From Trebouxia sp. TZW2008 (Eukaryota; Chlorophyta; Trebouxiophyceae; Trebouxiales; Trebouxiaceae), in the NCBI GenBank assembly GCA_002118135.1, contig BDIU01000287.1, positions 496,001 to 560,000 of the forward strand: a stretch of 64,000 nt of DNA, given 5' to 3'. Positions 1 to 64,000 of the stretch are shown here, in pieces; the stretch's first letter is position 1, and each line of letters begins with the position of its first letter. A program made the translations under genes and the position numbers. Below the pieces are notes generated by a model. It saw nothing but the letters and a program-made list of their open reading frames with translations, was not told the DNA's origin and ran no database searches.

Positions 1-1
1 G

Positions 2-235
2 GACAAGAAGTGGCAGTTAGAAGCGTATGAAACTGATGAGTGGCTGGCATGGCTAAATGAACAGAAACAGACAGCAAATGTCAAGGGTGACCATGTATTT
101 GTACAGATTCAACTAGATGGTACAGTGAGGTCGTCAGGTCTAGGCTCGCCTCCTTGGGAGAAGTTTTTGAGTGATCTAGCGCCACTGGATGATTTGAGAA
201 CTCGTTTTACAGATGGCATGGGTCGCAGTCAATGA
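2..235 (+). CDS. 3' end of an unrecognised protein gene
   Basis: An open frame enters from the left edge and runs 77 codons to a TGA at 233-235. The peptide is hydrophilic, begins around DKKWQLEAYETDEW and has a Trp-rich start and a Pro/Trp segment (GSPPWEKF) before the C-terminus. Composition is protein-like and no splice site is needed, so it is probably the last exon of a gene whose body lies to the left. I do not recognise the family. Confidence 0.5.
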   Translation, partial: DKKWQLEAYETDEWLAWLNEQKQTANVKGDHVFVQIQLDGTVRSSGLGSPPWEKFLSDLAPLDDLRTRFTDGMGRSQ

Positions 236-1355
236 CTTGTGGCATTTTTGACATCGTGCTTTATAGTCTGTGGTGCTCATGCGACAGGCCTTCTTATTTC
301 ATATGCTTCAACAATCAACAGAATCACAGCAAGACCTGTACAGATAAATTATCATGAAGCATAGTGCAGTCGATCATTATGCTGAAAATGCCGCTCAATA
401 TGATTGCAAACCTTTAAAGTGAATCGAGTTGGACTGGCTGGACGTTCCGTACAGAATACAGTGATGCTATTCTATGCTTCACACGTGTCGTTTTAACCCT
501 TTGGGCCTAAAGGCAGCTACTTGACAGGCAGACGAACACAGTTTCAGTACCTTGTTGCCCTTGCGCAAAAGCTTGTAGTGCATGACAAGCAACCACCCCA
601 TCATCATTGCTCCCAACTTTCAGCAGTTTGAGGTGTCAGTACCTTGCCAGCCAGCTAGCCATTCTTGTTATCCCATATGCGCTCTGTAACACCACTGCAG
701 ACATACGTTTCTGCCTTGCGTGGCACGTCTGTCTTGTCTAAATACTTGTAGCTTAGGCCTTGTGTTGCCAGTGTGCAGGCTGCATCTGACTCATTGAATC
801 TTAACGCCCGCTGCCTCAGATTGTTCTGGCAGTCACAGCAGGTCGCTGTGGCATGCCAAATTGCCTTTACAAGCAATAGTGCAGTGGAGTAGAGAATCAC
901 AGGCAGAGTCTGCATGGAGGCTTGCTGTCGTGTAATTGCCTTTGTCTCTAATTTGGTGCCAAAATTTCCGGTCAGCTCATGCTTCAGGGTCTGCCTTATT
1001 GTGCTGATTGCCTTTGAGGCTGTTGACACGTTCTTGTAAGATGCGGAGCGCATTTGGCCATTGTGGCACTTGTTTCTGCAGAAATACAGACAGTTGTCAT
1101 CGCCTTTGGGCTTTGTGACAATTGTTTCTGCAGAATGACAGACAAATTTCATCGCCTTTGGCCTTTGTGACAACTGTTTCTGCAGAATGACAGACACTTT
1201 TCCATTGCAATGCCTGGCTAGCTCCACCAGAACGTGAAATGCAATTTCTCACTAGGCTCTATTGCAACCACACATGCACATGCACATGCCGTGGCACAGC
1301 ACAGCTCAGCACAGCAGCTCGATGCAGTAAACAAGCAATGCCAAACAACTGCAGC
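236..1355. other. intergenic region, convergent gene ends
   Basis: This stretch separates the left partial gene from the stop codon of the minus-strand fibrillin gene, so it holds two 3' ends. A 190-codon minus-strand frame (655-1227) crosses it but is repetitive and Cys/Thr-rich with no family resemblance. The only structure I see is a short tandem repeat at 1066-1206 and CA-rich simple sequence near 1270-1320. Confidence 0.5.
1066..1206. repeat. tandem repeat, about 52-55 bp x 2.5
   Basis: The core TTTCTGCAGAATGACAGACA with flanking CATCGCCTTTGG(G/C)CTTTGTGACAA recurs three times with small changes. Unlike most arrays in this window it is not next to a recognised exon edge. Confidence 0.7.
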
Positions 1356-3400
1356 TCACTCCACCTGATTGCTGCTTTGTGGTGTTGGTACTGCACTTAA
1401 GCGCTTCAGCACAAACAGGACAGTATTGCGTTGGCCCTTTGACTGGTCCGGGACAAATTTTACAACCCGTACTTTCTCATCGAGATATAGCACATTGAAG
1501 AAGCGCTCTATGCGTCTGTCTGGTCCAACTTGTATGCCAAAGATCTTTGAGGGTTTCAGAATGAGCTGCAGCAATGACAGAATGTCAACATACAAGCCGG
1601 GTTTTGAAGAGAGCGACTCAGAATGTCAATGTACTGGGCACTACAGAATGTCAATACACTGGCTGATCATGAGCTAAAGCAGTGCCCTGCATCTGCAGTG
1701 ACACTGAAGATCTGCTGCTTTCTTGTCCTGGACATGCATGACTGTTACATGACTATGATATGTCTGTGACATGACAGTAACGACCCTTATATGACTGCTG
1801 CAGGAAATCTATGACTGTGATATGACAGTGAATGACTGCTATATGACTATTTACGGCTATCACATGACTGTTGTGTGACTATGATATGACTGTGATATGA
1901 CAGAACCAACCCTTATATGACTGCTACGTGACTGTTGTATGGCTATTGAATGACTGTTGTATAAGTATTAGATGACGATAATATGACTTTTATGTGACTA
2001 TGATATGACTGTCATGACCATAATATGACTGTTACATGACTATTTCATGACTGTTATATGACTATGAGATGACTATTTTATGACTTTCATACGACTGCCA
2101 TATGACTGTTATATGACTGTTATATGACAGATGTATGTGCAATCTGCCGAGCGGATTGTGCTTTCATGCTTCTTCAATTACAAATTTAAACGGTGATGGT
2201 ATCTCCAAATGTGCGTATGTCTGTATGACATGATACGTCTTCCTTGGAAGTATGTTTTCTGCCAGATGTGATAGGACCATCATGGGTGACGATGCCAAGC
2301 AAAATTCCTGAGCAGTCAATCCTGCAGGAGTGTTGTTGCCTACCTTAAAACTGCTTGCAGAAAGCTTTTCAAGGCGCGCATCTTGTGACGCATTGCCTGG
2401 AAAAAGACCAAAAGCTTTGAAAGCGACAGCATTCAGCAGTGTGTCATCTGGACTCAAGATTTGTCGAAGTTGCTGCTCAGCAAAAACTAATCTGCCAGGC
2501 GGACTCCGAAGAATTGGGCCACCAGCTGCAACTGGCACTGATGCATAAGTTACCTGCACAGCTATTGTATGCTAAAAACCTTTTCTTGTGGTGGTAAAGA
2601 GAGATATCGGCGGGTTTTATGATCCAAAACGGCAGATCGTAACGGCTGTATAACGTTGTACGATCTGCTGTGCAGTCTGAGGTCACTGTCCTGTGAAGTC
2701 ACAATTTGAATTTACTGATCTACAGGTGTTTTGGGTATGTGCAATATTCTGAAAGAACCTTTTGCAGACGCAACAGGTTGTCATACAGATGATGTCACAA
2801 CAAGCAAAAAGGGCTCTTGTACAGAGTGTGTCGGTGTCATGCATCGTTGTGTCCGTGTTGACTGGGAAATCTCGAAACACGCTACACCTGCTGCTTCTGG
2901 GGCGTTCAACGAATGCACAGGCAAAATCAAGTTTCTACAGACGCACCTCATACTCGCCATAGAGCAGATCGCTGTTACAAGGGTCCCTAACGCCTCCCAC
3001 TGATCGAAGTCGCTCAACCTGCACTGGCATGCTGTGTATGTTGCTCACTGAGGGACTGCTTACAAAGAACGAAGTGTGTGACTCTGACCAGCTGCAAAAT
3101 GCTCTTTTTCTGATCTTTCGAAGCAGCAGCGCCCCCGGCTGTGTCTGAAGCGAGTTCGAGCAGCTCACCCACCAAGTCAGCATTGGCCAACAAGTTCGGT
3201 TTTGTCGACAAAAACATGCTGAGCAATCCAGCTTGGACGCTCAAACTTCTCTGCGCTTTGTGTCTCTGACGATTTGCAGCGGGGTTTCTCGAAACATGAC
3301 GGAGCGGGCGCTGTAAGCAAATGAAGGCATGGGCAGGCGACGCTTGTCTTGTGACAGTCCTTGCTGTCACACTGCAGGGACGAGCGCCAGCACACGACAT
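1356..3400 (-). CDS. plastid lipid-associated protein (PAP/fibrillin family)
   Basis: Fibrillins coat plastoglobules or associate with thylakoids and bind hydrophobic molecules. The first exon (ATG at 3400, donor near 3089) encodes a basic Ser/Arg/Ala-rich plastid leader followed by the family N-terminal helix (residues LVGELLELASD..AAASKDQ). Short middle exons lie near 2890-2950 and 2640-2690. An exon ending at 2344 carries PAGGPILRSPPGRLVF. The last exon (1565-1356) is clean: KPSKIFGIQVGPDRRIERFF, then NVLYLDEKVRVVKF, matching the C-terminal strand 'YLDE.lR' of the family. The last intron is occupied by an ATGACT-rich repeat. The inner exons are the least certain. The start codon overlaps a plus-strand ATG (3399-3401). 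Confidence 0.65.
1736..2135. repeat. irregular ATGACTGTTAT minisatellite in fibrillin intron
   Basis: About 400 bp consist of imperfect 9-22 bp units built on TATGACTG(T/A)TA. They include runs such as ATATGACTGTTATATGACTG near the right end. The array fills most of the last intron of the minus-strand fibrillin gene and shows no exon-derived segment. Confidence 0.85.
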
Positions 3401-4950
3401 GGCTCTTATCCGCAGTGTTCTACGACAGTCATCAAGGCTACGGTTCGGTTAGCTTGCGCTAGGTGCCATCGCGACATCTTGACTGTGGCTTGTAGCTGCG
3501 CAAATCGCTCAGAGGAAGCTGAGTCCGGAGTTGAGTCAGCCTCCAAGGCTCAAAGGTCCTTCGATACACTCACAGCCTGGTCAAGCCTTTGGGGGTGTTA
3601 CACAGAGGTGCAATAAGTGCTTGGCAACTGCAGTATGACACCTGACACCAGACTATGCTTATTGTTTTGTGTTCGTTCAACAAGTGGGCGCATTCAACAA
3701 GTACTGTAAATTTGTTCAAAATCAAAGACTCAGGCATTCCAGATTGTGCGTGTTCAAACAACACGATTTTCTTGCAGAGCAAAGAGACAAGCATCCAGTA
3801 TCGGACGTGTTGAAATAACACAGTGCCCCTTCAAGCTGAGTGGTAAACCTGCATGCAGCATCTTCTGTGAGTTAGGGTGTCTGAGACCAAACAAAGCACA
3901 GGCACTGTACTGTGCCTGCAGGCGTCAAACAATGAGGGTGGCAAGTTAAGGGGGGGACTGCATGGCTGACTGCTGGTTAGCTGACTGCTGTTCTGTGGCT
4001 GACGGGCAAATCTGCTTTCGTTCAGCGAGCAGGAACTCCGCTTTGAAGTGCAGAAGTGCAGCAGGGATTGGATGCAAGAGTGGATGGAGCGCATTCCGCA
4101 GGAAGCAGAACAGGTTTGGGAATATTCTCCAGCAGCAACTTACCTCAAGTCATCATCTGGAGTTTGTGCTGATAGCAGATGGTGAAAGGCTGGCTGTGTC
4201 ATTTCGCTGCCTGGTGATTGAGTAGGCTGGCTGTCTACTGCTGGCTGACTAGCTGTTGCAACGAAAGGACATACGGAAAGATCACCCTTCCTTATAGCGA
4301 ACAGGAACTTTGTGTTGAAGTGCAGCAGGAATTGGTTGCAAGGGGATATGGAACGCGTTCTGCAGTCAGCAAAACAGGTCTGGACATGATTAGCAGCAGC
4401 AACTCATCTCAAGACATGATCTGGAGTTTTGTGCTGATAGCAGATGGTGAGATGGCTGACTGTGACTGTTAGCTGCCTTGTGAATGCTTGGGCTGGCGGT
4501 CTATCTCTGTCTGACTAGCTATTGCTGTGACGACTAAGCTGGCGGTCTATTGCTGGCTAACTAGCTGTTACTACGAGACAAGATACATAATTTCTTTCTG
4601 GAAGTGCACCTTAAGGCTGCCTCAACAAGCCTGTAAGCGAAGTTGCTTTTTGACACCCCAAAAGGCCAAAACGGCTACAGCGGATGCGGAAAGTCTCAAT
4701 CAGGCCATCTGCATTGCTCAGCACAATGTCAATCTGACTTAGACTCAATAATCTCATCAGCACAACTCAGCTTGCTGTTGAGTCATGACGCCCAGCACTC
4801 TAATTCAAAATAGGCTTTGCGTTCAAAGCCGGTCGCAGTTTCCAAGTCCAAGAGTAGGAACATACTGCTGCGCAGCAGCAGCAGCAGCTAGGCTAAGTCT
4901 AAGTCAAAGCCAAGGGGCAAGGGATGGGCCAAACGCTGGCGTGATAGGTA
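3399..4950 (+). CDS. possible mitochondrial-targeted protein of unknown function
   Basis: A multi-exon gene is inferred rather than proved. ATG 3399 opens MALIRSVLRQSSRLRF, a typical amphipathic Arg/Ser mitochondrial presequence. A candidate intron then joins a frame reading AQIAQRKLSPELSQPP up to about 3594. A later exon-like frame near 4019-4130 reads SEQELRFEVQ, then MQEWMERIPQEAEQVWEYSP. A basic tail, KSKSKPRGKGWAKRWRDR, ends at a TAG near 4950. Phases between these blocks do not all close in my reading. I recognise no family. A 285 bp duplication overlaps the middle block. It starts head-to-head with fibrillin and shares its start-codon bases. Confidence 0.3.
3958..4600. repeat. tandem duplication, about 285 bp x 2 plus a partial third
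   Basis: The segment with GAACAGGAACTTTGTGTTGA, the GCAGCAACT..TCATCTGGAGTTTGTGCTGATAGCAGATGG block and the CTGGCTGACTAGCTGTT block occurs near 3960-4235 and again near 4236-4500. The last block repeats a third time to about 4575. The first copy keeps an open protein-like frame; the second is frame-disrupted. Confidence 0.75.
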
Positions 4951-5678
4951 GGACATTGTGTTGTAGAAGCCACTGCGAGTGTTCCGACAGAAGACTGAGA
5001 TGTGCTGCTTGCGCAAGGTCTACCTATAGCACAGGTGAGCCTGTGCAGGCAGCAGGCTTTTGCACCTCTGGCAAAGCGCTGCTGTTGCTTGTCTACTGTT
5101 CTGCTGCAGGTAGTGAGTACTACGTGTGAAAGCTGGGCCATCTGCCCAAAAGCTCTGATGGCTTGGTGGTACCGCTGTGTATCTGTTTGATTTGCCAGAC
5201 AGCCCTGAAGGTGAGCCTGTTCTTGCTTGCTGCTTCAGGCTGCAAGCTCTGTTTGACAGATCAGCGCACAACTTGCACTGTGCTCGCCTTTGGATGAAGC
5301 AATTTGTAACTGATGAAGGTGCGCCGTTCATATATGTGTGACTGGTCGCACTGCCTCTCATAATTGATTGTTGCCCTTTTGGACATGCACGGCAAGCAGC
5401 TGGGTCGGAGCATGGGGCAGTTGAACGGGACTACTGTATGTAAAATTACTCTGTCTCTCCTGCGTTGAGCAAGTTCTCGTCCTTAGCAAAGGCAATGTGC
5501 CGCACCAACCATACTCTGATTTGCATTTGCGGACCCTGACCGCGTAGCAGCATTGCTCAGCCCAGCTTGCGCAGGCGATGCGACCTACGCTTATGATCCA
5601 TCAGCTCATGCGCCTTCACATAGGCTCACAGCGATACATGCGCACTGTGCAACCTTGTCAGTAGTGCACTGCAGATGA
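4951..5678. other. intergenic / unassigned, upstream of BASS gene
   Basis: A plus-strand frame near 5162-5341 reads LGGTAVYLFDLPDSPEGEP and ends in TGA at 5341. It is protein-like, but I could not connect it to a start codon or a splice acceptor. The rest, up to the BASS ATG, shows nothing recognisable. Confidence 0.3.
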
Positions 5679-8600
5679 ATGCTGCAGTGCGCGCGTGTTG
5701 CGCAACTGCAGGAACATCTTTGGGTTCAAGGCTTCCTGCAGCCCAGCACGCTGTCGCGGCATATCAGCAGCGCCACGTCATTTTGCCCAACTCGCATCAA
5801 CGTTGTCTCAACTCACAGAAACGCAAAGCATCACGGCCCACGATCAGCGCAAGCGCAGAACCGGACGGGCATCCAGGACCTCAGAAGGTTGATCACTGCA
5901 ATACCACTAGAGTTTCCACTGCTGCAAAACACTGGCAAGGATGCCATGCACCTGCTCAGCAGATTGCAACCACCTTTGCAGGACGCTCCACCAACCAGCA
6001 GAGCATCAATCACGACTCTGCTGTCAAACAGCAGTGATCTCTTGCCGTATGCCGTAGTGGCAAGCGCTGCAATAGCTTTGTAAGCACTTCTTCTTCTCAG
6101 ATCCTCCCTTTGCATGATGATGCATATTGAGTGCCATTATAAGTATCAGCCAGCACTCACCTTGCTTTGAGATTGTAAGCACCCACCTGATATGTGCACA
6201 CAATACATGTACAGGTATACACGACTGTAAGTATACAAGTGTGCATCATGTCACAGACTTGGCACCATCCTTTGTAACAGTGCAACTCAGGGCGCAGCCT
6301 GCCCAGCTTTGCCAAATCTCGCTCTTAGCACTTCATTTTGCACGGTCGTGGTGGACTCAGCATCATTCTGTGTAACAATGTCATGCAGTGCACAGCTTGC
6401 CAGCTTCACATGGGTGGCTTCTCAGCATCTTGCTCTTCATAGTCATGACAGGCTTGGACCATTCTTTGCGACAGTATTGTGCTGGGCAAGGCCCGCCAGT
6501 GTCGCCTGAGCTTGCATCTCGCTCTTCATAACTTGGCATGATTGTCTGTGACAGTGCCATGCAGGGCACAGCCTGCCAGCTTTGCCTGGTTCACTCCCAG
6601 CTTCTATGCGCCTGGCCTAGGTTTCCTCATGTTTGCTGTTGGCGTCAACTTGCAGCTGCAGGCCTTCGCAACAGTCTTCAAAGCACCCAAGGTATAGTCA
6701 TTTCTCTTCATACCAATTGCGTTGGTGACAAACAAATCGTCCCTATACTGAGGATGACTGTCCTATTCAGAGATACCACTGCAGTCAGCATGCAGTGATT
6801 GGCTCCCCACTGCCTTGTCCTTACACTGAGAATGTCCTTACATTGAGTGTCCTTATAAAGAATGCCTATGCCTGTAAACTCTCCAGGCATTGGGCCTATA
6901 AAGAACTCACTAGCCATAAGTCACACAGTCTACATATGAATCTGCTCTTACACACAAGCATGGCTATTGTCAGCCAATGCTTCATGGCAGCATCAGCAAG
7001 ATGACATACACTGCATTCTGCATCTGATACGTAACTCTGTGTTTCAGTTACTTCAGCAGGATAGCTGTCCCAGTTTGCATCTGTTGTTTCACAGTGTGCC
7101 TCAGTTGCTGGCTTGTGTCATTAGACATCGATTTTGAGCACAACAAGCCTCAGCTAGCGAGTTGAGTTGAATGAATCTGAGGTCGTCTGCATCAGGAATT
7201 GACTGCAGCAGAGATCGCTCTGTCTCTGCTGTGCTGTCTGCTGTGCCTCAATTGCTAAGCAACTCAGTTTGCATCTTAATTTATGCCTGACTTACTTCAG
7301 CAAAGTATGGTGCCTGTGTTTTTGTAGCTGTTGCTGCTTGGCACCTTTGGGCAGTGGGTAGTGAAGCCGGTGCTGGGTACGCTGGTAGCCTCATCCCTCA
7401 TCCCTGCGCTGAAGCTGCCTCCACAAGTAGCCACTGGCCTCATTTTGGTGAGGTTTGCTAATTGGTTTACCAGATCTTTTCTTGACGCTGAGGGATGCCC
7501 TGTTGCTCCATCCTGCCTGGCATGATGTTTTGTAGCATACCCAGCAGCGAGTATGCTAATGGCCTGCAGTGACTCCAAATGCTGCTGCCGTCAGTGCAGG
7601 CCTGACTAGCTTTGTTCAAGTTTTGTCGCAATTCGCCTGCGACCTGCACACATGCACTGTGCCACACAGTCACATGCCACACTTCCATTGATCAACATGC
7701 TGCCACACAGCATGCATCAACAAGCATCAGACCAGCATTTGCAATTACTGATGCTTTGTACTTGCACTGCAGGTGTCATGCATGTCAGGGGCTCAGCTTT
7801 CAGGATTTGCCGATGCCTAAAATGTGCCCTGCAGATGTCATGCGTGTCAAGGGCAGAACCACAATTAGTATCGGCTCAGAGTTTGCTGATGCTTTGGACT
7901 TGCACTGCAGGTGTCATGCGTGTCAGGGGCTCAGCTCTCCAACTACGCCACCTTTCTGATCCATCCTGAGAAAGCTGCACTGAGCATAGTGCTGACAGCC
8001 TTGTCCACAGCAGCAGGAGTAGTTGTCACGCCGATGCTGGTGTTCCTGCTGCTGGGGCAGCACATACCTGTGGATGTACGAGGAATGGCTGTCTCAATCA
8101 TGCAGATAGTCATCCTCCCTGTTGGTCTAGGTAATGCTTCCGTCTGGCACGACCTGTGGATGTACAGGAGTGGTTGTCACACCCATGTTGATGTTGCTGC
8201 TGCTGCTCTGGGGCAGGGATAATGGCTGTCTCCATCACGCAGATTGTCATCCTACCTGTTGGTCTAGGTAATGCTTCCGTCTGGCACTACCTGTATATGC
8301 ACAGGACTGGTTGGCCCCCCCCTGCTGGTGCTGCTGCTGCCAGGGCAGAATATTCCTATGGACATACGTGGGATGGCTGTCTCAATCATGCAGATTGTTG
8401 TCTCGCGTGTTGGCCTAGTACTGCCATTGCCTAGCCCTACCTATGGATGTGCACAACATCAACAAATGAACAACAACACCGCTGTGAGGCACTGTTTGTG
8501 CATGTAAGGGGAATGCTTGTCTTCAGTATACAGGTTGTCATCTTATCTCTTGCCCCAACTCCTATGCATGTAAGAAATGGAGGATCAAACCAAGCAATGC

Positions 8601-11047
8601 ATGGACACGCCTCTGCTAGGCACTCTTGTAGATGTACAGGGAATGGCTCTCTCCTTCCTGCATATTGTCATCTTGCTTGTTGATCGAGGTAAAACATGTG
8701 TATTTATACCATATACTGGAAGCTGCAGACAAGCCTTACAGCAAATTGAGGATAAGGCATGCTAGAGCCTCTTAAACATGGCATCTTTGTGGATTGCCTT
8801 TTGCCATGTGCTGTCAGCAGGACCCAAGGTTGAACGTAGAACAATAAAGTCGTGAAATTGGATAAACTTGAAAGAGTGGGGTATGGCAAAGTCCTGCCGT
8901 TGGAAAAGGGAATAAACGGCATGCCAAAGATGATGCAAATTTTTTAAATACTTCTCTGCCCTGCCTGCATCTTGCAGCAAGCAGGGTCTCCACTGACGGC
9001 AGGAATGTCATCTGCAGCGCTGTTGTGCAGCACCTTTTGGCCTGGACTGGTCAAGAAACTGACTAATGCTGTTCTGTGCCTGCACATATTTGTAAGCAGG
9101 GCTTGAAGTGACTGTAGTAATGTGATCTGCAGGGCTGCTGTACAGCACCTTCCTGTCTGGCGTGGTCAAGAAACTGATTGCTGCTGTTCTGTGGCTGCAT
9201 ATTTTGGTAAGCAGGGCTTTGAGTGACTGCAGCAATTTGATCTGCAGGGCTGTTATGCAGCACCTTTCTGCCTGGACTGGTCAAGAAGTTGAGACCCTTG
9301 TTGGCGCCACTCTCCCTGCTGGACACATGTGCGTGTGTGGGTGCCTCCCTCAGCTCTAATGCAGCAGCTGCACGCTCAGCAATGGGTGCCATGGTCTTAC
9401 TGCCGGTATGATAAGGCTTGTATACTTACCCCTTTTGGTTATCCTTTGCCTTCTTCTTCTGCATGCAATCTTGCAGACTCTAGGTGTACACACTGCTATT
9501 GCTGTTGTGATGCAGTTGCAGATGGCATGTTTTGTGGTCTCAAGGTGACAATATGTTGTTTTTTCACATGCATGGTGTCAGCCCTGTTGCTGTCACTAGT
9601 GCTCTACAACGCTGATCACTGTACAGGCAAGCTCAAGTTGTGCTTGCGTGCCAAGTCTGCAGCGTATTGTAACACTCACAATCTCGTGCTCAACGTGAGG
9701 CGTGATGATCCAGTTGCGCAAGTTGCGCAGCCCTGTGCTTGTCTGTTAGCCAGCATGTGCTAAATCATAACAGCCCTTGCGGCAGCTTGCAACAATATGT
9801 TTGCTGCAAGCATGTTACAACATCAAAGCCAGCAGTGAATTGCATATCTGAGGCAAAAGAGTGCCCAAAGACTTTAATCAATGCCGGAGTTGATGCATAT
9901 GGTGATTGCATATCTTGACTGTCTGCTGGCACACATGCAGGTACTAGTGTTTCATTCCTTGGCATTTGTTGTGGGGTATGCAATGACTCGGGCAGCAACT
10001 GTGGAAGCAGATAGCATAGCAACCTCCCGCTGCATCAGCTTGGAGATAGGCATGCAGGTGATCATTTTGCTGCGCTGATTGACAGTAGTGTCCATTTTAT
10101 AGATACAAGCATTGCCTCTGCCTTAGCAAAGTCAGCCAAGCAGGCTAGTTGCAAAGGAAGGATCAATGAACAGCATACAATGTGATGCAGTGCAGCATGT
10201 ATTGCACTGGTAGAATCAGTCGTAGGTTCAATGGCTCTGTGCTGCTGTGTCAGTTACATCTAGTCATGTTTCTGGGGAAAATGTGACGCAGTTGTTAAGT
10301 CAGTCTGACGCACCTCACTTGTTGCTGACACCTGCATGGTTCTCTGCAGTCAAGATGACCTTGCTGACCTCATAGAATGTCAGCTGCCAATTGTTTCAGG
10401 CAAGTCTGATGGTCTAGGCTGTTTTTGGCGATGGTGTGATGCTGACTGCAGATGTTTGTGGGCTTTAGTCAAGCTTGCTAGACTGCCACTCCTGAGGATG
10501 CATGTGTCTAATCACATTGCTGGCATGCTGCTGACTGCAGACATTTGTGTGCTGCAGTCAAGCTTACTAGGGCTGCTCCTGGCAAGCAGATTCTTCAAGG
10601 ACCCCTTGATCAGCCTGCCTTGCGGCATCTCAGTCATTGTCATGACATTGGTGAGCAGTGCTTCCTCAGCATACGACAGAACCCTGCATCATTGGGCTTG
10701 CAGCTGCATCCATTGTCATTCGTTTGAAGTCTTTGTTTGTGACTGTTACCAGCTTGCATAGACAGCAGCCTGCATGAAGGCCATTGAGCCTGCTTATTGA
10801 TTGAGCTGGCTTGCAACTTGCCTCACAATTTGTCTATCTCACTGCTTGCACCACAGCATTGGCACATGATGTTTTTTTAAGTGTACATTCTGCATTAGCT
10901 CCCGTCGCTGCTGCAAAACCTATGCAAAACTCCTTGAATCATTGTTGAAGTTGGCACCTGAATGTTAGCATGTGTTGTTTGCAGAGTGGGTTTGGTCTAG
11001 TGTTGCTGTGGAAGAGGCAAGGAGTCCAGCCATCTTTGCAGGCATGA
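5679..11047 (+). CDS. plastid sodium/bile-acid-type metabolite cotransporter (BASS family)
   Basis: BASS carriers move organic acids across the plastid envelope, usually with sodium. Eight exons join in phase in my reading: 5679-6079, 6580-6691, 7328-7447, 7911-8130, 9248-9385, 9948-10057, 10558-10650 and 10985-11047. Exon 1 encodes a long Ser/Arg-rich plastid leader. Family hallmarks follow in order: FYAPGLGFLMFAVGVNLQL, GQWVVKPVLG, SGAQLSNYATFL, VDVRGMAVSIMQIVILPVG, LRPLLAPLSLL, SRCISLEIGMQ, SSLLGLLLASRFF and the C-terminal GFGLVLLW. The alternate frame from ATG 5675 does not continue into the membrane domain. Introns 1, 3, 4 and 6 contain exon-edge repeat arrays. I cannot assign the subfamily (pyruvate, glycolate or other). 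Confidence 0.9.
6250..6600 (+). repeat. acceptor-side exon-edge array, BASS intron 1
   Basis: Three degenerate copies, about 115 bp apart, precede exon 2. Each holds TGTAACAGTG/TGTGACAGTG, then GCAGGGCACAGCCTGCCAGC-like sequence and a TT(T/C)(G/A)CC...GGGT block resembling the start of exon 2 (near 6285, 6400 and the true edge at 6579/6580). Confidence 0.75.
7740..7940 (+). repeat. acceptor-side exon-edge array, BASS intron 3
   Basis: The sequence CTGCAG(G/A)TGTCATGCRTGTCA, the 3' splice site plus the first bases of exon 4, occurs near 7768, 7838 and 7905. The last is the true edge. The first and third copies also share TTACTGATGCTTTG/TTGCTGATGCTTTG upstream. Confidence 0.85.
8030..8700 (+). 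repeat. donor-side exon-edge array, BASS intron 4
   Basis: The 3' half of exon 4 and its donor (GGTCTAG|GTAATGCTTCCGTC) are followed by four degenerate copies ending near 8267, 8412, 8560 and 8690. The first repeats GTTGGTCTAGGTAATGCTTC exactly. Later copies keep AATGGCTGTCTC...CAGATTGTCATC but lose frame and length. Confidence 0.9.
9010..9300 (+). repeat. acceptor-side exon-edge array, BASS exon 5
   Basis: Two copies of about 117 bp precede true exon 5. Each has ATCTGCAGGGCTGYTRTRCAGC, then CTGG(A/C)(C/G)TGGTCAAGAA. The functional edge is at 9247/9248. Confidence 0.85.
10430..10590 (+). repeat. acceptor-side duplication, BASS exon 7
   Basis: The block GCTGACTGCAGA(T/C)(G/A)TTTGTG..GT(C)AAGCTT(G/A)CTAG occurs near 10440 and again near 10530, where it forms the true acceptor of exon 7 at 10557/10558. 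Confidence 0.7.
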
Positions 11048-11688
11048 GCAAAGTTGGGTGTCAACCACGCTCTGACATTGCTCTGGAAGCGGCAGCAGCC
11101 TGATTGGTTTGACATCCCAACACCAACCTGGACTGCACTGTGTATCAGCCAAACAACGAAATCTACCAGACTCATATGCGGCTCTTCTGTCTGTGCAACA
11201 TGCCTTGCAGAGCAAAAGACCCTTGGTCATCTGTACAACAGCTGAGAGAACACTTATGCAGGGCAACATAGGTCAACAGCGGTGCTGATCATGGCCATTT
11301 ACAGACTGTTGACATTCCGTGTTGAGGCAGTGTTGAGATGCGCAGCCTGTTTAAACTTGTGCTACGTTCAACTTGATACAGCAGCCAGGGGGCTGCGGTC
11401 AAGTCATGTTTCGTGTGGCAACAATGAACGGCGCAAAGTGTAGCTGCGCTACCAAACACACCTTCAAATACTGACAATGCATTGGAACTCAAGACTCTGC
11501 TCATGCATGCTGTTATCAGGCAACAGCAAAACATGCTTTGAGACAAATGACGGTATGAATGCCAAATCAGGAGGGAGTGTCATAGTCTGACTGGCAGAGC
11601 TACCGGGTCGCGAGTGTGAACATTGACAGATTGGGCGCAGACACTGAGGTGACATCAAGGATCAAGCACTTCGCTTTCACAGCACAGG
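11048..11688. other. intergenic, BASS 3' end to MCM4 start
   Basis: The two genes are in tandem, so this holds the BASS 3' flank and the MCM4 promoter. I see no coding frame with family resemblance and no clear repeat. Confidence 0.5.
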
Positions 11689-14600
11689 ATGTCCGACCAA
11701 GCAGGTGAGTGGACGGTGGACTTTCTCAAGCAAGTGCCGTACTGTGATCAGTCAGATCTTGACCTGCTGCTGATCACTTCAGGTCCCCCGTCTCCCACAT
11801 TATCCCTACCAGCAGCACCAGCAGGCAGTGGGCAGTATGGTGCAACGTCTGCACAGCCTGCCGCTAGCTCTTTGCCGGCCTCCTCGATCCCTGGAAGCAC
11901 AGGTAGCCCCAATATGAGTTTTGGTCCGCTGCCGCCTCCACGAAGTGTCACCCGGCGTTACCGCAGTGACATCAGTCAAGGGTACACGCCACAGCGAGGG
12001 CGACGCATCAGCTTGCCAGGCAACTCTGGCATGACGGTAAGCAGGCTCTGCAGAAAACCTGTTTGCAGTAAGCTCCTCTGACAGCCACAACTTTTGGCAG
12101 GGAGCAGACTCGGAGGCAATGTCCGATGACGGAGGGGCTGATCAACAGAACATGTATGTCTGGGGAACAAATCTGGTCATTGCAGACTTACAGAACAAAA
12201 TCAGAAGGTTCATGCGTAGCTTCACCCAAGAAGGCAGCAGTGAAGCTCTGTACACCACACTCATCAAGCAGGCAAGTCTCAACAATACTCAACACCTTTG
12301 TTGCAGATGGAACACAGCAACAGCCACCAGTGTGTTTCAGTACAGGCACTTGCATGTCAACAATTTGCTCTATGATCTGCATGCCAGTCACCTAAGGCAT
12401 GCAAGATGCCTCGCTCATATCACAAATGGGCTCAGATGTCCAAAGCTGCAGGCACTAGATGACGAAGAGGTCTTCCTCAACATAGACCTGATGCACATGT
12501 GTGACTATGATGGAGACCTCTACAACCAGCTGGTTGCATACCCTGGAGAGGTTATCCCTCTGTTGGATGCTGAAGCCAGATACATAGCTGAAGACCTGAC
12601 AGGGGAGGAGCTGACAGATGACAGACTGCTTACAGTAAGCTCGAGCAACCCCAGAAACTGATACACTTGCATGGCAGCAGCTGATTGCGCCTATTTGAAC
12701 CTGGTTTCAGAGCCTGCCTGGCAAGCAATTTTTTATGAATGAGCAAGCCCACGATCAGATCTGAGAAATAGACAAATGACATGCAACGCTCGTCTTTTGT
12801 TGCAGGTAAGACCATTTAATTTGAAGGAGCAGAAGGTGATCAGGGATTTGAATCCAGAGGACATGAACAAGCTGATTTCTGTCAGTGGGATGGTGACAAG
12901 ATCCAGCAATATCATACCTGATCCAAGGTGACTCTGCAACAAGGCTCGATGTAGTGCAATGCAGCGATGTCAGCTGTCTATGCTGACACTTTGAAAGTCC
13001 ACCTGAAGCATTGATCTATGTACATTAGGCCAAAAGCCATAACACCCAAGCGCTTTGATTGCAGTCTGTGCTGGCAAGCCGAGATGTCATCTTGAGGGCA
13101 TGAGCAAACACAACTTTGCAATGCTGAATGGCTCAAGGCTGAAACTGGTGACCATGTCATCAGCCTGTCCTGTGCACTGACATCATAAACAGGCAGTTAG
13201 TGGACTTGCAGGCTTGCGATCTTCCAGTGTGTAGTTTGTAAGGAGGAGGCGCTGAAATACATGACGGCAGGTTTTATTGAGGAGCCCGCTAAATGCACAA
13301 ACCCCACGTGTGGGAAGGCATGGACCATGCAGCTCATGCACAACTGGGGTGAATACAGTAACAAGCAGCTCACCAAGATGCAGGTCAGAGACGGTACATC
13401 CTACTGCAAGACAGAACCCAAAAGCTGTTATTGTAAGCGTGCTTGCTCATGCGCAGCTGAATTGAATACAGTAACAAGCAGGTCACCAAGATGCAGGTCA
13501 TAAATGGCACATCCCACTGCAAGATGGACCCGAAAGCCATGTTCTTGATCATGGAGCTCATGCACAACTGGGCTGAGTATAGTAACAAGCAGCTCACCGA
13601 GATGTAGGTCAGAAATGCCACATCATACTGCAAGTCAGAACCCAAAAGCTGTTGTCTTAATCCTGCAGCTCATGCACGCAACTTGGGTGAATACATTAAC
13701 AAGCAGCCCACCAAGATGCCGGTCAGAGTGCCACAGCTTACTGTAAGATGGAACCCAGAAGCTGTGATCTCAACCATGCAGCTCATGCACGACTGGGGTG
13801 GATACAGTAACAAGTAGCTTACCAAGATGCAGGTCAGAAGTGCTATATATTGTTGCAAGATGGGAACCAAAGCTGTCATCCTGACCAAACAATTACATGA
13901 TGTCTTACTGATGACCTGCCAAGAACAGCTCATGTCCCTGCAAATTCCCTTGTGCTTTGGTATTGCACTCCAGCAATGCTGCTTGTTTCTCGCAGGAAAG
14001 CCCTGATGACATCCAAAAGGCGGCAAGAAATATTGAGGGCAAATCACTGCTATTGTATGCACCTTGCAGGGTCAGAGAGCCTCTGATGCAAACATGCAAA
14101 TGATGGTGTGGATCATGCTGACTTGCAGGAAAACCCAAATGCCATTCCAGAAGGAGAAACGCCTCATTCAGTCACATTGTTTGCTCATGACCACCTAGTG
14201 GACATGGCCAAGCCTGGTGATCGTGTCACAATCACTGGCATATACAAGGTGGAAGGCATGCGGGTCAACCCACACATCCGCATGCTCAAGACTGTATACA
14301 AGACCTTCATTGATGCTATCCACATCAGCAGGGATGAGCGCTCCAAGATGTTCAGTGACAAGTCCACTGAGGATGATCCTTTCTCTCAGGAAAAGGCTCA
14401 AGAGGCGTCAGAGGACCCAGCATTCCAGGTAAAGAGATAGCTCTGTTTCTATGGTGACGTCTGCTCTTGTGTTGTTGAGACCCCGCAGCATCTCAAATCA
14501 TTGTGTTCTTAGAGTAGCATCTTGACATGGCCCTGCCATTGTTTGTACACTTAAGGATGAACACAAAGATTTGAACATGTGCAAGCACAAGTGCTAGGTG

Positions 14601-17600
14601 TGTGCGGCATATAGCCTGTCTCGCTTGTTTGTGGTCACCACCAGTGCTGCTGCCCTGCTGATTTGTAGTGCTTAATGCAATGCTCTACCTGACAGCAGAG
14701 TGTAGCTGATGCTGTTGCTGCAGCTCACATTCAGCATGCTAGCAACCTGAAGTGCGTCACTGTCATCTGCTGCAAGGCCCTATCTTTCACAACAGACAGA
14801 GGAACAGAAGCAAGCAACAGAAACGCAGTGCCAAAGTTGTAATTGCAAGAGGCTCAATTGATATGCTGTCACTGCAGCTTGGGACTGAGTCTAGGGAGCA
14901 ACTGGAAGCCAAAGAGGCAGAGTTGCAGGTGAGCCATTCCCAGCGCTGACAGCATCAGTGCTACTTGCTGCTGCATGCACTTGATTTCACTCATATTTCA
15001 TGTGTCATCCTCTTCATGCGTTGTCCTCTTCGTGCATGGTCCTCTTCGTGCTTTGTTTTCTGCATGCATTGTGCACAAAGGGTGTGCTTGCTTGACAGGA
15101 TCCCTTGATTAAGGATATGCCTGCCACAGAGCTGCACTCCAAATGCATACACAGCTCTGCTCAATGCTTCAGCCATTGCAAGAACCAAGTGTAGATTGCA
15201 TGGCAAAGCTGGTCACATTTCACAGGCGAGCATCACGATTGTACAACAGGTGTTGGTTGCAATGCGGTGGTATCACATACTTGTCAGCACAAGCTTTGGA
15301 TGGACAGGCATTGCCTGGTATATTCAGACAGTGACAGACACATGTGTACCTGCTGGTGATGCATCACCACGCTGCATCACAACAGACATTTGAGGACTTG
15401 GCGCAGAATTTGCTGATTCATGTAGGCGCTTGGAGCAGATCCTGACGTCTACAAGAAGCTGACTGCTAGCATAGCACCCAGCATCTGGCAGCTGGATGAT
15501 GTTAAAAAGGGCATCCTGTGCCAGCTCTTTGGTGGCACCACCAAGGTAGCATCCAGCAAACTTCATTCATTCATCCGTTCATTTTGGCATCCCACTTGCA
15601 CCGCACTGCAATTTGTTTGCCCCAAGGGGTACCAATGCACTTGCAACGGCATTACATCACTAAAATCCTGGTACCGACTGTCCTTATCAGGAGGAATCAC
15701 TGTGTATTGGCTGCAGCCTTGCAAACATGAGCTTGCTCTGCAGGAGTGGTCGGGGGGACGGGTGCGGGGTGAGCTGAATGTGCTGCTGGTGGGTGACCCC
15801 GGTGTCAGCAAGTCACAGCTGCTGAGCTATGTTCATCAGCTGGCACCCCGCGGCATATACACCAGCGGCAGAGGCAGCAGTGCTGTCGGCCTCACAGCTT
15901 ATGTGTCCAAGGTTGGCTTGCAATTGATGCTTTACAGCAACAGAACAGCAGCCTTACGCTTTGTGCCTTGCAAAGCGGAACAGGAGTACTGTGTCACTGT
16001 CCAACTGCCTGCGGGCTTGCTGCCTGTTGAATTGGTGTCACCTTTGCTGTGCTGTTCTGCACAATCAATGACTTGGGCCTTGGGCCTTGCCAGAGGCTGC
16101 ATTTAACACCTGATGATAGACCTTGAAACTCAATTGCCAATGCTCGTTGCCACATTACAAGAATTGATGGCAAACAGGCAGAAAGTTCTGAGTCCAGTAC
16201 AAAGAGACTGTGGTCTGCTTGCAGGACCCTGAGACCAAGGAGATGGTGCTGGAGAGTGGAGCGCTTGTCCTCAGTGATCACGGCATTTGCTGCATTGATG
16301 AGTTTGACAAGATGTCTGACAACTCGCGCAGCATGGTAAGGCCTCCATCTGAAGTATTTGTCACGTCAAACTCACAGTCCATGTTTGAGCAGCACACAGA
16401 TAGCCTCCCAACTGCAGCCATGCACATCACAACGATTTCAGTTGCATCAATGCACGGTCAAGTCAGCGTGCGCAGGGTCATCTGCTGACTGTGATGGCCA
16501 GGCACAGCCTAGTCAATGCTTGTCAAGATGCATAGTTGTCATGTTTGAACCTGTCATGACGCCATGTTGTTGAGAACAACAAAACCCAGAAAGGCTCCAC
16601 TACGCTGCTGCGCTTCACACTGAAAGCCTCTGTGAGATGAAATAGCCTGGGATTCCTGTGGTGTGTATTTCAGTGCCAACAATGTGCATGCAGTTGCATG
16701 AAGTGATGGAGCAGCAGACAGTGTCAGTGGCCAAGGCAGGTATCATTGCCACCTTGAATGCCAGGACCAGCGTCTTGGCTTGTGCCAATCCTGTGGGCAG
16801 CCGATACAATCCACGCATCAGCGTTGTAGAGAACATCCAGCTGCCGCCTAGCCTTATGTCCAGATTTGATCTCATCTACTTGGTCCTGGACAAGATTGAT
16901 GACGCCACAGACAGGAAGCTGGCGCGGCACTTGATTGCGCTTTTCTACGAAAACCCGCCTGAGAACCCTCAGGTCAGCCATGCTGTAGTCAGCTTTTGCT
17001 ATGCTGCTGCTTGCAGTGCTGGTCCCCATTATTTGCATACAACATCTTGCTTGCAAAAGCATACCACTCCAGGCAGATCTGCAGCAGGAGCATTTGCATG
17101 CAAAATTTGTGATCAACAAGTGGCAAGTTTGGATGCAGCCTTCAATCAAAGCTGCTTGAAGACATTGGCAAACATGACAACAGCATGGCAGCTTGTTTGT
17201 CTTGACATTCACGCCCATTCTAGGCAATTTTGCGTGCAATATTTTGCAGTAAATGGGCATCAGAAGTCTGCTGCAATTGGCAGTCTTAGTGTTGGTTTTC
17301 CTGCAGCTATGCATCACTAGAGGCGTGAGCAACCTGCTTTGAGAGTCAAAGGTCACTTGGGCATGAGTTTATCTGTAACACCGCTCACACTTAAGCTGAT
17401 AGATATGCCACACAGTTTCGCATGGTGTATAGACTGTGCAGTTGCTGTTGCTGGCGCTGCGGCATCTGTGGTAGACCTGCTTTGTTAATCATGCTAATTC
17501 AGCAGATGCTTTGCTTCAGGCTGTCATTCCTTTGGAGAAGTTGCGGGACTTCATAGCATATGCACGCACACGATGCCATCCAGAGCTGTCAGATGAAGCA

Positions 17601-18635
17601 GCTCAAGACCTGATCAGTGCCTATCAGCACTTGCGGGGCAAAGGCTTCACCAGGAACACCATCACAGCCACGCCTCGTCAGTTGGAGTCCATGATCAGAC
17701 TGTCTGAGGCCTTGGCCAGAATGCGGTTGTCCCCAGTTGTGGAGCAGCATGATGTTGCAGAGGCAGTGAGACTCATGGAAGTAAGCATCGAGAGCCCAAG
17801 TACTGCACTGTTGCAAAGTGGCGCATGTCTTGCAAAGCTTGCACATCAGTGCTGTTCCTGGATTCTGCTTTTGGTTCGTGAAGTGAAGTGATGGATGGCA
17901 GGCTCTCAAGACATCTGCTGCCTGCGGCTTGCTGACGGTCCTCTTGGGCATCTTTGTTACATGCTTGTGTGATGCATCTGCATATGAACTTCCAAATGCA
18001 GCCAAGCAAGAATGAATTGGCAGAGGGTGCCTGGCAGGTGGCGCTGCAGCAAATAGCAAGTGACCCGAGTGCTTGCGTCCTCTCACATTGTGCCCACATG
18101 TAGCTTTGCGAACGTAGCCATGCAAGAACAAAAAGGCGCTGAGTGCTTTGCAGGTTGCACTGCAGCAATCAGCCATGGACCCAGAAACAGGCACAATAGA
18201 CATGGACTGCATCACTACTGGTATGAGCGCATCTGAAAGGAGGAAGAAGAGCAATTTAGGAGACGAGATATTGTCACTGCTCAAGAGTAAGTCATTGCTG
18301 ACTGTGCTTATCCAAAACACTGCATGATGGTCCCTGCTTCTACCTCGTTCACCCGCAGACTAACAGCGCATACTAACATTGATTCTTCACGGTAAAATCC
18401 CTCACTAGGGTCAAAACAAGGTAGACCTGCCTCATTCACGCTTCCTAATGGTTTTCTGACAAAGACTGAATGTGTTGGTGCAGATGCTCCTTTGACACTG
18501 GATGAGCTTGTGAAACAAATGGCTGCTCAGTCAAGTGTTCTAGTCCAGCTCAAGGACGTCCAAGACGCATTGAAAGGGATGCCACATGATTATGTGCGGT
18601 TACAGGACGGCAAACTGACAGCAGTCAACACTTGA
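11689..18635 (+). CDS. MCM4: minichromosome maintenance protein 4 (MCM2-7 helicase subunit)
   Basis: MCM4 is one of six AAA+ subunits of the replicative helicase. Exon 1 (11689-12036) encodes a Ser/Pro-rich tail ending in a YRSD...TPQRGRR-like segment. Next come the MCM N-domain ([37 protein letters not shown]), the OB region ([19 protein letters not shown]) and a zinc motif with CVVC and CTNPTC. Then [15 protein letters not shown], Walker [12 protein letters not shown] (about 15790), Walker [10 protein letters not shown] (about 16290), the arginine finger in SLMSRFD (about 16850), and a C-terminal winged-helix segment ([11 protein letters not shown]) ending at TGA 18633-18635. One intron after LIKQ (about 12270) seems to use a GC donor. 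Repeat arrays of exon edges occur after the zinc exon and before the C-terminal exons. Confidence 0.93.
13331..13860 (+). repeat. donor-side exon-edge array, MCM4 zinc exon (5 units, about 112 bp)
   Basis: The last ~55 nt of the zinc exon (GCTCATGCACAACTGGGGTG .. AAGATGCAG) plus about 57 nt of intron are repeated five times. GT donors sit at 13384 (functional), 13497, 13608, 13722 and 13833, a very even spacing of 111-114 bp. Some copies carry in-frame TAG codons. Confidence 0.95.
13985..14150 (+). repeat. duplicated acceptor edge, MCM4 (ESPDDI / ENPNAI)
   Basis: Two acceptors 133 bp apart are followed by similar bases: CGCAG|GAAAGCCCTGATGACATCC at 13996 and TGCAG|GAAAACCCAAATGCCATTCC at 14129. 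Only the second continues into the conserved PEGETP segment. Confidence 0.75.
15008..15056. repeat. 16-17 bp tandem repeat x 3
   Basis: TGTCCTCTTCRTGC(G/A)T recurs three times within an MCM4 intron. Confidence 0.7.
18020..18200 (+). repeat. duplicated acceptor edge, MCM4 exon VALQQ
   Basis: GGCAGGTGGCGCTGCAGCAA near 18035 resembles the functional TGCAG|GTTGCACTGCAGCAATCAGC near 18150. The flanking GAGYGCTTTG / GAGGGTGCCTGG and GCAAGAA(T/C) sequence is also shared, with a period of about 117 bp. Confidence 0.75.
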
Positions 18636-18728
18636 CTTTCACCCGACACTCATACTACCAAATTGAAGCTAGATGTGATGGTGTTGCATTTTGTGCCTTG
18701 CTGATTCGTTCAGTGTGTCGATATGCAT

Positions 18729-21700
18729 CTAGATCCTGGCAAATTGTCTTGAGTCTCCAGCAGGCTTCTTGCCGTAAGGGTTGCTAGCACTGAAAGCATG
18801 CCCAGGCTTCTTACGCTTGTAGTCACCACCTGCCTGTCCATTCTGTTTGCGTGTATGTGATGCTTTGCTTTCAAGGTTGAGTGTCACCTGCACAACATGA
18901 CATCTTTCATTACATCACTATCTCTTGAAAGGGAGAACACCTGATGCAAAGGCATTCATGTTGTAAAAAATGCAATTCCCAACTTTGATAGTGATTGTGA
19001 GCAACAGGCCATGTGATGATGGTGGTACAAATTGCATGGGCAAGCAATCTCGTGTGCAGGCAAGCAGTCCCAAAGACTTCTGAGAGCCTTACCCTGGGAG
19101 GCCTTGCAAACCCAAACGATTTGCCCACAGCTGCCAGATCCAGAGCATGCACATTGAATATAGTCTTCAGCTGGTGAGAGTTGTATGACAGCAGATAGGA
19201 CCTATACGCATCCTTCGCACTCTGATGCAAGTAGTAGTTCTTCTCAACAAGCTTCTCAAGCTGTGACTGCACATTGGCCAGCTTGCTGGTTGGAAACTCG
19301 TACTCATTCAGAGGCACCTTGGCCGCCTGCAGTGAACAACTCAATCCTTTCAGCAAACTCGAAAGTAAAGTAACTGCATCTAAATTTCCAGCATGCATCA
19401 CAACACAGCACATCACACAAAAGCTAAACCAAAGCAGATGGGTCTACCTAGTGTACACAGATCAGCCGATCATGCAGAACACTCTCCAATCAACATCTGC
19501 AAGGTGTTTGCATCAAATACACAAGCACTGACACCAACACGAGGATTGCCACATGGCTGACCTTCAAATATGACAGGAAGCCCAGCTCCTCAGGCAACAG
19601 CAACAGTAAGGCTCTGCCTTTGCCACTCTTGCCCCTGGCAGTTCTGCCAACCCTATGGATGTATTCCTTAGGGTCATCAGGGGGATCATACTGTATGATC
19701 CAATCCACTGCCGGAATGTCTAGACCCCGCGCTGCAACATCTGTGCACAGCAGAATGCCCTTCTCTGCCTGGCAGAAGTCGAAGTATGCTGTTGTGCGCC
19801 GCTGCTGCTTCTGCTTGCCGTGAATGTCTGTGACTGGGATGTCAATGTAGTTGAGCAACTCTGCATGGTACTTGACACTGTTGCAAGATGAGAAGAACAC
19901 CATGACCTGCACAGACACATCCGGTATGCACAAGCTAACATTGAAGCCATCCTCATGCAACGCACCCATCTTGGCTGCAGTAGACACAAGCAATACACAT
20001 GGTGACTTGCACAACCAACATTGCAGCCTTTGTCATGCATTGCACCCGTTGCCGCCGCAGTTGACGTCTTTACCATGCATAGCAGTTGTCTTCATGCACT
20101 GCACACATCTTTGTCGCAGAGACATTCAACACACACGACACACAATTATTATATATAATAATTATAATTACAAAAGCCAACATTGCAGCCTGTGTCATGC
20201 AGCTCAAGCCATCACTACTGCAGCAGGCATCATTGACAAACATATCATACTGGCAGCAATGGCTGCAGCATGCAAGCAAAACACTGATCTACACTGCAAT
20301 GTCATGGTCTGTGCACAGGCATACAGCCAACATGGGAAGAAAAACCTCAATTGATGCAAACAACAAAGGGAAAGGGATGGGCAGCAGTGGATGCTGCTGT
20401 TCACCTTTTTGTTCAGGTTTTTCTTCAGGAATGTGAACAGCAGCAGGAAGCGCTGGGCAGAGGGCACAACGCAGTAGCCCTGCTCCAGGCCCTCCCTGGT
20501 GGACGTACTGCCCTGGTCATCAATCCCCACATACAGCGGCGTGCGCTTGAACGACAACCGTGCCAAATCCTCAACCTTGGTTGTCTGTGTCGCTGAGAAC
20601 AGCATGGTCTGCCTGTCCTTAGGCAGCAGTTTGATGATCTGACGCATTTCCTCCTCAAAACCGATTTCCAGAATGCGGTCTGCCTCGTCAATCACCAGGC
20701 AAGCCAGGTTGCGGTATACAAAGCTTGTGGTGTTCTGTAGGTGGTCTAGTAGGCGGCCCGGTGTGGCAACCAGCAGGTTGACGCCCTTCACTAGCTTGTC
20801 AGCCTCTGTGCGCCTGTTGGCTCCACCCATCACCAAACCTGTTGCAAAACCTTCAGCATGTTGAGACTTGCAACGTCTGCAGAGCAACAAATGTATGGAA
20901 CGTTCTGCAGTTGTGAACAGGCATGCTGCTGCTGCTGGAAAAGCTTGCATTGGCCACCCCTGTTGACTGTCTGGAAGCAGGCATGCTGCTTGCACATAGG
21001 AGCGATGCAAACTTTGGACATACCTCAAGCTGACAACCAACCCCACAGGTGCATATGAACAGGCAAGGTCGCAAAACCCCATTGAATGTAGCAATACTGT
21101 AAGTGCAATGTGTACAACCATTGCGGAGGCCTGATGGGCTTCAACAGGCTGCGAGGCAAAAGCAATGCAGCAGACCCCTGTCGCCATACCATGTGTCTGA
21201 CTATGATGCTGCATGAGGTCTCTAGCCACAGCATAGATCTGCATGGCCAGTTCCCTAGTGGGTGAAATGACAATAACTCCCGTGCCATTGCGGGGCATGA
21301 ACTTGGCACGGTGCAGCAGTTCCAGAGAAGGGATCAGGAACGCCAAAGTCTTTCCAGACCCTGCAATCAAGCCAGCCACGTGTAAGCAACCAATTTGGGG
21401 CATCGATCCTATGCAGCAGGTATGTGTTGCGGCAGAACACAGCAGTGATCTGTGTGTAACCCATGTTGATTAAAATGTCGCGTTCAGTGTTTCAAGTGCT
21501 GCAGAGTGCTTTGAAATGGTGCTTCCAAAGCAACATCATGGTTGTAGCACACAACACTAAGTGTGACTCAGTGGATGTAGTTGTTACCTGTTTTGGCTGC
21601 CCCAAGAACGTCTCTGCCAGTCAACAGCTGCGGAATGGTGCGAGCTTGCACCTCAGTCATCTGCTGATAACCCATCTCAGCTATAACCTGCATTCAGCTC

Positions 21701-23017
21701 TCGGCATCAGGCATACTCATATACAGTCCTTTTTTTTGGGGATGTGTCTGAAAGCTGGCTTTATACTCAGTGGCAAAAGCGGCTGGCACATGTCAACTTT
21801 GCAAGATGCCACTGAAGGACTGCTCAAAAGCCAAAGAGCCATCATTGATGACACCATCTAACGTAAGCTGCAAACAAGTCGAACGCAACAGCAAGGTGGG
21901 CTGCATCTGACGCTAATGGCAGCTGAGAGCATGTTTGCGCAAACAAAGCAACAAGTCCTGGGCTGCCTCTACAGACAGATCGGCTCCCGGTGTGATGGCC
22001 TGAACTTTGCTTTCTTGTCTTTCAAGCAGGAGGGTGCACCTTGCTGGTCTGTTGTGACAGCTCCAAGGTGTCAAAACCAACCCTGCTCATGATACCGCTG
22101 ACCACAGCTTCATGTTTCTCAACTTCAACTCCGCCAAATGGTCCCTTCTTGGCCTGCATCGAACAATCTGAAACTTTTCATTCATATCCCAAAGCTTGCA
22201 AATCGCATTGAAAGCTCCTGAAGAGTTTCAACTAGCCAGTCTGCACGCAGCTAGCCAAAGAGCAGCAGCAGTAGCAGCAGAACACTGCAGCAACAGATAT
22301 GACGGCACACAGTCAGGGCCCTTGAGGGATCATAGCTGTTTGGAGCAAATCATCAGCTGCACCATCACCTTCTTGTTTGGCTGCTCACCAGCTGCAGCTG
22401 GAGCTTCTGCAGATGGCTGGGCATCTACAGCTGTTGCATCTGTTTCTGGAGGAACGACCACAGCCTGTTCCATTTCTGCCTGCACACAATGCATTGCAAT
22501 CAGCGTGAAGTGCTACAGTACTTGCTTGATGCAAGGATTGCAGGTGTTCCACAAGAACTTTGTCACTACATCAACTTGTCACTACACAGCAGTACCATTG
22601 CATTCAGAATTTATTGCTTGGTTCCCACTTTCACTGATGTTACAGGGAGAATGTCACTAGAATGTTGTCACTACAACGAAAACAAGAAATCACTGCAGTA
22701 TTGATTAAAGCAGCTTAGGTTGCTGCAGTTCCATGCATGGCCAAGCACAACATCAAACGCTCCCAGCAGATACGGGGGACAGCATGCAATCCGGCGACCA
22801 AACTGTGACTGCTGACCTGACTAGTGGCAAGTTCTGGTTCTGCAACAGGCTGTGCAGTTGTTGCTGCATTCCCTGCAGGTCACGCCTTGCTTAGAGATGG
22901 TGATCTACATACGCGCTGGTACTGACATGCGTCGTCAAGCATTTGGCGTACAAAGCTGTGCGCCGTACCGTGCTTGCGTTTTCCTCTTTTCAGACGTTTC
23001 TTGGTGTGGTCCGGCAT
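18729..23017 (-). CDS. DDX18: DEAD-box ATP-dependent RNA helicase, DDX18/HAS1 type
   Basis: HAS1/DDX18 helicases act in the nucleolus on 60S and 40S ribosomal subunit assembly. Exon 1 (ATG 23017) encodes a basic start, [16 protein letters not shown]. Acidic linker exons follow near 22820-22876 and 22362-22483. Core motifs in order: Q motif ([17 protein letters not shown]) and motif I (AKTGSGKT split by an intron), [24 protein letters not shown] in [17 protein letters not shown] in [26 protein letters not shown] and HRVGRTARG. The C-terminus is diagnostic of HAS1/DDX18: [20 protein letters not shown] and [17 protein letters not shown] before TAG. It is divergent from RPC6 with a 355 bp spacer. 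Confidence 0.92.
19940..20260. repeat. intronic repeat, about 80-90 bp x 4, in DDX18
   Basis: Units with TCATGCA(A/T/C)(C/T)GCACCCAT..TGGC(T/C)GCAGT occur near 19955, 20035, 20093 and 20195. They lie upstream (on the minus strand) of the exon beginning VMVFFSS. I could not align them confidently to exon sequence, so they may be purely intronic. Confidence 0.6.
20146..20172. repeat. AT-rich imperfect palindrome
   Basis: ATTATTATATATAATAAT is self-complementary and sits in a DDX18 intron inside the repeat block above. It is the only long AT-rich palindrome I noticed. Confidence 0.7.
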
Positions 23018-23372
23018 CCGGGATTAGGCCGCTTGCTGCCGTGAACTGCCGATACGCAACCTACCAATCGTGTCCTTGACTGTTCTGGACAAAGCTGCTG
23101 ACCGAGACGCAATGCTTGCAGGTTGTTGCGCTCACGACTCAGGTCTCGACTGGCTGCCTTAGGGTCTGCTACCCTACTGTCGTCAGGAAGCTGCAAACGC
23201 AGCTGCTTCCAATGGAGCTTTCGACTTGCGAGCGCAACAGCAAAACTGAACGGTGGGCCCCTGCACCGCCAATGCGGTCGCGAGCCATACGATTGTCGTA
23301 ATCAATCACACGCGCATGAAGGGCGCATCATTTGGGTGCATGAAGTGAGGTGAGGATTGCGGCAAGATAGAC
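23018..23372. promoter_or_regulatory. bidirectional intergenic region DDX18 / RPC6
   Basis: Only 355 bp separate the two divergent start codons, so both promoters must lie here or overlap the 5' UTRs. The region is somewhat richer in CG dinucleotides than its surroundings. I identify no specific element. Confidence 0.5.
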
Positions 23373-25181
23373 ATGGAGGCAGCAATCTCTGCGATCTTGA
23401 CTATGTTCAAGCGCATGCCTGAGGTAAGTGCGTACCAGCTTTTGTGAAGACACGACAGCCGCATCAGATGAGCTGGCAACTTTTCGCAGGGGTTCCCAGC
23501 TTCCGCCTTGCAGAGTGAGATGGCTAACACACCGCCTACTGTGCTGCGTGATGCTATCAACCGCCTCCTCAAAGACAAAAAAGTCGAACTAGCCGAGGCT
23601 GGTGATGGCAGTCTGGTGTACAGGCAGATCGAGGCAGGCAAGTCAGCAAGGTAGATCTGACAGCACTAGTGCTGCAGATAGCCAGCTGTATAGCCTGTCT
23701 AAGCTTACAGTTGCAATGCAGGCTGAAGGGCCTGAACGCAGAGCACATGTTGGTGTATCAGTGTATAGAAGCAGCTGGAAATACAGGTATTGACTGTCTC
23801 ATTGACTGTTGCTTTCTATGTGAATGATTGCTGACACAAATGCAGTGTATGCTTGACAGGTGTCTGGACAAAGGAAATGAAGCACAAAACCAACCTGCAG
23901 CAGCCTCAGATCACAAAAATTCTCAAGGACTTGGAAAGCCGCACTCTAGTCAAGGCAATCAGGCCTGTCAATATGCCCAGCAAAAAGTTTTACATGCTTT
24001 TCGATCTGGATGCATCTGAGGAGATTACAGGAGGAAACTGGTATGTTTGGCTCTGTCCTGTAAGCAGCATTGCAGTACAGTAAGGCTTGTATGAGACAGG
24101 CAAGAGAAGCTAATTCTGATTGAACAAGCCTCTGTAATGGTCAAAACAGGTACACAAACAACGAGTACGACATAGAGTTTGTGGAAATGCTGCGGACACA
24201 GTGCCTTAAATTCATCAAACAAGAGGGAGACCCAACCCTGGATGATATTTTCGCTTTCGTACATGAAAAGGTTTGTTATCTTGCAATGGCCTCCACGTCA
24301 TGGCAATTGCCTGGCGTACAGGTCAGATGGTATCATGTGTTCCACATGTTGCAGGGTATCTCTCGGATAAACCTCCCTGAGAAGGCAATACTGCAGATCT
24401 TGACATCTCTTGAGTTTGACGGGGCAATTGAGCGCTTTGACGGCGATGAAGGAGATTGTTTTAGGCAGGCATTGTTGGCCATTCCTGAGCAATCGGCCTT
24501 TACTTCTATTCCGTGTGGTGTCTGCCCAGTAAGTACAGCTACCCTGTTGCTTGTGCTCTTGCAATGCTGTTTTGTCATGCTGCAGCTGACTGTATCTTGA
24601 TTACATGTGGCGTTTGCCCAGTTTGTACAGCTGAGCTTTGCTTTGGCCTGTGCTGTATGAATGCTGCATTGCCATGCTGCAGCTGAATGTACTCTGATTG
24701 AGCGTGGTATTTGCCAAGTAAAACCAGCTGCCCTGCATTGGCTTATCATATGGCTTGTGCTGCTTCAATGCTGTATTGTCGTGTTGCAGCTGACTGTACC
24801 TTGATTAAGTGTGGTGTTTGCATAGTAACAACAGCTGCTCTGCTTTGACAATATGACTATGATTTGGCTTGCGCTTTTCCAATGCTGTATTGCCATGCTG
24901 CATTTGACTGTACAGTAATGTATCCCTATAGCGACTGCTTTGGTCACCAAGTCCATTGTCCTTGTATTGCATTTTCCTGACTCAGGAGTACCACTTCAGT
25001 CAGAATGCAGTGATTGGTATCCAGGTGCATTGTCGTTACATCAAGAACACCTTTGTATTGGGGGTATTCACAAGGAGAAATGACTGTACCTTGATGTATG
25101 CAGGTGTTCAATGAATGTACTCCCGATGGTCCTGTCTCTCCAGCCACATGTGTGTACTATCAGCAGTGGCTTGATTTCTGA
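23373..25181 (+). CDS. RPC6: DNA-directed RNA polymerase III subunit RPC6 (C34)
   Basis: RPC6/C34 helps Pol III open promoters and bind TFIIIB. Exon 1 reads MEAAISAILTMFKRMPE. Winged-helix exons follow (TVLRDAINRLLKDKKVEL; GVWTKEMKHKTNLQQPQITK; KILKDLESRTLVKAI), then KFYMLFDLDASEEITGG, the FVEMLRTQC helix and INLPEKAILQILTSLEFDG. The C-terminus carries the cysteine set of the family's iron-sulfur site (CGVC, NEC, ATC) and ends in QQWLDF with TGA at 25179-25181. Its last intron separates CGVCP from VFNEC and contains four copies of the exon edge. Confidence 0.92.
24511..24935 (+). repeat. donor-side exon-edge array, RPC6 last intron
   Basis: Exon-end sequence GTGTGGTGTCTGCCCA|GTAAGT recurs degenerately with GT sites near 24529 (functional), 24621, 24718 and 24825. 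Between copies, CAATGCTGTATTGYCATGCTGCAGCTGACTGTA is also conserved. The period is 92-107 bp. Confidence 0.9.
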
Positions 25182-26089
25182 CCAAAATGCATCACTATTT
25201 GTCAGTAAAAGTGAGGGTGGTGCATCTTTAGTCTTACTGACATAACTTGGGCCCTCGTGCACAACCTAGAGGCACAAGCCTCCAGCAGCAGTTTGTGATG
25301 CATCGTGATGTGATGCATGATGCATCGTTGCTGTTGGGCTTTGGTCTGGCCTGGGTAGACAAATTATCAGGTCATGGTTTGTAGCTATGTTTCTGTCATG
25401 TTCAAATTTCATGCAGCTTCTGTATGTGACGGTGCAATGTGTTGTCTAGGTAGTATGATGATAGAAGCTGTTTTTGGCTACATAATTTTCCGACAACAAA
25501 TTTTCTCAGTACCCATGTGAAGTGATAGATCATTCTCTGTTAATCTAACGAAGCTGAGCTGACAATAAGTAGCAGATCCCTTGACAGCAAATTGCAGGGA
25601 AAGCACCATCAGAACAGTGTCAACGAGCTTGTCATTTTCATGGTTTCTACTCAGTGTTGTACATATGTTTCTGCAGTCATTGTTGCATTTTGCCAGAGAT
25701 TGTCATATCTGTTTTGACATGCTGACGCGTCGCTCACTCGTAATCCGCCTACTCGCCACTACCGACCACGAGGAACGTAAACAGACAAAGCAGATGTGAC
25801 AATCACTGGCAGTATGCATTGAGACCCCTGCAGAAATGTAGAGGAGTCAATAAGTTTTGCTTGTTTACGTTTTTCGTAGAAGGTAGGGGGCGATTACGAC
25901 TCGTCAGCGTTCCATTTGAGCACAGAATCGCCCTCAACATGCACATGCATGTGCGTTCGCGGTCAACAGAGTTGAGTTTACGTCAAACTTCATGTAATTG
26001 TTATGGCATCGTACGACTGAAACTGCACATTCACGATTCAAGACATCGTCTCACAAGAGCTTCGATCGCAAGCTGTAACAGACATCACA
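25182..26089. other. intergenic, RPC6 to DJ-1
   Basis: The genes are in tandem. Near 25297-25325 there is a cluster of GATGCAT repeats (a small palindromic element). No coding frame looks real. Confidence 0.5.
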
Positions 26090-28241
26090 ATGGCCGCCAA
26101 AAAAGCCTTGATCATCTCCACAAGCTGCAGCGCTTACCCCAACAGCAATGACAAGACCGGCACTTGGTGAGAATGCTGTCTGCTCGCTTCAGCCGCACGC
26201 ACAGCAGCCTTTTGCGCCATACAGACACGGTTCATTGTCATTCTATCAGATTTCAGCGTCATCTTCAGTTGAACCGTCTGCTTCTGGCACTCTAAGACTG
26301 TTGCATGCTGTGATGCCAGGGCGGAGGAGCTCGTAGCCCCGTACTACACGTTCAAGAACGCTGGGTACGATGTGACTATTGCTTCCATCAAAGGTGGACA
26401 GATTCCGGTTGACGAGGGCAGTCTGCAAGGTGGGTTTGGTTGCATGCCCAGTACGGCAGGGAACATGGCATGCATCTTGGGGCAAACAACAAAACACGCA
26501 CTGACTTGCTGCAGGGGATTTCAAAACAGCTGATGTCAAGAAGTTTTGGGCGGATGGTGCGTAAATTGCTGACAAGCTGTGCAGTTGGCTATTCTGCAAG
26601 CCCTTTTGGTCGCTGACCTACATATCTCAATTACTGCAGATAGCAAAATGCAACTCTTGAAGGAGTCTGTGGCTCTGCAATCTATTTCTGGAAAGGAGTA
26701 TGATGTAAGAACCACCGTTTGTTCGTGCAGCAAAGTGTTGCGTTGCCTGATGCTCAGATGTTGTGGTCCTGCAGATCATCTTTGTGCCAGGAGGTCACGG
26801 CATTGTCTTTGATGGCCCTGGCAACAAGAAGCTTGCAAGCGTGTTGACTGAGGCATATGCATCAGGTAGAGCGCTTTTTCCTCAGCATTGCAGATAAGCA
26901 CGATTGCAAGCAGCTGCATACTTCTCAGGCATGGTCGATGCATGTGACCGTGCAGACTCTTTTTCACCTCAGGCATGTGTCTTGTATACAATTGCTGATA
27001 CTATCATGGAAGTTGTGACACTCTTGATCAATGCATTTGTGGTGGTTCAGCACATATACAGACTGGGTTGCTGAAAGACAGTTGCTTGTTGACTATACAT
27101 ACCTCTAGCAAGGCCTTTGAACTGGCATGTGTTTTGGAAGATAGACAGATAGATACAATTGGCAGTATGTCACTGGTCATGCATGAGCCCTCTGTTACAG
27201 TGCGCATAAGGGATACAAGGCATTTTGACCTAGATGGCACAGCGCTTATTCTTCACACTGCAACACTAGCTTGTGTCATGCCCAGAGCGGAATCGCCCCA
27301 AGAACTACTACATCGTTTCGAGCCCTTGACGTTGTTCCAAGTCCCATGATATCGAGACTGACCTTGTCTCTTGTTCATGAAAAGTATGGAAGGTAGCAAC
27401 AGCGTCCATTCAACTCTATGTGCTTAGTAGCACTTTTGACTGTGCAGGCAAGGTTGTTGGTTCTGTGTGTCATGGACCAGCAGGCATTCTGGAGGCCACT
27501 GGCCCAGATGGCAAGTCAATTGTCCACGGCAAGAGGGTGACTGGCTTCTGCAACACTGAAGAAGAGGCAGTTGGCAAAACAAACAAGGTTCCCTTCCTGC
27601 TGGAGGATCGCATGAAGGAGTTGGGTGGCAAATATGAGAAGCAGGGTGACTGGGCTGACTTTGCCCTGCGGGATGGGCGCCTGGTCACAGGTCAGCCATC
27701 CTACAGTACATGCAGCATGTTGGCAATCCTGTCATTGACTTTGCACTGCGGGATGGGAGCCTTACTACAGGGCAGCCGTCGTACTGTACATGTACATGCA
27801 GCATGTCGGCAAAGCAATCATCCATCCTTAGATACGATGTGACAGACAGCCTGCATCTCCACAAAAACATCAACGCATCTGTCATATAGTTCTGCCTGCT
27901 GCATCTGTCATACAGTATTGGCTGCTGCATGTGTTGCATGGTACTGCCTGCTGCATCTGTCATACAGTATGTGCTGCTGCATCTGCCGTATAGTACTGGC
28001 TGCTGCTGCTGTGTGTTAGTCAGCGATTGCCAAAGCGTGACTACATGACAGACCTAGGAAAGCTGCAATTTCATTTGTCACAGCGTCACGCATGCTCCAG
28101 TTCCATCTTGACGCAGTCATGCATGGCATGTGTCAAGCATTACTACGCAACATCATCTCAAATGCTGTATCGATTGCAGGTCAAAACCCACAGTCTTCAG
28201 CCAGTGCTGCCAAACTATGTCTTGAGGCCAGCACAGCATGA
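26090..28241 (+). CDS. DJ-1/PfpI superfamily protein (Hsp31-like, putative glyoxalase III / deglycase)
   Basis: Members convert methylglyoxal to lactate without glutathione or act as redox chaperones. Seven exons join in phase, from MAAKKALIISTSCSAY at 26090 to SAAKLCLEASTA at 28241. Visible elements are the Rossmann start, EELVAPYYTFKNAGYDVTIAS, DFKTADVKKFW, the glycine loop IIFVPGGHG, and the nucleophile elbow VVGSVCHGPAG with the catalytic Cys. FCNTEEEAVGKTNKVPFLLE and the C-terminal GRLVTGQNPQSS strand follow. The arrangement fits the Hsp31 branch more than animal DJ-1. There is no obvious targeting leader, so it is probably cytosolic. The last intron carries one exon-edge copy. Confidence 0.88.
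27655..28015 (+). repeat. donor-side duplication plus 30-35 bp repeats, DJ-1 last intron
   Basis: The exon end TTTGCCCTGCGGGATGGGCG..ACAG|GTCAGCC is copied about 82 bp downstream as TTTGCACTGCGGGATGGGAG..ACAGGGCAGCC. From about 27885, GCATCTGTCATACAGTA(T)..GCTGCT repeats three to four times. Confidence 0.85.
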
Positions 28242-28625
28242 TATCATCAGTGACATTCTTGGAGAAGCGAATTAGCTTTGATACAGTGCAGTAATGCTTG
28301 GCAACTGTTGCATTTGAGTGTTTGTATGTCTTGCAATTTGCTTCTTTGAAGTCTTTGAAAGGTCTGCTGCGTCTACGCTCAAAGTGCTGAGAGTTGGACG
28401 CTGCTGCTAAGTTTGTCAATCATTGAATAGCACTGCTGCTGAGAGCGCTCAGAGTCTACCTACCTAAGTCAATCTGCTTAGTTTGTCAAACGTCAAGACT
28501 GCTGTGTAATCAAGCCTTTGTTTTGGTGATAGTGTCAGCAATTAAATCTCACTGGGGAACTCAAAGCTTGCTTGGACATGAGAACATGTGTGACGCCTGC
28601 ATAAGCTGATGCATACACCAGATTC
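28242..28625. other. intergenic, convergent 3' ends of DJ-1 and metacaspase
   Basis: The two stop codons are 384 bp apart, facing each other. A weak duplication around CTAAGT(T/C)..TCTGCTTAGTTTGTCAA (28410-28490) is the only structure seen. Confidence 0.5.
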
Positions 28626-31600
28626 TCACAGTATGACCGCTTCATTGAAGTCCAAGCGTCGCGAGCTGAACAACTGAGGTATGTGCACAAAGTGCTGTGG
28701 GCCATTCTTGAGAGCATATCTGATTGCTCTGAGCAGCACATTATATGTTGATGCCTGTCCTTGCTCCACAGCTTGCAAAAGACAAAATGTCATTGGTCCT
28801 GCAAAGCAGCCACTTGTTCAGCTCCAAACAAGCTTACTGCAAGCTTGCAGTTTGTGAGCTACAAAGTGGCCCAAACATTAACATACAAACGCACACAACC
28901 AAAGCTGTCCAGACATGTCTTGAGGCATCCAATCAGCAAGTCTGCATGCGGACTTTTATAGCAATGTGTGGAAGTAGCCCCTTGACACCCAGCCAGCATG
29001 CCTTTCTCCAACACACGCTTTGTAAGGAAAAGCAGAGACAAGTCTGCGCCATTGGGTAGTAAATCGGGAGCTTCTGTGAGCACAAGCAACCCAACAGGCA
29101 CGACCCGAGAGCGGGAGCAGCTCTGCAGGAGCATACTTGCGGAGAACGAGAGCACGCTGCATTGTGCATCAATCAGGTCAGCACCTCCATGCAGCTAATT
29201 TGCATTCAGACATACCTGTGGAGGGCAAGTACACGCTGGCTTCTGCATTGATGAGGTCAACTATGCTCTGTAACATGCTGCGTTTGGAGGGCAAGTGCAC
29301 GCTGGCTTGTGCATCAAACATTGCCAAGCAGCAGACTTGCGTCAGACACACCTTTGGAGGGCAAGTGCATGCTGGCTTATGCATCAATTTGGCTGATCGT
29401 GCTTGGTATCAAGATACCTGTGGAGGGCAAGTGCATGCTGGCATGTGCATTGACGAGGCCAATTGTGCTTGGTAATAACAAACCTGTGGAGGGCAAGTGC
29501 ATGCTGGCTTGTGCATCAATGAGGTCATCATCCCCAGTGCTGGTCAGCAGGATGGCGTCTCCAGCTCCTGATGCAAAGGATGCAGACTCAGGTTCAACCA
29601 AATCTGGTGCAACACCGCCTGCCTGTAGAATGTCAGGTGGCAGCTGCACCTGCCTCTGTCGCTGATGTCCATGGGCGCCATCCTGCAGTGCCAACTATGT
29701 TTGTTTACAAAGTTGATGCAGAAGCCAATTTCAAACCCCTGATGCAAAGAATGCAGACTCGGGTTCTGCTGCGTCTGATGCAATGCTGCCTTGCTGCAGG
29801 ATGTCCAGAGGCAGCTGAACCTGGCGCTGTCTGTGATGGCCATGAGCACCATCCTGCAATGTCAAATATGTGTGAGTGCAGGTTGCACTAGAAGCCACAA
29901 AATGCATTGAAGAACAAGCCTTGGAAAGCTGCTTTGCTGCAGAATGTCAATAGGCAGCTGCACCTGCCGCTTTCTCTGATGACCATGGGTGCCATCCTGC
30001 AGTGCCAGTGATGTCAGAGTTCAGAGTTGATGTAGGAGCCAAAATTAAAGCCCCTGATGCAAAGGATGCAGACTTGGGCTCAGCCAGGTCTGGTGCAATG
30101 CTGGCTTGCTGCACGATGTCAGGTGGCAGTTGCACCTGCCCCTGCCTCTGATGACCGTGAGCACCGTCCTGCAGTGTCATGATGTTAAGGTGGAGGTTGG
30201 TCCTGGCGTGAAGTCCTAGCAACGCTGCATTGCTGAGCTGCTGCAGGACGTCAAGAGGCACCTGCATCTGCACCCGCGCCTGCCGCTGTCTCTGATGACC
30301 ATGACCAGCACCATCCTGCAGTGCCAATGCTTTTAGAGTGAGAGGTTGAGGTAGAGGACAAAACTCAAGCCCCTGCTGCGAAGGACGCAGATTCAGATTC
30401 TGCCAGATCTGGTGCAATATCACCCTGCTGTAGAACGTCAGGAGGCAGCTGTACCTGCCGCCGTCTCTGATGACCATGAGCACCATCCTGCAGTGTTGCA
30501 AAAGTTTGTTATTTCAGCGCTTCTGCTGTGCGCCAGCTTGTTTCAAAGCATGCGCTTGCCACAATGATGGTGATTTCAGTTGCAGCACACTGACCAACTT
30601 GCTTTGCAATATACTTGAGAAGTCTGCTCAGCATTGTCAGCTGTCTACAAGATGAGCAACTGCAACCGAAGCTGCTGCTGATGATGCAGACAAGCAATCT
30701 TGAGCTTTTCATGAGGTCATTCTAACTGTCAAGGCGTGACAGAACATGAGACAGGACACCAGACCTGCCATTCAGACCAGCCATCACGCCGCGCACGTGC
30801 TGTGCAGCGCAGGTTGAGGGACGGGCAGCTTTGGCAGGCATCTATCACAGCATGTAGGCGCACACCATGGCGCAGGGGCTTGATCATTGCTGTGTGAAGC
30901 TGATCATCTGTCAAGGGGCCCGCCTGCATGCAGTCAATGCCCACAGTTTAGCCATACATGATCAGTAGCATGCCAAAGCTTGATAAGCGCATCTTCTCCA
31001 ATAACAGTCAGTGTCATTGACAGCTTTGGCAGGCATGAAGACAGCATGCAGGCGCAGGGGCCTGATCATCGCTGTGTGAAGCTGGTCATCTGTCGACAGG
31101 CCTGCCTGCATGCAGTCAATGTCCATTGTTCAGGCTGCAACCAAGCAGTCACAGCTCTGTAACTAATTTGCACATATGCAAAACAGTACACTCTTCAACA
31201 GTACTGACTGACAGCCTAGCCTTTCCTGTAAGCTGCCAGAGACTGTATTGTTTCTGCAGCATGGGCTGTGTCCAAAAGCAGGCTCTGCTACAGCGTGTCA
31301 TCACCAACAAGTGCTGTTGTCAACACACATTGCACCTGACAGACGGGTTTTGGTACCTGACAGACGGGTTTTGGAGACCCTAGAGAGACAGACAATGCTA
31401 AGAGACTCTGGAGAGACAAACAATGCTGAGTGTGGCTGCATATGCAGCAGGCAAGCATGACATGTGCTTGAAATCAATGCAGTTCATGTATCACACAGAT
31501 GATGACAAGGATCACCTGTTGAAAGTCGCATGGCAGGATGCCTTCATCCCAGCTGCCCCCAAGAGGGTGGGGTGGCTGGCAGCCATGACCTGAGAAGCTG

Positions 31601-33393
31601 AAGAATAGAGAGTCTGAGGACTCACAGTCCTTGACCAGCCACTGTATTGCTGCAAGAATGTTTGCCTGCAGGCACACAACAGGCCTTGCCGCTGACATGA
31701 TCAGTACTACTGCATCTGACATCTCAAGCATTGTATAGTTATTACAATGCACAGTGCATGCACTGCCTTGCCAGCAGGCCAAACGAGCTGACAAACTATG
31801 CACTTCCAGTCTGGCTACATTGTTGGCTGAGTTACAAGTGTTGGTAAAGTTAGGCAGGGGTTTGAGGAAGCCCCACCTTGCTTGGCAAGTAGTCTACATG
31901 TGGCTGCTCATCATGTAGCAGCATGACATTGTCTGCTTGGTACCTGCATGCCACAATTTCTGCTCAGTCTGCAGCACCAGGCAGGATTGGTGCAAGATGG
32001 CATGAGGCGTGATCCACACACAGTGACAGCATATACCGCTGATGTCAGGCAGAAGCAAGACACTCAAGCAGAAGCAGAACAAATCATTGCCAGTTGAGTG
32101 TCACATCAACAATGCCTTTTACAAAGAATGTGTGATCAGCAGCTGATACAGAATTACCCAAAATGCCTGGTGAGTAGCTGATACAGGCAGACAGCGTCCT
32201 GCACACAGCCTTTGAGGGCTGCAGGAGGCACATTGACGTAGTTGCACCCAATCAGCACAGCCTTTCTGCGCCGTGTCTGCCATGGTGATGCTGGTTCCTG
32301 ATTGATAGACTCAGGAGGCGGCAAGCTGGGTGGGGGTATGAAAGGGGCTGCATACGGCAAACCTGCACCTGTTTGTGGCAACACCTCAGGGGGTGCCTGC
32401 AAGCAAAAGGTATGCTGGTGCCGCGCGCATCACAAGCGGTGCGTGCGTGTGAGGCTGACTGCAGCTAAGGTTATTGTGATGTGTTGTCAGCTGCAGAGTC
32501 TGACATCATCAGCTGCTCAAGATGTATGGCAAGTGAATGCAATCATAATGTTTGTGCTGCTGTCCTGTGACGTACGTTGCGAGCAATTGCATGCTTCAGC
32601 TGGCAAGTTGGGTGCATGTGAAGCTGACTGCAGCTAAGGTTGCTGTGAGGTGTGCTGTGTTGTCAGCTGCAAGTAGAGTGAGTGAGTATGCATCAGCTGC
32701 TGAAGGTATATGGCATGTGAATGAACTCATGATGTTTGTGGCTGTTTTGCCACATGATGATGATGGCACATCTAGGTGGCAACATCTTGCATCCATGCAT
32801 GTGCATGGCTGCAGGAGAATATGCAAAGCACTTGTTGCTGACATTGGAGGTGGGGTGGTAGCCTTGACTGATTAGTTGCAGCCAAATACGAAGCACTTCC
32901 AAGTGCAAATTGCATAACCAGGCCGCAGAGAGCTGCTGCTTCCGTGCATACCTGTGAAAGCAGTCGCGGGCCTTGCCCAACAGGCTGAGCAGAACTTTTT
33001 TGTAGCTGAGAAGGCTGCCTGTCAACGTTTGCCAAGGCTGGTTGTTCAGTGGTAACGATAGGGCTGCTTGAGAGGATGGGCTCATCCAAAACAACAAGCT
33101 CAGGTGACGCATCCTCTGTTTTGACCTCATTCTACATGAAAAGCTAGGCTGCACTGTGTGTGACCAACAGGTGTGGTTGCATCAGCGATTTGGCACTTTT
33201 GTTGATGACTCACCAAGGGAGGAGTTGCCTGCTTTGTTTGCGCTTGTGGCTGAGTCTGGTCAACGGAGCTGGGTATAGGATGCTTTGGAACCCCGTTGAC
33301 TTGCGGATTTGGCTGCAGTCGCTCCCGCTGACTGGAAGCAGGACGGTCATCTTGCTTGTAGTTTGCGGGTAGTTTGCTGCCGCATATTCCCAT
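28626..33393 (-). CDS. type I-like metacaspase (Cys protease, C14 clan)
   Basis: Metacaspases cleave after Arg/Lys and act in stress and cell death. ATG 33393 opens MGICGSK, a good N-myristoylation context, followed by a Pro/Gln-rich prodomain. The p20 core starts in an exon at about 32402-32154 (RRRKAVLIGCNYVNVPPAAL, then GCVQDAVCLYQLLTRHFG). YQADNVMLLHDEQPHVDY follows, then the catalytic His in SLFFSFSGHGCQ. The catalytic Cys exon is at about 30930-30770 (RLHAVIDACQSCPSL). The p10 part reads GDAILLTSTGDDDLIDAQAS, then a final exon with PMTFCLLQAVEQ and PQLFSSRRLDFNEAVIL at the TGA (28626-28628). The Cys site DACQSC departs from the usual D(S/C)CHSG. Several introns are packed with exon-edge arrays. 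Confidence 0.88.
29130..29550 (-). repeat. donor-side exon-edge array, metacaspase p10 exon
   Basis: On the minus strand, the exon end TTGATGCACAAGCCAGCATG..CCCTCCACAG|GT is followed downstream by about five further copies between 29480 and 29140. They read like IDAQASMHLPSTG, VNAHASMHLPSTG, FDAQASVHLPSKR and INAEASVYLPSTG. Periods are about 62-90 bp. Confidence 0.92.
29540..30500 (-). repeat. acceptor-side whole-exon array, metacaspase (about 6 units)
   Basis: Starts of a minus-strand exon, CTGCAGGATGG(T/C)GC(T/C)CATGG, recur near 30490, 30310, 30175, 30000, 29850 and 29690. Each is followed by a degenerate coding block like DGAHGHQRRRQVQLPPD. The last unit (29690) is continuous with the functional p10 exon. 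The earliest (30490) also keeps an open frame and could be a real exon of the linker. Confidence 0.9.
30830..31130 (-). repeat. acceptor-side duplication of the metacaspase catalytic-Cys exon
   Basis: The blocks CAGGGGCTTGATCATTGCTG, GTGAAGCTGATCATCTGTC and GCCTGCATGCAGTCAATG near 30875-30940 reappear near 31050-31120 with few changes. The upstream copy breaks off before the catalytic Cys. Confidence 0.9.
31335..31432. repeat. two adjacent perfect-to-near-perfect duplications
   Basis: CTGACAGACGGGTTTTGG occurs twice directly in tandem. It is followed by two units of about 25 bp around GAGAGACA(G/A)ACAATGCT(A/G)AG. This is a young-looking array in a metacaspase intron. Confidence 0.9.
32430..32770. 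repeat. tandem duplication of about 185 bp in metacaspase intron
   Basis: GTGAGGCTGACTGCAGCTAAGGTT / GTGAAGCTGACTGCAGCTAAGGTT, TGTTGTCAGCTGCA and ATGGCA(A/T)GTGAATG are shared between about 32440-32570 and 32617-32750. Confidence 0.85.
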
Positions 33394-34307
33394 GATGAGA
33401 GGCAATGCAGATCAGCGATGCGCAAATAAATCTCTTGAGTGATCTGATCGGATCTAACACGCAGGTCCACGATATTTCGGCAACTATGCTGATGCTTTGT
33501 CAAGCATGCAAACTCAATCTGCTCACGGCTTGCTTTGGCGCAGCAAGCAGGTCCTTCACTCAAAATGGCGTGCAATCAAGCTGATACTTTAGAGGCAGAG
33601 GATCACTGTTCATTGCTCACTGTTGGATGGGACTTTCTGACTAACGAGAGCATCAAGGCACTGAGAACAATATTGCAGTGAGCATGCAACAGAAGTTAAA
33701 GTTTGCTCAGATCAGATAGCCCGCCAGCCTCTGCAGGCGTACCGCTCGAGCCGCTTCTCACGACCTCACACGATCAACACAGCTGCATCAACCTGCGCAT
33801 GCATCTCAATTGCAAGGCGATCTGGCAACAGACGTGCGGACGACTCAGCAGCCCGCGCATACCCGCCCTAAGATCACACAGTACTGCAGATCAGTCGACG
33901 CACTAGCCGTCAAGCTCACGTTGTTTTGGGGTCAAGTGACATGCTGCTTCACGTAGAGTTTCTAGATCACATTGCCCAGGCAGCCTCCTGATTGACCAGT
34001 ACCAAGCGGCTAGCCAAAGCCCTGCGATCTGGTGATCTCAACCGTCAGAAGGAAGACTTCGACCAAGGGTGACCTTCGCACCTGCCGTCTTGCCGGCACA
34101 AAATTTTCCAACCAACTTTGGCGGCATCAACACATTACTGCGGCCTGACCTTTGTCAGACGCGCTTGCAATACTCAAGCCTTGTGGTGAAGGTACAGTGA
34201 ACGATCAGCGTTACTTTCACCGATCCTCGCGTAAAGACTGCGTGCTTTGCTGAGGAAGCTCGCTCATTGCGGCTGAGTCTGTTGCTGCAGGCTGGACCTG
34301 AAGCGCA
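33394..34307. other. divergent intergenic region, metacaspase / GATA gene
   Basis: The region holds both promoters. It contains a short ORF (33565-33681) but otherwise no recognisable coding sequence. Confidence 0.45.
33565..33681 (+). CDS. short ORF, 38 codons, unknown
   Basis: ATG 33565 encodes MACNQADTLEAEDHCSLLTV and ends LRTILQ with TGA at 33679. The TGA lies in a GT-containing context (CA|GTGAGC), so it could instead be a first exon. No family is recognised. It may be an upstream ORF or leader exon of the GATA gene. Confidence 0.25.
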   Translation: MACNQADTLEAEDHCSLLTVGWDFLTNESIKALRTILQ

Positions 34308-36263
34308 ATGGCGCACGGAAAGGACTCACTTGCAGTTGTCAAGGTATTTGTGGCTTTTCTGAGTCTATTGCCTTCTCAGTCTCCGCAAGTCTGGCATTGC
34401 TTCCTTGGACTGCAGGCTGAGCATGACAGGGCTTTTGCTTCCTGTGTCAAAAGGGCATGCACAAGCTGCGGCACTGTCAACACACCACAATGGAGGGAAG
34501 GCCCCAAAGGTATGCCCAACCCCATCTTGAGCCAAAAGCTTCTGCTGTTGCATGACACAAGGCTGAAGAAATCTCGTACAAACTTCAAGCGCCTGACATG
34601 TTTTGCCTAACATTTCAGGCCCAAGATCATTGTGCAATGCCTGTGGCGTCAAGCACTTGCGGCATGTGCGGGGTCATCAACGTACAGATACTATTGCTGG
34701 CAAAGCCATGAGAAAGGTACTTGCTTGTCAGCCCTGTAAACTTGTAATTGCTGTTGCTTACCTGTGAGGGTACTCAAGACTCCTCCACGCATACCACATT
34801 CTTTTGCTGTATGGTCATTGCCCCAGTGCATGCTTCAAGGCACGTGCTCTGATACAGGCCATCAAGTCAGGCATAAGCAAGCCACAGAGCTGCCAGAGGA
34901 AGATAGACACCAAGTGCAAGACCAAGCCATGCAAGCCTGAGGCCAAAGCATCTGACGACAAGACAGCGCATTGGGGCACAGATGATGCTCAGATGGCGGT
35001 GAGCCCCGCAGCTTTGATGGCATTGGTGTTGACTTTAGCTCCATGTCAATGTATTGTGTATTGCTGGTCACCTTGCTGTGTCAGTTCGTGAAATTGTTTG
35101 AATTGCACCTGCATCAAGCGTGACGTGCATGAGATTGCTTGCTGACCAGCGCAAGAATAACGTCATGAGATAGGGCAAAACATGCAGGATCATTGTCAGC
35201 CAAGCTCAGAGTCAGCAAGTGAGAGGTGTTGGTCGACTGCTGTCATGGGAGAGTGTCAGCAACAGCCTGTGGCCTCAGACTGTGCAGCAGCAGCAGCAGT
35301 CAGTCTGCTGTCCATGACTCGGCCACAAAGCAGCTTGCAGGGATATGCATCAGCATCAGATCAGCTGCAAATTGCTATAGATGAGGCTCAGGCAAGTACA
35401 CCTTTCTCTGTCTGCCTTGTGCATCCTCAATATGCAAAGCAGGGATGGATGCATAGTTGAGGCAGTTAGCGACTCACAGGACCTGGTCTTTTGGGCATGA
35501 GAGGTCATGATGTGTGTCACAACTCATACTTCAGCTGATGCATATGCCGCACAATTCTGCACAGATGCATGATCTTACAGTTGCAGCTGCTGACACTGCA
35601 ATCATTAAGGCAGTTGACACACAAGCTTGCTGGAAAGCTTCTTGACAGCAAGACTGCTGCACAAAGTCAGCTTTATGCAATTTTCGGCCTGTGGATGCCA
35701 TTTGGGCAACACACTTTGAGAACAGCATATCTGACGCTGTAGTGTTACGGCAGGAGCTGGCTCAAGAGGTAGCAAAAGAACGTGAGCTTGAGCAGCAAAG
35801 AAGCCTTCAGCGCATACGTGCTTGCAGAGCTGCAAGAATTGATGTCGAAAGTGCTGAGAAGGTTGCAGCCGCTGCTGAAGCAGCTGCAGCAGCAGTCAGT
35901 CAGGTACCTGCCTGCCTGTCTGCACAAGACTCAAAGGTCACATGGGCATGAGAGTATCTGCGACACCACTTGCACCCAAGCTGCCTGCCTGTCTGTAATC
36001 CTGGCAATTCCACATGATCCTGAAGTTGCTGCCAATGCCCGTGATCTTACAGATAGGCTGAGATGACTTATAGCTGATGATTTATGGACCAAATGTTTTG
36101 CAATGAATGATTTGCATCAATCACAGGAATGCTGTGGACATACTGCTTCCAGCCTGCTGTGTTGCTGCAGGTGCTGATTGTCAAGCAAGGTAATGCCAGA
36201 AAGGCACAGGCTGCCCTACACAGAGCTCAGAGACGTCTGCAGCAGCTGACACAAACGGCGTGA
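34308..36263 (+). CDS. plant-type GATA zinc-finger protein with coiled-coil tail
   Basis: The protein starts MAHGKDSLAVVK and is spliced into AEHDRAFASCVKRACTSCG. The finger is CTSC-X18-CNAC, interrupted by an intron after REGPK. The spacing of 18 is that of plant GATA factors, which bind WGATAR DNA as regulators of light and nitrogen response. A Lys-rich stretch follows (QRKIDTKCKTKPCK), then a Ser/Ala-rich linker and a long Glu/Arg/Ala coiled coil (LAQEVAKERELEQQR; AEKVAAAAEAAAAAVSQ). The last exon encodes KQGNARKAQAALHRAQRRL and ends at 36263. Several middle junctions are inferred. It is presumably nuclear. Confidence 0.8.
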
Positions 36264-36599
36264 ACAACGGCAAGGACAACAGTCCCTGACCTTACTCTGG
36301 CTTGTGATACACTTCGTACACTAGTATCTGCTGAAGGAGAATTCTTGTGCCCGCATGACACTTAATGCCTTGCTTGATGTCATTTCATGAAGGATGGTGA
36401 TGACTATCGCAATTCTACGGTTGCTCAGCATTTTTGGCCTATTCTGCTGAGGTCAGGACTTGCAAATAAAGTCATGACAGCTGACAGCAGGATTTTAGTT
36501 AGTGGGACAGATTGGAAACATGCGTGATGGGCACAGTAGGTCAATTTTGGCTGATGCTGGTCAGGGTCCTGCTGCTGCTTTGCAGAATGCGCATCTAAC
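36264..36599. other. intergenic, convergent 3' ends of GATA gene and ACLA
   Basis: 336 bp between facing stop codons. Nothing recognisable. Confidence 0.5.
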
Positions 36600-39101
36600 T
36601 CACTTGCCTGAGCTGGTCACCCAATCAATGGCAAGCTCGCATATACCAGTCATACTGGTTGCTGGACCAAACACCTCAATATGCAAGCCTGTATCTTCTC
36701 CTAATGTCCTCATTAGATCTAGTCCTGCCTCATAGTTTGGACCGCCTCGCCTAACATATATTCTCAGCTTGGCAGCCTTGATCTGTTGTACATACTCCCG
36801 AATTGCTCTGATGATGCCCTTGAATGTTGCTGCTACATCTGTGAAGTTTGCAATGCCTCCTCCAACCAGGAGCGCTCTAGATCGCCCATCAACATTTGAT
36901 GTTGCACACCCCAATAAGGTCCTAGCATACAGATACGTTTCCTGCAGCCAAACAGCTTCTTCAGCAAGCAACCCAACATTTGTCAACTTCAATAGGGGCA
37001 CAATGACACAACATTTCGTCAAGCTGTCAACTTGGCGAGAATGCCATATGCAGTCACTCAGGTCATGAAGCAAACAGGCAGAAGCATGCTGGCACAACTA
37101 AAAGGGAAGCACATCAGGAAGTGGTACCAGCAATATGCATGTGGGGAAATGTGTCACCTGTTGATTTGGAGCTCCGCTGTACTCAGCGTAGTTGCCTAGC
37201 TCTGCTGCATATCCAAGATCAGCCACTGTGTCTGCATATATGACAGATGCACCTGCAGGCAGCAAAAGTCGCATGTGATAGCATGTACCCATGACGCAGG
37301 GTGTTCTGCAGTAAATGCAATAAAACTGAATTTCAGGCAGTTGCCAACCCTCGAGGCCTCATCTGCCTGACAGAGCGAAGGCCAACTTGCTGCATTTAGA
37401 TGTCTTGTGATGTTCATGCTATACAAAAGATGGTATAAGCACAGTCCCCAGCCAGGCCCATGGTCAACAGTGCCTGTTGCAGAGAATCTTATGCAGTGGT
37501 GACATAAATGGGAGGTTCACTTTGCAATGTACAGCATTGCATGCTCAGCAGAGATAGATAAAGACAGGTGGCTCACCTCCACCAGCTACCATGGTCCAGA
37601 TCCTGCCTCTGGGGTTCAGAATGGATAGCTTTAGGGATGCCCCTACAAGCCAGCAAGGCGTAATATGGGGTGAGCAGCAAAAGATGAGGGTGCATCAACA
37701 TTTGCATGTGTTCTAGTGAGGTTGCATGAACCAGCTAGGTACACACAGACGCAATGAAATGCCTTCAAAGTGCCAGAGTGCAATGCGGACATTTGCGAAG
37801 CCAACTTCAAAATGCAGCATCAAATGGTCATGCCATGCATGCAAATCGCAACCCATGAGGTGCTTTGCTGTGAGCCATGAGTGAGCAGGACAGATGTCAT
37901 GTTTGTCAAGCATTGGTGGACATGCGCCAGACATTGGGGAGTTTCCTCCTGCTGAAAACTTGACTGGCATGGCGGGGTGTATACGTTCGCGGCAGAGGAA
38001 TGCTTTTCACCTGTGTTGCCATCCAACTCATGCACATACTCCTCAGCAGATGTCATTGTCCTTCCGAATGGCAGAGGAAACTCAAGGTCTCCCCACTTCT
38101 TGCCACTCTTGAAAGCTGCGGTGTCATCAAGCTCACCGCGCATGTCAAGCGGAAATGGCATGCCATTGGAGTCAAGCGTGAATGGGTTCATCTCTAGCAA
38201 AGTAAAGTCTAGATCCAGGAAAACCTGCATTTCCACGAAATCCATGACATGTGGGCTGTAGTTGCATGAACCTTCGATAAAGTTGCAAATGCACAGCAGA
38301 AGCGCCACGGACAATGAGCTCCATGCTTCAGTCATGCCATGTGCTTGAGCTTGAAGCTTGCCTGATAGCAAGCTGATATGAACTTTTCCATCTTCTTTCT
38401 AACTTCTACAGGTAGGTCAGATGTCAGTGGCGACATGCTGTCAGCTGTGATGGCATCCTGGGAAGGCAATGTGATATGCTGCACCTTGTCCCTGCACTTT
38501 GCATGCTGAGTTGTGCAGTGATATCCTGATGAGTAGACAGATAGACTCCATTGACATGTTCAAACATGTACCAGTTCTCCTCAATTTCAATGCCGCCTGT
38601 GCACACAAGACTTCACTCATTGGGCAGCAAAGCAGCTAATCATTGCTTGCAGATGCCCACGGCGTAAACCAAATCATTGTGTCAACTGACCTTACCATGC
38701 TCTGAGAAGGAAATTTTGTTGTTCATTCTGTTGCTGGTAATTGACAGATAGTACTCTTGATCATGTGGCACAAAAGGCTCAACAATGAATGTATTAACTG
38801 CCCCAGCGCATCCATCAATCTCGACACGCTTGCCCATCCTGGCCTTGATGAACTCTTCCACTTCAGATATACTCAGATTGAGACCCACCAGGTCGTGTTT
38901 GCCACGCTTGCCAAACAGCATATCGGGCTTCACCACTAGTTTCGAGCTGGTCAGCCATCTATTGTTCTCTACCAACTCGGTAAAGTCGGTGCTTTGGGTG
39001 ACCTGAGCGACTTGCAGTGAAAGCTGGATCCCAAGCAATCTGGCCAGGTGTGTCTTCAGCAATTGCTTACTGCTAAACTCCCTGATCTTTTTGCGAGCCA
39101 T
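36600..39101 (-). CDS. ACLA: ATP-citrate lyase subunit A
   Basis: ACLA forms, with ACLB, the cytosolic enzyme that makes acetyl-CoA from citrate. ATG 39101 opens [22 protein letters not shown]-grasp elements follow: [93 protein letters not shown] and [20 protein letters not shown]. The C-terminal domain has [38 protein letters not shown] and [10 protein letters not shown], ending DWVTSSGK with TGA at 36600. Splitting into A and B subunits is the plant/algal arrangement. Exons match family length with no evident truncation. Confidence 0.93.
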
Positions 39102-39831
39102 GGACACACACAAATCACAAACTTGCGTTGAGCAGGCCTCAGCGCTTTGGTAGAAAGCGTTGTCCATTGCAACGTTTCGTCTTCATGCATGAGCGACGCA
39201 TGGAAGCTATTATAATAAAAACAGAGCTGCTATTGCTTGTGATTCTTCTGATTGGATTGCGCACGATGGCTGGCTTGCGCGCACTGATGCACTCATAGCA
39301 TGACAGTCATGATTCAAGTGAATCAGATGTCATGTGAACAATGGATGATTCGCATATCATGCACTCTGATATGCGTCATTGCTGACAGCAACGCTTTTGC
39401 CGACACGCGTTTGCTGGTATACTATATTGCATTCTGTCCTGTTCTATTTGTAGAGACCTTGCTGCGTACATGCTTTGAGCTTACACAAAGGTACACGGCA
39501 CTGGCGGCCTGTACAGGTGCACATGTTGACGGATCTTCTCTACCATCAGGAGGCAGCATTGGGCCTTGTTGCAGGGTTCAGCGAGGGCTGCAGACTTTGG
39601 TCTGTAGAAGGCTCGGCTTCTACATCAGTTGTGGCCGTGCATGTTCACGGAGACCGTCGGTTCACGTTGAGCAGCAACGGGACGCAACGGAGTGCGACGA
39701 GGCGGATTGAGGTGTGCAGTCGTCACGTGAAGGGTTTTTTTGAGGTGCTGCCCTTATCCAGCAGTCTCGAAGGTTTCTTGTGTGTAGAGCTTGTAGTGTA
39801 GTTCTGCAAGCTTTGCGTGACAAACTTCGAC
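39102..39831. other. divergent intergenic region, ACLA / RETICULATA-related
   Basis: Contains the two promoters and the doubtful ORF at 39523-39801. TATAATAAAA near 39210 is an AT-rich patch about 110 bp upstream of the ACLA start; a promoter role is only a guess. Confidence 0.4.
39523..39801 (+). CDS. hypothetical 92-residue ORF
   Basis: ATG 39523 encodes MLTDLLYHQEAALGLVAGFS and ends LEGFLCVELVV. The composition is protein-like, with alternating hydrophobics (ASTSVVAVHVHGDRRFTLSS) suggesting beta strands. No family is recognised. It lies 30 bp upstream of the next start, so it could be an upstream ORF or a 5' UTR by-product. Confidence 0.3.
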   Translation: MLTDLLYHQEAALGLVAGFSEGCRLWSVEGSASTSVVAVHVHGDRRFTLSSNGTQRSATRRIEVCSRHVKGFFEVLPLSSSLEGFLCVELVV

Positions 39832-41955
39832 ATGCCTGTAGCACACGGCCTCTTACACGGTCTCCCTGTTGGGCAAGCTTGTGTCACACACCAGCAAACG
39901 AGAGCGTCTGGCCGCCTGGATTGTTCTGGAAGATCCCCTACCAGCAGACTCGCCTTGAACGCTCGGGCCAAACTCTCAGCTTCACAGCACCTTGCTACTT
40001 CAGCTTGTGTTGGCAGACAGCAGTTGCGACAGCTCAAGAAGTTGTGCTCGTGTCCGGGCCCCTGTCTGTGTGGGTGCAAACAGACAACAATATGTTCAGC
40101 TGGAACAGCTCACCCTGGAGAGGTCAGTCATGACAGCCTTGCCCTTCTGCTGATACAGATTCATCAGTCATAGCAGCATGCTGTGCCAGTTTGTGCACTT
40201 CGGTGATTTTGAAGTGGCGTCACTGCAGCAGTTCTGAGCTTGTTCGATTCTGCAGGAACGCTCAGACCAGCACGCTGAGGGCTTCAGCATGAACATGACG
40301 ATTCCGATCACTGGGATGGCGAAGGGAGGGAGCAATCTCTCCTCGTTTCAGGGCGCGACGCTGGAGAAGACAAAGCCAAAGCTAGACCAGCCTAAGAAAA
40401 GTGTTCAGGAGCCTAAGGTAGACAACAGCGGTGGTGGCGGAAACATCGGCAAAAACATTTCCAACGGAGGAGGTGGCGACGGTGATGATGGCGATGATGA
40501 CGACTATTTTGACGAATTCGGCGACGGGGACGGCAGTGGAGACTCAGACAAGTTCTTCAGGACTGTTATCACACAGCTGTACACCAAAGAAGCCATTGAA
40601 GCTGTTCTTGGAGAGTTCTTTCGATCAGTCACTGATTTGCCAGCCATCATTCGGCAACAGGTCATGATGGGCTTGTTCAGCTCAGCTCAGCTTGTGCGCT
40701 TTCTATCCATGGACGTCAGGCCAAATGTCACTCGTGCTGTGACACGCACAATGCCTGCTGGGGTATGTGATCCTCCTACCTGTCTGCCTGCCTTGCAGAC
40801 CTGCATTTCAGCTTCTCACATCATTGTCTTGGTGCTATGTTGCATGCCCTTTGTCATTTCAGTATGCATGCTCAATGTTTGCAGTCATTGCATGGCATGT
40901 TTTGGGGCTTTTGACATGCGTCAAGAAGCAATCAGGCACTGACAGCAACTGCACATGCGTTCTGGTTCTTGTGGGCACCATGAGCATATGAGCATGAACA
41001 CAGTACACAAGCTGCGCATTCTTTGTCGATCCTGCAGTTACTCTGCAATGCAACGGCTCATCCTTTGTCCATTTGGCTGCAGGTATCCCGTGGTGTAGTT
41101 GGCAGACTCATGGCAGACCCAGCATTTGCCTTTAAGATGGGCCTTGAATTGTTTGTCACAGTCAGCAGCAGCTTGATCTGGGAGGCTAAGGAGCGAAAAG
41201 ACAGGTTCACAAAGGAGCTTGACCTAGTTGCCATCAACACCCTTTCAGTAGCAGGAGCCACAGGCATGCTTGTCTGGCTTCTAGCGCCTAGCAGATCATA
41301 CGGCGCTATTCACAAATTGCCATGGCAGAAAGCGCTTCACAGCATGCCCAGCAACCTTTTTGATGCGTCCACCCCTTACAGACAGTTCTCCTTGGGCAAG
41401 CGAGCAGCCAGTCTCTTTGTTAAGTCAGCTGAGCTCTGCGCAGTGGGTTCAGTTGCTGGTGCTGCAATGTCAGGCCTCTCACAGGCAGCAGTAGCCTTGC
41501 GGCGTCAGCAGAATCCCAACTTTCAGCCATCAATCCCAGTCCCAGAGCTCAGCAAAAGCTCAGCAGGAATGGCTATCTACATGGCTTCATCAGCGAATCT
41601 GCGGTATCAGGCTGTCAGTGGCATAGACAGAGCCATGTTTGATCACTGTAATGTCATTTGGATGTATCTGGGAGCCAGCAGCTTAGTCAGGTTGGGCAGT
41701 AATCTCATAGGCGAACAGTCGCGGCGGTGGCTCCAGGGGATCCCAAGCGGCACATATGTTCCTGCTCCAAAGCCAAAGGCAGTTGCTGCACCAGTTGTAC
41801 AAAAGAAAAAGCCAGTACAGAAGAAAAAGTCAGCAACCAAGGACAATCTAGCGACCAAGGACAAGCCTGCAGCCAAGGACAAGTCAGCGAAAAAGGGCAA
41901 GTCAAAGAAAACGCAGCACTCACCGTCAGCACAATCAGCGACCTATGCAAGCTGA
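39832..41955 (+). CDS. RETICULATA-related plastid envelope protein (DUF3411)
   Basis: Plant members sit in the plastid envelope and affect leaf-cell differentiation and metabolite balance. There are three exons: 39832-40122 (transit leader), 40256-40762 and 41083-41955. A Gly/Asp-rich stretch (GDDGDDDDYFDEFGDGDGSG) precedes the DUF3411 core (FFRSVTDLPAII, LVRFLSMDVRP, RLMADPAFAFKMGLEL, LVAINTLSVAGATGMLVWLL). A Pro/Phe block follows (LPWQKALHSMPSNLFDAS; FSLGKRAASLFVKSAEL), with several predicted membrane segments. The tail is unusual: tandem Lys-rich units (KKKPVQKKKSATKDN, ATKDKPAAKDKSAKKGKSKK). The start at ATG 39832 begins MPVAHGLLHGLP. Confidence 0.85.
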
Positions 41956-42754
41956 TCAAGCATTGCTGATTTTTCAACAAATGAATCCAGAACTGATGTA
42001 GGTAGCTTAGATGTGCAGTGTGTTGTTTGAACCTCGTGTGTGTGTTTGTGTGCTGAATCCTCCAACCCCTGATTTCTATTGTGACAAACACCTGTGTTCA
42101 CATTTGTGGCCCAAATGTGTGCAAAGTGAACTCACAACATCTGCAGTAGTGTGAGTTATTGGTAAGGCTGCTTGTAAAAGATTATATGGCAGCGCCGTTT
42201 CTTGTTGGCGATCAGCATCTTCACTGTGCTTGGTGCGATCGTCGCTGAATGCATCTGTAAACCTGCTGGCTGCCTCTGTGCGTTCAGCTGACATCAAGAT
42301 CAAGGCTGTACAGTCTTGATTGTGAGTGCTCAGTGCACACCGCAATCTGGACGGTGCCTGCCTTTGGCTGATGTCGAATGGGTGTGCATGGCATTTTTGC
42401 TAGGCATAGCATGATCATTTCTGTATATTCTGTTAGTAACAGAACACATACACATAGCTGCATCGAAGTCGTTCTAGATCTGACTATGGCATGAGTAACA
42501 CATGCAGTCCATGCATCGGCAAGCATTGCACAGCTCAGGATACTTATGCAGTTTCGATCGCAGCTTCAAATGTCTCACGTGCACGAGCAAACAAGGTGCT
42601 GCAACAAGTGCAATGTGTCAGTTCAAACAGATGGTCAGTCCAAGCAGCCCTAACACTCAGCTTGATGATTTTCCCCTCTGAACTTATATGGGTGCAAAAC
42701 AGGCAGAATTCAAAGACACAAGCAGCGTATATGTTTCAAATGAGCACTGTACTG
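41956..42754. other. intergenic, convergent 3' ends of RETICULATA-related and CK2 beta
   Basis: About 800 bp between facing stop codons with no convincing frame or repeat. Confidence 0.5.
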
Positions 42755-43528
42755 TCAACTAACGTTCTGCATCTCCTGATCCCCATCTTCTACTTTCTGC
42801 TCTGAGGGATTGCTGCCAAGATTTGCTGCAGTCTGAGTAGCAGAGGGCAAACTTGCATTCAGATTGGCACTGGAATGCAGCTTGAAACCAAATACACGCG
42901 GTACATATGGTACCACAGGTTGTGCGGGACGCAGTGATGGCATGGTCATCAACAATAGATGAGGCAATGTTGTGCCAAAATAAGCACCATCTACATTGCT
43001 CTGATACTTGCTGCGGGGGCAGAAAATATCCTGACACTTTGGGCAGAAAATCTTAACTGTGCCTTGCCTTGGCAGGTCTGCAGTGCCGACTGGTAAACAC
43101 GGCTGCCCATCGCACAACACCCTTGGGCACCGTCCAAAGCCAACATTCTTGAACTTTTCTGCTACAGCATTCAGCCCTCTACTGGTGAGCACATATCGCA
43201 CATGTATCAAGCCATATAACACTTCTGCAGCTCCTTCCACAAGCTCATGCTGCTCTTCTGTCAAGATTTCATTTGGCTGAGGCTCGGCATCCAAGATCAG
43301 ATCCAGTGCATAATCATAGTAGGGCACTTGAGTGCTGAGACCACTCAAGTTGAAGTCGTCCTGTATGTATTCTTCCTCAACTTCACAGAAGAATTCGTTT
43401 CCTCGCAAAGTGCAGAACCAGGAAATCCAGGAATCAATCTCCTCCTCCTCGGAACCACTGTTGTCCTCAGAACTGCCACTGTCGGTTTCTGAAGCCAAGT
43501 CTTCTTGAAGCAGGTCTGAGTTGGACAT
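42755..43528 (-). CDS. CKB: casein kinase II regulatory subunit beta
   Basis: CK2 beta dimerises through a zinc ribbon and docks catalytic subunits. A single uninterrupted frame of 257 codons is seen. After an acidic Ser-rich start ([20 protein letters not shown]) come the signature [20 protein letters not shown] and the helices [20 protein letters not shown]. The zinc site follows (RCPRVLC and [14 protein letters not shown]), then [12 protein letters not shown] and [11 protein letters not shown]. The C-terminal tail is Ser/Asn/Gln-rich. It is intronless while its neighbours have many introns, which could reflect a retrocopy or intron loss. Confidence 0.95.
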
Positions 43529-44229
43529 GGACTGCCTCTGTCTGCTCTGGCTGCTGTGCCAAGCTCATATGCAAGCCAGCTTGTCGAAGTGTCTCACGAG
43601 TATGTTTGAAACCAACTGGCGTTCAGCTGAGCGGTCGATCTGTCCGTGAGTGCAAGATCGTAACACATCAGAAACGAGCCACAACAGGGCGCTAGACGAG
43701 GTGAAATTGTGTGCCGCGCAGCCCACCGAAAAGTGATCGACGATTGCGATGCTCCTCTAACTCCACACGACGAGCGCAACTGCCAAGGCTGCAGCGGTCA
43801 GTGCAGCGCTGATACGCAAAAACCCTACAATTTAGCAATTTGCAAGGTCTGTGCAAGAGTCAGTAGCATAGGCCCTTTGCATAAATTATTATTATGATGT
43901 TGCTTTCTTCACAGGCCAAATATAGGTCTTGGACGGGCCTCGCATGAACGTGTTTACTATTGTTTTCAATCACGCCACACATGATCATGTGCTTGCAAAC
44001 TCTGCTGCTGATCATGGATTGAGCTCTGTAGGCTAGTCTTGACTCAGATAACAGTCAACAAAGCGCAAAGAAAGTGACGGGGATCAATTATTTGAGCTGT
44101 TCCACTACCACACTAAATCAAATGTTGATCAACTGAAAGTTCAAAACAAAGTGCTGAGCAGTCACCCATCACAAGCTGGCAACAACAATTTAGTTTTGGG
44201 GCAAAATTGCTTGGAGGCTTTGCTCAAGC
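43529..44229. other. intergenic, CK2 beta start to next minus-strand gene end
   Basis: Holds the CK2 beta promoter. A plus-strand Cys-rich frame (43709-43897; CQGCSGQC, CKVC) has no ATG at its start. I do not call it. Confidence 0.45.
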
Positions 44230-45824
44230 CTATTCATTGAATCTCACGGCACCCACATTCACAACGAAGGCAGTTGTTGCTAGCATAAGGCCAATGATCA
44301 AAGTGAAGCTGATGACAATCACCTGCACAGCAGAAGTGGCAGGTTGGCTCAAAATGCCACAAAATCAACAAGGAAAGTGAAATTGGAAGGGGTTTCATTT
44401 GACCCTTCATACACTACAGAAAGGCAGTGCTGGGATGCCCATGTGCATGTCAAGATTCTAGCTTGCATAGAATTGACAGCGCATGACAACATGAAGGCGT
44501 GGCAGTAATTGTGTCATGCTGAATGACAATAGCTCAACAGGAATGAGTGAGGGCACTGCAGTGTTCAATGCATTGCAGCGATGGCACAGGACCCAACTGG
44601 TTGGAGACAGTGGATTGCTCCAGTATGTATCTAGCTGAGCCTGTCTAGCACGCGTGTGTGGTGAATGATGAATGATGACGATGATGATGTCACAATGGGC
44701 AACAGCATGCTTACCACTTGTGACAAGGTGATTTTCTTATACCACGGTGTGTCATCCACTGGCAATGGTTTTGTGAAAGGCGATAGATTTTCTGGCTCTG
44801 TGAAAGGCTTGGATGTGCTGCTTTGTGATGTTCCAAAGGGATTTGCAGCTCTTTTGGATTGACCAGAACCTCCGAATGGTGATGCAGTGGATTTTGAACG
44901 ATCTCTTGCTGCACAACATCAGAACTATCAACATGACAATCAGGTACAGTCTTGAACATTTGCTGTGGTATGTGACCAATACTTCAGCATGGCAGTCAGT
45001 TACATCCTGAACACTAGCTGGCGTTGCTAACATCATGTGCACAAATGCAATGTCCACATGTCTTCACCAGATGAACATTGGCTAAGGTTGACAGCATCAT
45101 GTGCCTAATCGCAATGCCCACACACCTTCAGCTGATGCACATTGGCTGAGGTTGACAGCATCATGTGCACAGATGCAACGACCACATGTTTTGACCAGGT
45201 ATACAGTGGCTGCGGTTGATATTGACGTGTGCACAATTGCAATGCCCACAAAACTTCAGCTAATGTATATTGATGAAGTTTGACAGCAGCATGTGCAAAA
45301 ATGCAATGCCGACAAACCTTCAGCAGATGTACATTGGCTGAGGTGGACAGCAACATGTGCAATAAGGCATTGCACACATACCTTCACCAAACAGTCTTGT
45401 GCTCTCTGTGCTGCTGGCTCCATTGCTTCTGCCCGATGTTGATGGTTTGTTATCATCCTCATCAAATTCAGTACGAGCTCTTTCTCCAATTTGTTCAGCG
45501 CCCATCAGTTCACGCTTGTCTCTGTTGAGTAGCTTTTTGACCTGAGCTGCTCCCTCATTGAATGGGCGTCGATCTGTCACAGCAACACAGCATTGAACAC
45601 GCACAGAAAAGATACAAGACTTGCAGATTTCAAGCAGCATAGCAGAATTGCTGGCAAATGGGCAACATTACAGACATACCTTGATCCTGTGCAGAGACCA
45701 CAAATTTCGAAGAGCGCCTTCGGCATGACCGTAGAGCGGGGGATGACTGAAAAGTTCGAGCTCGACAGAGAGTGCAAGGTACGGGCCTGTTCACAAGCAC
45801 GTCAGCCGCGCAACTGAGCGTCAT
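44230..45824 (-). CDS. unknown plastid-targeted protein with one C-terminal membrane segment
   Basis: ATG 45824 opens a Ser/Arg/Ala leader (MTLSCAADVLVNRPVP .. SCRRRSSKFVVSAQDQ). Next is a charged exon (RRPFNEGAAQVKKLLNRDKR; GERARTEFDEDDNKPSTSGR) ending at 45382. Then comes a Ser/Pro/Phe exon near 44930-44735 (STASPFGGSGQSKRAANPFG; EPENLSPFTKPLPVDDTPWY). The last exon, near 44325-44230, encodes VIVISFTLIIGLMLATTAFV, a clear transmembrane helix, then NVGAVRFNE and TAG. The layout (leader, disordered middle, tail anchor) suggests a thylakoid or envelope protein conserved in green algae. I do not recognise the family. The large first intron holds an exon-edge array. Confidence 0.6.
45010..45395 (-). 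repeat. donor-side exon-edge array, about 64 bp x 6
   Basis: On the minus strand, exon end CTGTTTGGTGAAG|GTATGTGTGCAATGCC is followed by copies with (C/G)TGAAG|GT(T/G)TGT.. near 45317, 45253, 45190, 45125 and 45062. Each is separated by GCACATG(A/T)TGCTGTCAACCTCAGCC-like sequence. Spacing is 63-65 bp. Confidence 0.92.
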
Positions 45825-46187
45825 CGGGGCGAGCAATTGAGTTGGCCAAATGCACTGCGCTGTCCTTGTGTGATGTGTCGGCTGCGTCTAGGTCAGTGCA
45901 GTGCATCAGAAGTGCTTATAACGTTGTCAATTCAGTGACTATGGTAGGGGCTATGCAAAAACGCTGGCGTTTCGCCATTAGGGTCAAAGGGCTTGCTGTA
46001 GGCTTCTTGTAGCAAGAAAGGCTTTCATTGAGCACCACATCAGCTGCGTCAAGCTGTAACACAGGTCAAAGCATCAGCCGCCGCCGCATAGTTCGCCAGG
46101 CGTTCGCATAGATCAACTTTTACGGAAACAGGTCTCGGACTGGTGTCAGAGCTCTGAGAAGGGCGGTACAGCCAGCTTTGGGGCAGG
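45825..46187. promoter_or_regulatory. bidirectional promoter region, plastid protein / SmD3
   Basis: 363 bp between divergent starts. No individual element can be named. Confidence 0.4.
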
Positions 46188-47302
46188 ATGTCCTCCTCGA
46201 AAGGAGTAGGCATTCCTGTCAAGCTCTTGCATGAAGCAGAGGGTCACACCTTGACGGTCAGTGCGCGCTTTGTCTTGGCATCGGCAGATCAACCTGGCTC
46301 TGCGTTACCTGCTTCACATGCGCCTAGGTTGAGCTGAAGTCAGGAGAGACCTACAGAGGAGAGTTGCACGAGGCTGAAGACAACTGGAATTGCCAATTAA
46401 AAAACATCACAGCAACAGCTAAGGTCTGCGACAGTGAAGACCAAGTGCTTCTATTGACAAAACCTTTGCCAAAGCAGGAGCATACTCCTCATCACCTGTC
46501 TCAATACTTCAGTTGCATGCAGGATGGTAGAATATCGCATCTAGAGCACATTTTCATCAGAGGAAGCCGCATCAGGTCAGAAATTGAGCAGCTTGCAATT
46601 TGGCAAGCCAGTGCATCAAGCAGCACAGTGTGCTGTAAACACCTGGAAATCAGACCATTGTGCAAGGGAGCTGCCCTGATTGCACCTGAGAAAGTCATGC
46701 GTCACCTGTCCTCAAGCATGCCGCTGTGATGCAAGAGAGCCACAGCCATCAAGTAAAGTATTTGCTGTCTGCAGGTTTGTCATCATTCCTGACATGCTCA
46801 AGAATGCCCCAATGTTTAAGCGCATTGACCCCAAGATGAAGGTGAGCCCTGACGAGCATGAGCTGTCTGAGTGCACTGTGCACAATGCTATAGCTGTCCA
46901 CAGCTGGGGCTGGAACGCTGATGTGCTCAAACATCAATGCGCTCAGCAAAGTCACAAGGCATCAAGTTTGCGACTTTTCTGAGTCTATTGTGGTGCGAGC
47001 GCATTGCGATTCAAGCGCACTGGCTCTCAGCGGCTGGTAGATACTTGACATGATGATGTGTCATGTGGACGTGCTCACTTACTGACTATGCTATGCCACC
47101 ATCATAGACACTGAGGTTGCTGTTGTATGAGATACAATGTGAGTCATAACACCTGACATGTAGCTGCAAAGACTGACACAGTGTGCTGACAACTGCTGTA
47201 TAGATGAAGAATGTGCCCATGGGCGTTGGAGGCAGAGGAAGGGCAGTAGCAGCAAGAGCAAAGGCCAAGGCAGGTGCTGCTCCTGGCAGGGGCCGGGGCT
47301 GA
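46188..47302 (+). CDS. SMD3: small nuclear ribonucleoprotein SmD3
   Basis: SmD3 is a core ring protein of spliceosomal snRNPs. Exons encode MSSSKGVGIPVKLLHEAEGH, VELKSGETYRGELHEAEDNW and NCQLKNITATAK. Then DGRISHLEHIFIRGSRIRF with the Sm2 signature, VIIPDMLKNAPMFKRIDPKM, and a last exon with GVGGRGRAVAARAKAKAGAA ending in RGRG and TGA at 47300-47302. The Arg/Gly tail is the usual site of symmetric dimethylarginine and SMN-type binding. Length (about 130 residues) is normal. Introns are moderate, and no clear exon-edge array is present in this gene. Confidence 0.93.
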
Positions 47303-48446
47303 GACACCTTCTGCCATAGAAAGACTTGCAGCACATTCATGCAGTTGTGATCCAGCAGGAGTAAGACCTGTACAGTGGTTCAGCGGATTCCTGGTGTTGC
47401 ACTCTCAGCTCAGGCGGTCGCATGTACTGCACAAGTGCAGTGGCACCAGCAAACAGCCACAATGGGTGCTTCATGTTGCGAAGGGGCTTTATGTCCAGCC
47501 AGTCTGCGTGTTCAAGTTATGCAAGTACTGTTGGCAGTCAGAGCACATTGCAACAGGCAACAACTTTAAGTTGCCGACAAGCCAGTCTGCCTGCATGACA
47601 TGAGTAACACCGGTGGCGCTAGGCTGTCCGTGAGACAATACTTTATGTTTACGCAGCAGTGACGAGCTTCTTTTCTGACACAGCTTTGTGTTGAGTGGGT
47701 GCAAATATACAATCAATGCAGCAAAGGGAATCGAAATGGGTCGATTTCCTCTTCAAGTCCTGATTTGTTGCATCCAGTCAGCAGTCAAACATCCAGCAGC
47801 TGAGTATGCACGTTTTGCTGTGAAAGGAGTCTTGTAAGGCATACGATTGTCTGCAAGCACTGTGTGGACGGCATGCAGTGCATCAAAAGTGTTAGTTGCC
47901 TGTCAGGCGCTGTAAGAGATCAGGATGACGTGCCCATATGCACATACTCGCCTGGCATTGCATCAAGTGTAGCTGTCTACATGTGTCCAAGGTGGCAACC
48001 TTTGAAATACGCACATTTGCAGCATGAACATTGTAGATGATCATAAACTGGAACCCCAACCTCGATCTGAGGGTCAAGTGCAGAAGAGACTAGGCAGGCA
48101 ACACAAGACATCAGAGCTAACAGAACATGACCGTCATTATAAGACATCACTGTATCCGCTGCCTTTCTACTTTACTGAACGAGCAACATCGCTGCTACAA
48201 TTGGCCATCACTGCTCGATTGAGGCAATCAAGGACAGCTGCAAGCGACAACATCTGCTCTGTAGCCTGATGTGCAGACTTTAAAAGTAGAAAAAGTATCT
48301 GCAGCTCAGCAGATTCTGCACTCCACATGGGATACTGCCAAACAAGAACACCCTTGCCAGAGTTTACTGAGCATCACTGCAAGCTGCATGTGCAGCTATG
48401 AATGATTCAGGTGACCCCCACAGAAGCAAACTTGGTATGCCAATGC
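47303..48446. other. intergenic, convergent 3' ends of SmD3 and COQ4
   Basis: About 1.1 kb. A plus-strand frame at 48024-48269 (82 codons, ATG start) is hydrophilic and unlike any family I know. Otherwise nothing is seen. Confidence 0.4.
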
Positions 48447-50995
48447 TCACAGGCGTATCTTGGAGGTTCTGGCCTGTACTGGCGCAATGTCAATCCGCCA
48501 CCGCCTCCGCAAATCTTCAAGGTCGTCCTGATGCACATGCACATCCTGTCTCAGCAATTTACATAGTTTCCCCTCATAACAAGTGCTTTGCTCACCAACA
48601 TAATGTCCTTAGGTAATACTCTTCTTACTCAAAGGTAGCACTGCAGTCAGATGCAGTGATTTGTTCACAATTGCATTGTCTTCAGAGTGAGAATGTCCTT
48701 ATGTCAAGTGTCTCTGTAAGGAGAGGTCATTGTCGCCTCAGAGGATGCCAGCACACTGCTATGCAGCACAAGCCATCAAGGCAGAATCTGCAGCATATCA
48801 GCCAGCAAAGGCATAAGGCGCCTGGGTCATACCTCAAGTGCTTCTCATGGTAAAGACACATCTCATCTGCAGTATGTTAGCCAGCAAAGGGACGGGGCGC
48901 CTGTCACTTACCTCAAAGTGCTTCTCATAGTAGAGACACATCAAATCTGCGCTTCTGAAGCCTGCTCTGACTGCCCAGGGCAGAAACTCTTGATACAGCT
49001 GAGCGCGTGTCTGAGCTTTCAGCCTGAACTGGCCGCCAATCACTGACAATGCCGTCATTGGCATTCCTGTCTGCACTACCACATAAGCTTTAGCAAACGC
49101 CAGCAAGAAGCAAAGCAGCTGTGTTCAGGAATGCTGTCATTGGCATGCATGTCATTGGCATTCCTGTCATTGGCATTCCCTTCTGCGCTTTCGTACCAAG
49201 TTGCAGCAAATGCCAGCAAGAAACAAAGCAGCTGCGTTGAACGCTGTCATTGCCACTTGTCTGCATTTTCACATAGCTTCAGCAAACAGCAGTAAGAACT
49301 CAAGCAGCTGTGTTGACATGAGCACAAGGAAGCTTTGCATCGTGATGTTGCCAATCCGCAGCTAGAGCAAATGCATGAGTCTGCTTGCGCAGCTCCCCAA
49401 GGCCTGCACAACTCTGATGCACAGTAGCAGTTACAAAGATGGCATTTTCAAGAAGAGATCTGCTGGTTATTGGGACCGCCAAAAAGTGCATCATCTCTCT
49501 GTAGCTTGTCATTGCGTAGTTTGTTGAGAAAGCTGTAACAGCACAACTGGAAAGAGCGTACCTGAACAAGCTCAACAGCCTTGAGTGCAAGCTCCCCAAA
49601 CACATTGGTGTGACAGCCGAACAGCACGTGCCAGAAGTCATGAACCTCACGCGCCCGCGCTGCCACATAAGCTAAGTCTATGTCATCAATAAATCTGACT
49701 GGAGGTCGGTCACCAGCAGTAAAGTTTCTGTCACCCATGAACTTAGCGTAAGCATGCCCAAAGGTGCCTTCAGGCATGTCCCATGCATGCGCAACAGCCT
49801 CATTCTGCAAAGAAACAGCGTGCTGTTGCAGTGGGGGCGTCATGATACGGCACACTGTAACAAGTATCAAACGGGATGTAGGAGTCTTCACAGGTGCCCT
49901 CTGGCACGTCCCATGGTTTTGCAACAGCATCATTCTGCAAAGAAAAAGATTGCTGTTTTGCAGTGGAGGCGTCATGATGCTGCGTGCTGTAAATGCATTA
50001 CACTTGATGTAAGCGTGAAGATGCGCTGAGGCCTGTCTCACGCATTCGCCAAAGCCCCATTTTGCAAATAGCAAGGGTGCTGCTTTGCAGTGTAAATGTG
50101 ATGATACAGCACATTGCAAAAAGATGTGGATGATGCTTGAAAACAGAATGTCCCAAGGTGCGCTGAGGCATGTTTCGTGCATGTGCAACAGGCTCATTCT
50201 GCAGCCACAAGGGTGCTTATTTGCAGGGGAGGCATTATGATGGCATGCTATAACAGCCACTATACTTGATGTAGAACCGTTCAAAGGTAACCCTTAGGCG
50301 TGTCCCATGCATGCGCAACAGCCTCATTCTGCAGGCAAAAGGATGCCTTGGTAACAGAGGCACTGCGATTTGGCACGCTGTAACAAGAATTGCAAACGCC
50401 GCATTGACGGGGCATTGTGTGAGGCAAATATTGCCTGCAGGCAGTGTGATATGGCATGCGGTGACAAACATTGTAAATGCTGCATTGATGGAGCATTGCA
50501 TGTAAAGCGTTGCTCGTGCTCTTATGCGCATGCTGCAAAGGTTCTTACTGTGACTCTTGGCTTCTCTAGCAAGATCTGCTTGCCAGCTTCGCTAGCCTGC
50601 ATTCTGCGCAGCATGCCTTGCAAGGCTATTAAGCCTGCAGGCAAAGCCGTTGTGTTAGCAGCGTTTCTTTCTGCACTAAACACCCAAACAGGTTGGGTGT
50701 GGCAAAGTCGTGAGACAGTGACTGCACTCTATCTGCATGACTGAGTCAAAACACACTGTGCTGCTTCACCTGTGGTTTCTCCAAGAGCAGCAACCATGTC
50801 AGCCCTTGCAGGACTGCATCATATAACATGTCAGCTCTGCAAAAGCTTCCGACTCAGCATGACAGGAGCAGGATGGCTGCAAGGACATGACTGCCTACTT
50901 CTGATAAGCTGCTGCAGCTGATAGCACAGCCACAGCGCCCTTTTGCAGCAGATTCATTGGGGTATGTGTATTGTACAGGTATGTCTGCTCATCTG
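48447..50995 (-). CDS. COQ4: ubiquinone biosynthesis protein COQ4
   Basis: COQ4 is a mitochondrial matrix-side scaffold and C1 decarboxylase/hydroxylase of the ubiquinone complex. The first supported exon ends YQ with [16 protein letters not shown]. Then come [54 protein letters not shown] and [20 protein letters not shown]. The metal site is HDFWH-X11-E ([17 protein letters not shown]). The protein continues [16 protein letters not shown] and [19 protein letters not shown]. The C-terminus [17 protein letters not shown] ends at TGA 48447. The 5' end is unresolved; a targeting-like frame from ATG 51312 (RTVFGYRGMRFRRF) may be the first exon. Two introns carry exon-edge arrays. Confidence 0.88.
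49030..49310 (-). repeat. acceptor-side exon-edge array, COQ4 exon GMPMTA
   Basis: The exon start GGAATGCCAATGACGGCATT is preceded on the minus strand by copies of GGAATGCCAATGACAG, GCATGCCAATGACAGCATTC and a more decayed third copy. They share CAGCTGCTTTG(C/T)TTCTTGCTGGC upstream. One stretch has the 12-15 bp GGCATTCCTGTCATT unit in direct tandem. Confidence 0.85.
49780..50525 (-). repeat. acceptor-side exon-edge array, COQ4 exon with [10 protein letters not shown]
   Basis: Starts CTGCA(G/A)AATG(A/G)(G/T)GC(T/C)GTTGC..CATG(C/G) recur near 49808 (functional), 49940, 50065, 50205 and 50335. Each is followed by a degenerate exon start ([32 protein letters not shown] when translated). Period is about 130 bp. 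Intron blocks with GGCA(C/T)GCTGTAACA also repeat up to about 50520. Confidence 0.93.
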
Positions 50996-51753
50996 CTGTC
51001 TGATCTAAGCCGCTGAGTGTCAAAACGGCCTGTGAGTCTGGTTGAAGACAAGAGAACAAGCTTTGATGAATGCTGCTGAAGTCACCATGACCCACCGAAA
51101 GTCAGCAGGCCCGCCGTGCACTGTTGAGTATGAAGCTTGTTCCCACATCAAGTTTGTCAGCCCAAGCATTGGCCCTGTGAGAGTGACAACAGCGGTGAGA
51201 GGTTGCTACTTGAGTCAAAATTTTCCTCAACAAACCTTCGGAAACGCATGCCTCTGTATCCAAACACCGTTCTCGAGGGCATCAAGCATGCCAGACTTGC
51301 TGTACTCTGCATGCTTGTGACCAGTATTGAGGATGTGACGGAGCTTGTGGAGATCAACTGTTTGGAGACTATACGCAAGAGACGCTCGGGCCGCAACTCT
51401 GCCCTATCTTATATGCATTTGCGTAGAACGCATGACTTGGTCGTGCATGCGCTAGCACTGGTGACGTTCTGTGCCGAGACTTTACCGTTCTCTATACATG
51501 CTGTGCATGCGTCACTGCTCACAATTGTTGACCTAATGTCGCTTTGACTTCTGCTATAGCAGGCGACTTCACTGCATTTCTTGCGCATTGCGCAAACAAA
51601 TGTAGACCGTCGCAATTTGGCGCTGGAATCTTTCGACCTGGTATTGCCTGCTGACTGCGGAACAAATATTTGTGACTGCAACGCAGCGCATCAGCTCAAG
51701 CAACCTTCAGCGAGGCCGACTCAGGAAGAAAATTTTCGTGAGACGCAGCACTA
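50996..51753. other. divergent region, COQ4 / PAS2, possibly with COQ4 first exon
   Basis: Both strands have open frames here. On the minus strand, ATG 51312 gives a leader-like peptide. The plus-strand frame near 51137-51547 is 136 codons long but has no ATG at its first codon and no family resemblance. Confidence 0.35.
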
Positions 51754-53824
51754 ATGCAGAGTCAGGTCTGTTGCTGTTGTTGCAGTGGTTGCTGTGTCCT
51801 GCAAGCGATCTTCAATTGAGAAAACTTGCTTTAGCTTTTAGGTTCGATCAGTTTACCTGTTGATCTTCAACTTGACGGTGGTCCTGGGCTGGTGAGACAA
51901 AATCTGGAGTGCTTTGTGGCAATTCGCCTATCAGGCAGCACAAAACAATGATGAGGAACGAGTTACGGTGCAGGAGTTGGGTCCTGTACCAAAGTGTGGT
52001 CACCCGAAGCAAAGGGGGTGATTTATGGCAGGTTTGGCAGGTATATAGCAGTGTGAAATGATAATTGTTGTGCCAGATGGCTGCTGTCTGTGGCAGCAGT
52101 GCTACTATGTCAATTTCTGGAGGCGCTACATCAAATTTGCTGTCTTGCAGGCTGTAGAGGCGCCGTTGAAACTGACTCAAACAGCTGCGCTGCTGGAGGT
52201 GAGCTGTGAGCACACACCTTACTCTTTTGTGATAACTTTCATCATCTATGAAAATGTAGGTGCTGCACAGCCTCCTTGGGGTTGTCAGAGCTCCTGTCAC
52301 GACAACAGGTGGGGTTGCTGCATCTGATCAAAGTGCATTCAACATGACGTTATAGTAACATGACATAACAAGACTATGCTCTTTCTTGTACCGGCCCCCA
52401 GTGGCTTCCGTGTCATGCATGCTCCTGTGCATGCACTGCATCATGCACCCTCTGCCATGAGGCAATGCTTGCCGCCCAATCATGCTGCTGTTAATGTTGC
52501 TGTTGCACCGAAACAGATTGCCCTGCAGGTTTTGCTGTTACTGTTGCTGTTGCACTGAAGCTGATTGCCCTGCAGCCATGCAGGTAGCGTCAAGGGTGTG
52601 GATAGTCTGGGGCATCATGGTTGCTGCACCAGCCCAGATCACTAGCAGAGGCATCACGCTGTTGCCCTACACTGTGGAGCTGAACCTGGTGTCCTTACTG
52701 TTGGCATGGAGCATCACAGAGATTGTCAGATACAGCTTTTTTGCTTTCAAGGCATGTATCCACTAACAGCCTATGCATCCTGCCCTGCCTGTGTACCTCA
52801 CAGCAGCCTACTAAAAGACAATGCAGCAGTCGACTTCATCAACAAGGCAGCCTGCCAGCAGCATGAGAGCATTGTGCTGATTTTGCCGTTAGCAGTATCA
52901 TGCAGACACGCTAACCATTAGTTGTGTGCAATCAAGCTGCTCTGCACTAAGGGGGTGCACTACTGTGCACTGGTGTTGGGCACTTGTTGCGCTGACTGCA
53001 GCTGGGATTCCACATGGCTTTGATGGAGATCTCACAGGCTAGGCACGACATATGCGCTTTACTGCACACTTGCAGTACACGCACACTTGCACACAATCCG
53101 TTGCACGCCAGCAAGTCAGGCTGCAGGCACAATCATCACCACAACATAGCCTTCAACAAGTAGCAGGATACAGCTGATGTGCACTACAAATGAAAGAAAG
53201 CCACTGGCCATGCAGGAATTAGGCTTGTCACCATATCCTTTCCTTTGGCTGCGTTATACAACATTCATCCCCCTGTACCCCCTGGGGGTGGCCAGTGAGA
53301 TGACCATGGTGTACCTTGCCTTGCCTCACATCAGGAGGTCTGGCATGTGGAGCCTGCGGATGCCCAATCCATACAACTTTGCCTTTGACTACTTCTACTT
53401 TTGTCTCTTGGCTGTGGCTATCTACGTCCCAGGTGAGCTCCATACATCTACCGTCGCCTTCTGGCTGGCAACCTATGTGACAGGTGAGCTGTACAGCGGA
53501 TGAGAGTGATGCTGCTGCAGAGCTAATTTATACAGATTTGTGACGCCTCAAGGAACTGGCACAATTCAGGACTGACGTTGCAACACTTGCAGCCGTGATA
53601 AGCTTTGTACACTGTCTAATCAGCAGGAAGCCTTGCAGCCAGCAAACCGACTTCAATGGGTTCCAGCCCAAAAGCTTTCACTTGCCCTGCTTTGTCCTGG
53701 CTGTGAGGTGCAAATCACTGGTGACATGCCTTGCCTTGCAGGTTTTCCCACACTGTACCTACATATGCTGAAGCAAAGGAAGAGGATGCTTGGGAAGGCC
53801 AGTACCAAGGCCAAAACTCTCTGA
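51754..53824 (+). CDS. PAS2: very-long-chain 3-hydroxyacyl-CoA dehydratase (PASTICCINO2/HACD)
   Basis: This ER enzyme performs the third step of fatty-acid elongation. A possible tiny first exon (ATG 51754, MQSQ) joins an exon near 51841-51887 reading VYLLIFNLTVVLGW. Family blocks then follow: AVLQAVEAPLKLTQTAALLE, VASRVWIVWGIMVAAP, LLAWSITEIVRYSFFAFK, PYPFLWLRYTTFIPLYPLG with the catalytic Tyr and Glu of YPLGVASE, LRMPNPYNFAFDYFYF, and a Lys/Arg tail (LHMLKQRKRMLGKASTKAK) resembling an ER-retention end. Stop is at 53822-53824. The start and the second/third exon junctions are uncertain. Confidence 0.85.
52470..52605 (+). repeat. acceptor-side duplication, PAS2 exon before VASRVW
   Basis: GTT(A/T)(A/T)TGTTGCTGTTGCAC(C)GAA(A/G)C(A/T)GATTGCCCTGCAG occurs twice about 54 bp apart. 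The second CTGCAG is the functional acceptor. Confidence 0.8.
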
Positions 53825-54388
53825 CCTGCAGCAGTGTTGCTTCACGCATGATAGCTGATGCCTTTGCTGAGCCTTGCACTGGCTTGCATCCACTGCATGC
53901 ATTGGCACAACTTGTTGCAAGGGCAAATGGCAACTTAGGATGTGTGTATCACAGCAAGTCAATACTTGCTATCACTGCTGCTGGGCTGCTTCTGGACTCA
54001 GAGTCCTGCTGTTTGACGCATGAGGACGCAGACAATCATTCCTCCCTTGACAGATCTAGACCGTGCATGATACACAAATGTTTAAAAGCTTGTTGCTACA
54101 TATGCCTCCTACCTCATGATGCCATAGCATGAGCTTGACTGGACCGGTATGCCAACTGCCCTGCTCGAACGCCATCGCGGAACAGGCATTCGCTGAGCGG
54201 GTCAGCATTGTGGCGTGCAACCTCAATTTGGCAGCATTCTGTATAACTTGACCCAAATACCGTCGGAGAAATCCTGTGCAATCTAGCCTGATCAACCCCA
54301 GGACAACTCCTAGCGTTTCCTCCGCTTGAGCCGCACGTTTGTGTTTGAGTTTGCAAGCACGTAGCGCTTGCTACTTGCGCGTCTTTCA
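53825..54388. other. intergenic, PAS2 to FLASH-like gene
   Basis: Tandem gene arrangement. No convincing coding sequence or repeat. Confidence 0.45.
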
Positions 54389-54870
54389 ATGGAAGCCATC
54401 GACGACACGGACCTGTATGGTGACCTGGTCTCAACCCACACAGGGGAAGGCCATGGTCACCTCAAGGCAGAGGTGGAAGAGGTATATGAACTATACAGGA
54501 AATGACTTCCTTTGCAATGCCTGATCAGGTGTGATCCGCAGCTGAGGCATCAACTGCAAACTCAAGGTCAGCAACTGGAGCAGGTGCAAGCTGAACTTGA
54601 CGAGGCAAATGCTGAGGTCTGTTTTTGCTGGCGTCATGTGCAGAGCATGTTTGATAGCACCTGCTGACATCACTGTCAGACCAGGAACTTGCAGCAAGAT
54701 GCTGAGGTGTGCAGAGTGCAAGGCTATCACAAGAAAGGGAGACTCTGGTCAGAAACATATCATGCCTGTTCAAAACAGCCCAGATGGAAATTCAACGCAA
54801 AGATGCAGAATTGAGGCAGCTACGAGATATGCAGAAACGCCATCAGCAGGCAAGCCAAGCTCTTTCTTAA
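54389..54870 (+). CDS. small coiled-coil protein resembling the FLASH (CASP8AP2) N-terminal domain
   Basis: Three exons join in phase: 54389-54481, 54542-54616 and 54715-54870, giving about 107 residues. The protein begins MEAIDDTDLYGDLV and continues as a coiled coil (LKAEVEELRHQLQTQGQQLE; QAELDEANAE). It carries VRNISCLFKTAQMEIQRKDA before ending ASQALS and TAA. From memory, the pattern DLY..L, coiled coil, then NIS-x-L-x-KTA-x-x-EI-x-RKD matches the N-terminus of animal FLASH. That protein works in cleavage of replication-dependent histone pre-mRNA together with LSM11. The match is by eye only. A GC-type donor (CAG|GCAAGC) just before the stop could extend the protein into later exons. Confidence 0.5.
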
Positions 54871-55994
54871 ATTACAACTGCTCCACGCAAGACTGAACTG
54901 TCAATAGCGCATACTCTCGAAATGTCATTCTGAGCACTGTGCTATGTCTATGGCAAGGGGTGCTGTGCCATGGTCAAAGTGAGCAAGCACACTGTTTGTC
55001 AGCCGCTGACTGTTTAGCAAATCAACTGTGATGTGCTTGCAGGCAGCAGTTGTGCCGCACAATCAGATATAGCAAGGCTTGCTCCAAAGGTGTAGCATCT
55101 CAGGAACCCTGTTTGGATGTCAAGTCTCAGGTGCTGGTGGTCGCAAACTTTTGCAGCAGCCATTGCAGCTGCGAGCTGCAGCAGTAATGCATTTTGGATG
55201 CTGTCAGTTCAGAAGCACACGCATGCAGGCATCCTCTGTTGGGCAGTTGGGCATGACCACGCTTCTATTGTCCAACCCAGGCCCGCAGTCGGCAACTTAG
55301 CGCTTGATGAATCAGCAGGGTCCTGCTGTCATTTCAGCTAGAGCATCATCTGCAAGGAGGGTTCAGGCATACGACTCTTGACCTGCGAATTATTTACGTG
55401 TGTAATTTGTGTACACCAGGTGACAATCAATCAATCAATCAATCAATCACTAGAATTTATAGTACTTTCAGTAGATCTAGCTATAGGCCACTCGTCTTCA
55501 TGAGTGCATGCTGGATGTGGGTTGCATTTCAGCTTGTGCCTCAGGCTGAAAGAAACTGCATCCTGCTGAAGGGTACCAGTCAAGCTTGTGTCTTCTGTTG
55601 ACGATCAGTGGTGTCTTCGACTCATAGGTTCCCCTGATGTAGGCAATGTCTGCAACATAACGCTCGGTGGCGTCACAGATACTAGCTGCCAGTGAACGCC
55701 TGCACGTGCAGTGACTAATGTGGCCATTGCTGCATGCCTGCATTGCGCTAAAGCTTGCGCAAAGTCGAAATTTGGCCCATTTGCAGATGTGTAACTGACC
55801 TTGATTGTTGCTGTTAAGGGCTCGAACTTCCCGGCGGCGCTTGGCATCCTGGTGAAACCTTTTGCAGGTAACTCCGGTCACCTCGTCTCTTCAGAACCAC
55901 TGCGCTTGCCCAGGACCGCGGTGCTAACGTGTATAAATCTTCAGATGGCATACGCTATGTTGGGACAAGTTGCGTCGAGCCTTCCTATCTCGAG
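54871..55994. other. intergenic / 5' region of O-acetylserine lyase
   Basis: Either extra exons of the upstream coiled-coil gene or plain intergenic DNA. Contains an (AATC)n microsatellite at 55424-55449. Confidence 0.4.
55424..55449. repeat. (AATC)6 microsatellite
   Basis: Perfect tetranucleotide run about 550 bp upstream of the O-acetylserine lyase start. Confidence 0.95.
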
Positions 55995-58900
55995 ATGTAC
56001 GGGCCACGTCAAGGTGTGACCTTGTATGCCAGCAGTCCAGCAGCAGCGTGTATCTACGTGTTACCCCGCCTTGCATTGTCGTCAAAACCCTCAGGAGATT
56101 TAGCGTTTGCATCCAACAACTTGCGACAATGCTTGCAGGCAAGCAGACTTACACCAGCAGCCGCAACTCCCCTACGCAGTCAGAAGGCTATAGCAACAAG
56201 GCACAGCCGTGTTTCAGTAGTTTGTCAATCAGATGCACAGGTCAATGCGGCTGCCACAGAAGCGCCACCAGCAAGATCAGAGACTGCTCCTGGTTCCAGA
56301 ATTGCAGCTAGTGTGACAGACTTGATAGGAAACACACCTATGGTGTTTCTGAACCAAGTCAGCAAGGGTGCTGGCGCGCGCATTGCATGCAAGCTGGAGA
56401 TTCAGGAACCCTGTCGCAGCGTCAAAGACAGGATTGGCAAGAACATGATTGAAGATGCAGAGAAAAAGGGGTTGATCAAGCCAGGTACAGCATTCGCTAG
56501 AGATTGAAGGGATTGCTGATGCTCAAGCGTGCCTGACCATCTTTAGTGTACTTAGACACATCGCACTGTTGTGCCACAACATGTGAGCACAGGCATCGAT
56601 CAAACACCTCATTTGCCACTGTACAACCGCAGATCAAGCCGCAGTCAACGTTCCAGTGATGACATGATCATCATCAAGACCACGATGAGCGATGATTCAT
56701 TCCTGCTGCAAATGTGCAGTTGTAACTACTCTTGTGGAGCCAACATCTGGCAACACTGGCATTGGATTTGCCTTTGTTGCTGCTGCAAAGGGCTACAAGC
56801 TAATTCTAACAATGCCATCTTTCATTTCATTGGAAAGCCAAGTGACGCTGCAAATGTGCAGGGGTGACGACTCTTGTGGAGCCAACATCTGGCAACACTG
56901 GCATTGGACTGGCCTTTGTGGCTGCTGCCAAGGGCTACAAGCTAATCCTAACAATGCCCTCTTCCATGTCATTGGAAAGGAGGGTGTTGCTGCAAGCTTT
57001 TGGGGCAGAGCTGGTGCTGACAGACCCTGCAAAGGTGCCACACAACCCTCCCTTCATTTTCATTGATTCATTCAAAACGCATGCTACACAGACTCAGCAG
57101 GCCCAGCTAGGCACGTACTGAAGCAATTGACTGTCTCCTACCAGCTTGACCCTTTGCTAACCTGCAAAAGTACCACGCTATCCTCCCTTGTGATCTACAA
57201 TACCTGATCTCGCCATTTTTCCAAAGTCCACTTGCCAGTGCAAACTGGGAGTCTTCTTTCAAGCCGCCAACTCAGTAGTCTCTTCTGGCAACACCATCGC
57301 TATGCACACTGCACAAACGGACATGCGACTCTCAGTGTCTGCTGCAAACATTCTTGCAGTCCCATGTGCTGCTTTTTCACCATTCAACATGCTTGCTGCT
57401 CATACTAGCAGTCATACGCTCATCAACATCGGCCCCTTTAGCAGGTCAGGGGCTCAGACAGCCCATTTACGGACCCTGAGACAATTGTGCTAACAAGCAG
57501 CAAAGCATCCGCAAACTCAGCATCTGATTTGCCCTATCGCTAAACATTCAGGTTCCCAACCAGGCAACATGATATTGCATTCAAGCAGCTGCTATGTATC
57601 ACTCTTGGTCAATCATGCTGAAATGTTACCATTTTGTGTTGTAGGCCATGCGTGGTGCTGTTAACAAGGCTCAGGAGATTGCAGCCAAGACAGACAATGC
57701 ATACATTCTGCAGCAGTTTGAGAACCCTGCAAACGCTGATGTGCACAGAGTCACCACAGGGCCAGAGATCTGGCGAGACACAGCAGGACAGGTTGGCACT
57801 GCATGCCTATTTGTGCCTCGGTCATCAAGGGCTTTGCACAATTTAAAACGCTTGGCCATGCATTGATGTTGAGCTCACACACTTGATGCACCCTGCTGTT
57901 GCATTCGATTAAGCAGGCAGCACATTTTTTTGTGGCACATTTACCCCACTTGGCATTCATTACTGCAAGTACTGTTTACTGTGGCCTGTGGACTTGTGCA
58001 CCACATGACATGGAGGGTGTGTTAGGTGGCAGAGATCATTCTGCACACTACTTGTAATCTGGGCTGATCAGCAAATGGACAGCCTGTAGCTTGCAGGGTT
58101 TTGCAGTCGCCAGCATCCTCAGTACAACAGTCAGCACCTTGCGCTGCACGCGTCATCACAAGTGCAGAAACACCAACATTGTTATAAATAGTTGATACAC
58201 AATGGCTTCTGACAGAATTGCGTGGAGGCAGTTCATTGCGCTGGTACATACCTTGTCAATGAATATTTGCAGGTGGATGTTTTTATGACTGTCACAGGCA
58301 CAGTTGCACCACCCCAAAACATCATTATAGCTCAACCAAGCCTGGGGAAGCCAAAACAGAGGGTCACAGCATGGTGTTGGGAAAAGTGCTCAGGAGGCAC
58401 CATCTTGAGGTCTGCCTCAAATCACAAATGGAGGGATATCCACGTTGTCAAATCTGCACGTGGATGTGTTCATGAGTGCCATAGGCACAGGAGGCACTAT
58501 CACACGAGCTGGCGAGTATTTGCAGTCCAAGGACATTCAGTTTGTTGCCAGCGAACCACTAGATGCGTACTTTGCAGGTGGATGTCTTTATGAGTGCAAT
58601 AGGCACAGGAGGCACCATCACAGGAGCTGGTGAGTACTTGAAGTCCCAAAACAAGGACATTCAGATCATCGGCATTGAGCCAACAGAGAGCCCAGTGCTG
58701 TCTGGAGGCACACCAGGGCCTCACAAGATCCAGGGGATTGGAGCTGGCTTTGTCCCTGGTGTCCTCAACACCAAAATCTATGATGAAGTCATGCAGGTGC
58801 TGACACAAAGCCTTTCTTTAGTGTCTTTGTCAATGGATCCTGTATCACAAGAGTGAACAGGTATTTGAGGCTGAGTGAAACAGGTCTAAAGGCTATGAAA

Positions 58901-59528
58901 TACAGAAGCCTCAAGCAAACTATTGAATGCTGCCAAGTCGTGCTCATCTTCCTACCTGAAGTGCCTGCGCCCAGCAAAGCTGTTGCTAGCAAGAAGCACT
59001 TGAAAGCAGCAAAATGCATGACATGACATCAGCTGGTGTTTTGTTTGTGCCTACTTGCTCGATGTCTACAGCTGCATGGTGCTTCACATGAAGTTGCTCA
59101 GGTGAGCGGTGAAAACTTACTCGAGATGGCAAAGCTGCTGGCAAGAGAAGAAGAACATGACATCAGCTGTTTGTACTGGTGCCCACTTGCTTGAGGTCTA
59201 CAGCTGCATGGTGGTTCACATGAAGTTGCTTGTGCAGGTGAGCAGCGAAGACTCGATTGAGATGGCAAAGCGGTTGGCAAGAGAAGAAGGCATTTTCTGT
59301 GGTATCTCGTCTGGAGCCGCAGTTGTTGCAGCGCTCAGGGTGGCAACAAGACCAGAGATGAAGGGCAAGCTCATAGTCGTTGTTTTGTGTAGTTTTGGGG
59401 AAAGATATCTGTCCTCAGTCTTATTCACAAGCATCAGGGAGGAGTGTGAGAAGATGGGAGTGGATGAGCGCATTCTGCTGTCAGACCAGTCAGGCAAGCA
59501 ATTCTTTGTACCGCCATTGAAGAATTAA
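55995..59528 (+). CDS. OASTL: O-acetylserine (thiol) lyase / cysteine synthase, plastid type
   Basis: A PLP enzyme making cysteine from O-acetylserine and sulfide. The frame from ATG 55995 gives an Ala/Ser/Arg leader, then [15 protein letters not shown]. Lys of [12 protein letters not shown] forms the Schiff base. The substrate loop is [20 protein letters not shown], then [51 protein letters not shown], the phosphate-binding [29 protein letters not shown] and [18 protein letters not shown] follow. The end [10 protein letters not shown] is at 59528. An earlier in-frame GTG at 55929 is not a likely start. Three separate exons have extra tandem copies in the introns before them. Confidence 0.93.
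56700..56995 (+). repeat. duplicated exon (EPTSGNTG), O-acetylserine lyase
   Basis: Two acceptors 142 bp apart (exon bases from 56720 and 56862) start nearly identical exons. CTCTTGTGGAGCCAACATCT..GGCAACACTGGCATTGGA is unchanged in both. The first copy keeps the frame for 120 nt (ISLESQ instead of MSLERR) and then meets a GT. The second is the functional one. Confidence 0.95.
58255..58640 (+). repeat. triplicated exon start ([12 protein letters not shown]), O-acetylserine lyase
   Basis: GTGGATGT(T/G/C)TT(T/C)ATGA begins three copies near 58272, 58459 and 58580. Copy 1 reads [13 protein letters not shown], copy 2 [20 protein letters not shown] and copy 3 (functional) [20 protein letters not shown]. 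Copy 2 lacks its own clean acceptor. Confidence 0.95.
59030..59300 (+). repeat. acceptor-side duplication, O-acetylserine lyase last exon
   Basis: A unit of about 135 bp (TACAGCTGCATGGTG(C/G)TTCACATGAAGTTGC..GTGAGC(G/A)G(T/C)GAA..ATGGCAAAG) occurs near 59070-59160 and again near 59200-59290. The second leads into the functional exon [14 protein letters not shown]. Confidence 0.93.
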
Positions 59529-59902
59529 GCTGAGCATGCAAAAGTTAGTCTGCGGGACAGAGACTTAGCACGGCTTGCGACGACTTAGCATAGCTTGTGC
59601 AGCCTTGAAAATTCTAAAGCCGGCTGAAGCTGTCTCAGCAGGTTTAGTACATCTCAATCAGGGGGTCAGAATTCATTGTGTAGATGCTCAGCTCTATGCA
59701 ACATGCCTGTTATGGGCTCATCATATAATGCATGAGCTGAACGTCATGTTGCCACCACTGCAGCAGATGCTTTGCTTTGAGAGAAGTTCAGCAACGATTT
59801 CATGCTTCATAGCCCCAAACACTTGTTGCACAGTTGCAGCACTTTTGACGCTCAATTTCCGATTTGTTTGGACAAGGTTTGTTGGACGGTGAGACTATTG
59901 AT
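59529..59902. other. intergenic, convergent 3' ends of O-acetylserine lyase and Der
   Basis: 374 bp. A small duplication of CTTAGCA(C/T)(G/A)GCTTG near 59566-59600 is the only structure. Confidence 0.5.
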
Positions 59903-62900
59903 TCACTGAGCCAGATGTTTTTGTCTTTGTCTTGCATGTCTAGCAGGGTGCCTTGCATGTGCTGTTGTTGCTGCTGGACCTGACCGTTGTTTAAGCTGTG
60001 AAGTGCCTTGTTTTCGCTCTCTATACCGAATTTGAGCTCGGATCGGGACTCCGTCAAACTCGAAGTCCTTTTGCAGCACTCTTGCAAGGAAGCGGCTTGC
60101 ATTTTCTGGGAATGGTAGACCACCAGACACAAAAACTGCAAACGTTGGCGGTCTGCTTTTGACCTGTGTGATGTAACGTATCCTGGCAAGCGCAGACCCC
60201 ATAGCTCCATCGCCCTGGTGTGTCATGACCAACTGCGACAGACAGCATCTGTCAATCCATTGCAAATGAGAATCCATCTCAAATGCTGTGAAAGCAGAAA
60301 AGGCAGATGCCACATGGTGCATGAGGCCTTTCTGCAAGATGAAAGATCAGCATGCACAGGTCAAGGCATTGTCCTCAATCATTTTGTCAATAGCAAAAGC
60401 AGTCGATGATAGGGTGGCACTGCAGTTTATGGATTTAGCCTTTAGCAGTGGCATCAAGCGATCGCAAGTCATTATGCAACATATGTTCACATTGGATGCA
60501 GTTGCTATGCATGCAACAAGATTTGCAGAGCATCCTGTTATCAGCTCAAGCAGAAGCTGTGTAACCTTTTCAAGCCAGGCGCTCATGCCTGGATGTTGTC
60601 AGTCTCTTGTTCTAGATCTTCAGACCAGATGCAGTTGCAGTGCATGCAACATTGGCAGGGCAGCCTGTTATCAACTCAAGCAGAAGTGGCAGCTGTGTTA
60701 CCTTTTGAAGCCAGGCATTCAGCCTAGATGTCGTGAGTCTCTTGTTCCAGGTGTTGTATAGTTGCATTGCTGCTGGGAGCAGCTCTCGAACACCATCTCC
60801 AGTCTTGGCTGAAAGGCCATGCAGTGGGACCGCTGCCACTTCAGATGTGCTGGCTTGACATTGGCTGTGAATACGCTCCATCACCTGCATGACAGCATGT
60901 GACCGAATGACCTAATAGACAGACATCGGCAGATGCATATGATCTCTCCTGACTCTATGGCATTGCAGGCATGTTGCAGGTATCTAAGCAACATAGTCTA
61001 TGTTATGACTATCACCTGCCTGTCTTCAGTAATGCAATTTGCCCAGGCACATCCCAGGTCTGATGGGCTGGTCAATACTGGTGTTGTTCACCAACATCGA
61101 CTGACAACGTTCACAACCCTTCGCTAAGACAGTAGTCAGTATCATTCTGTCATGCAGCGAACAGGATTCAAGAATTGCAATGCAGCAGCAGACTGCAGAC
61201 CTGAATGCGCTCGGCATCTGAGCATGCATCCAGTTTGTTGGTCACAATCAGCAAGGCACGTCCTTCAGCAAGGACATCGCTAGCCAGTGCCAGTTCACGC
61301 TTGGACAGGCCGGCCTGCTTGTCCCTCAGCACTTGGCCATTCACCAGCAGCACCACCACAGCAGCCATGTGCATGCTGCGCTGCCCCTCACGCTGTGTCT
61401 GCTCAGCCACTGCTCCCCTGCAATTTTATGCGTTTCAGTTGTGTATGCTTGTCCCTCAGTGTCTGGCCGTTTATCGACAAGACTGCAACAGCAGCCATGT
61501 GCATGCTGCGCTGCCCCGCACGCTGTGTCTGCTGTGCCACTGCAACCCTACAAAGTAACTCTTCTTAGTGCTCTATGGTGCAGTGTGGTTCTGCAAGTGC
61601 GCTGTCCTTCACGCTGTGTCTGCTGTGCCACTGCACCCCTGCAAACTCATGCGTTTTAGTTGTGTACGCTTGTACCTCAGCACCTGGCTGTTTACCAGCA
61701 GCAGCACCAACACAGCAGCCATGTGCATGCTGCGCTGCCCCTCACTGTATGTCTGCTTGGCTACTGCTGCCCTGCAAAGTCATTCATCCTACTCAGTACA
61801 GCATTTTATGTGTGTAACGAATGCATCCATTCAAAGTCCTTACACCAGCTTGTGCTTGCTCAGCAGTAACCCTGTAATGAGACGCTATGATTGTAAAAAA
61901 GCTACAGACTCCAGGCCTGTCACCTTGTTGGTGAGGCAGCTGTACAAGGATGATCTTATCAGCTCATGATGTCAGCTGCAGCATTGAGGCTCCTGTGACG
62001 TTGCAAGCTAGGCCTTGAACAGTATGGAGCAGGCATGTCTCTGTCGCAACTGACTCAGCATGGACATAAGCACAGAATCTGCTGAAATCCTACTTTTCTG
62101 AACAGCTTTTTGATTCTGCATCGAATCTGTTGTCTTTCTTGATCTTTGCGGATGGAAAATGGAAGGGCTCACCCGCTTTCATCATAATTCTGCAGGCGGC
62201 TTTGGCGCATCCAGCCGGCAGTGTCAACTCAATCCACTTGGCGCCCCTCCCACTGCAATCGGCCATGCACAGGATCCCTATTTAAGCCTGGCTCAGCCCT
62301 GTTATACTGCAATCCTAATCTTTCACAACCCTGTTTGTTTTTGCTGTGATTTTGGTTTGTTTCTGTGGACTTGAAGGATTGGAGAAGCCATCAGAGGGTC
62401 TTACCCGCTTTCATCATAGTTGTGTAGGCGGCTGCGACGCATCCAGCCGGCAGTGTCAACCAACTCCACTTGGCGCCCCTCCCACTGCAGCCGCCCATGC
62501 ACAGCATCCCTAGTCAGGCCTGGTTCAGGCCCTGTTATGCTGCGCTCCTCACCCAGCAGAAAGTTGGCCAAGGTGGACTTACCCTGCAAATAGACAAGAC
62601 TCTTTTCTGCCTGCGTTCATAGTGGTACCGGTCATGCCACTACAGCCGCTCATGTACAGCATCTCTGCTAAGGCCTGGCTCAGGCCCTGTTATGCTGCGC
62701 TTCTCATCCAGCAGAAAGTTGGCCAAGGTAGACTCACCCTGCAAACAGACAAGACTCTTTTCTGCCAACATTCACAGTGGTCATGGTCCTGCCACTACAG
62801 TCGCCCACGCACAGTGGCTCTGCTAAGGGCTGATTCAGGCCCTGTGATGCTGCGCTCCTGACCCAGCAGGAGATTGGATAGGGTGTAGTTCCCCTGCACC

Positions 62901-64000
62901 AGAAGAAAACAAGTTACCCTGCATGACAACAGACAAGAAAAGAAACCCTACATGTTTAGGCATTGTACTTGGAGCCTCATTGAGAAGAAGCACCTTCAGG
63001 ATCTGCATGACAGTGACACTCTGTTCTGGCGCTACAGTGTGCTGCTGTGATGCGGAGGTGAGAGAGGGAGCTTGCGTCATACAATGTTGGCCAGACATGC
63101 AGGCAAGCTAGGTCCAGGCTGAACCTGCAAAGAATGAATGCTCTCTTCTGCTCTTGCTGATGCCAGTGGTAATGGAACACACATGCATGGGTTGGGCTTG
63201 TTTGTGCTGCTAAATGCAGCAGAGCACGAGCGAGCTTGACAGCCAATCCATGAAAGCTCAGCATGCAAGCAAGCAAGCTAGGTTCAACATGCACATTTAC
63301 AGCAAACGGCAGGAGCTTACAAACATTAGCCAGATGCCCAAGGCACTACCAGGGCGCTTGGCTTATGCATATGTCGATGTATACAAGATAGTATATTGTC
63401 CCTCAAGCAACATGATTTGCACTTGACTTGGTATCGACCAAGCATGGACTCGGCAACTACAGCTTGAAAAGCATGGTGTCTGCAATCCTGGTGGCTGGCA
63501 GAGCAGCATTGATCTTTGCATAGACAAAACACACATTGTCACAAGGCTACAGCTGCAATGCATGTCAGACGTTACATGCATTGCATGCATGGCTCAAGGT
63601 GTGTGACAAGTAACTGTTGAAACCATGGACAAAACTTAGAAACACTTGGTGAGAAGAAGTGGACTGACCACATTGGGAAGCCCCATGATTGCCAACTGGA
63701 CAGCTCGCTCTTTAAGTTCCTGACCTTCATGCTCCTCATGCCGTTGACTTTGTAAGGTCTCACTTTCCTCCAAGACAGGTTGCAAAGCCGCATACAGCTC
63801 TGTCATGCCCTCCCCTACACCTCAACAACTTTCAGTCACAAGTGCTTGTAGACCACTGTCAATCAGCTCAAACAAAGCTGCCCAGTCAAACTTGCTTGCA
63901 GACCACTTTCAATCAGCTCAGTTGGGGTGAGTTGTAGATCACTTTCTGTAAGTCAAACAGAGGACAGCTGCGCAACAGTTGCTGTCATCATGATATGCAG
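59903..64000 (-). CDS. Der/EngA-type double-domain GTPase (5' part outside window)
   Basis: Der GTPases act in 50S ribosome assembly; in plants a Der serves the plastid. The gene enters from the right. An exon near 63825-63670 reads EGMTELYAALQPVLEESETL and QLAIMGLPNV, the first half of the second G1 loop. The next exon (62585-62401) continues GKSTLANFLLGEERSITGPE, TRDAV (G2) and VDTAGWMRRS (G3). Then QVLRDKQAGLSKRELALASD, IVTNKLD (G4), LSAKTGDGVRELLPAAMQLY (G5) and NKRLTTSRLNAWLQK. The KH-like end is RIRYITQVKSRPPTFAVFVS .. FEFDGVPIRAQIRYRERK. A Lys/Arg/Gln tail ends at 59903. The first G domain is beyond 64000. Arrays flank four exon edges. Confidence 0.9.
60470..60765 (-). repeat. donor-side duplication, Der exon RLNAWLQK
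   Basis: The minus-strand exon end GCCTGGCTTCAAAAG|GTAACACAGC is copied about 135 bp downstream as GCCTGGCTTGAAAAG|GTTACACAGC. Both are followed by (G/C)TTGAG(C/T)TGATAACAGG and ATGCA(C/A)TGCAACTGCATC-like sequence. Confidence 0.92.
61330..61790 (-). repeat. acceptor-side exon-edge array, Der exon MAAVVVLLV (4 units)
   Basis: The exon start CTGAGCAGACACAGCGTGAG..GGGCAGCGCAGCATGCACATGG is repeated upstream (minus strand) near 61480-61540, 61590-61640 and 61700-61770. CGCAGCATGCACATGGCTGCTG is intact in two of the three extra copies. Period is about 115-130 bp. Confidence 0.93.
62150..62905 (-). repeat. exon array on both sides of the Der GKST exon
   Basis: The functional exon (62401-62585) has one full-length degenerate copy on its donor side (about 62160-62350; CGCATCCAGCCGGCAGTGTCAAC is shared). 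It has two partial copies on its acceptor side (about 62630-62760 and 62780-62900; CAGCAG(A/G)A(A/G/)(G/A)TTGG(C/A)(C/T)A and GGCCCTGTTATGCTGCGC are shared). Period is about 130-230 bp. Confidence 0.95.

Follow-up and report, generated by a model that had tools for sequence, protein, structure and literature searches.

The window, a 64-kb stretch of Trebouxia DNA, contains a series of predicted genes in whose introns the edge of the adjoining exon is found again together with its splice site. These exon-edge arrays are real, and the copies are direct, local and imperfect. The genes include BASS, where the exon series has a Pfam match to SBF, and COQ4, which matches Coq4 in Pfam. The closest protein matches found belong to Trebouxia. 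All gene models are ab initio, and the splice junctions and decoys are predicted. A copy is termed spanning where the intron copy aligns for at least 12 nt on each side of the junction. The features are as follows, in window coordinates.

1049..1202, strand not given: tandem array outside the gene models and away from genes, unit 52
6257..6589, + strand: BASS, acceptor-side copies before modelled exon 6565-6691, 3 spanning acceptor 6564/6565
7745..7939, + strand: BASS, acceptor-side copies before exon 7911-8130, 2 spanning
8014..8692, + strand: BASS, donor-side array after exon 7911-8130, unit ~137, 3 copies spanning donor 8130
8949..9292, + strand: BASS, acceptor-side array at exon start 9246, unit 115, 2 copies, junction set manually, exon missed by the model
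13323..13887, + strand: MCM4, donor-side array with 4 copies in the intron that follows exon 13212-13383, unit 113
17990..18182, + strand: MCM4 C-terminus, acceptor-side copy, unit 116, exon scored too low for the junction test
24498..24913, + strand: RPC6 (Rpc34), decayed donor-side array, unit ~107, from segments and sequence reading, exon not modelled
27656..27792, + strand: DJ-1, a single copy spanning the donor of exon 27448-27690
27875..28012, + strand: intron-only tandem array away from a junction, unit 26/52
29120..29536, - strand: metacaspase region, donor-side array, unit 66, 3 copies spanning modelled donor 29483
29559..30510, - strand: metacaspase region, array, unit 171
41821..41901, + strand: RETICULATA-like gene, exon-internal in-frame tandem repeat, period 36
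49085..49316, - strand: COQ4, acceptor-side copies before exon 48912-49070, 2 copies, junction set manually
49751..50346, - strand: COQ4, acceptor-side array upstream of exon 49562-49804, in which 4 copies span acceptor 49804
52486..52575, + strand: PAS2, repeat before the acceptor of exon 52584, aligned from -45 to -8 of the junction, intron side only
56705..56995, + strand: O-acetylserine lyase, acceptor-side duplicate, unit 142, 1 copy (91% identical) spanning acceptor 56861
58455..58653, + strand: O-acetylserine lyase, 2 copies on the acceptor side of exon 58578-58796
59021..59289, + strand: O-acetylserine lyase, acceptor-side duplicate, unit 132, upstream copy called an exon by the model
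60517..60686, - strand: Der NAWLQK repeat, unit 130, without a modelled junction
61316..61791, - strand: Der MAAVVV, acceptor-side array, 2 copies spanning acceptor 61417
62162..62898, - strand: Der G1 exon, acceptor-side copies upstream (unit 155, read in the sequence) and one donor-side copy downstream (donor 62404, from the junction test)

Thirteen sites had been named in the first-pass annotation, and at eight of these the copies reach 12 nt or more to either side of the modelled exon edge. They are the donors of MCM4, DJ-1, BASS and the metacaspase-region model (assignment of its exon to p10 is putative) and the acceptors of BASS, COQ4, O-acetylserine lyase and Der MAAVVV. At the remaining sites the evidence is weaker or absent. 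The RPC6 donor array can be read by eye, its units including about 20–30 nt of the exon end, but the exon is absent from the models. The MCM4 C-terminal array is present, but the exon score is below the cut-off of the junction test. The PAS2 repeat exists but stops 8 nt before the acceptor in the model, and the Der NAWLQK site is a tandem repeat to which no modelled junction corresponds. The donor of the RETICULATA-like gene (the proposed plastid TM gene) shows no repeat even at a relaxed threshold.

The census sample of 324 kb consists of the window and parts of eight other contigs. Arrays were detected by a diagonal scan, which replaced a BLAST self-comparison that seemed to overlook short periods. 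The gene finder has stricter splice priors than a first version, which was dropped as it gave tiny exons and GC in 323 of 1112 donors. An intron copy of the adjacent exon edge is present at 75 of 546 tested junctions in the sample and is spanning at 69 (34 donors and 35 acceptors); 2.7 are expected. Exons with a score below 6 or a length below 45 nt were left out of this test, as were genes with a score below 15. Restricted to the window, the test gives a spanning copy at 11 of its 89 junctions. Of 33 genes in the sample, 21 have at least one spanning copy, as do 56 of its 326 introns (genes scoring below 30, with fewer than four exons or with fewer than four tested junctions excluded, as for the period counts below). 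The scan gives 512 direct diagonal segments and none in dinucleotide shuffles. Direct junction copies occur at 18.8% of donors (n = 288) and 22.4% of acceptors (n = 281), and inverted copies at 2.4% and 1.1% of the same sets. Repeat coverage per sampled contig is 5.6–15.9%; a 50-kb stretch of E. coli, for comparison, has one segment and 0.2% coverage. The arrays had been described as filling introns, yet tandem arrays make up only 13.4% of intron bases (35 genes; those scoring below 30 or with fewer than four exons were excluded here and in the decay-weighted test below).

The copies are of mixed ages, and junction copies are 59–94% identical. Their exon-side part retains an identity of 0.81–0.82 and their intron-side part 0.72–0.74. 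The decoy splice dinucleotide is kept in 84 of 115 copies (43 of 61 at donors, 41 of 54 at acceptors), compared with 0.66–0.68 for other exon-side dinucleotides. The decoy splice sites decay about neutrally. Two arrays were compared internally for homogenisation of the inner copies. In MCM4 the intron copies are alike at 0.80 and exon versus intron at 0.86, while in the C364 array the intron copies are alike at 0.84, with pairs up to 0.97, versus 0.79 between exon and intron.

The process had been proposed to be centred on junctions and never to interrupt the exon body. Neither is borne out. The same tandem duplication is found in intron interiors, in intergenic DNA and, in frame, within exons, as at 41821–41901 in the window. 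Periods within exons are a multiple of three in 5/5, 10/10 and 5/5 cases at three thresholds, versus 17/53, 24/65 and 19/59 within introns; the three exon counts overlap and are not independent, and coding periodicity may help slightly. Array coverage is flat along introns of 300 nt or longer. Arrays also occur away from junctions nearly as often as on them (39 intron-only versus 46 spanning), which is largely the outcome that the first-pass annotation had named as refuting its view, although a modest spanning excess remains. Spanning arrays are 54% of the arrays that are not exon-exon pairs, where random placement gives 42–47%. The placement tests left out segments below 40 nt or with low trinucleotide entropy. 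With one representative segment per array, which undercounts spanning arrays where the models miss an exon (BASS 9246, RPC6), there are 29 I/J arrays versus 18.4 (sd 3.9) and the ratio is 0.67 against a 95% range of 0.21–0.61. With whole arrays, the observed spanning is reached by 4 of 300 random placements under strict models and by 29 of 300 under permissive ones.

The most probable explanation is that these are minisatellite-like tandem duplications of the type called "mirages", produced by a process that operates over the whole length of genes and not at junctions. Recurrent tandem duplication leaving extra copies of different ages in introns, as proposed in the first-pass annotation, is supported. 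The MCM4 proteins of all six orthologues fetched, in which the exons adjoin without the copies, speak for this reading, as does the locality of the units. Units mostly of 50–250 bp would be duplicated head to tail, probably by slippage, template switching or unequal exchange. Selection would then act as a filter: exon-internal duplications would survive if in frame and intron-internal ones would be neutral. A duplication over a single exon edge would do no harm provided that the spliceosome keeps to the original outermost site and removes the extra copy; splicing presumably ignores the decoys. With introns of about 300 nt and units of about 130 nt, many random duplications would overlap an edge by geometry alone. 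Since the exon copy is constrained, an exon/intron pair would be recognisable longer, and the size of the modest spanning excess can be explained by this persistence of exon-anchored copies. The spanning share of 49/92 exceeds the 38.4% under uniform placement (p 0.005); once exon copies are allowed to decay more slowly, the expectation rises to 45.9% (p 0.17). The decay weights of 1.25 and 1.54 are assumed and only loosely in line with the measured exon-side and intron-side identities. Array density is 0.43 per kb in gene models and 0.24 per kb outside them (115 and 14 arrays), and this nearly two-fold difference counts against a fully uniform process, which predicts no such difference.

The view of the first-pass annotation, a mutational process that is targeted to junctions and recurrently duplicates the segments straddling them, is unlikely. 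Such duplication might arise, e.g., where splice motifs or transcription structures upset replication or repair. A targeted process would account for spanning arrays being commoner than under random placement and for the O-acetylserine lyase paralogue, which has its own independent array at the matching exon edge and could hint at local propensity. However, the 39 intron-only arrays, the flat intron coverage and the in-frame arrays inside exons all argue against it, and the statistical excess is removed by the decay correction and left weak by permissive models. That the copies are functional, e.g. as alternative or regulatory splice sites under selection, is very improbable: the slightly greater retention of splice dinucleotides is in its favor, but the difference is small, the copies are decaying in sequence, and in six of six fetched MCM4 orthologous proteins the exons are joined without the inserted copy.

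Just as improbable is an origin of the introns from exonic AGGT segments duplicated in tandem, with the copies as relics; Gao and Lynch 2009 and Zhuo et al. 2007 are reportedly cited on intron gain of this kind. Such an origin would leave the donor and acceptor regions of an intron as copies in register, at an offset equal to its length. Among the introns listed, two have donor and acceptor regions alike in exact register, but both are at doubtful exons, one at a decoy exon and the other between weakly scored exons. The threshold of the register test is exceeded by 70 of 407 introns, but the number is swollen by introns that are shorter than the compared windows and carries no weight here; a minority of introns may have arisen in this way. 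Against this origin, spanning units contain intron sequence and sit on one side of the intron, as in MCM4, where the array stops about 240 nt short of the acceptor. Mobile introner-like elements or assembly errors are the least probable source, and nothing was found in their favor. Dispersed similar units in unrelated genes were not found for the six units searched over the 68.5-Mb genome. Within the limits of that search, five units match their own locus only and the sixth also matches a paralogous gene. The MCM4 unit has five matches, all at its own locus, and those of the ~137 BASS unit, the metacaspase-region unit 66, the COQ4 unit (49751..50346) and the Der G1 unit are likewise local. The junction copies, moreover, are too different for assembly errors.

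The structure is not of a new kind, as it has already been named in amphioxus; the present one is a new, widespread case of it in a green alga. In the available parts of the amphioxus reports, mirage minisatellites are described in Adh3, TnC, the globins BflGb6 and BflGb9 and PGBD5 as tandem repeats over donor or acceptor boundaries with units of 10–160 bp, often retaining AG/GT in the copies, and splicing is reportedly undisturbed (PMC3087553, PMC3902484). To that extent the algal arrays agree, as their units span the boundary on both donor and acceptor sides and many, though not all, copies keep the splice dinucleotide. The amphioxus cases are few loci, suspected to be general, whereas the algal ones are counted over 546 junctions and are accompanied by the in-frame exon pattern. 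Length polymorphism is known for the former, while the latter are known from one assembly.

Internal tandem repeats in exons or at exon-intron boundaries are also described, in the portion available, for human segmentally duplicated genes (PMC2812944). These too are local and can alter gene structure; however, the criteria for selecting them were a copy number that varies among recent paralogues and the presence of novel introns, whereas the algal arrays come from a genome sample and are apparently spliced out. In intron gain by tandem genomic duplication, according to the accessible text, the new intron arises inside an exon (PMC3443670). Splice signals are likewise copied there by intragenic tandem duplication, but in the alga it is pre-existing introns that hold copies of the neighboring exon edge. 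A literature search found no published report of such arrays in green algae, which is not proof of absence; in the text available, PMC12712428 has "tandem" and "exon" zero times and "intron" once, and PMC6652019 has "tandem" zero times.

It is possible, though doubtful, that the Trebouxia lineage has an unusually high genome-wide rate of 50–250 bp tandem duplication, feeding decoy edges to introns and in-frame repeats to proteins. If so, the expansion of introns and the birth of exons could be followed in progress, and should the rate prove exceptional compared with other algae, Trebouxia would serve as a model of how introns grow via tandem duplication. Exon-edge arrays are common enough here to separate mutation from selection, i.e. 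random local duplication from the exon frame filter and intron tolerance. The many natural decoy splice sites are also material for studying how the spliceosome holds to the outermost true site. For annotation they are a warning, as ab initio finders mistake decoy copies for exons. This occurred here in Der and O-acetylserine lyase, and some predicted exons within the unit-171 array of the metacaspase region may be decoys as well.

The genome from which the window was taken is 68.5 Mb in 527 contigs. The sample analyzed is the window plus 260 kb from eight other contigs, i.e. 324 kb. It contains 512 diagonal segments of direct local repeats (60-nt windows with at least 39 matches), versus 0 in dinucleotide shuffles; a 50 kb E. 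coli control has 1. The ab initio gene finder was trained on the recognisable exons of the window and predicts 51 genes and 460 exons in the sample, with median lengths of 136 nt for exons and 307 nt for introns. The modelled splice consensus is about CAG/GTAAGC at donors and TGCAG/G at acceptors. Of the donors of well-scored exons, 28 of 277 are modelled as GC instead of GT, some of which may be modelling errors. Eight window proteins, one of them representing two fused genes, match all nine expected Pfam families. Among the 120 matches listed for the MCM4 protein the closest are Trebouxia proteins, e.g. those of Trebouxia sp. C0004 (71% identity over 94%) and C0010 (78% identity over 64%), which places the alga in Trebouxia or close to it.

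Copies of exon edges together with the splice site are frequent in the adjoining introns. Direct copies lie within 1 kb of the junction at 18.8% of 288 donors and 22.4% of 281 acceptors, versus 2.4% and 1.1%, respectively, for inverted copies (70-nt windows, at a threshold reached by 1% of unrelated comparisons). The copy is within the adjacent intron at 75 of 546 junctions (36/277 donors and 39/269 acceptors) where 2.7 are expected, and at 69 of the 75 it spans the junction with at least 12 nt on either side. Spanning copies are found in 21 of 33 genes and 56 of 326 introns. Local repeats of any kind of at least 40 nt are present in 103 of 375 introns and affect 25 of 35 genes; these introns have a median length of 498 nt, versus 283 nt for those without.

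Within the window a copy was detected at 15 of the 89 junctions tested, and at 11 of the 15 it spans the junction. The models call some copied splice sites (decoys) exons, i.e. Der 62658–62738 and 62813–62893 and O-acetylserine lyase 59072–59101, and miss some true exons. Further junction copies, missed by the models, are present at BASS 9246, where the modelled gene lacks the exon, at COQ4 49070 and probably in RPC6. The repeat at the proposed PAS2 acceptor array is confined to the intron side, and no repeat was found at the array proposed in the plastid membrane gene (RETICULATA-like). At 62162–62898 (minus strand) the Der G1 exon is flanked by partial copies, those of its acceptor side lying upstream and that of its donor side downstream, and two upstream decoys were accepted as exons by the modelling. 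At window positions 1737–2137 there is an intergenic array of about 29.5 copies of an ~11-bp ATGACTGT-like unit.

Six repeat units were searched across the whole genome, with only the best candidates scored and common words skipped, so that rare distant copies may escape. Five match at their own locus only. The sixth, from O-acetylserine lyase, also matches a paralogue on another contig, C364, and this limited distribution argues against a mobile element. In the paralogue a separate acceptor-side array with a period of 106 and no fewer than five copies (contig positions ~61870–62390) lies at the exon edge corresponding to that of the window's array, and its intron part is unrelated. No copy is present at the MCM4 junction in any of the six MCM4 proteins fetched (four Trebouxia, one Myrmecia, one Asterochloris), which join the exons directly. 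Junction copies are 59–94% identical (median 78%), a divergence far beyond that of assembly error, and an assembly artefact is therefore rejected. Since the identities are so widely spread, the process looks continuous, as had been proposed.

Minimal periods run from 51 to 250 nt in the 10–90% range, with a median of 128 nt. Among 32 arrays with an identity of at least 0.85, the matched length is within 10 nt of the period in seven (difference −4 to +9 nt), and these few cases are compatible with plain tandem duplication with at most short microhomology. The duplications would arise by slippage, template switching or unequal exchange, all of which fit equally. Two arrays were examined for homogenisation: some near-identical inner copies occur in the one on C364, none in the one in MCM4.

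Among donor copies 43 of 61 still carry the splice dinucleotide, and among acceptor copies 41 of 54 do. Other dinucleotides are retained at 0.655–0.677 on the exon side and 0.519–0.565 on the intron side; since the true splice site is invariant, the exon-side rate is the appropriate reference. Decoys appear to decay about neutrally, perhaps slightly slower, and this comparison gives no sign that they are purged.

A process centred on exon-intron junctions had been proposed, and this is not supported. Repeat coverage is flat along introns that are at least 300 nt long and have good exons on either side, i.e. 0.121–0.153 within 180 nt of the junction versus 0.111–0.195 deeper. The 129 arrays comprise 46 junction-spanning, 39 intron-only, 30 exon-exon and 14 outside genes, where random placement of the 115 genic arrays gives 32.0 junction-spanning, 43.4 intron-only and 39.6 exon-exon. 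The spanning share is 0.541 versus a null of 0.424 with strict models (reached by 4 of 300 random placements) and 0.543 versus 0.469 with permissive models (29 of 300), where the excess is less clear. A one-segment count points in the same direction, with 29 spanning arrays versus 18.4 expected (sd 3.9). However, spanning copies are more alike on the exon side (identity 0.81–0.82) than on the intron side (0.72–0.74), and exon-anchored pairs stay detectable longer because the exon copy is constrained. The 49 spanning cases out of 92 exceed the 38.4% expected under uniform placement (p 0.005), but not significantly the 45.9% expected with an assumed decay correction (p 0.17). Nor is the exon body never interrupted, as had been stated: repeats occur within exons, and their periods are divisible by three in 5/5, 10/10 and 5/5 exons at three overlapping thresholds, versus 17/53, 24/65 and 19/59 within introns. 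This exon-only pattern is predicted if a frame filter acts on uniform duplication. Thus junction targeting is unnecessary to account for the arrays, although there may be a mild preference for junctions. Gene models carry 115 arrays in 264,600 nt (0.43 per kb) versus 14 in the 59,400 nt of the small, model-defined non-genic part (0.24 per kb), an about twofold difference that may count against full uniformity.

No green-algal report of such arrays was found in the literature searched. In amphioxus, tandem repeats that span exon-intron boundaries are described as "mirages" in Adh3, TnC, globins and PGBD5, with normal splicing reported in the accounts seen (PMC3087553, PMC3902484). The unit lengths given there are similar to those in the alga, and AG/GT is partly kept in both. 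The algal arrays share every anatomical mirage feature tested, a likeness drawn here from genome sequence. Akin to these are the tandem repeats described at exon-intron boundaries in duplicated human genes (as outlined in PMC2812944) and the idea that introns are gained through tandem genomic duplication (as outlined in PMC3443670).
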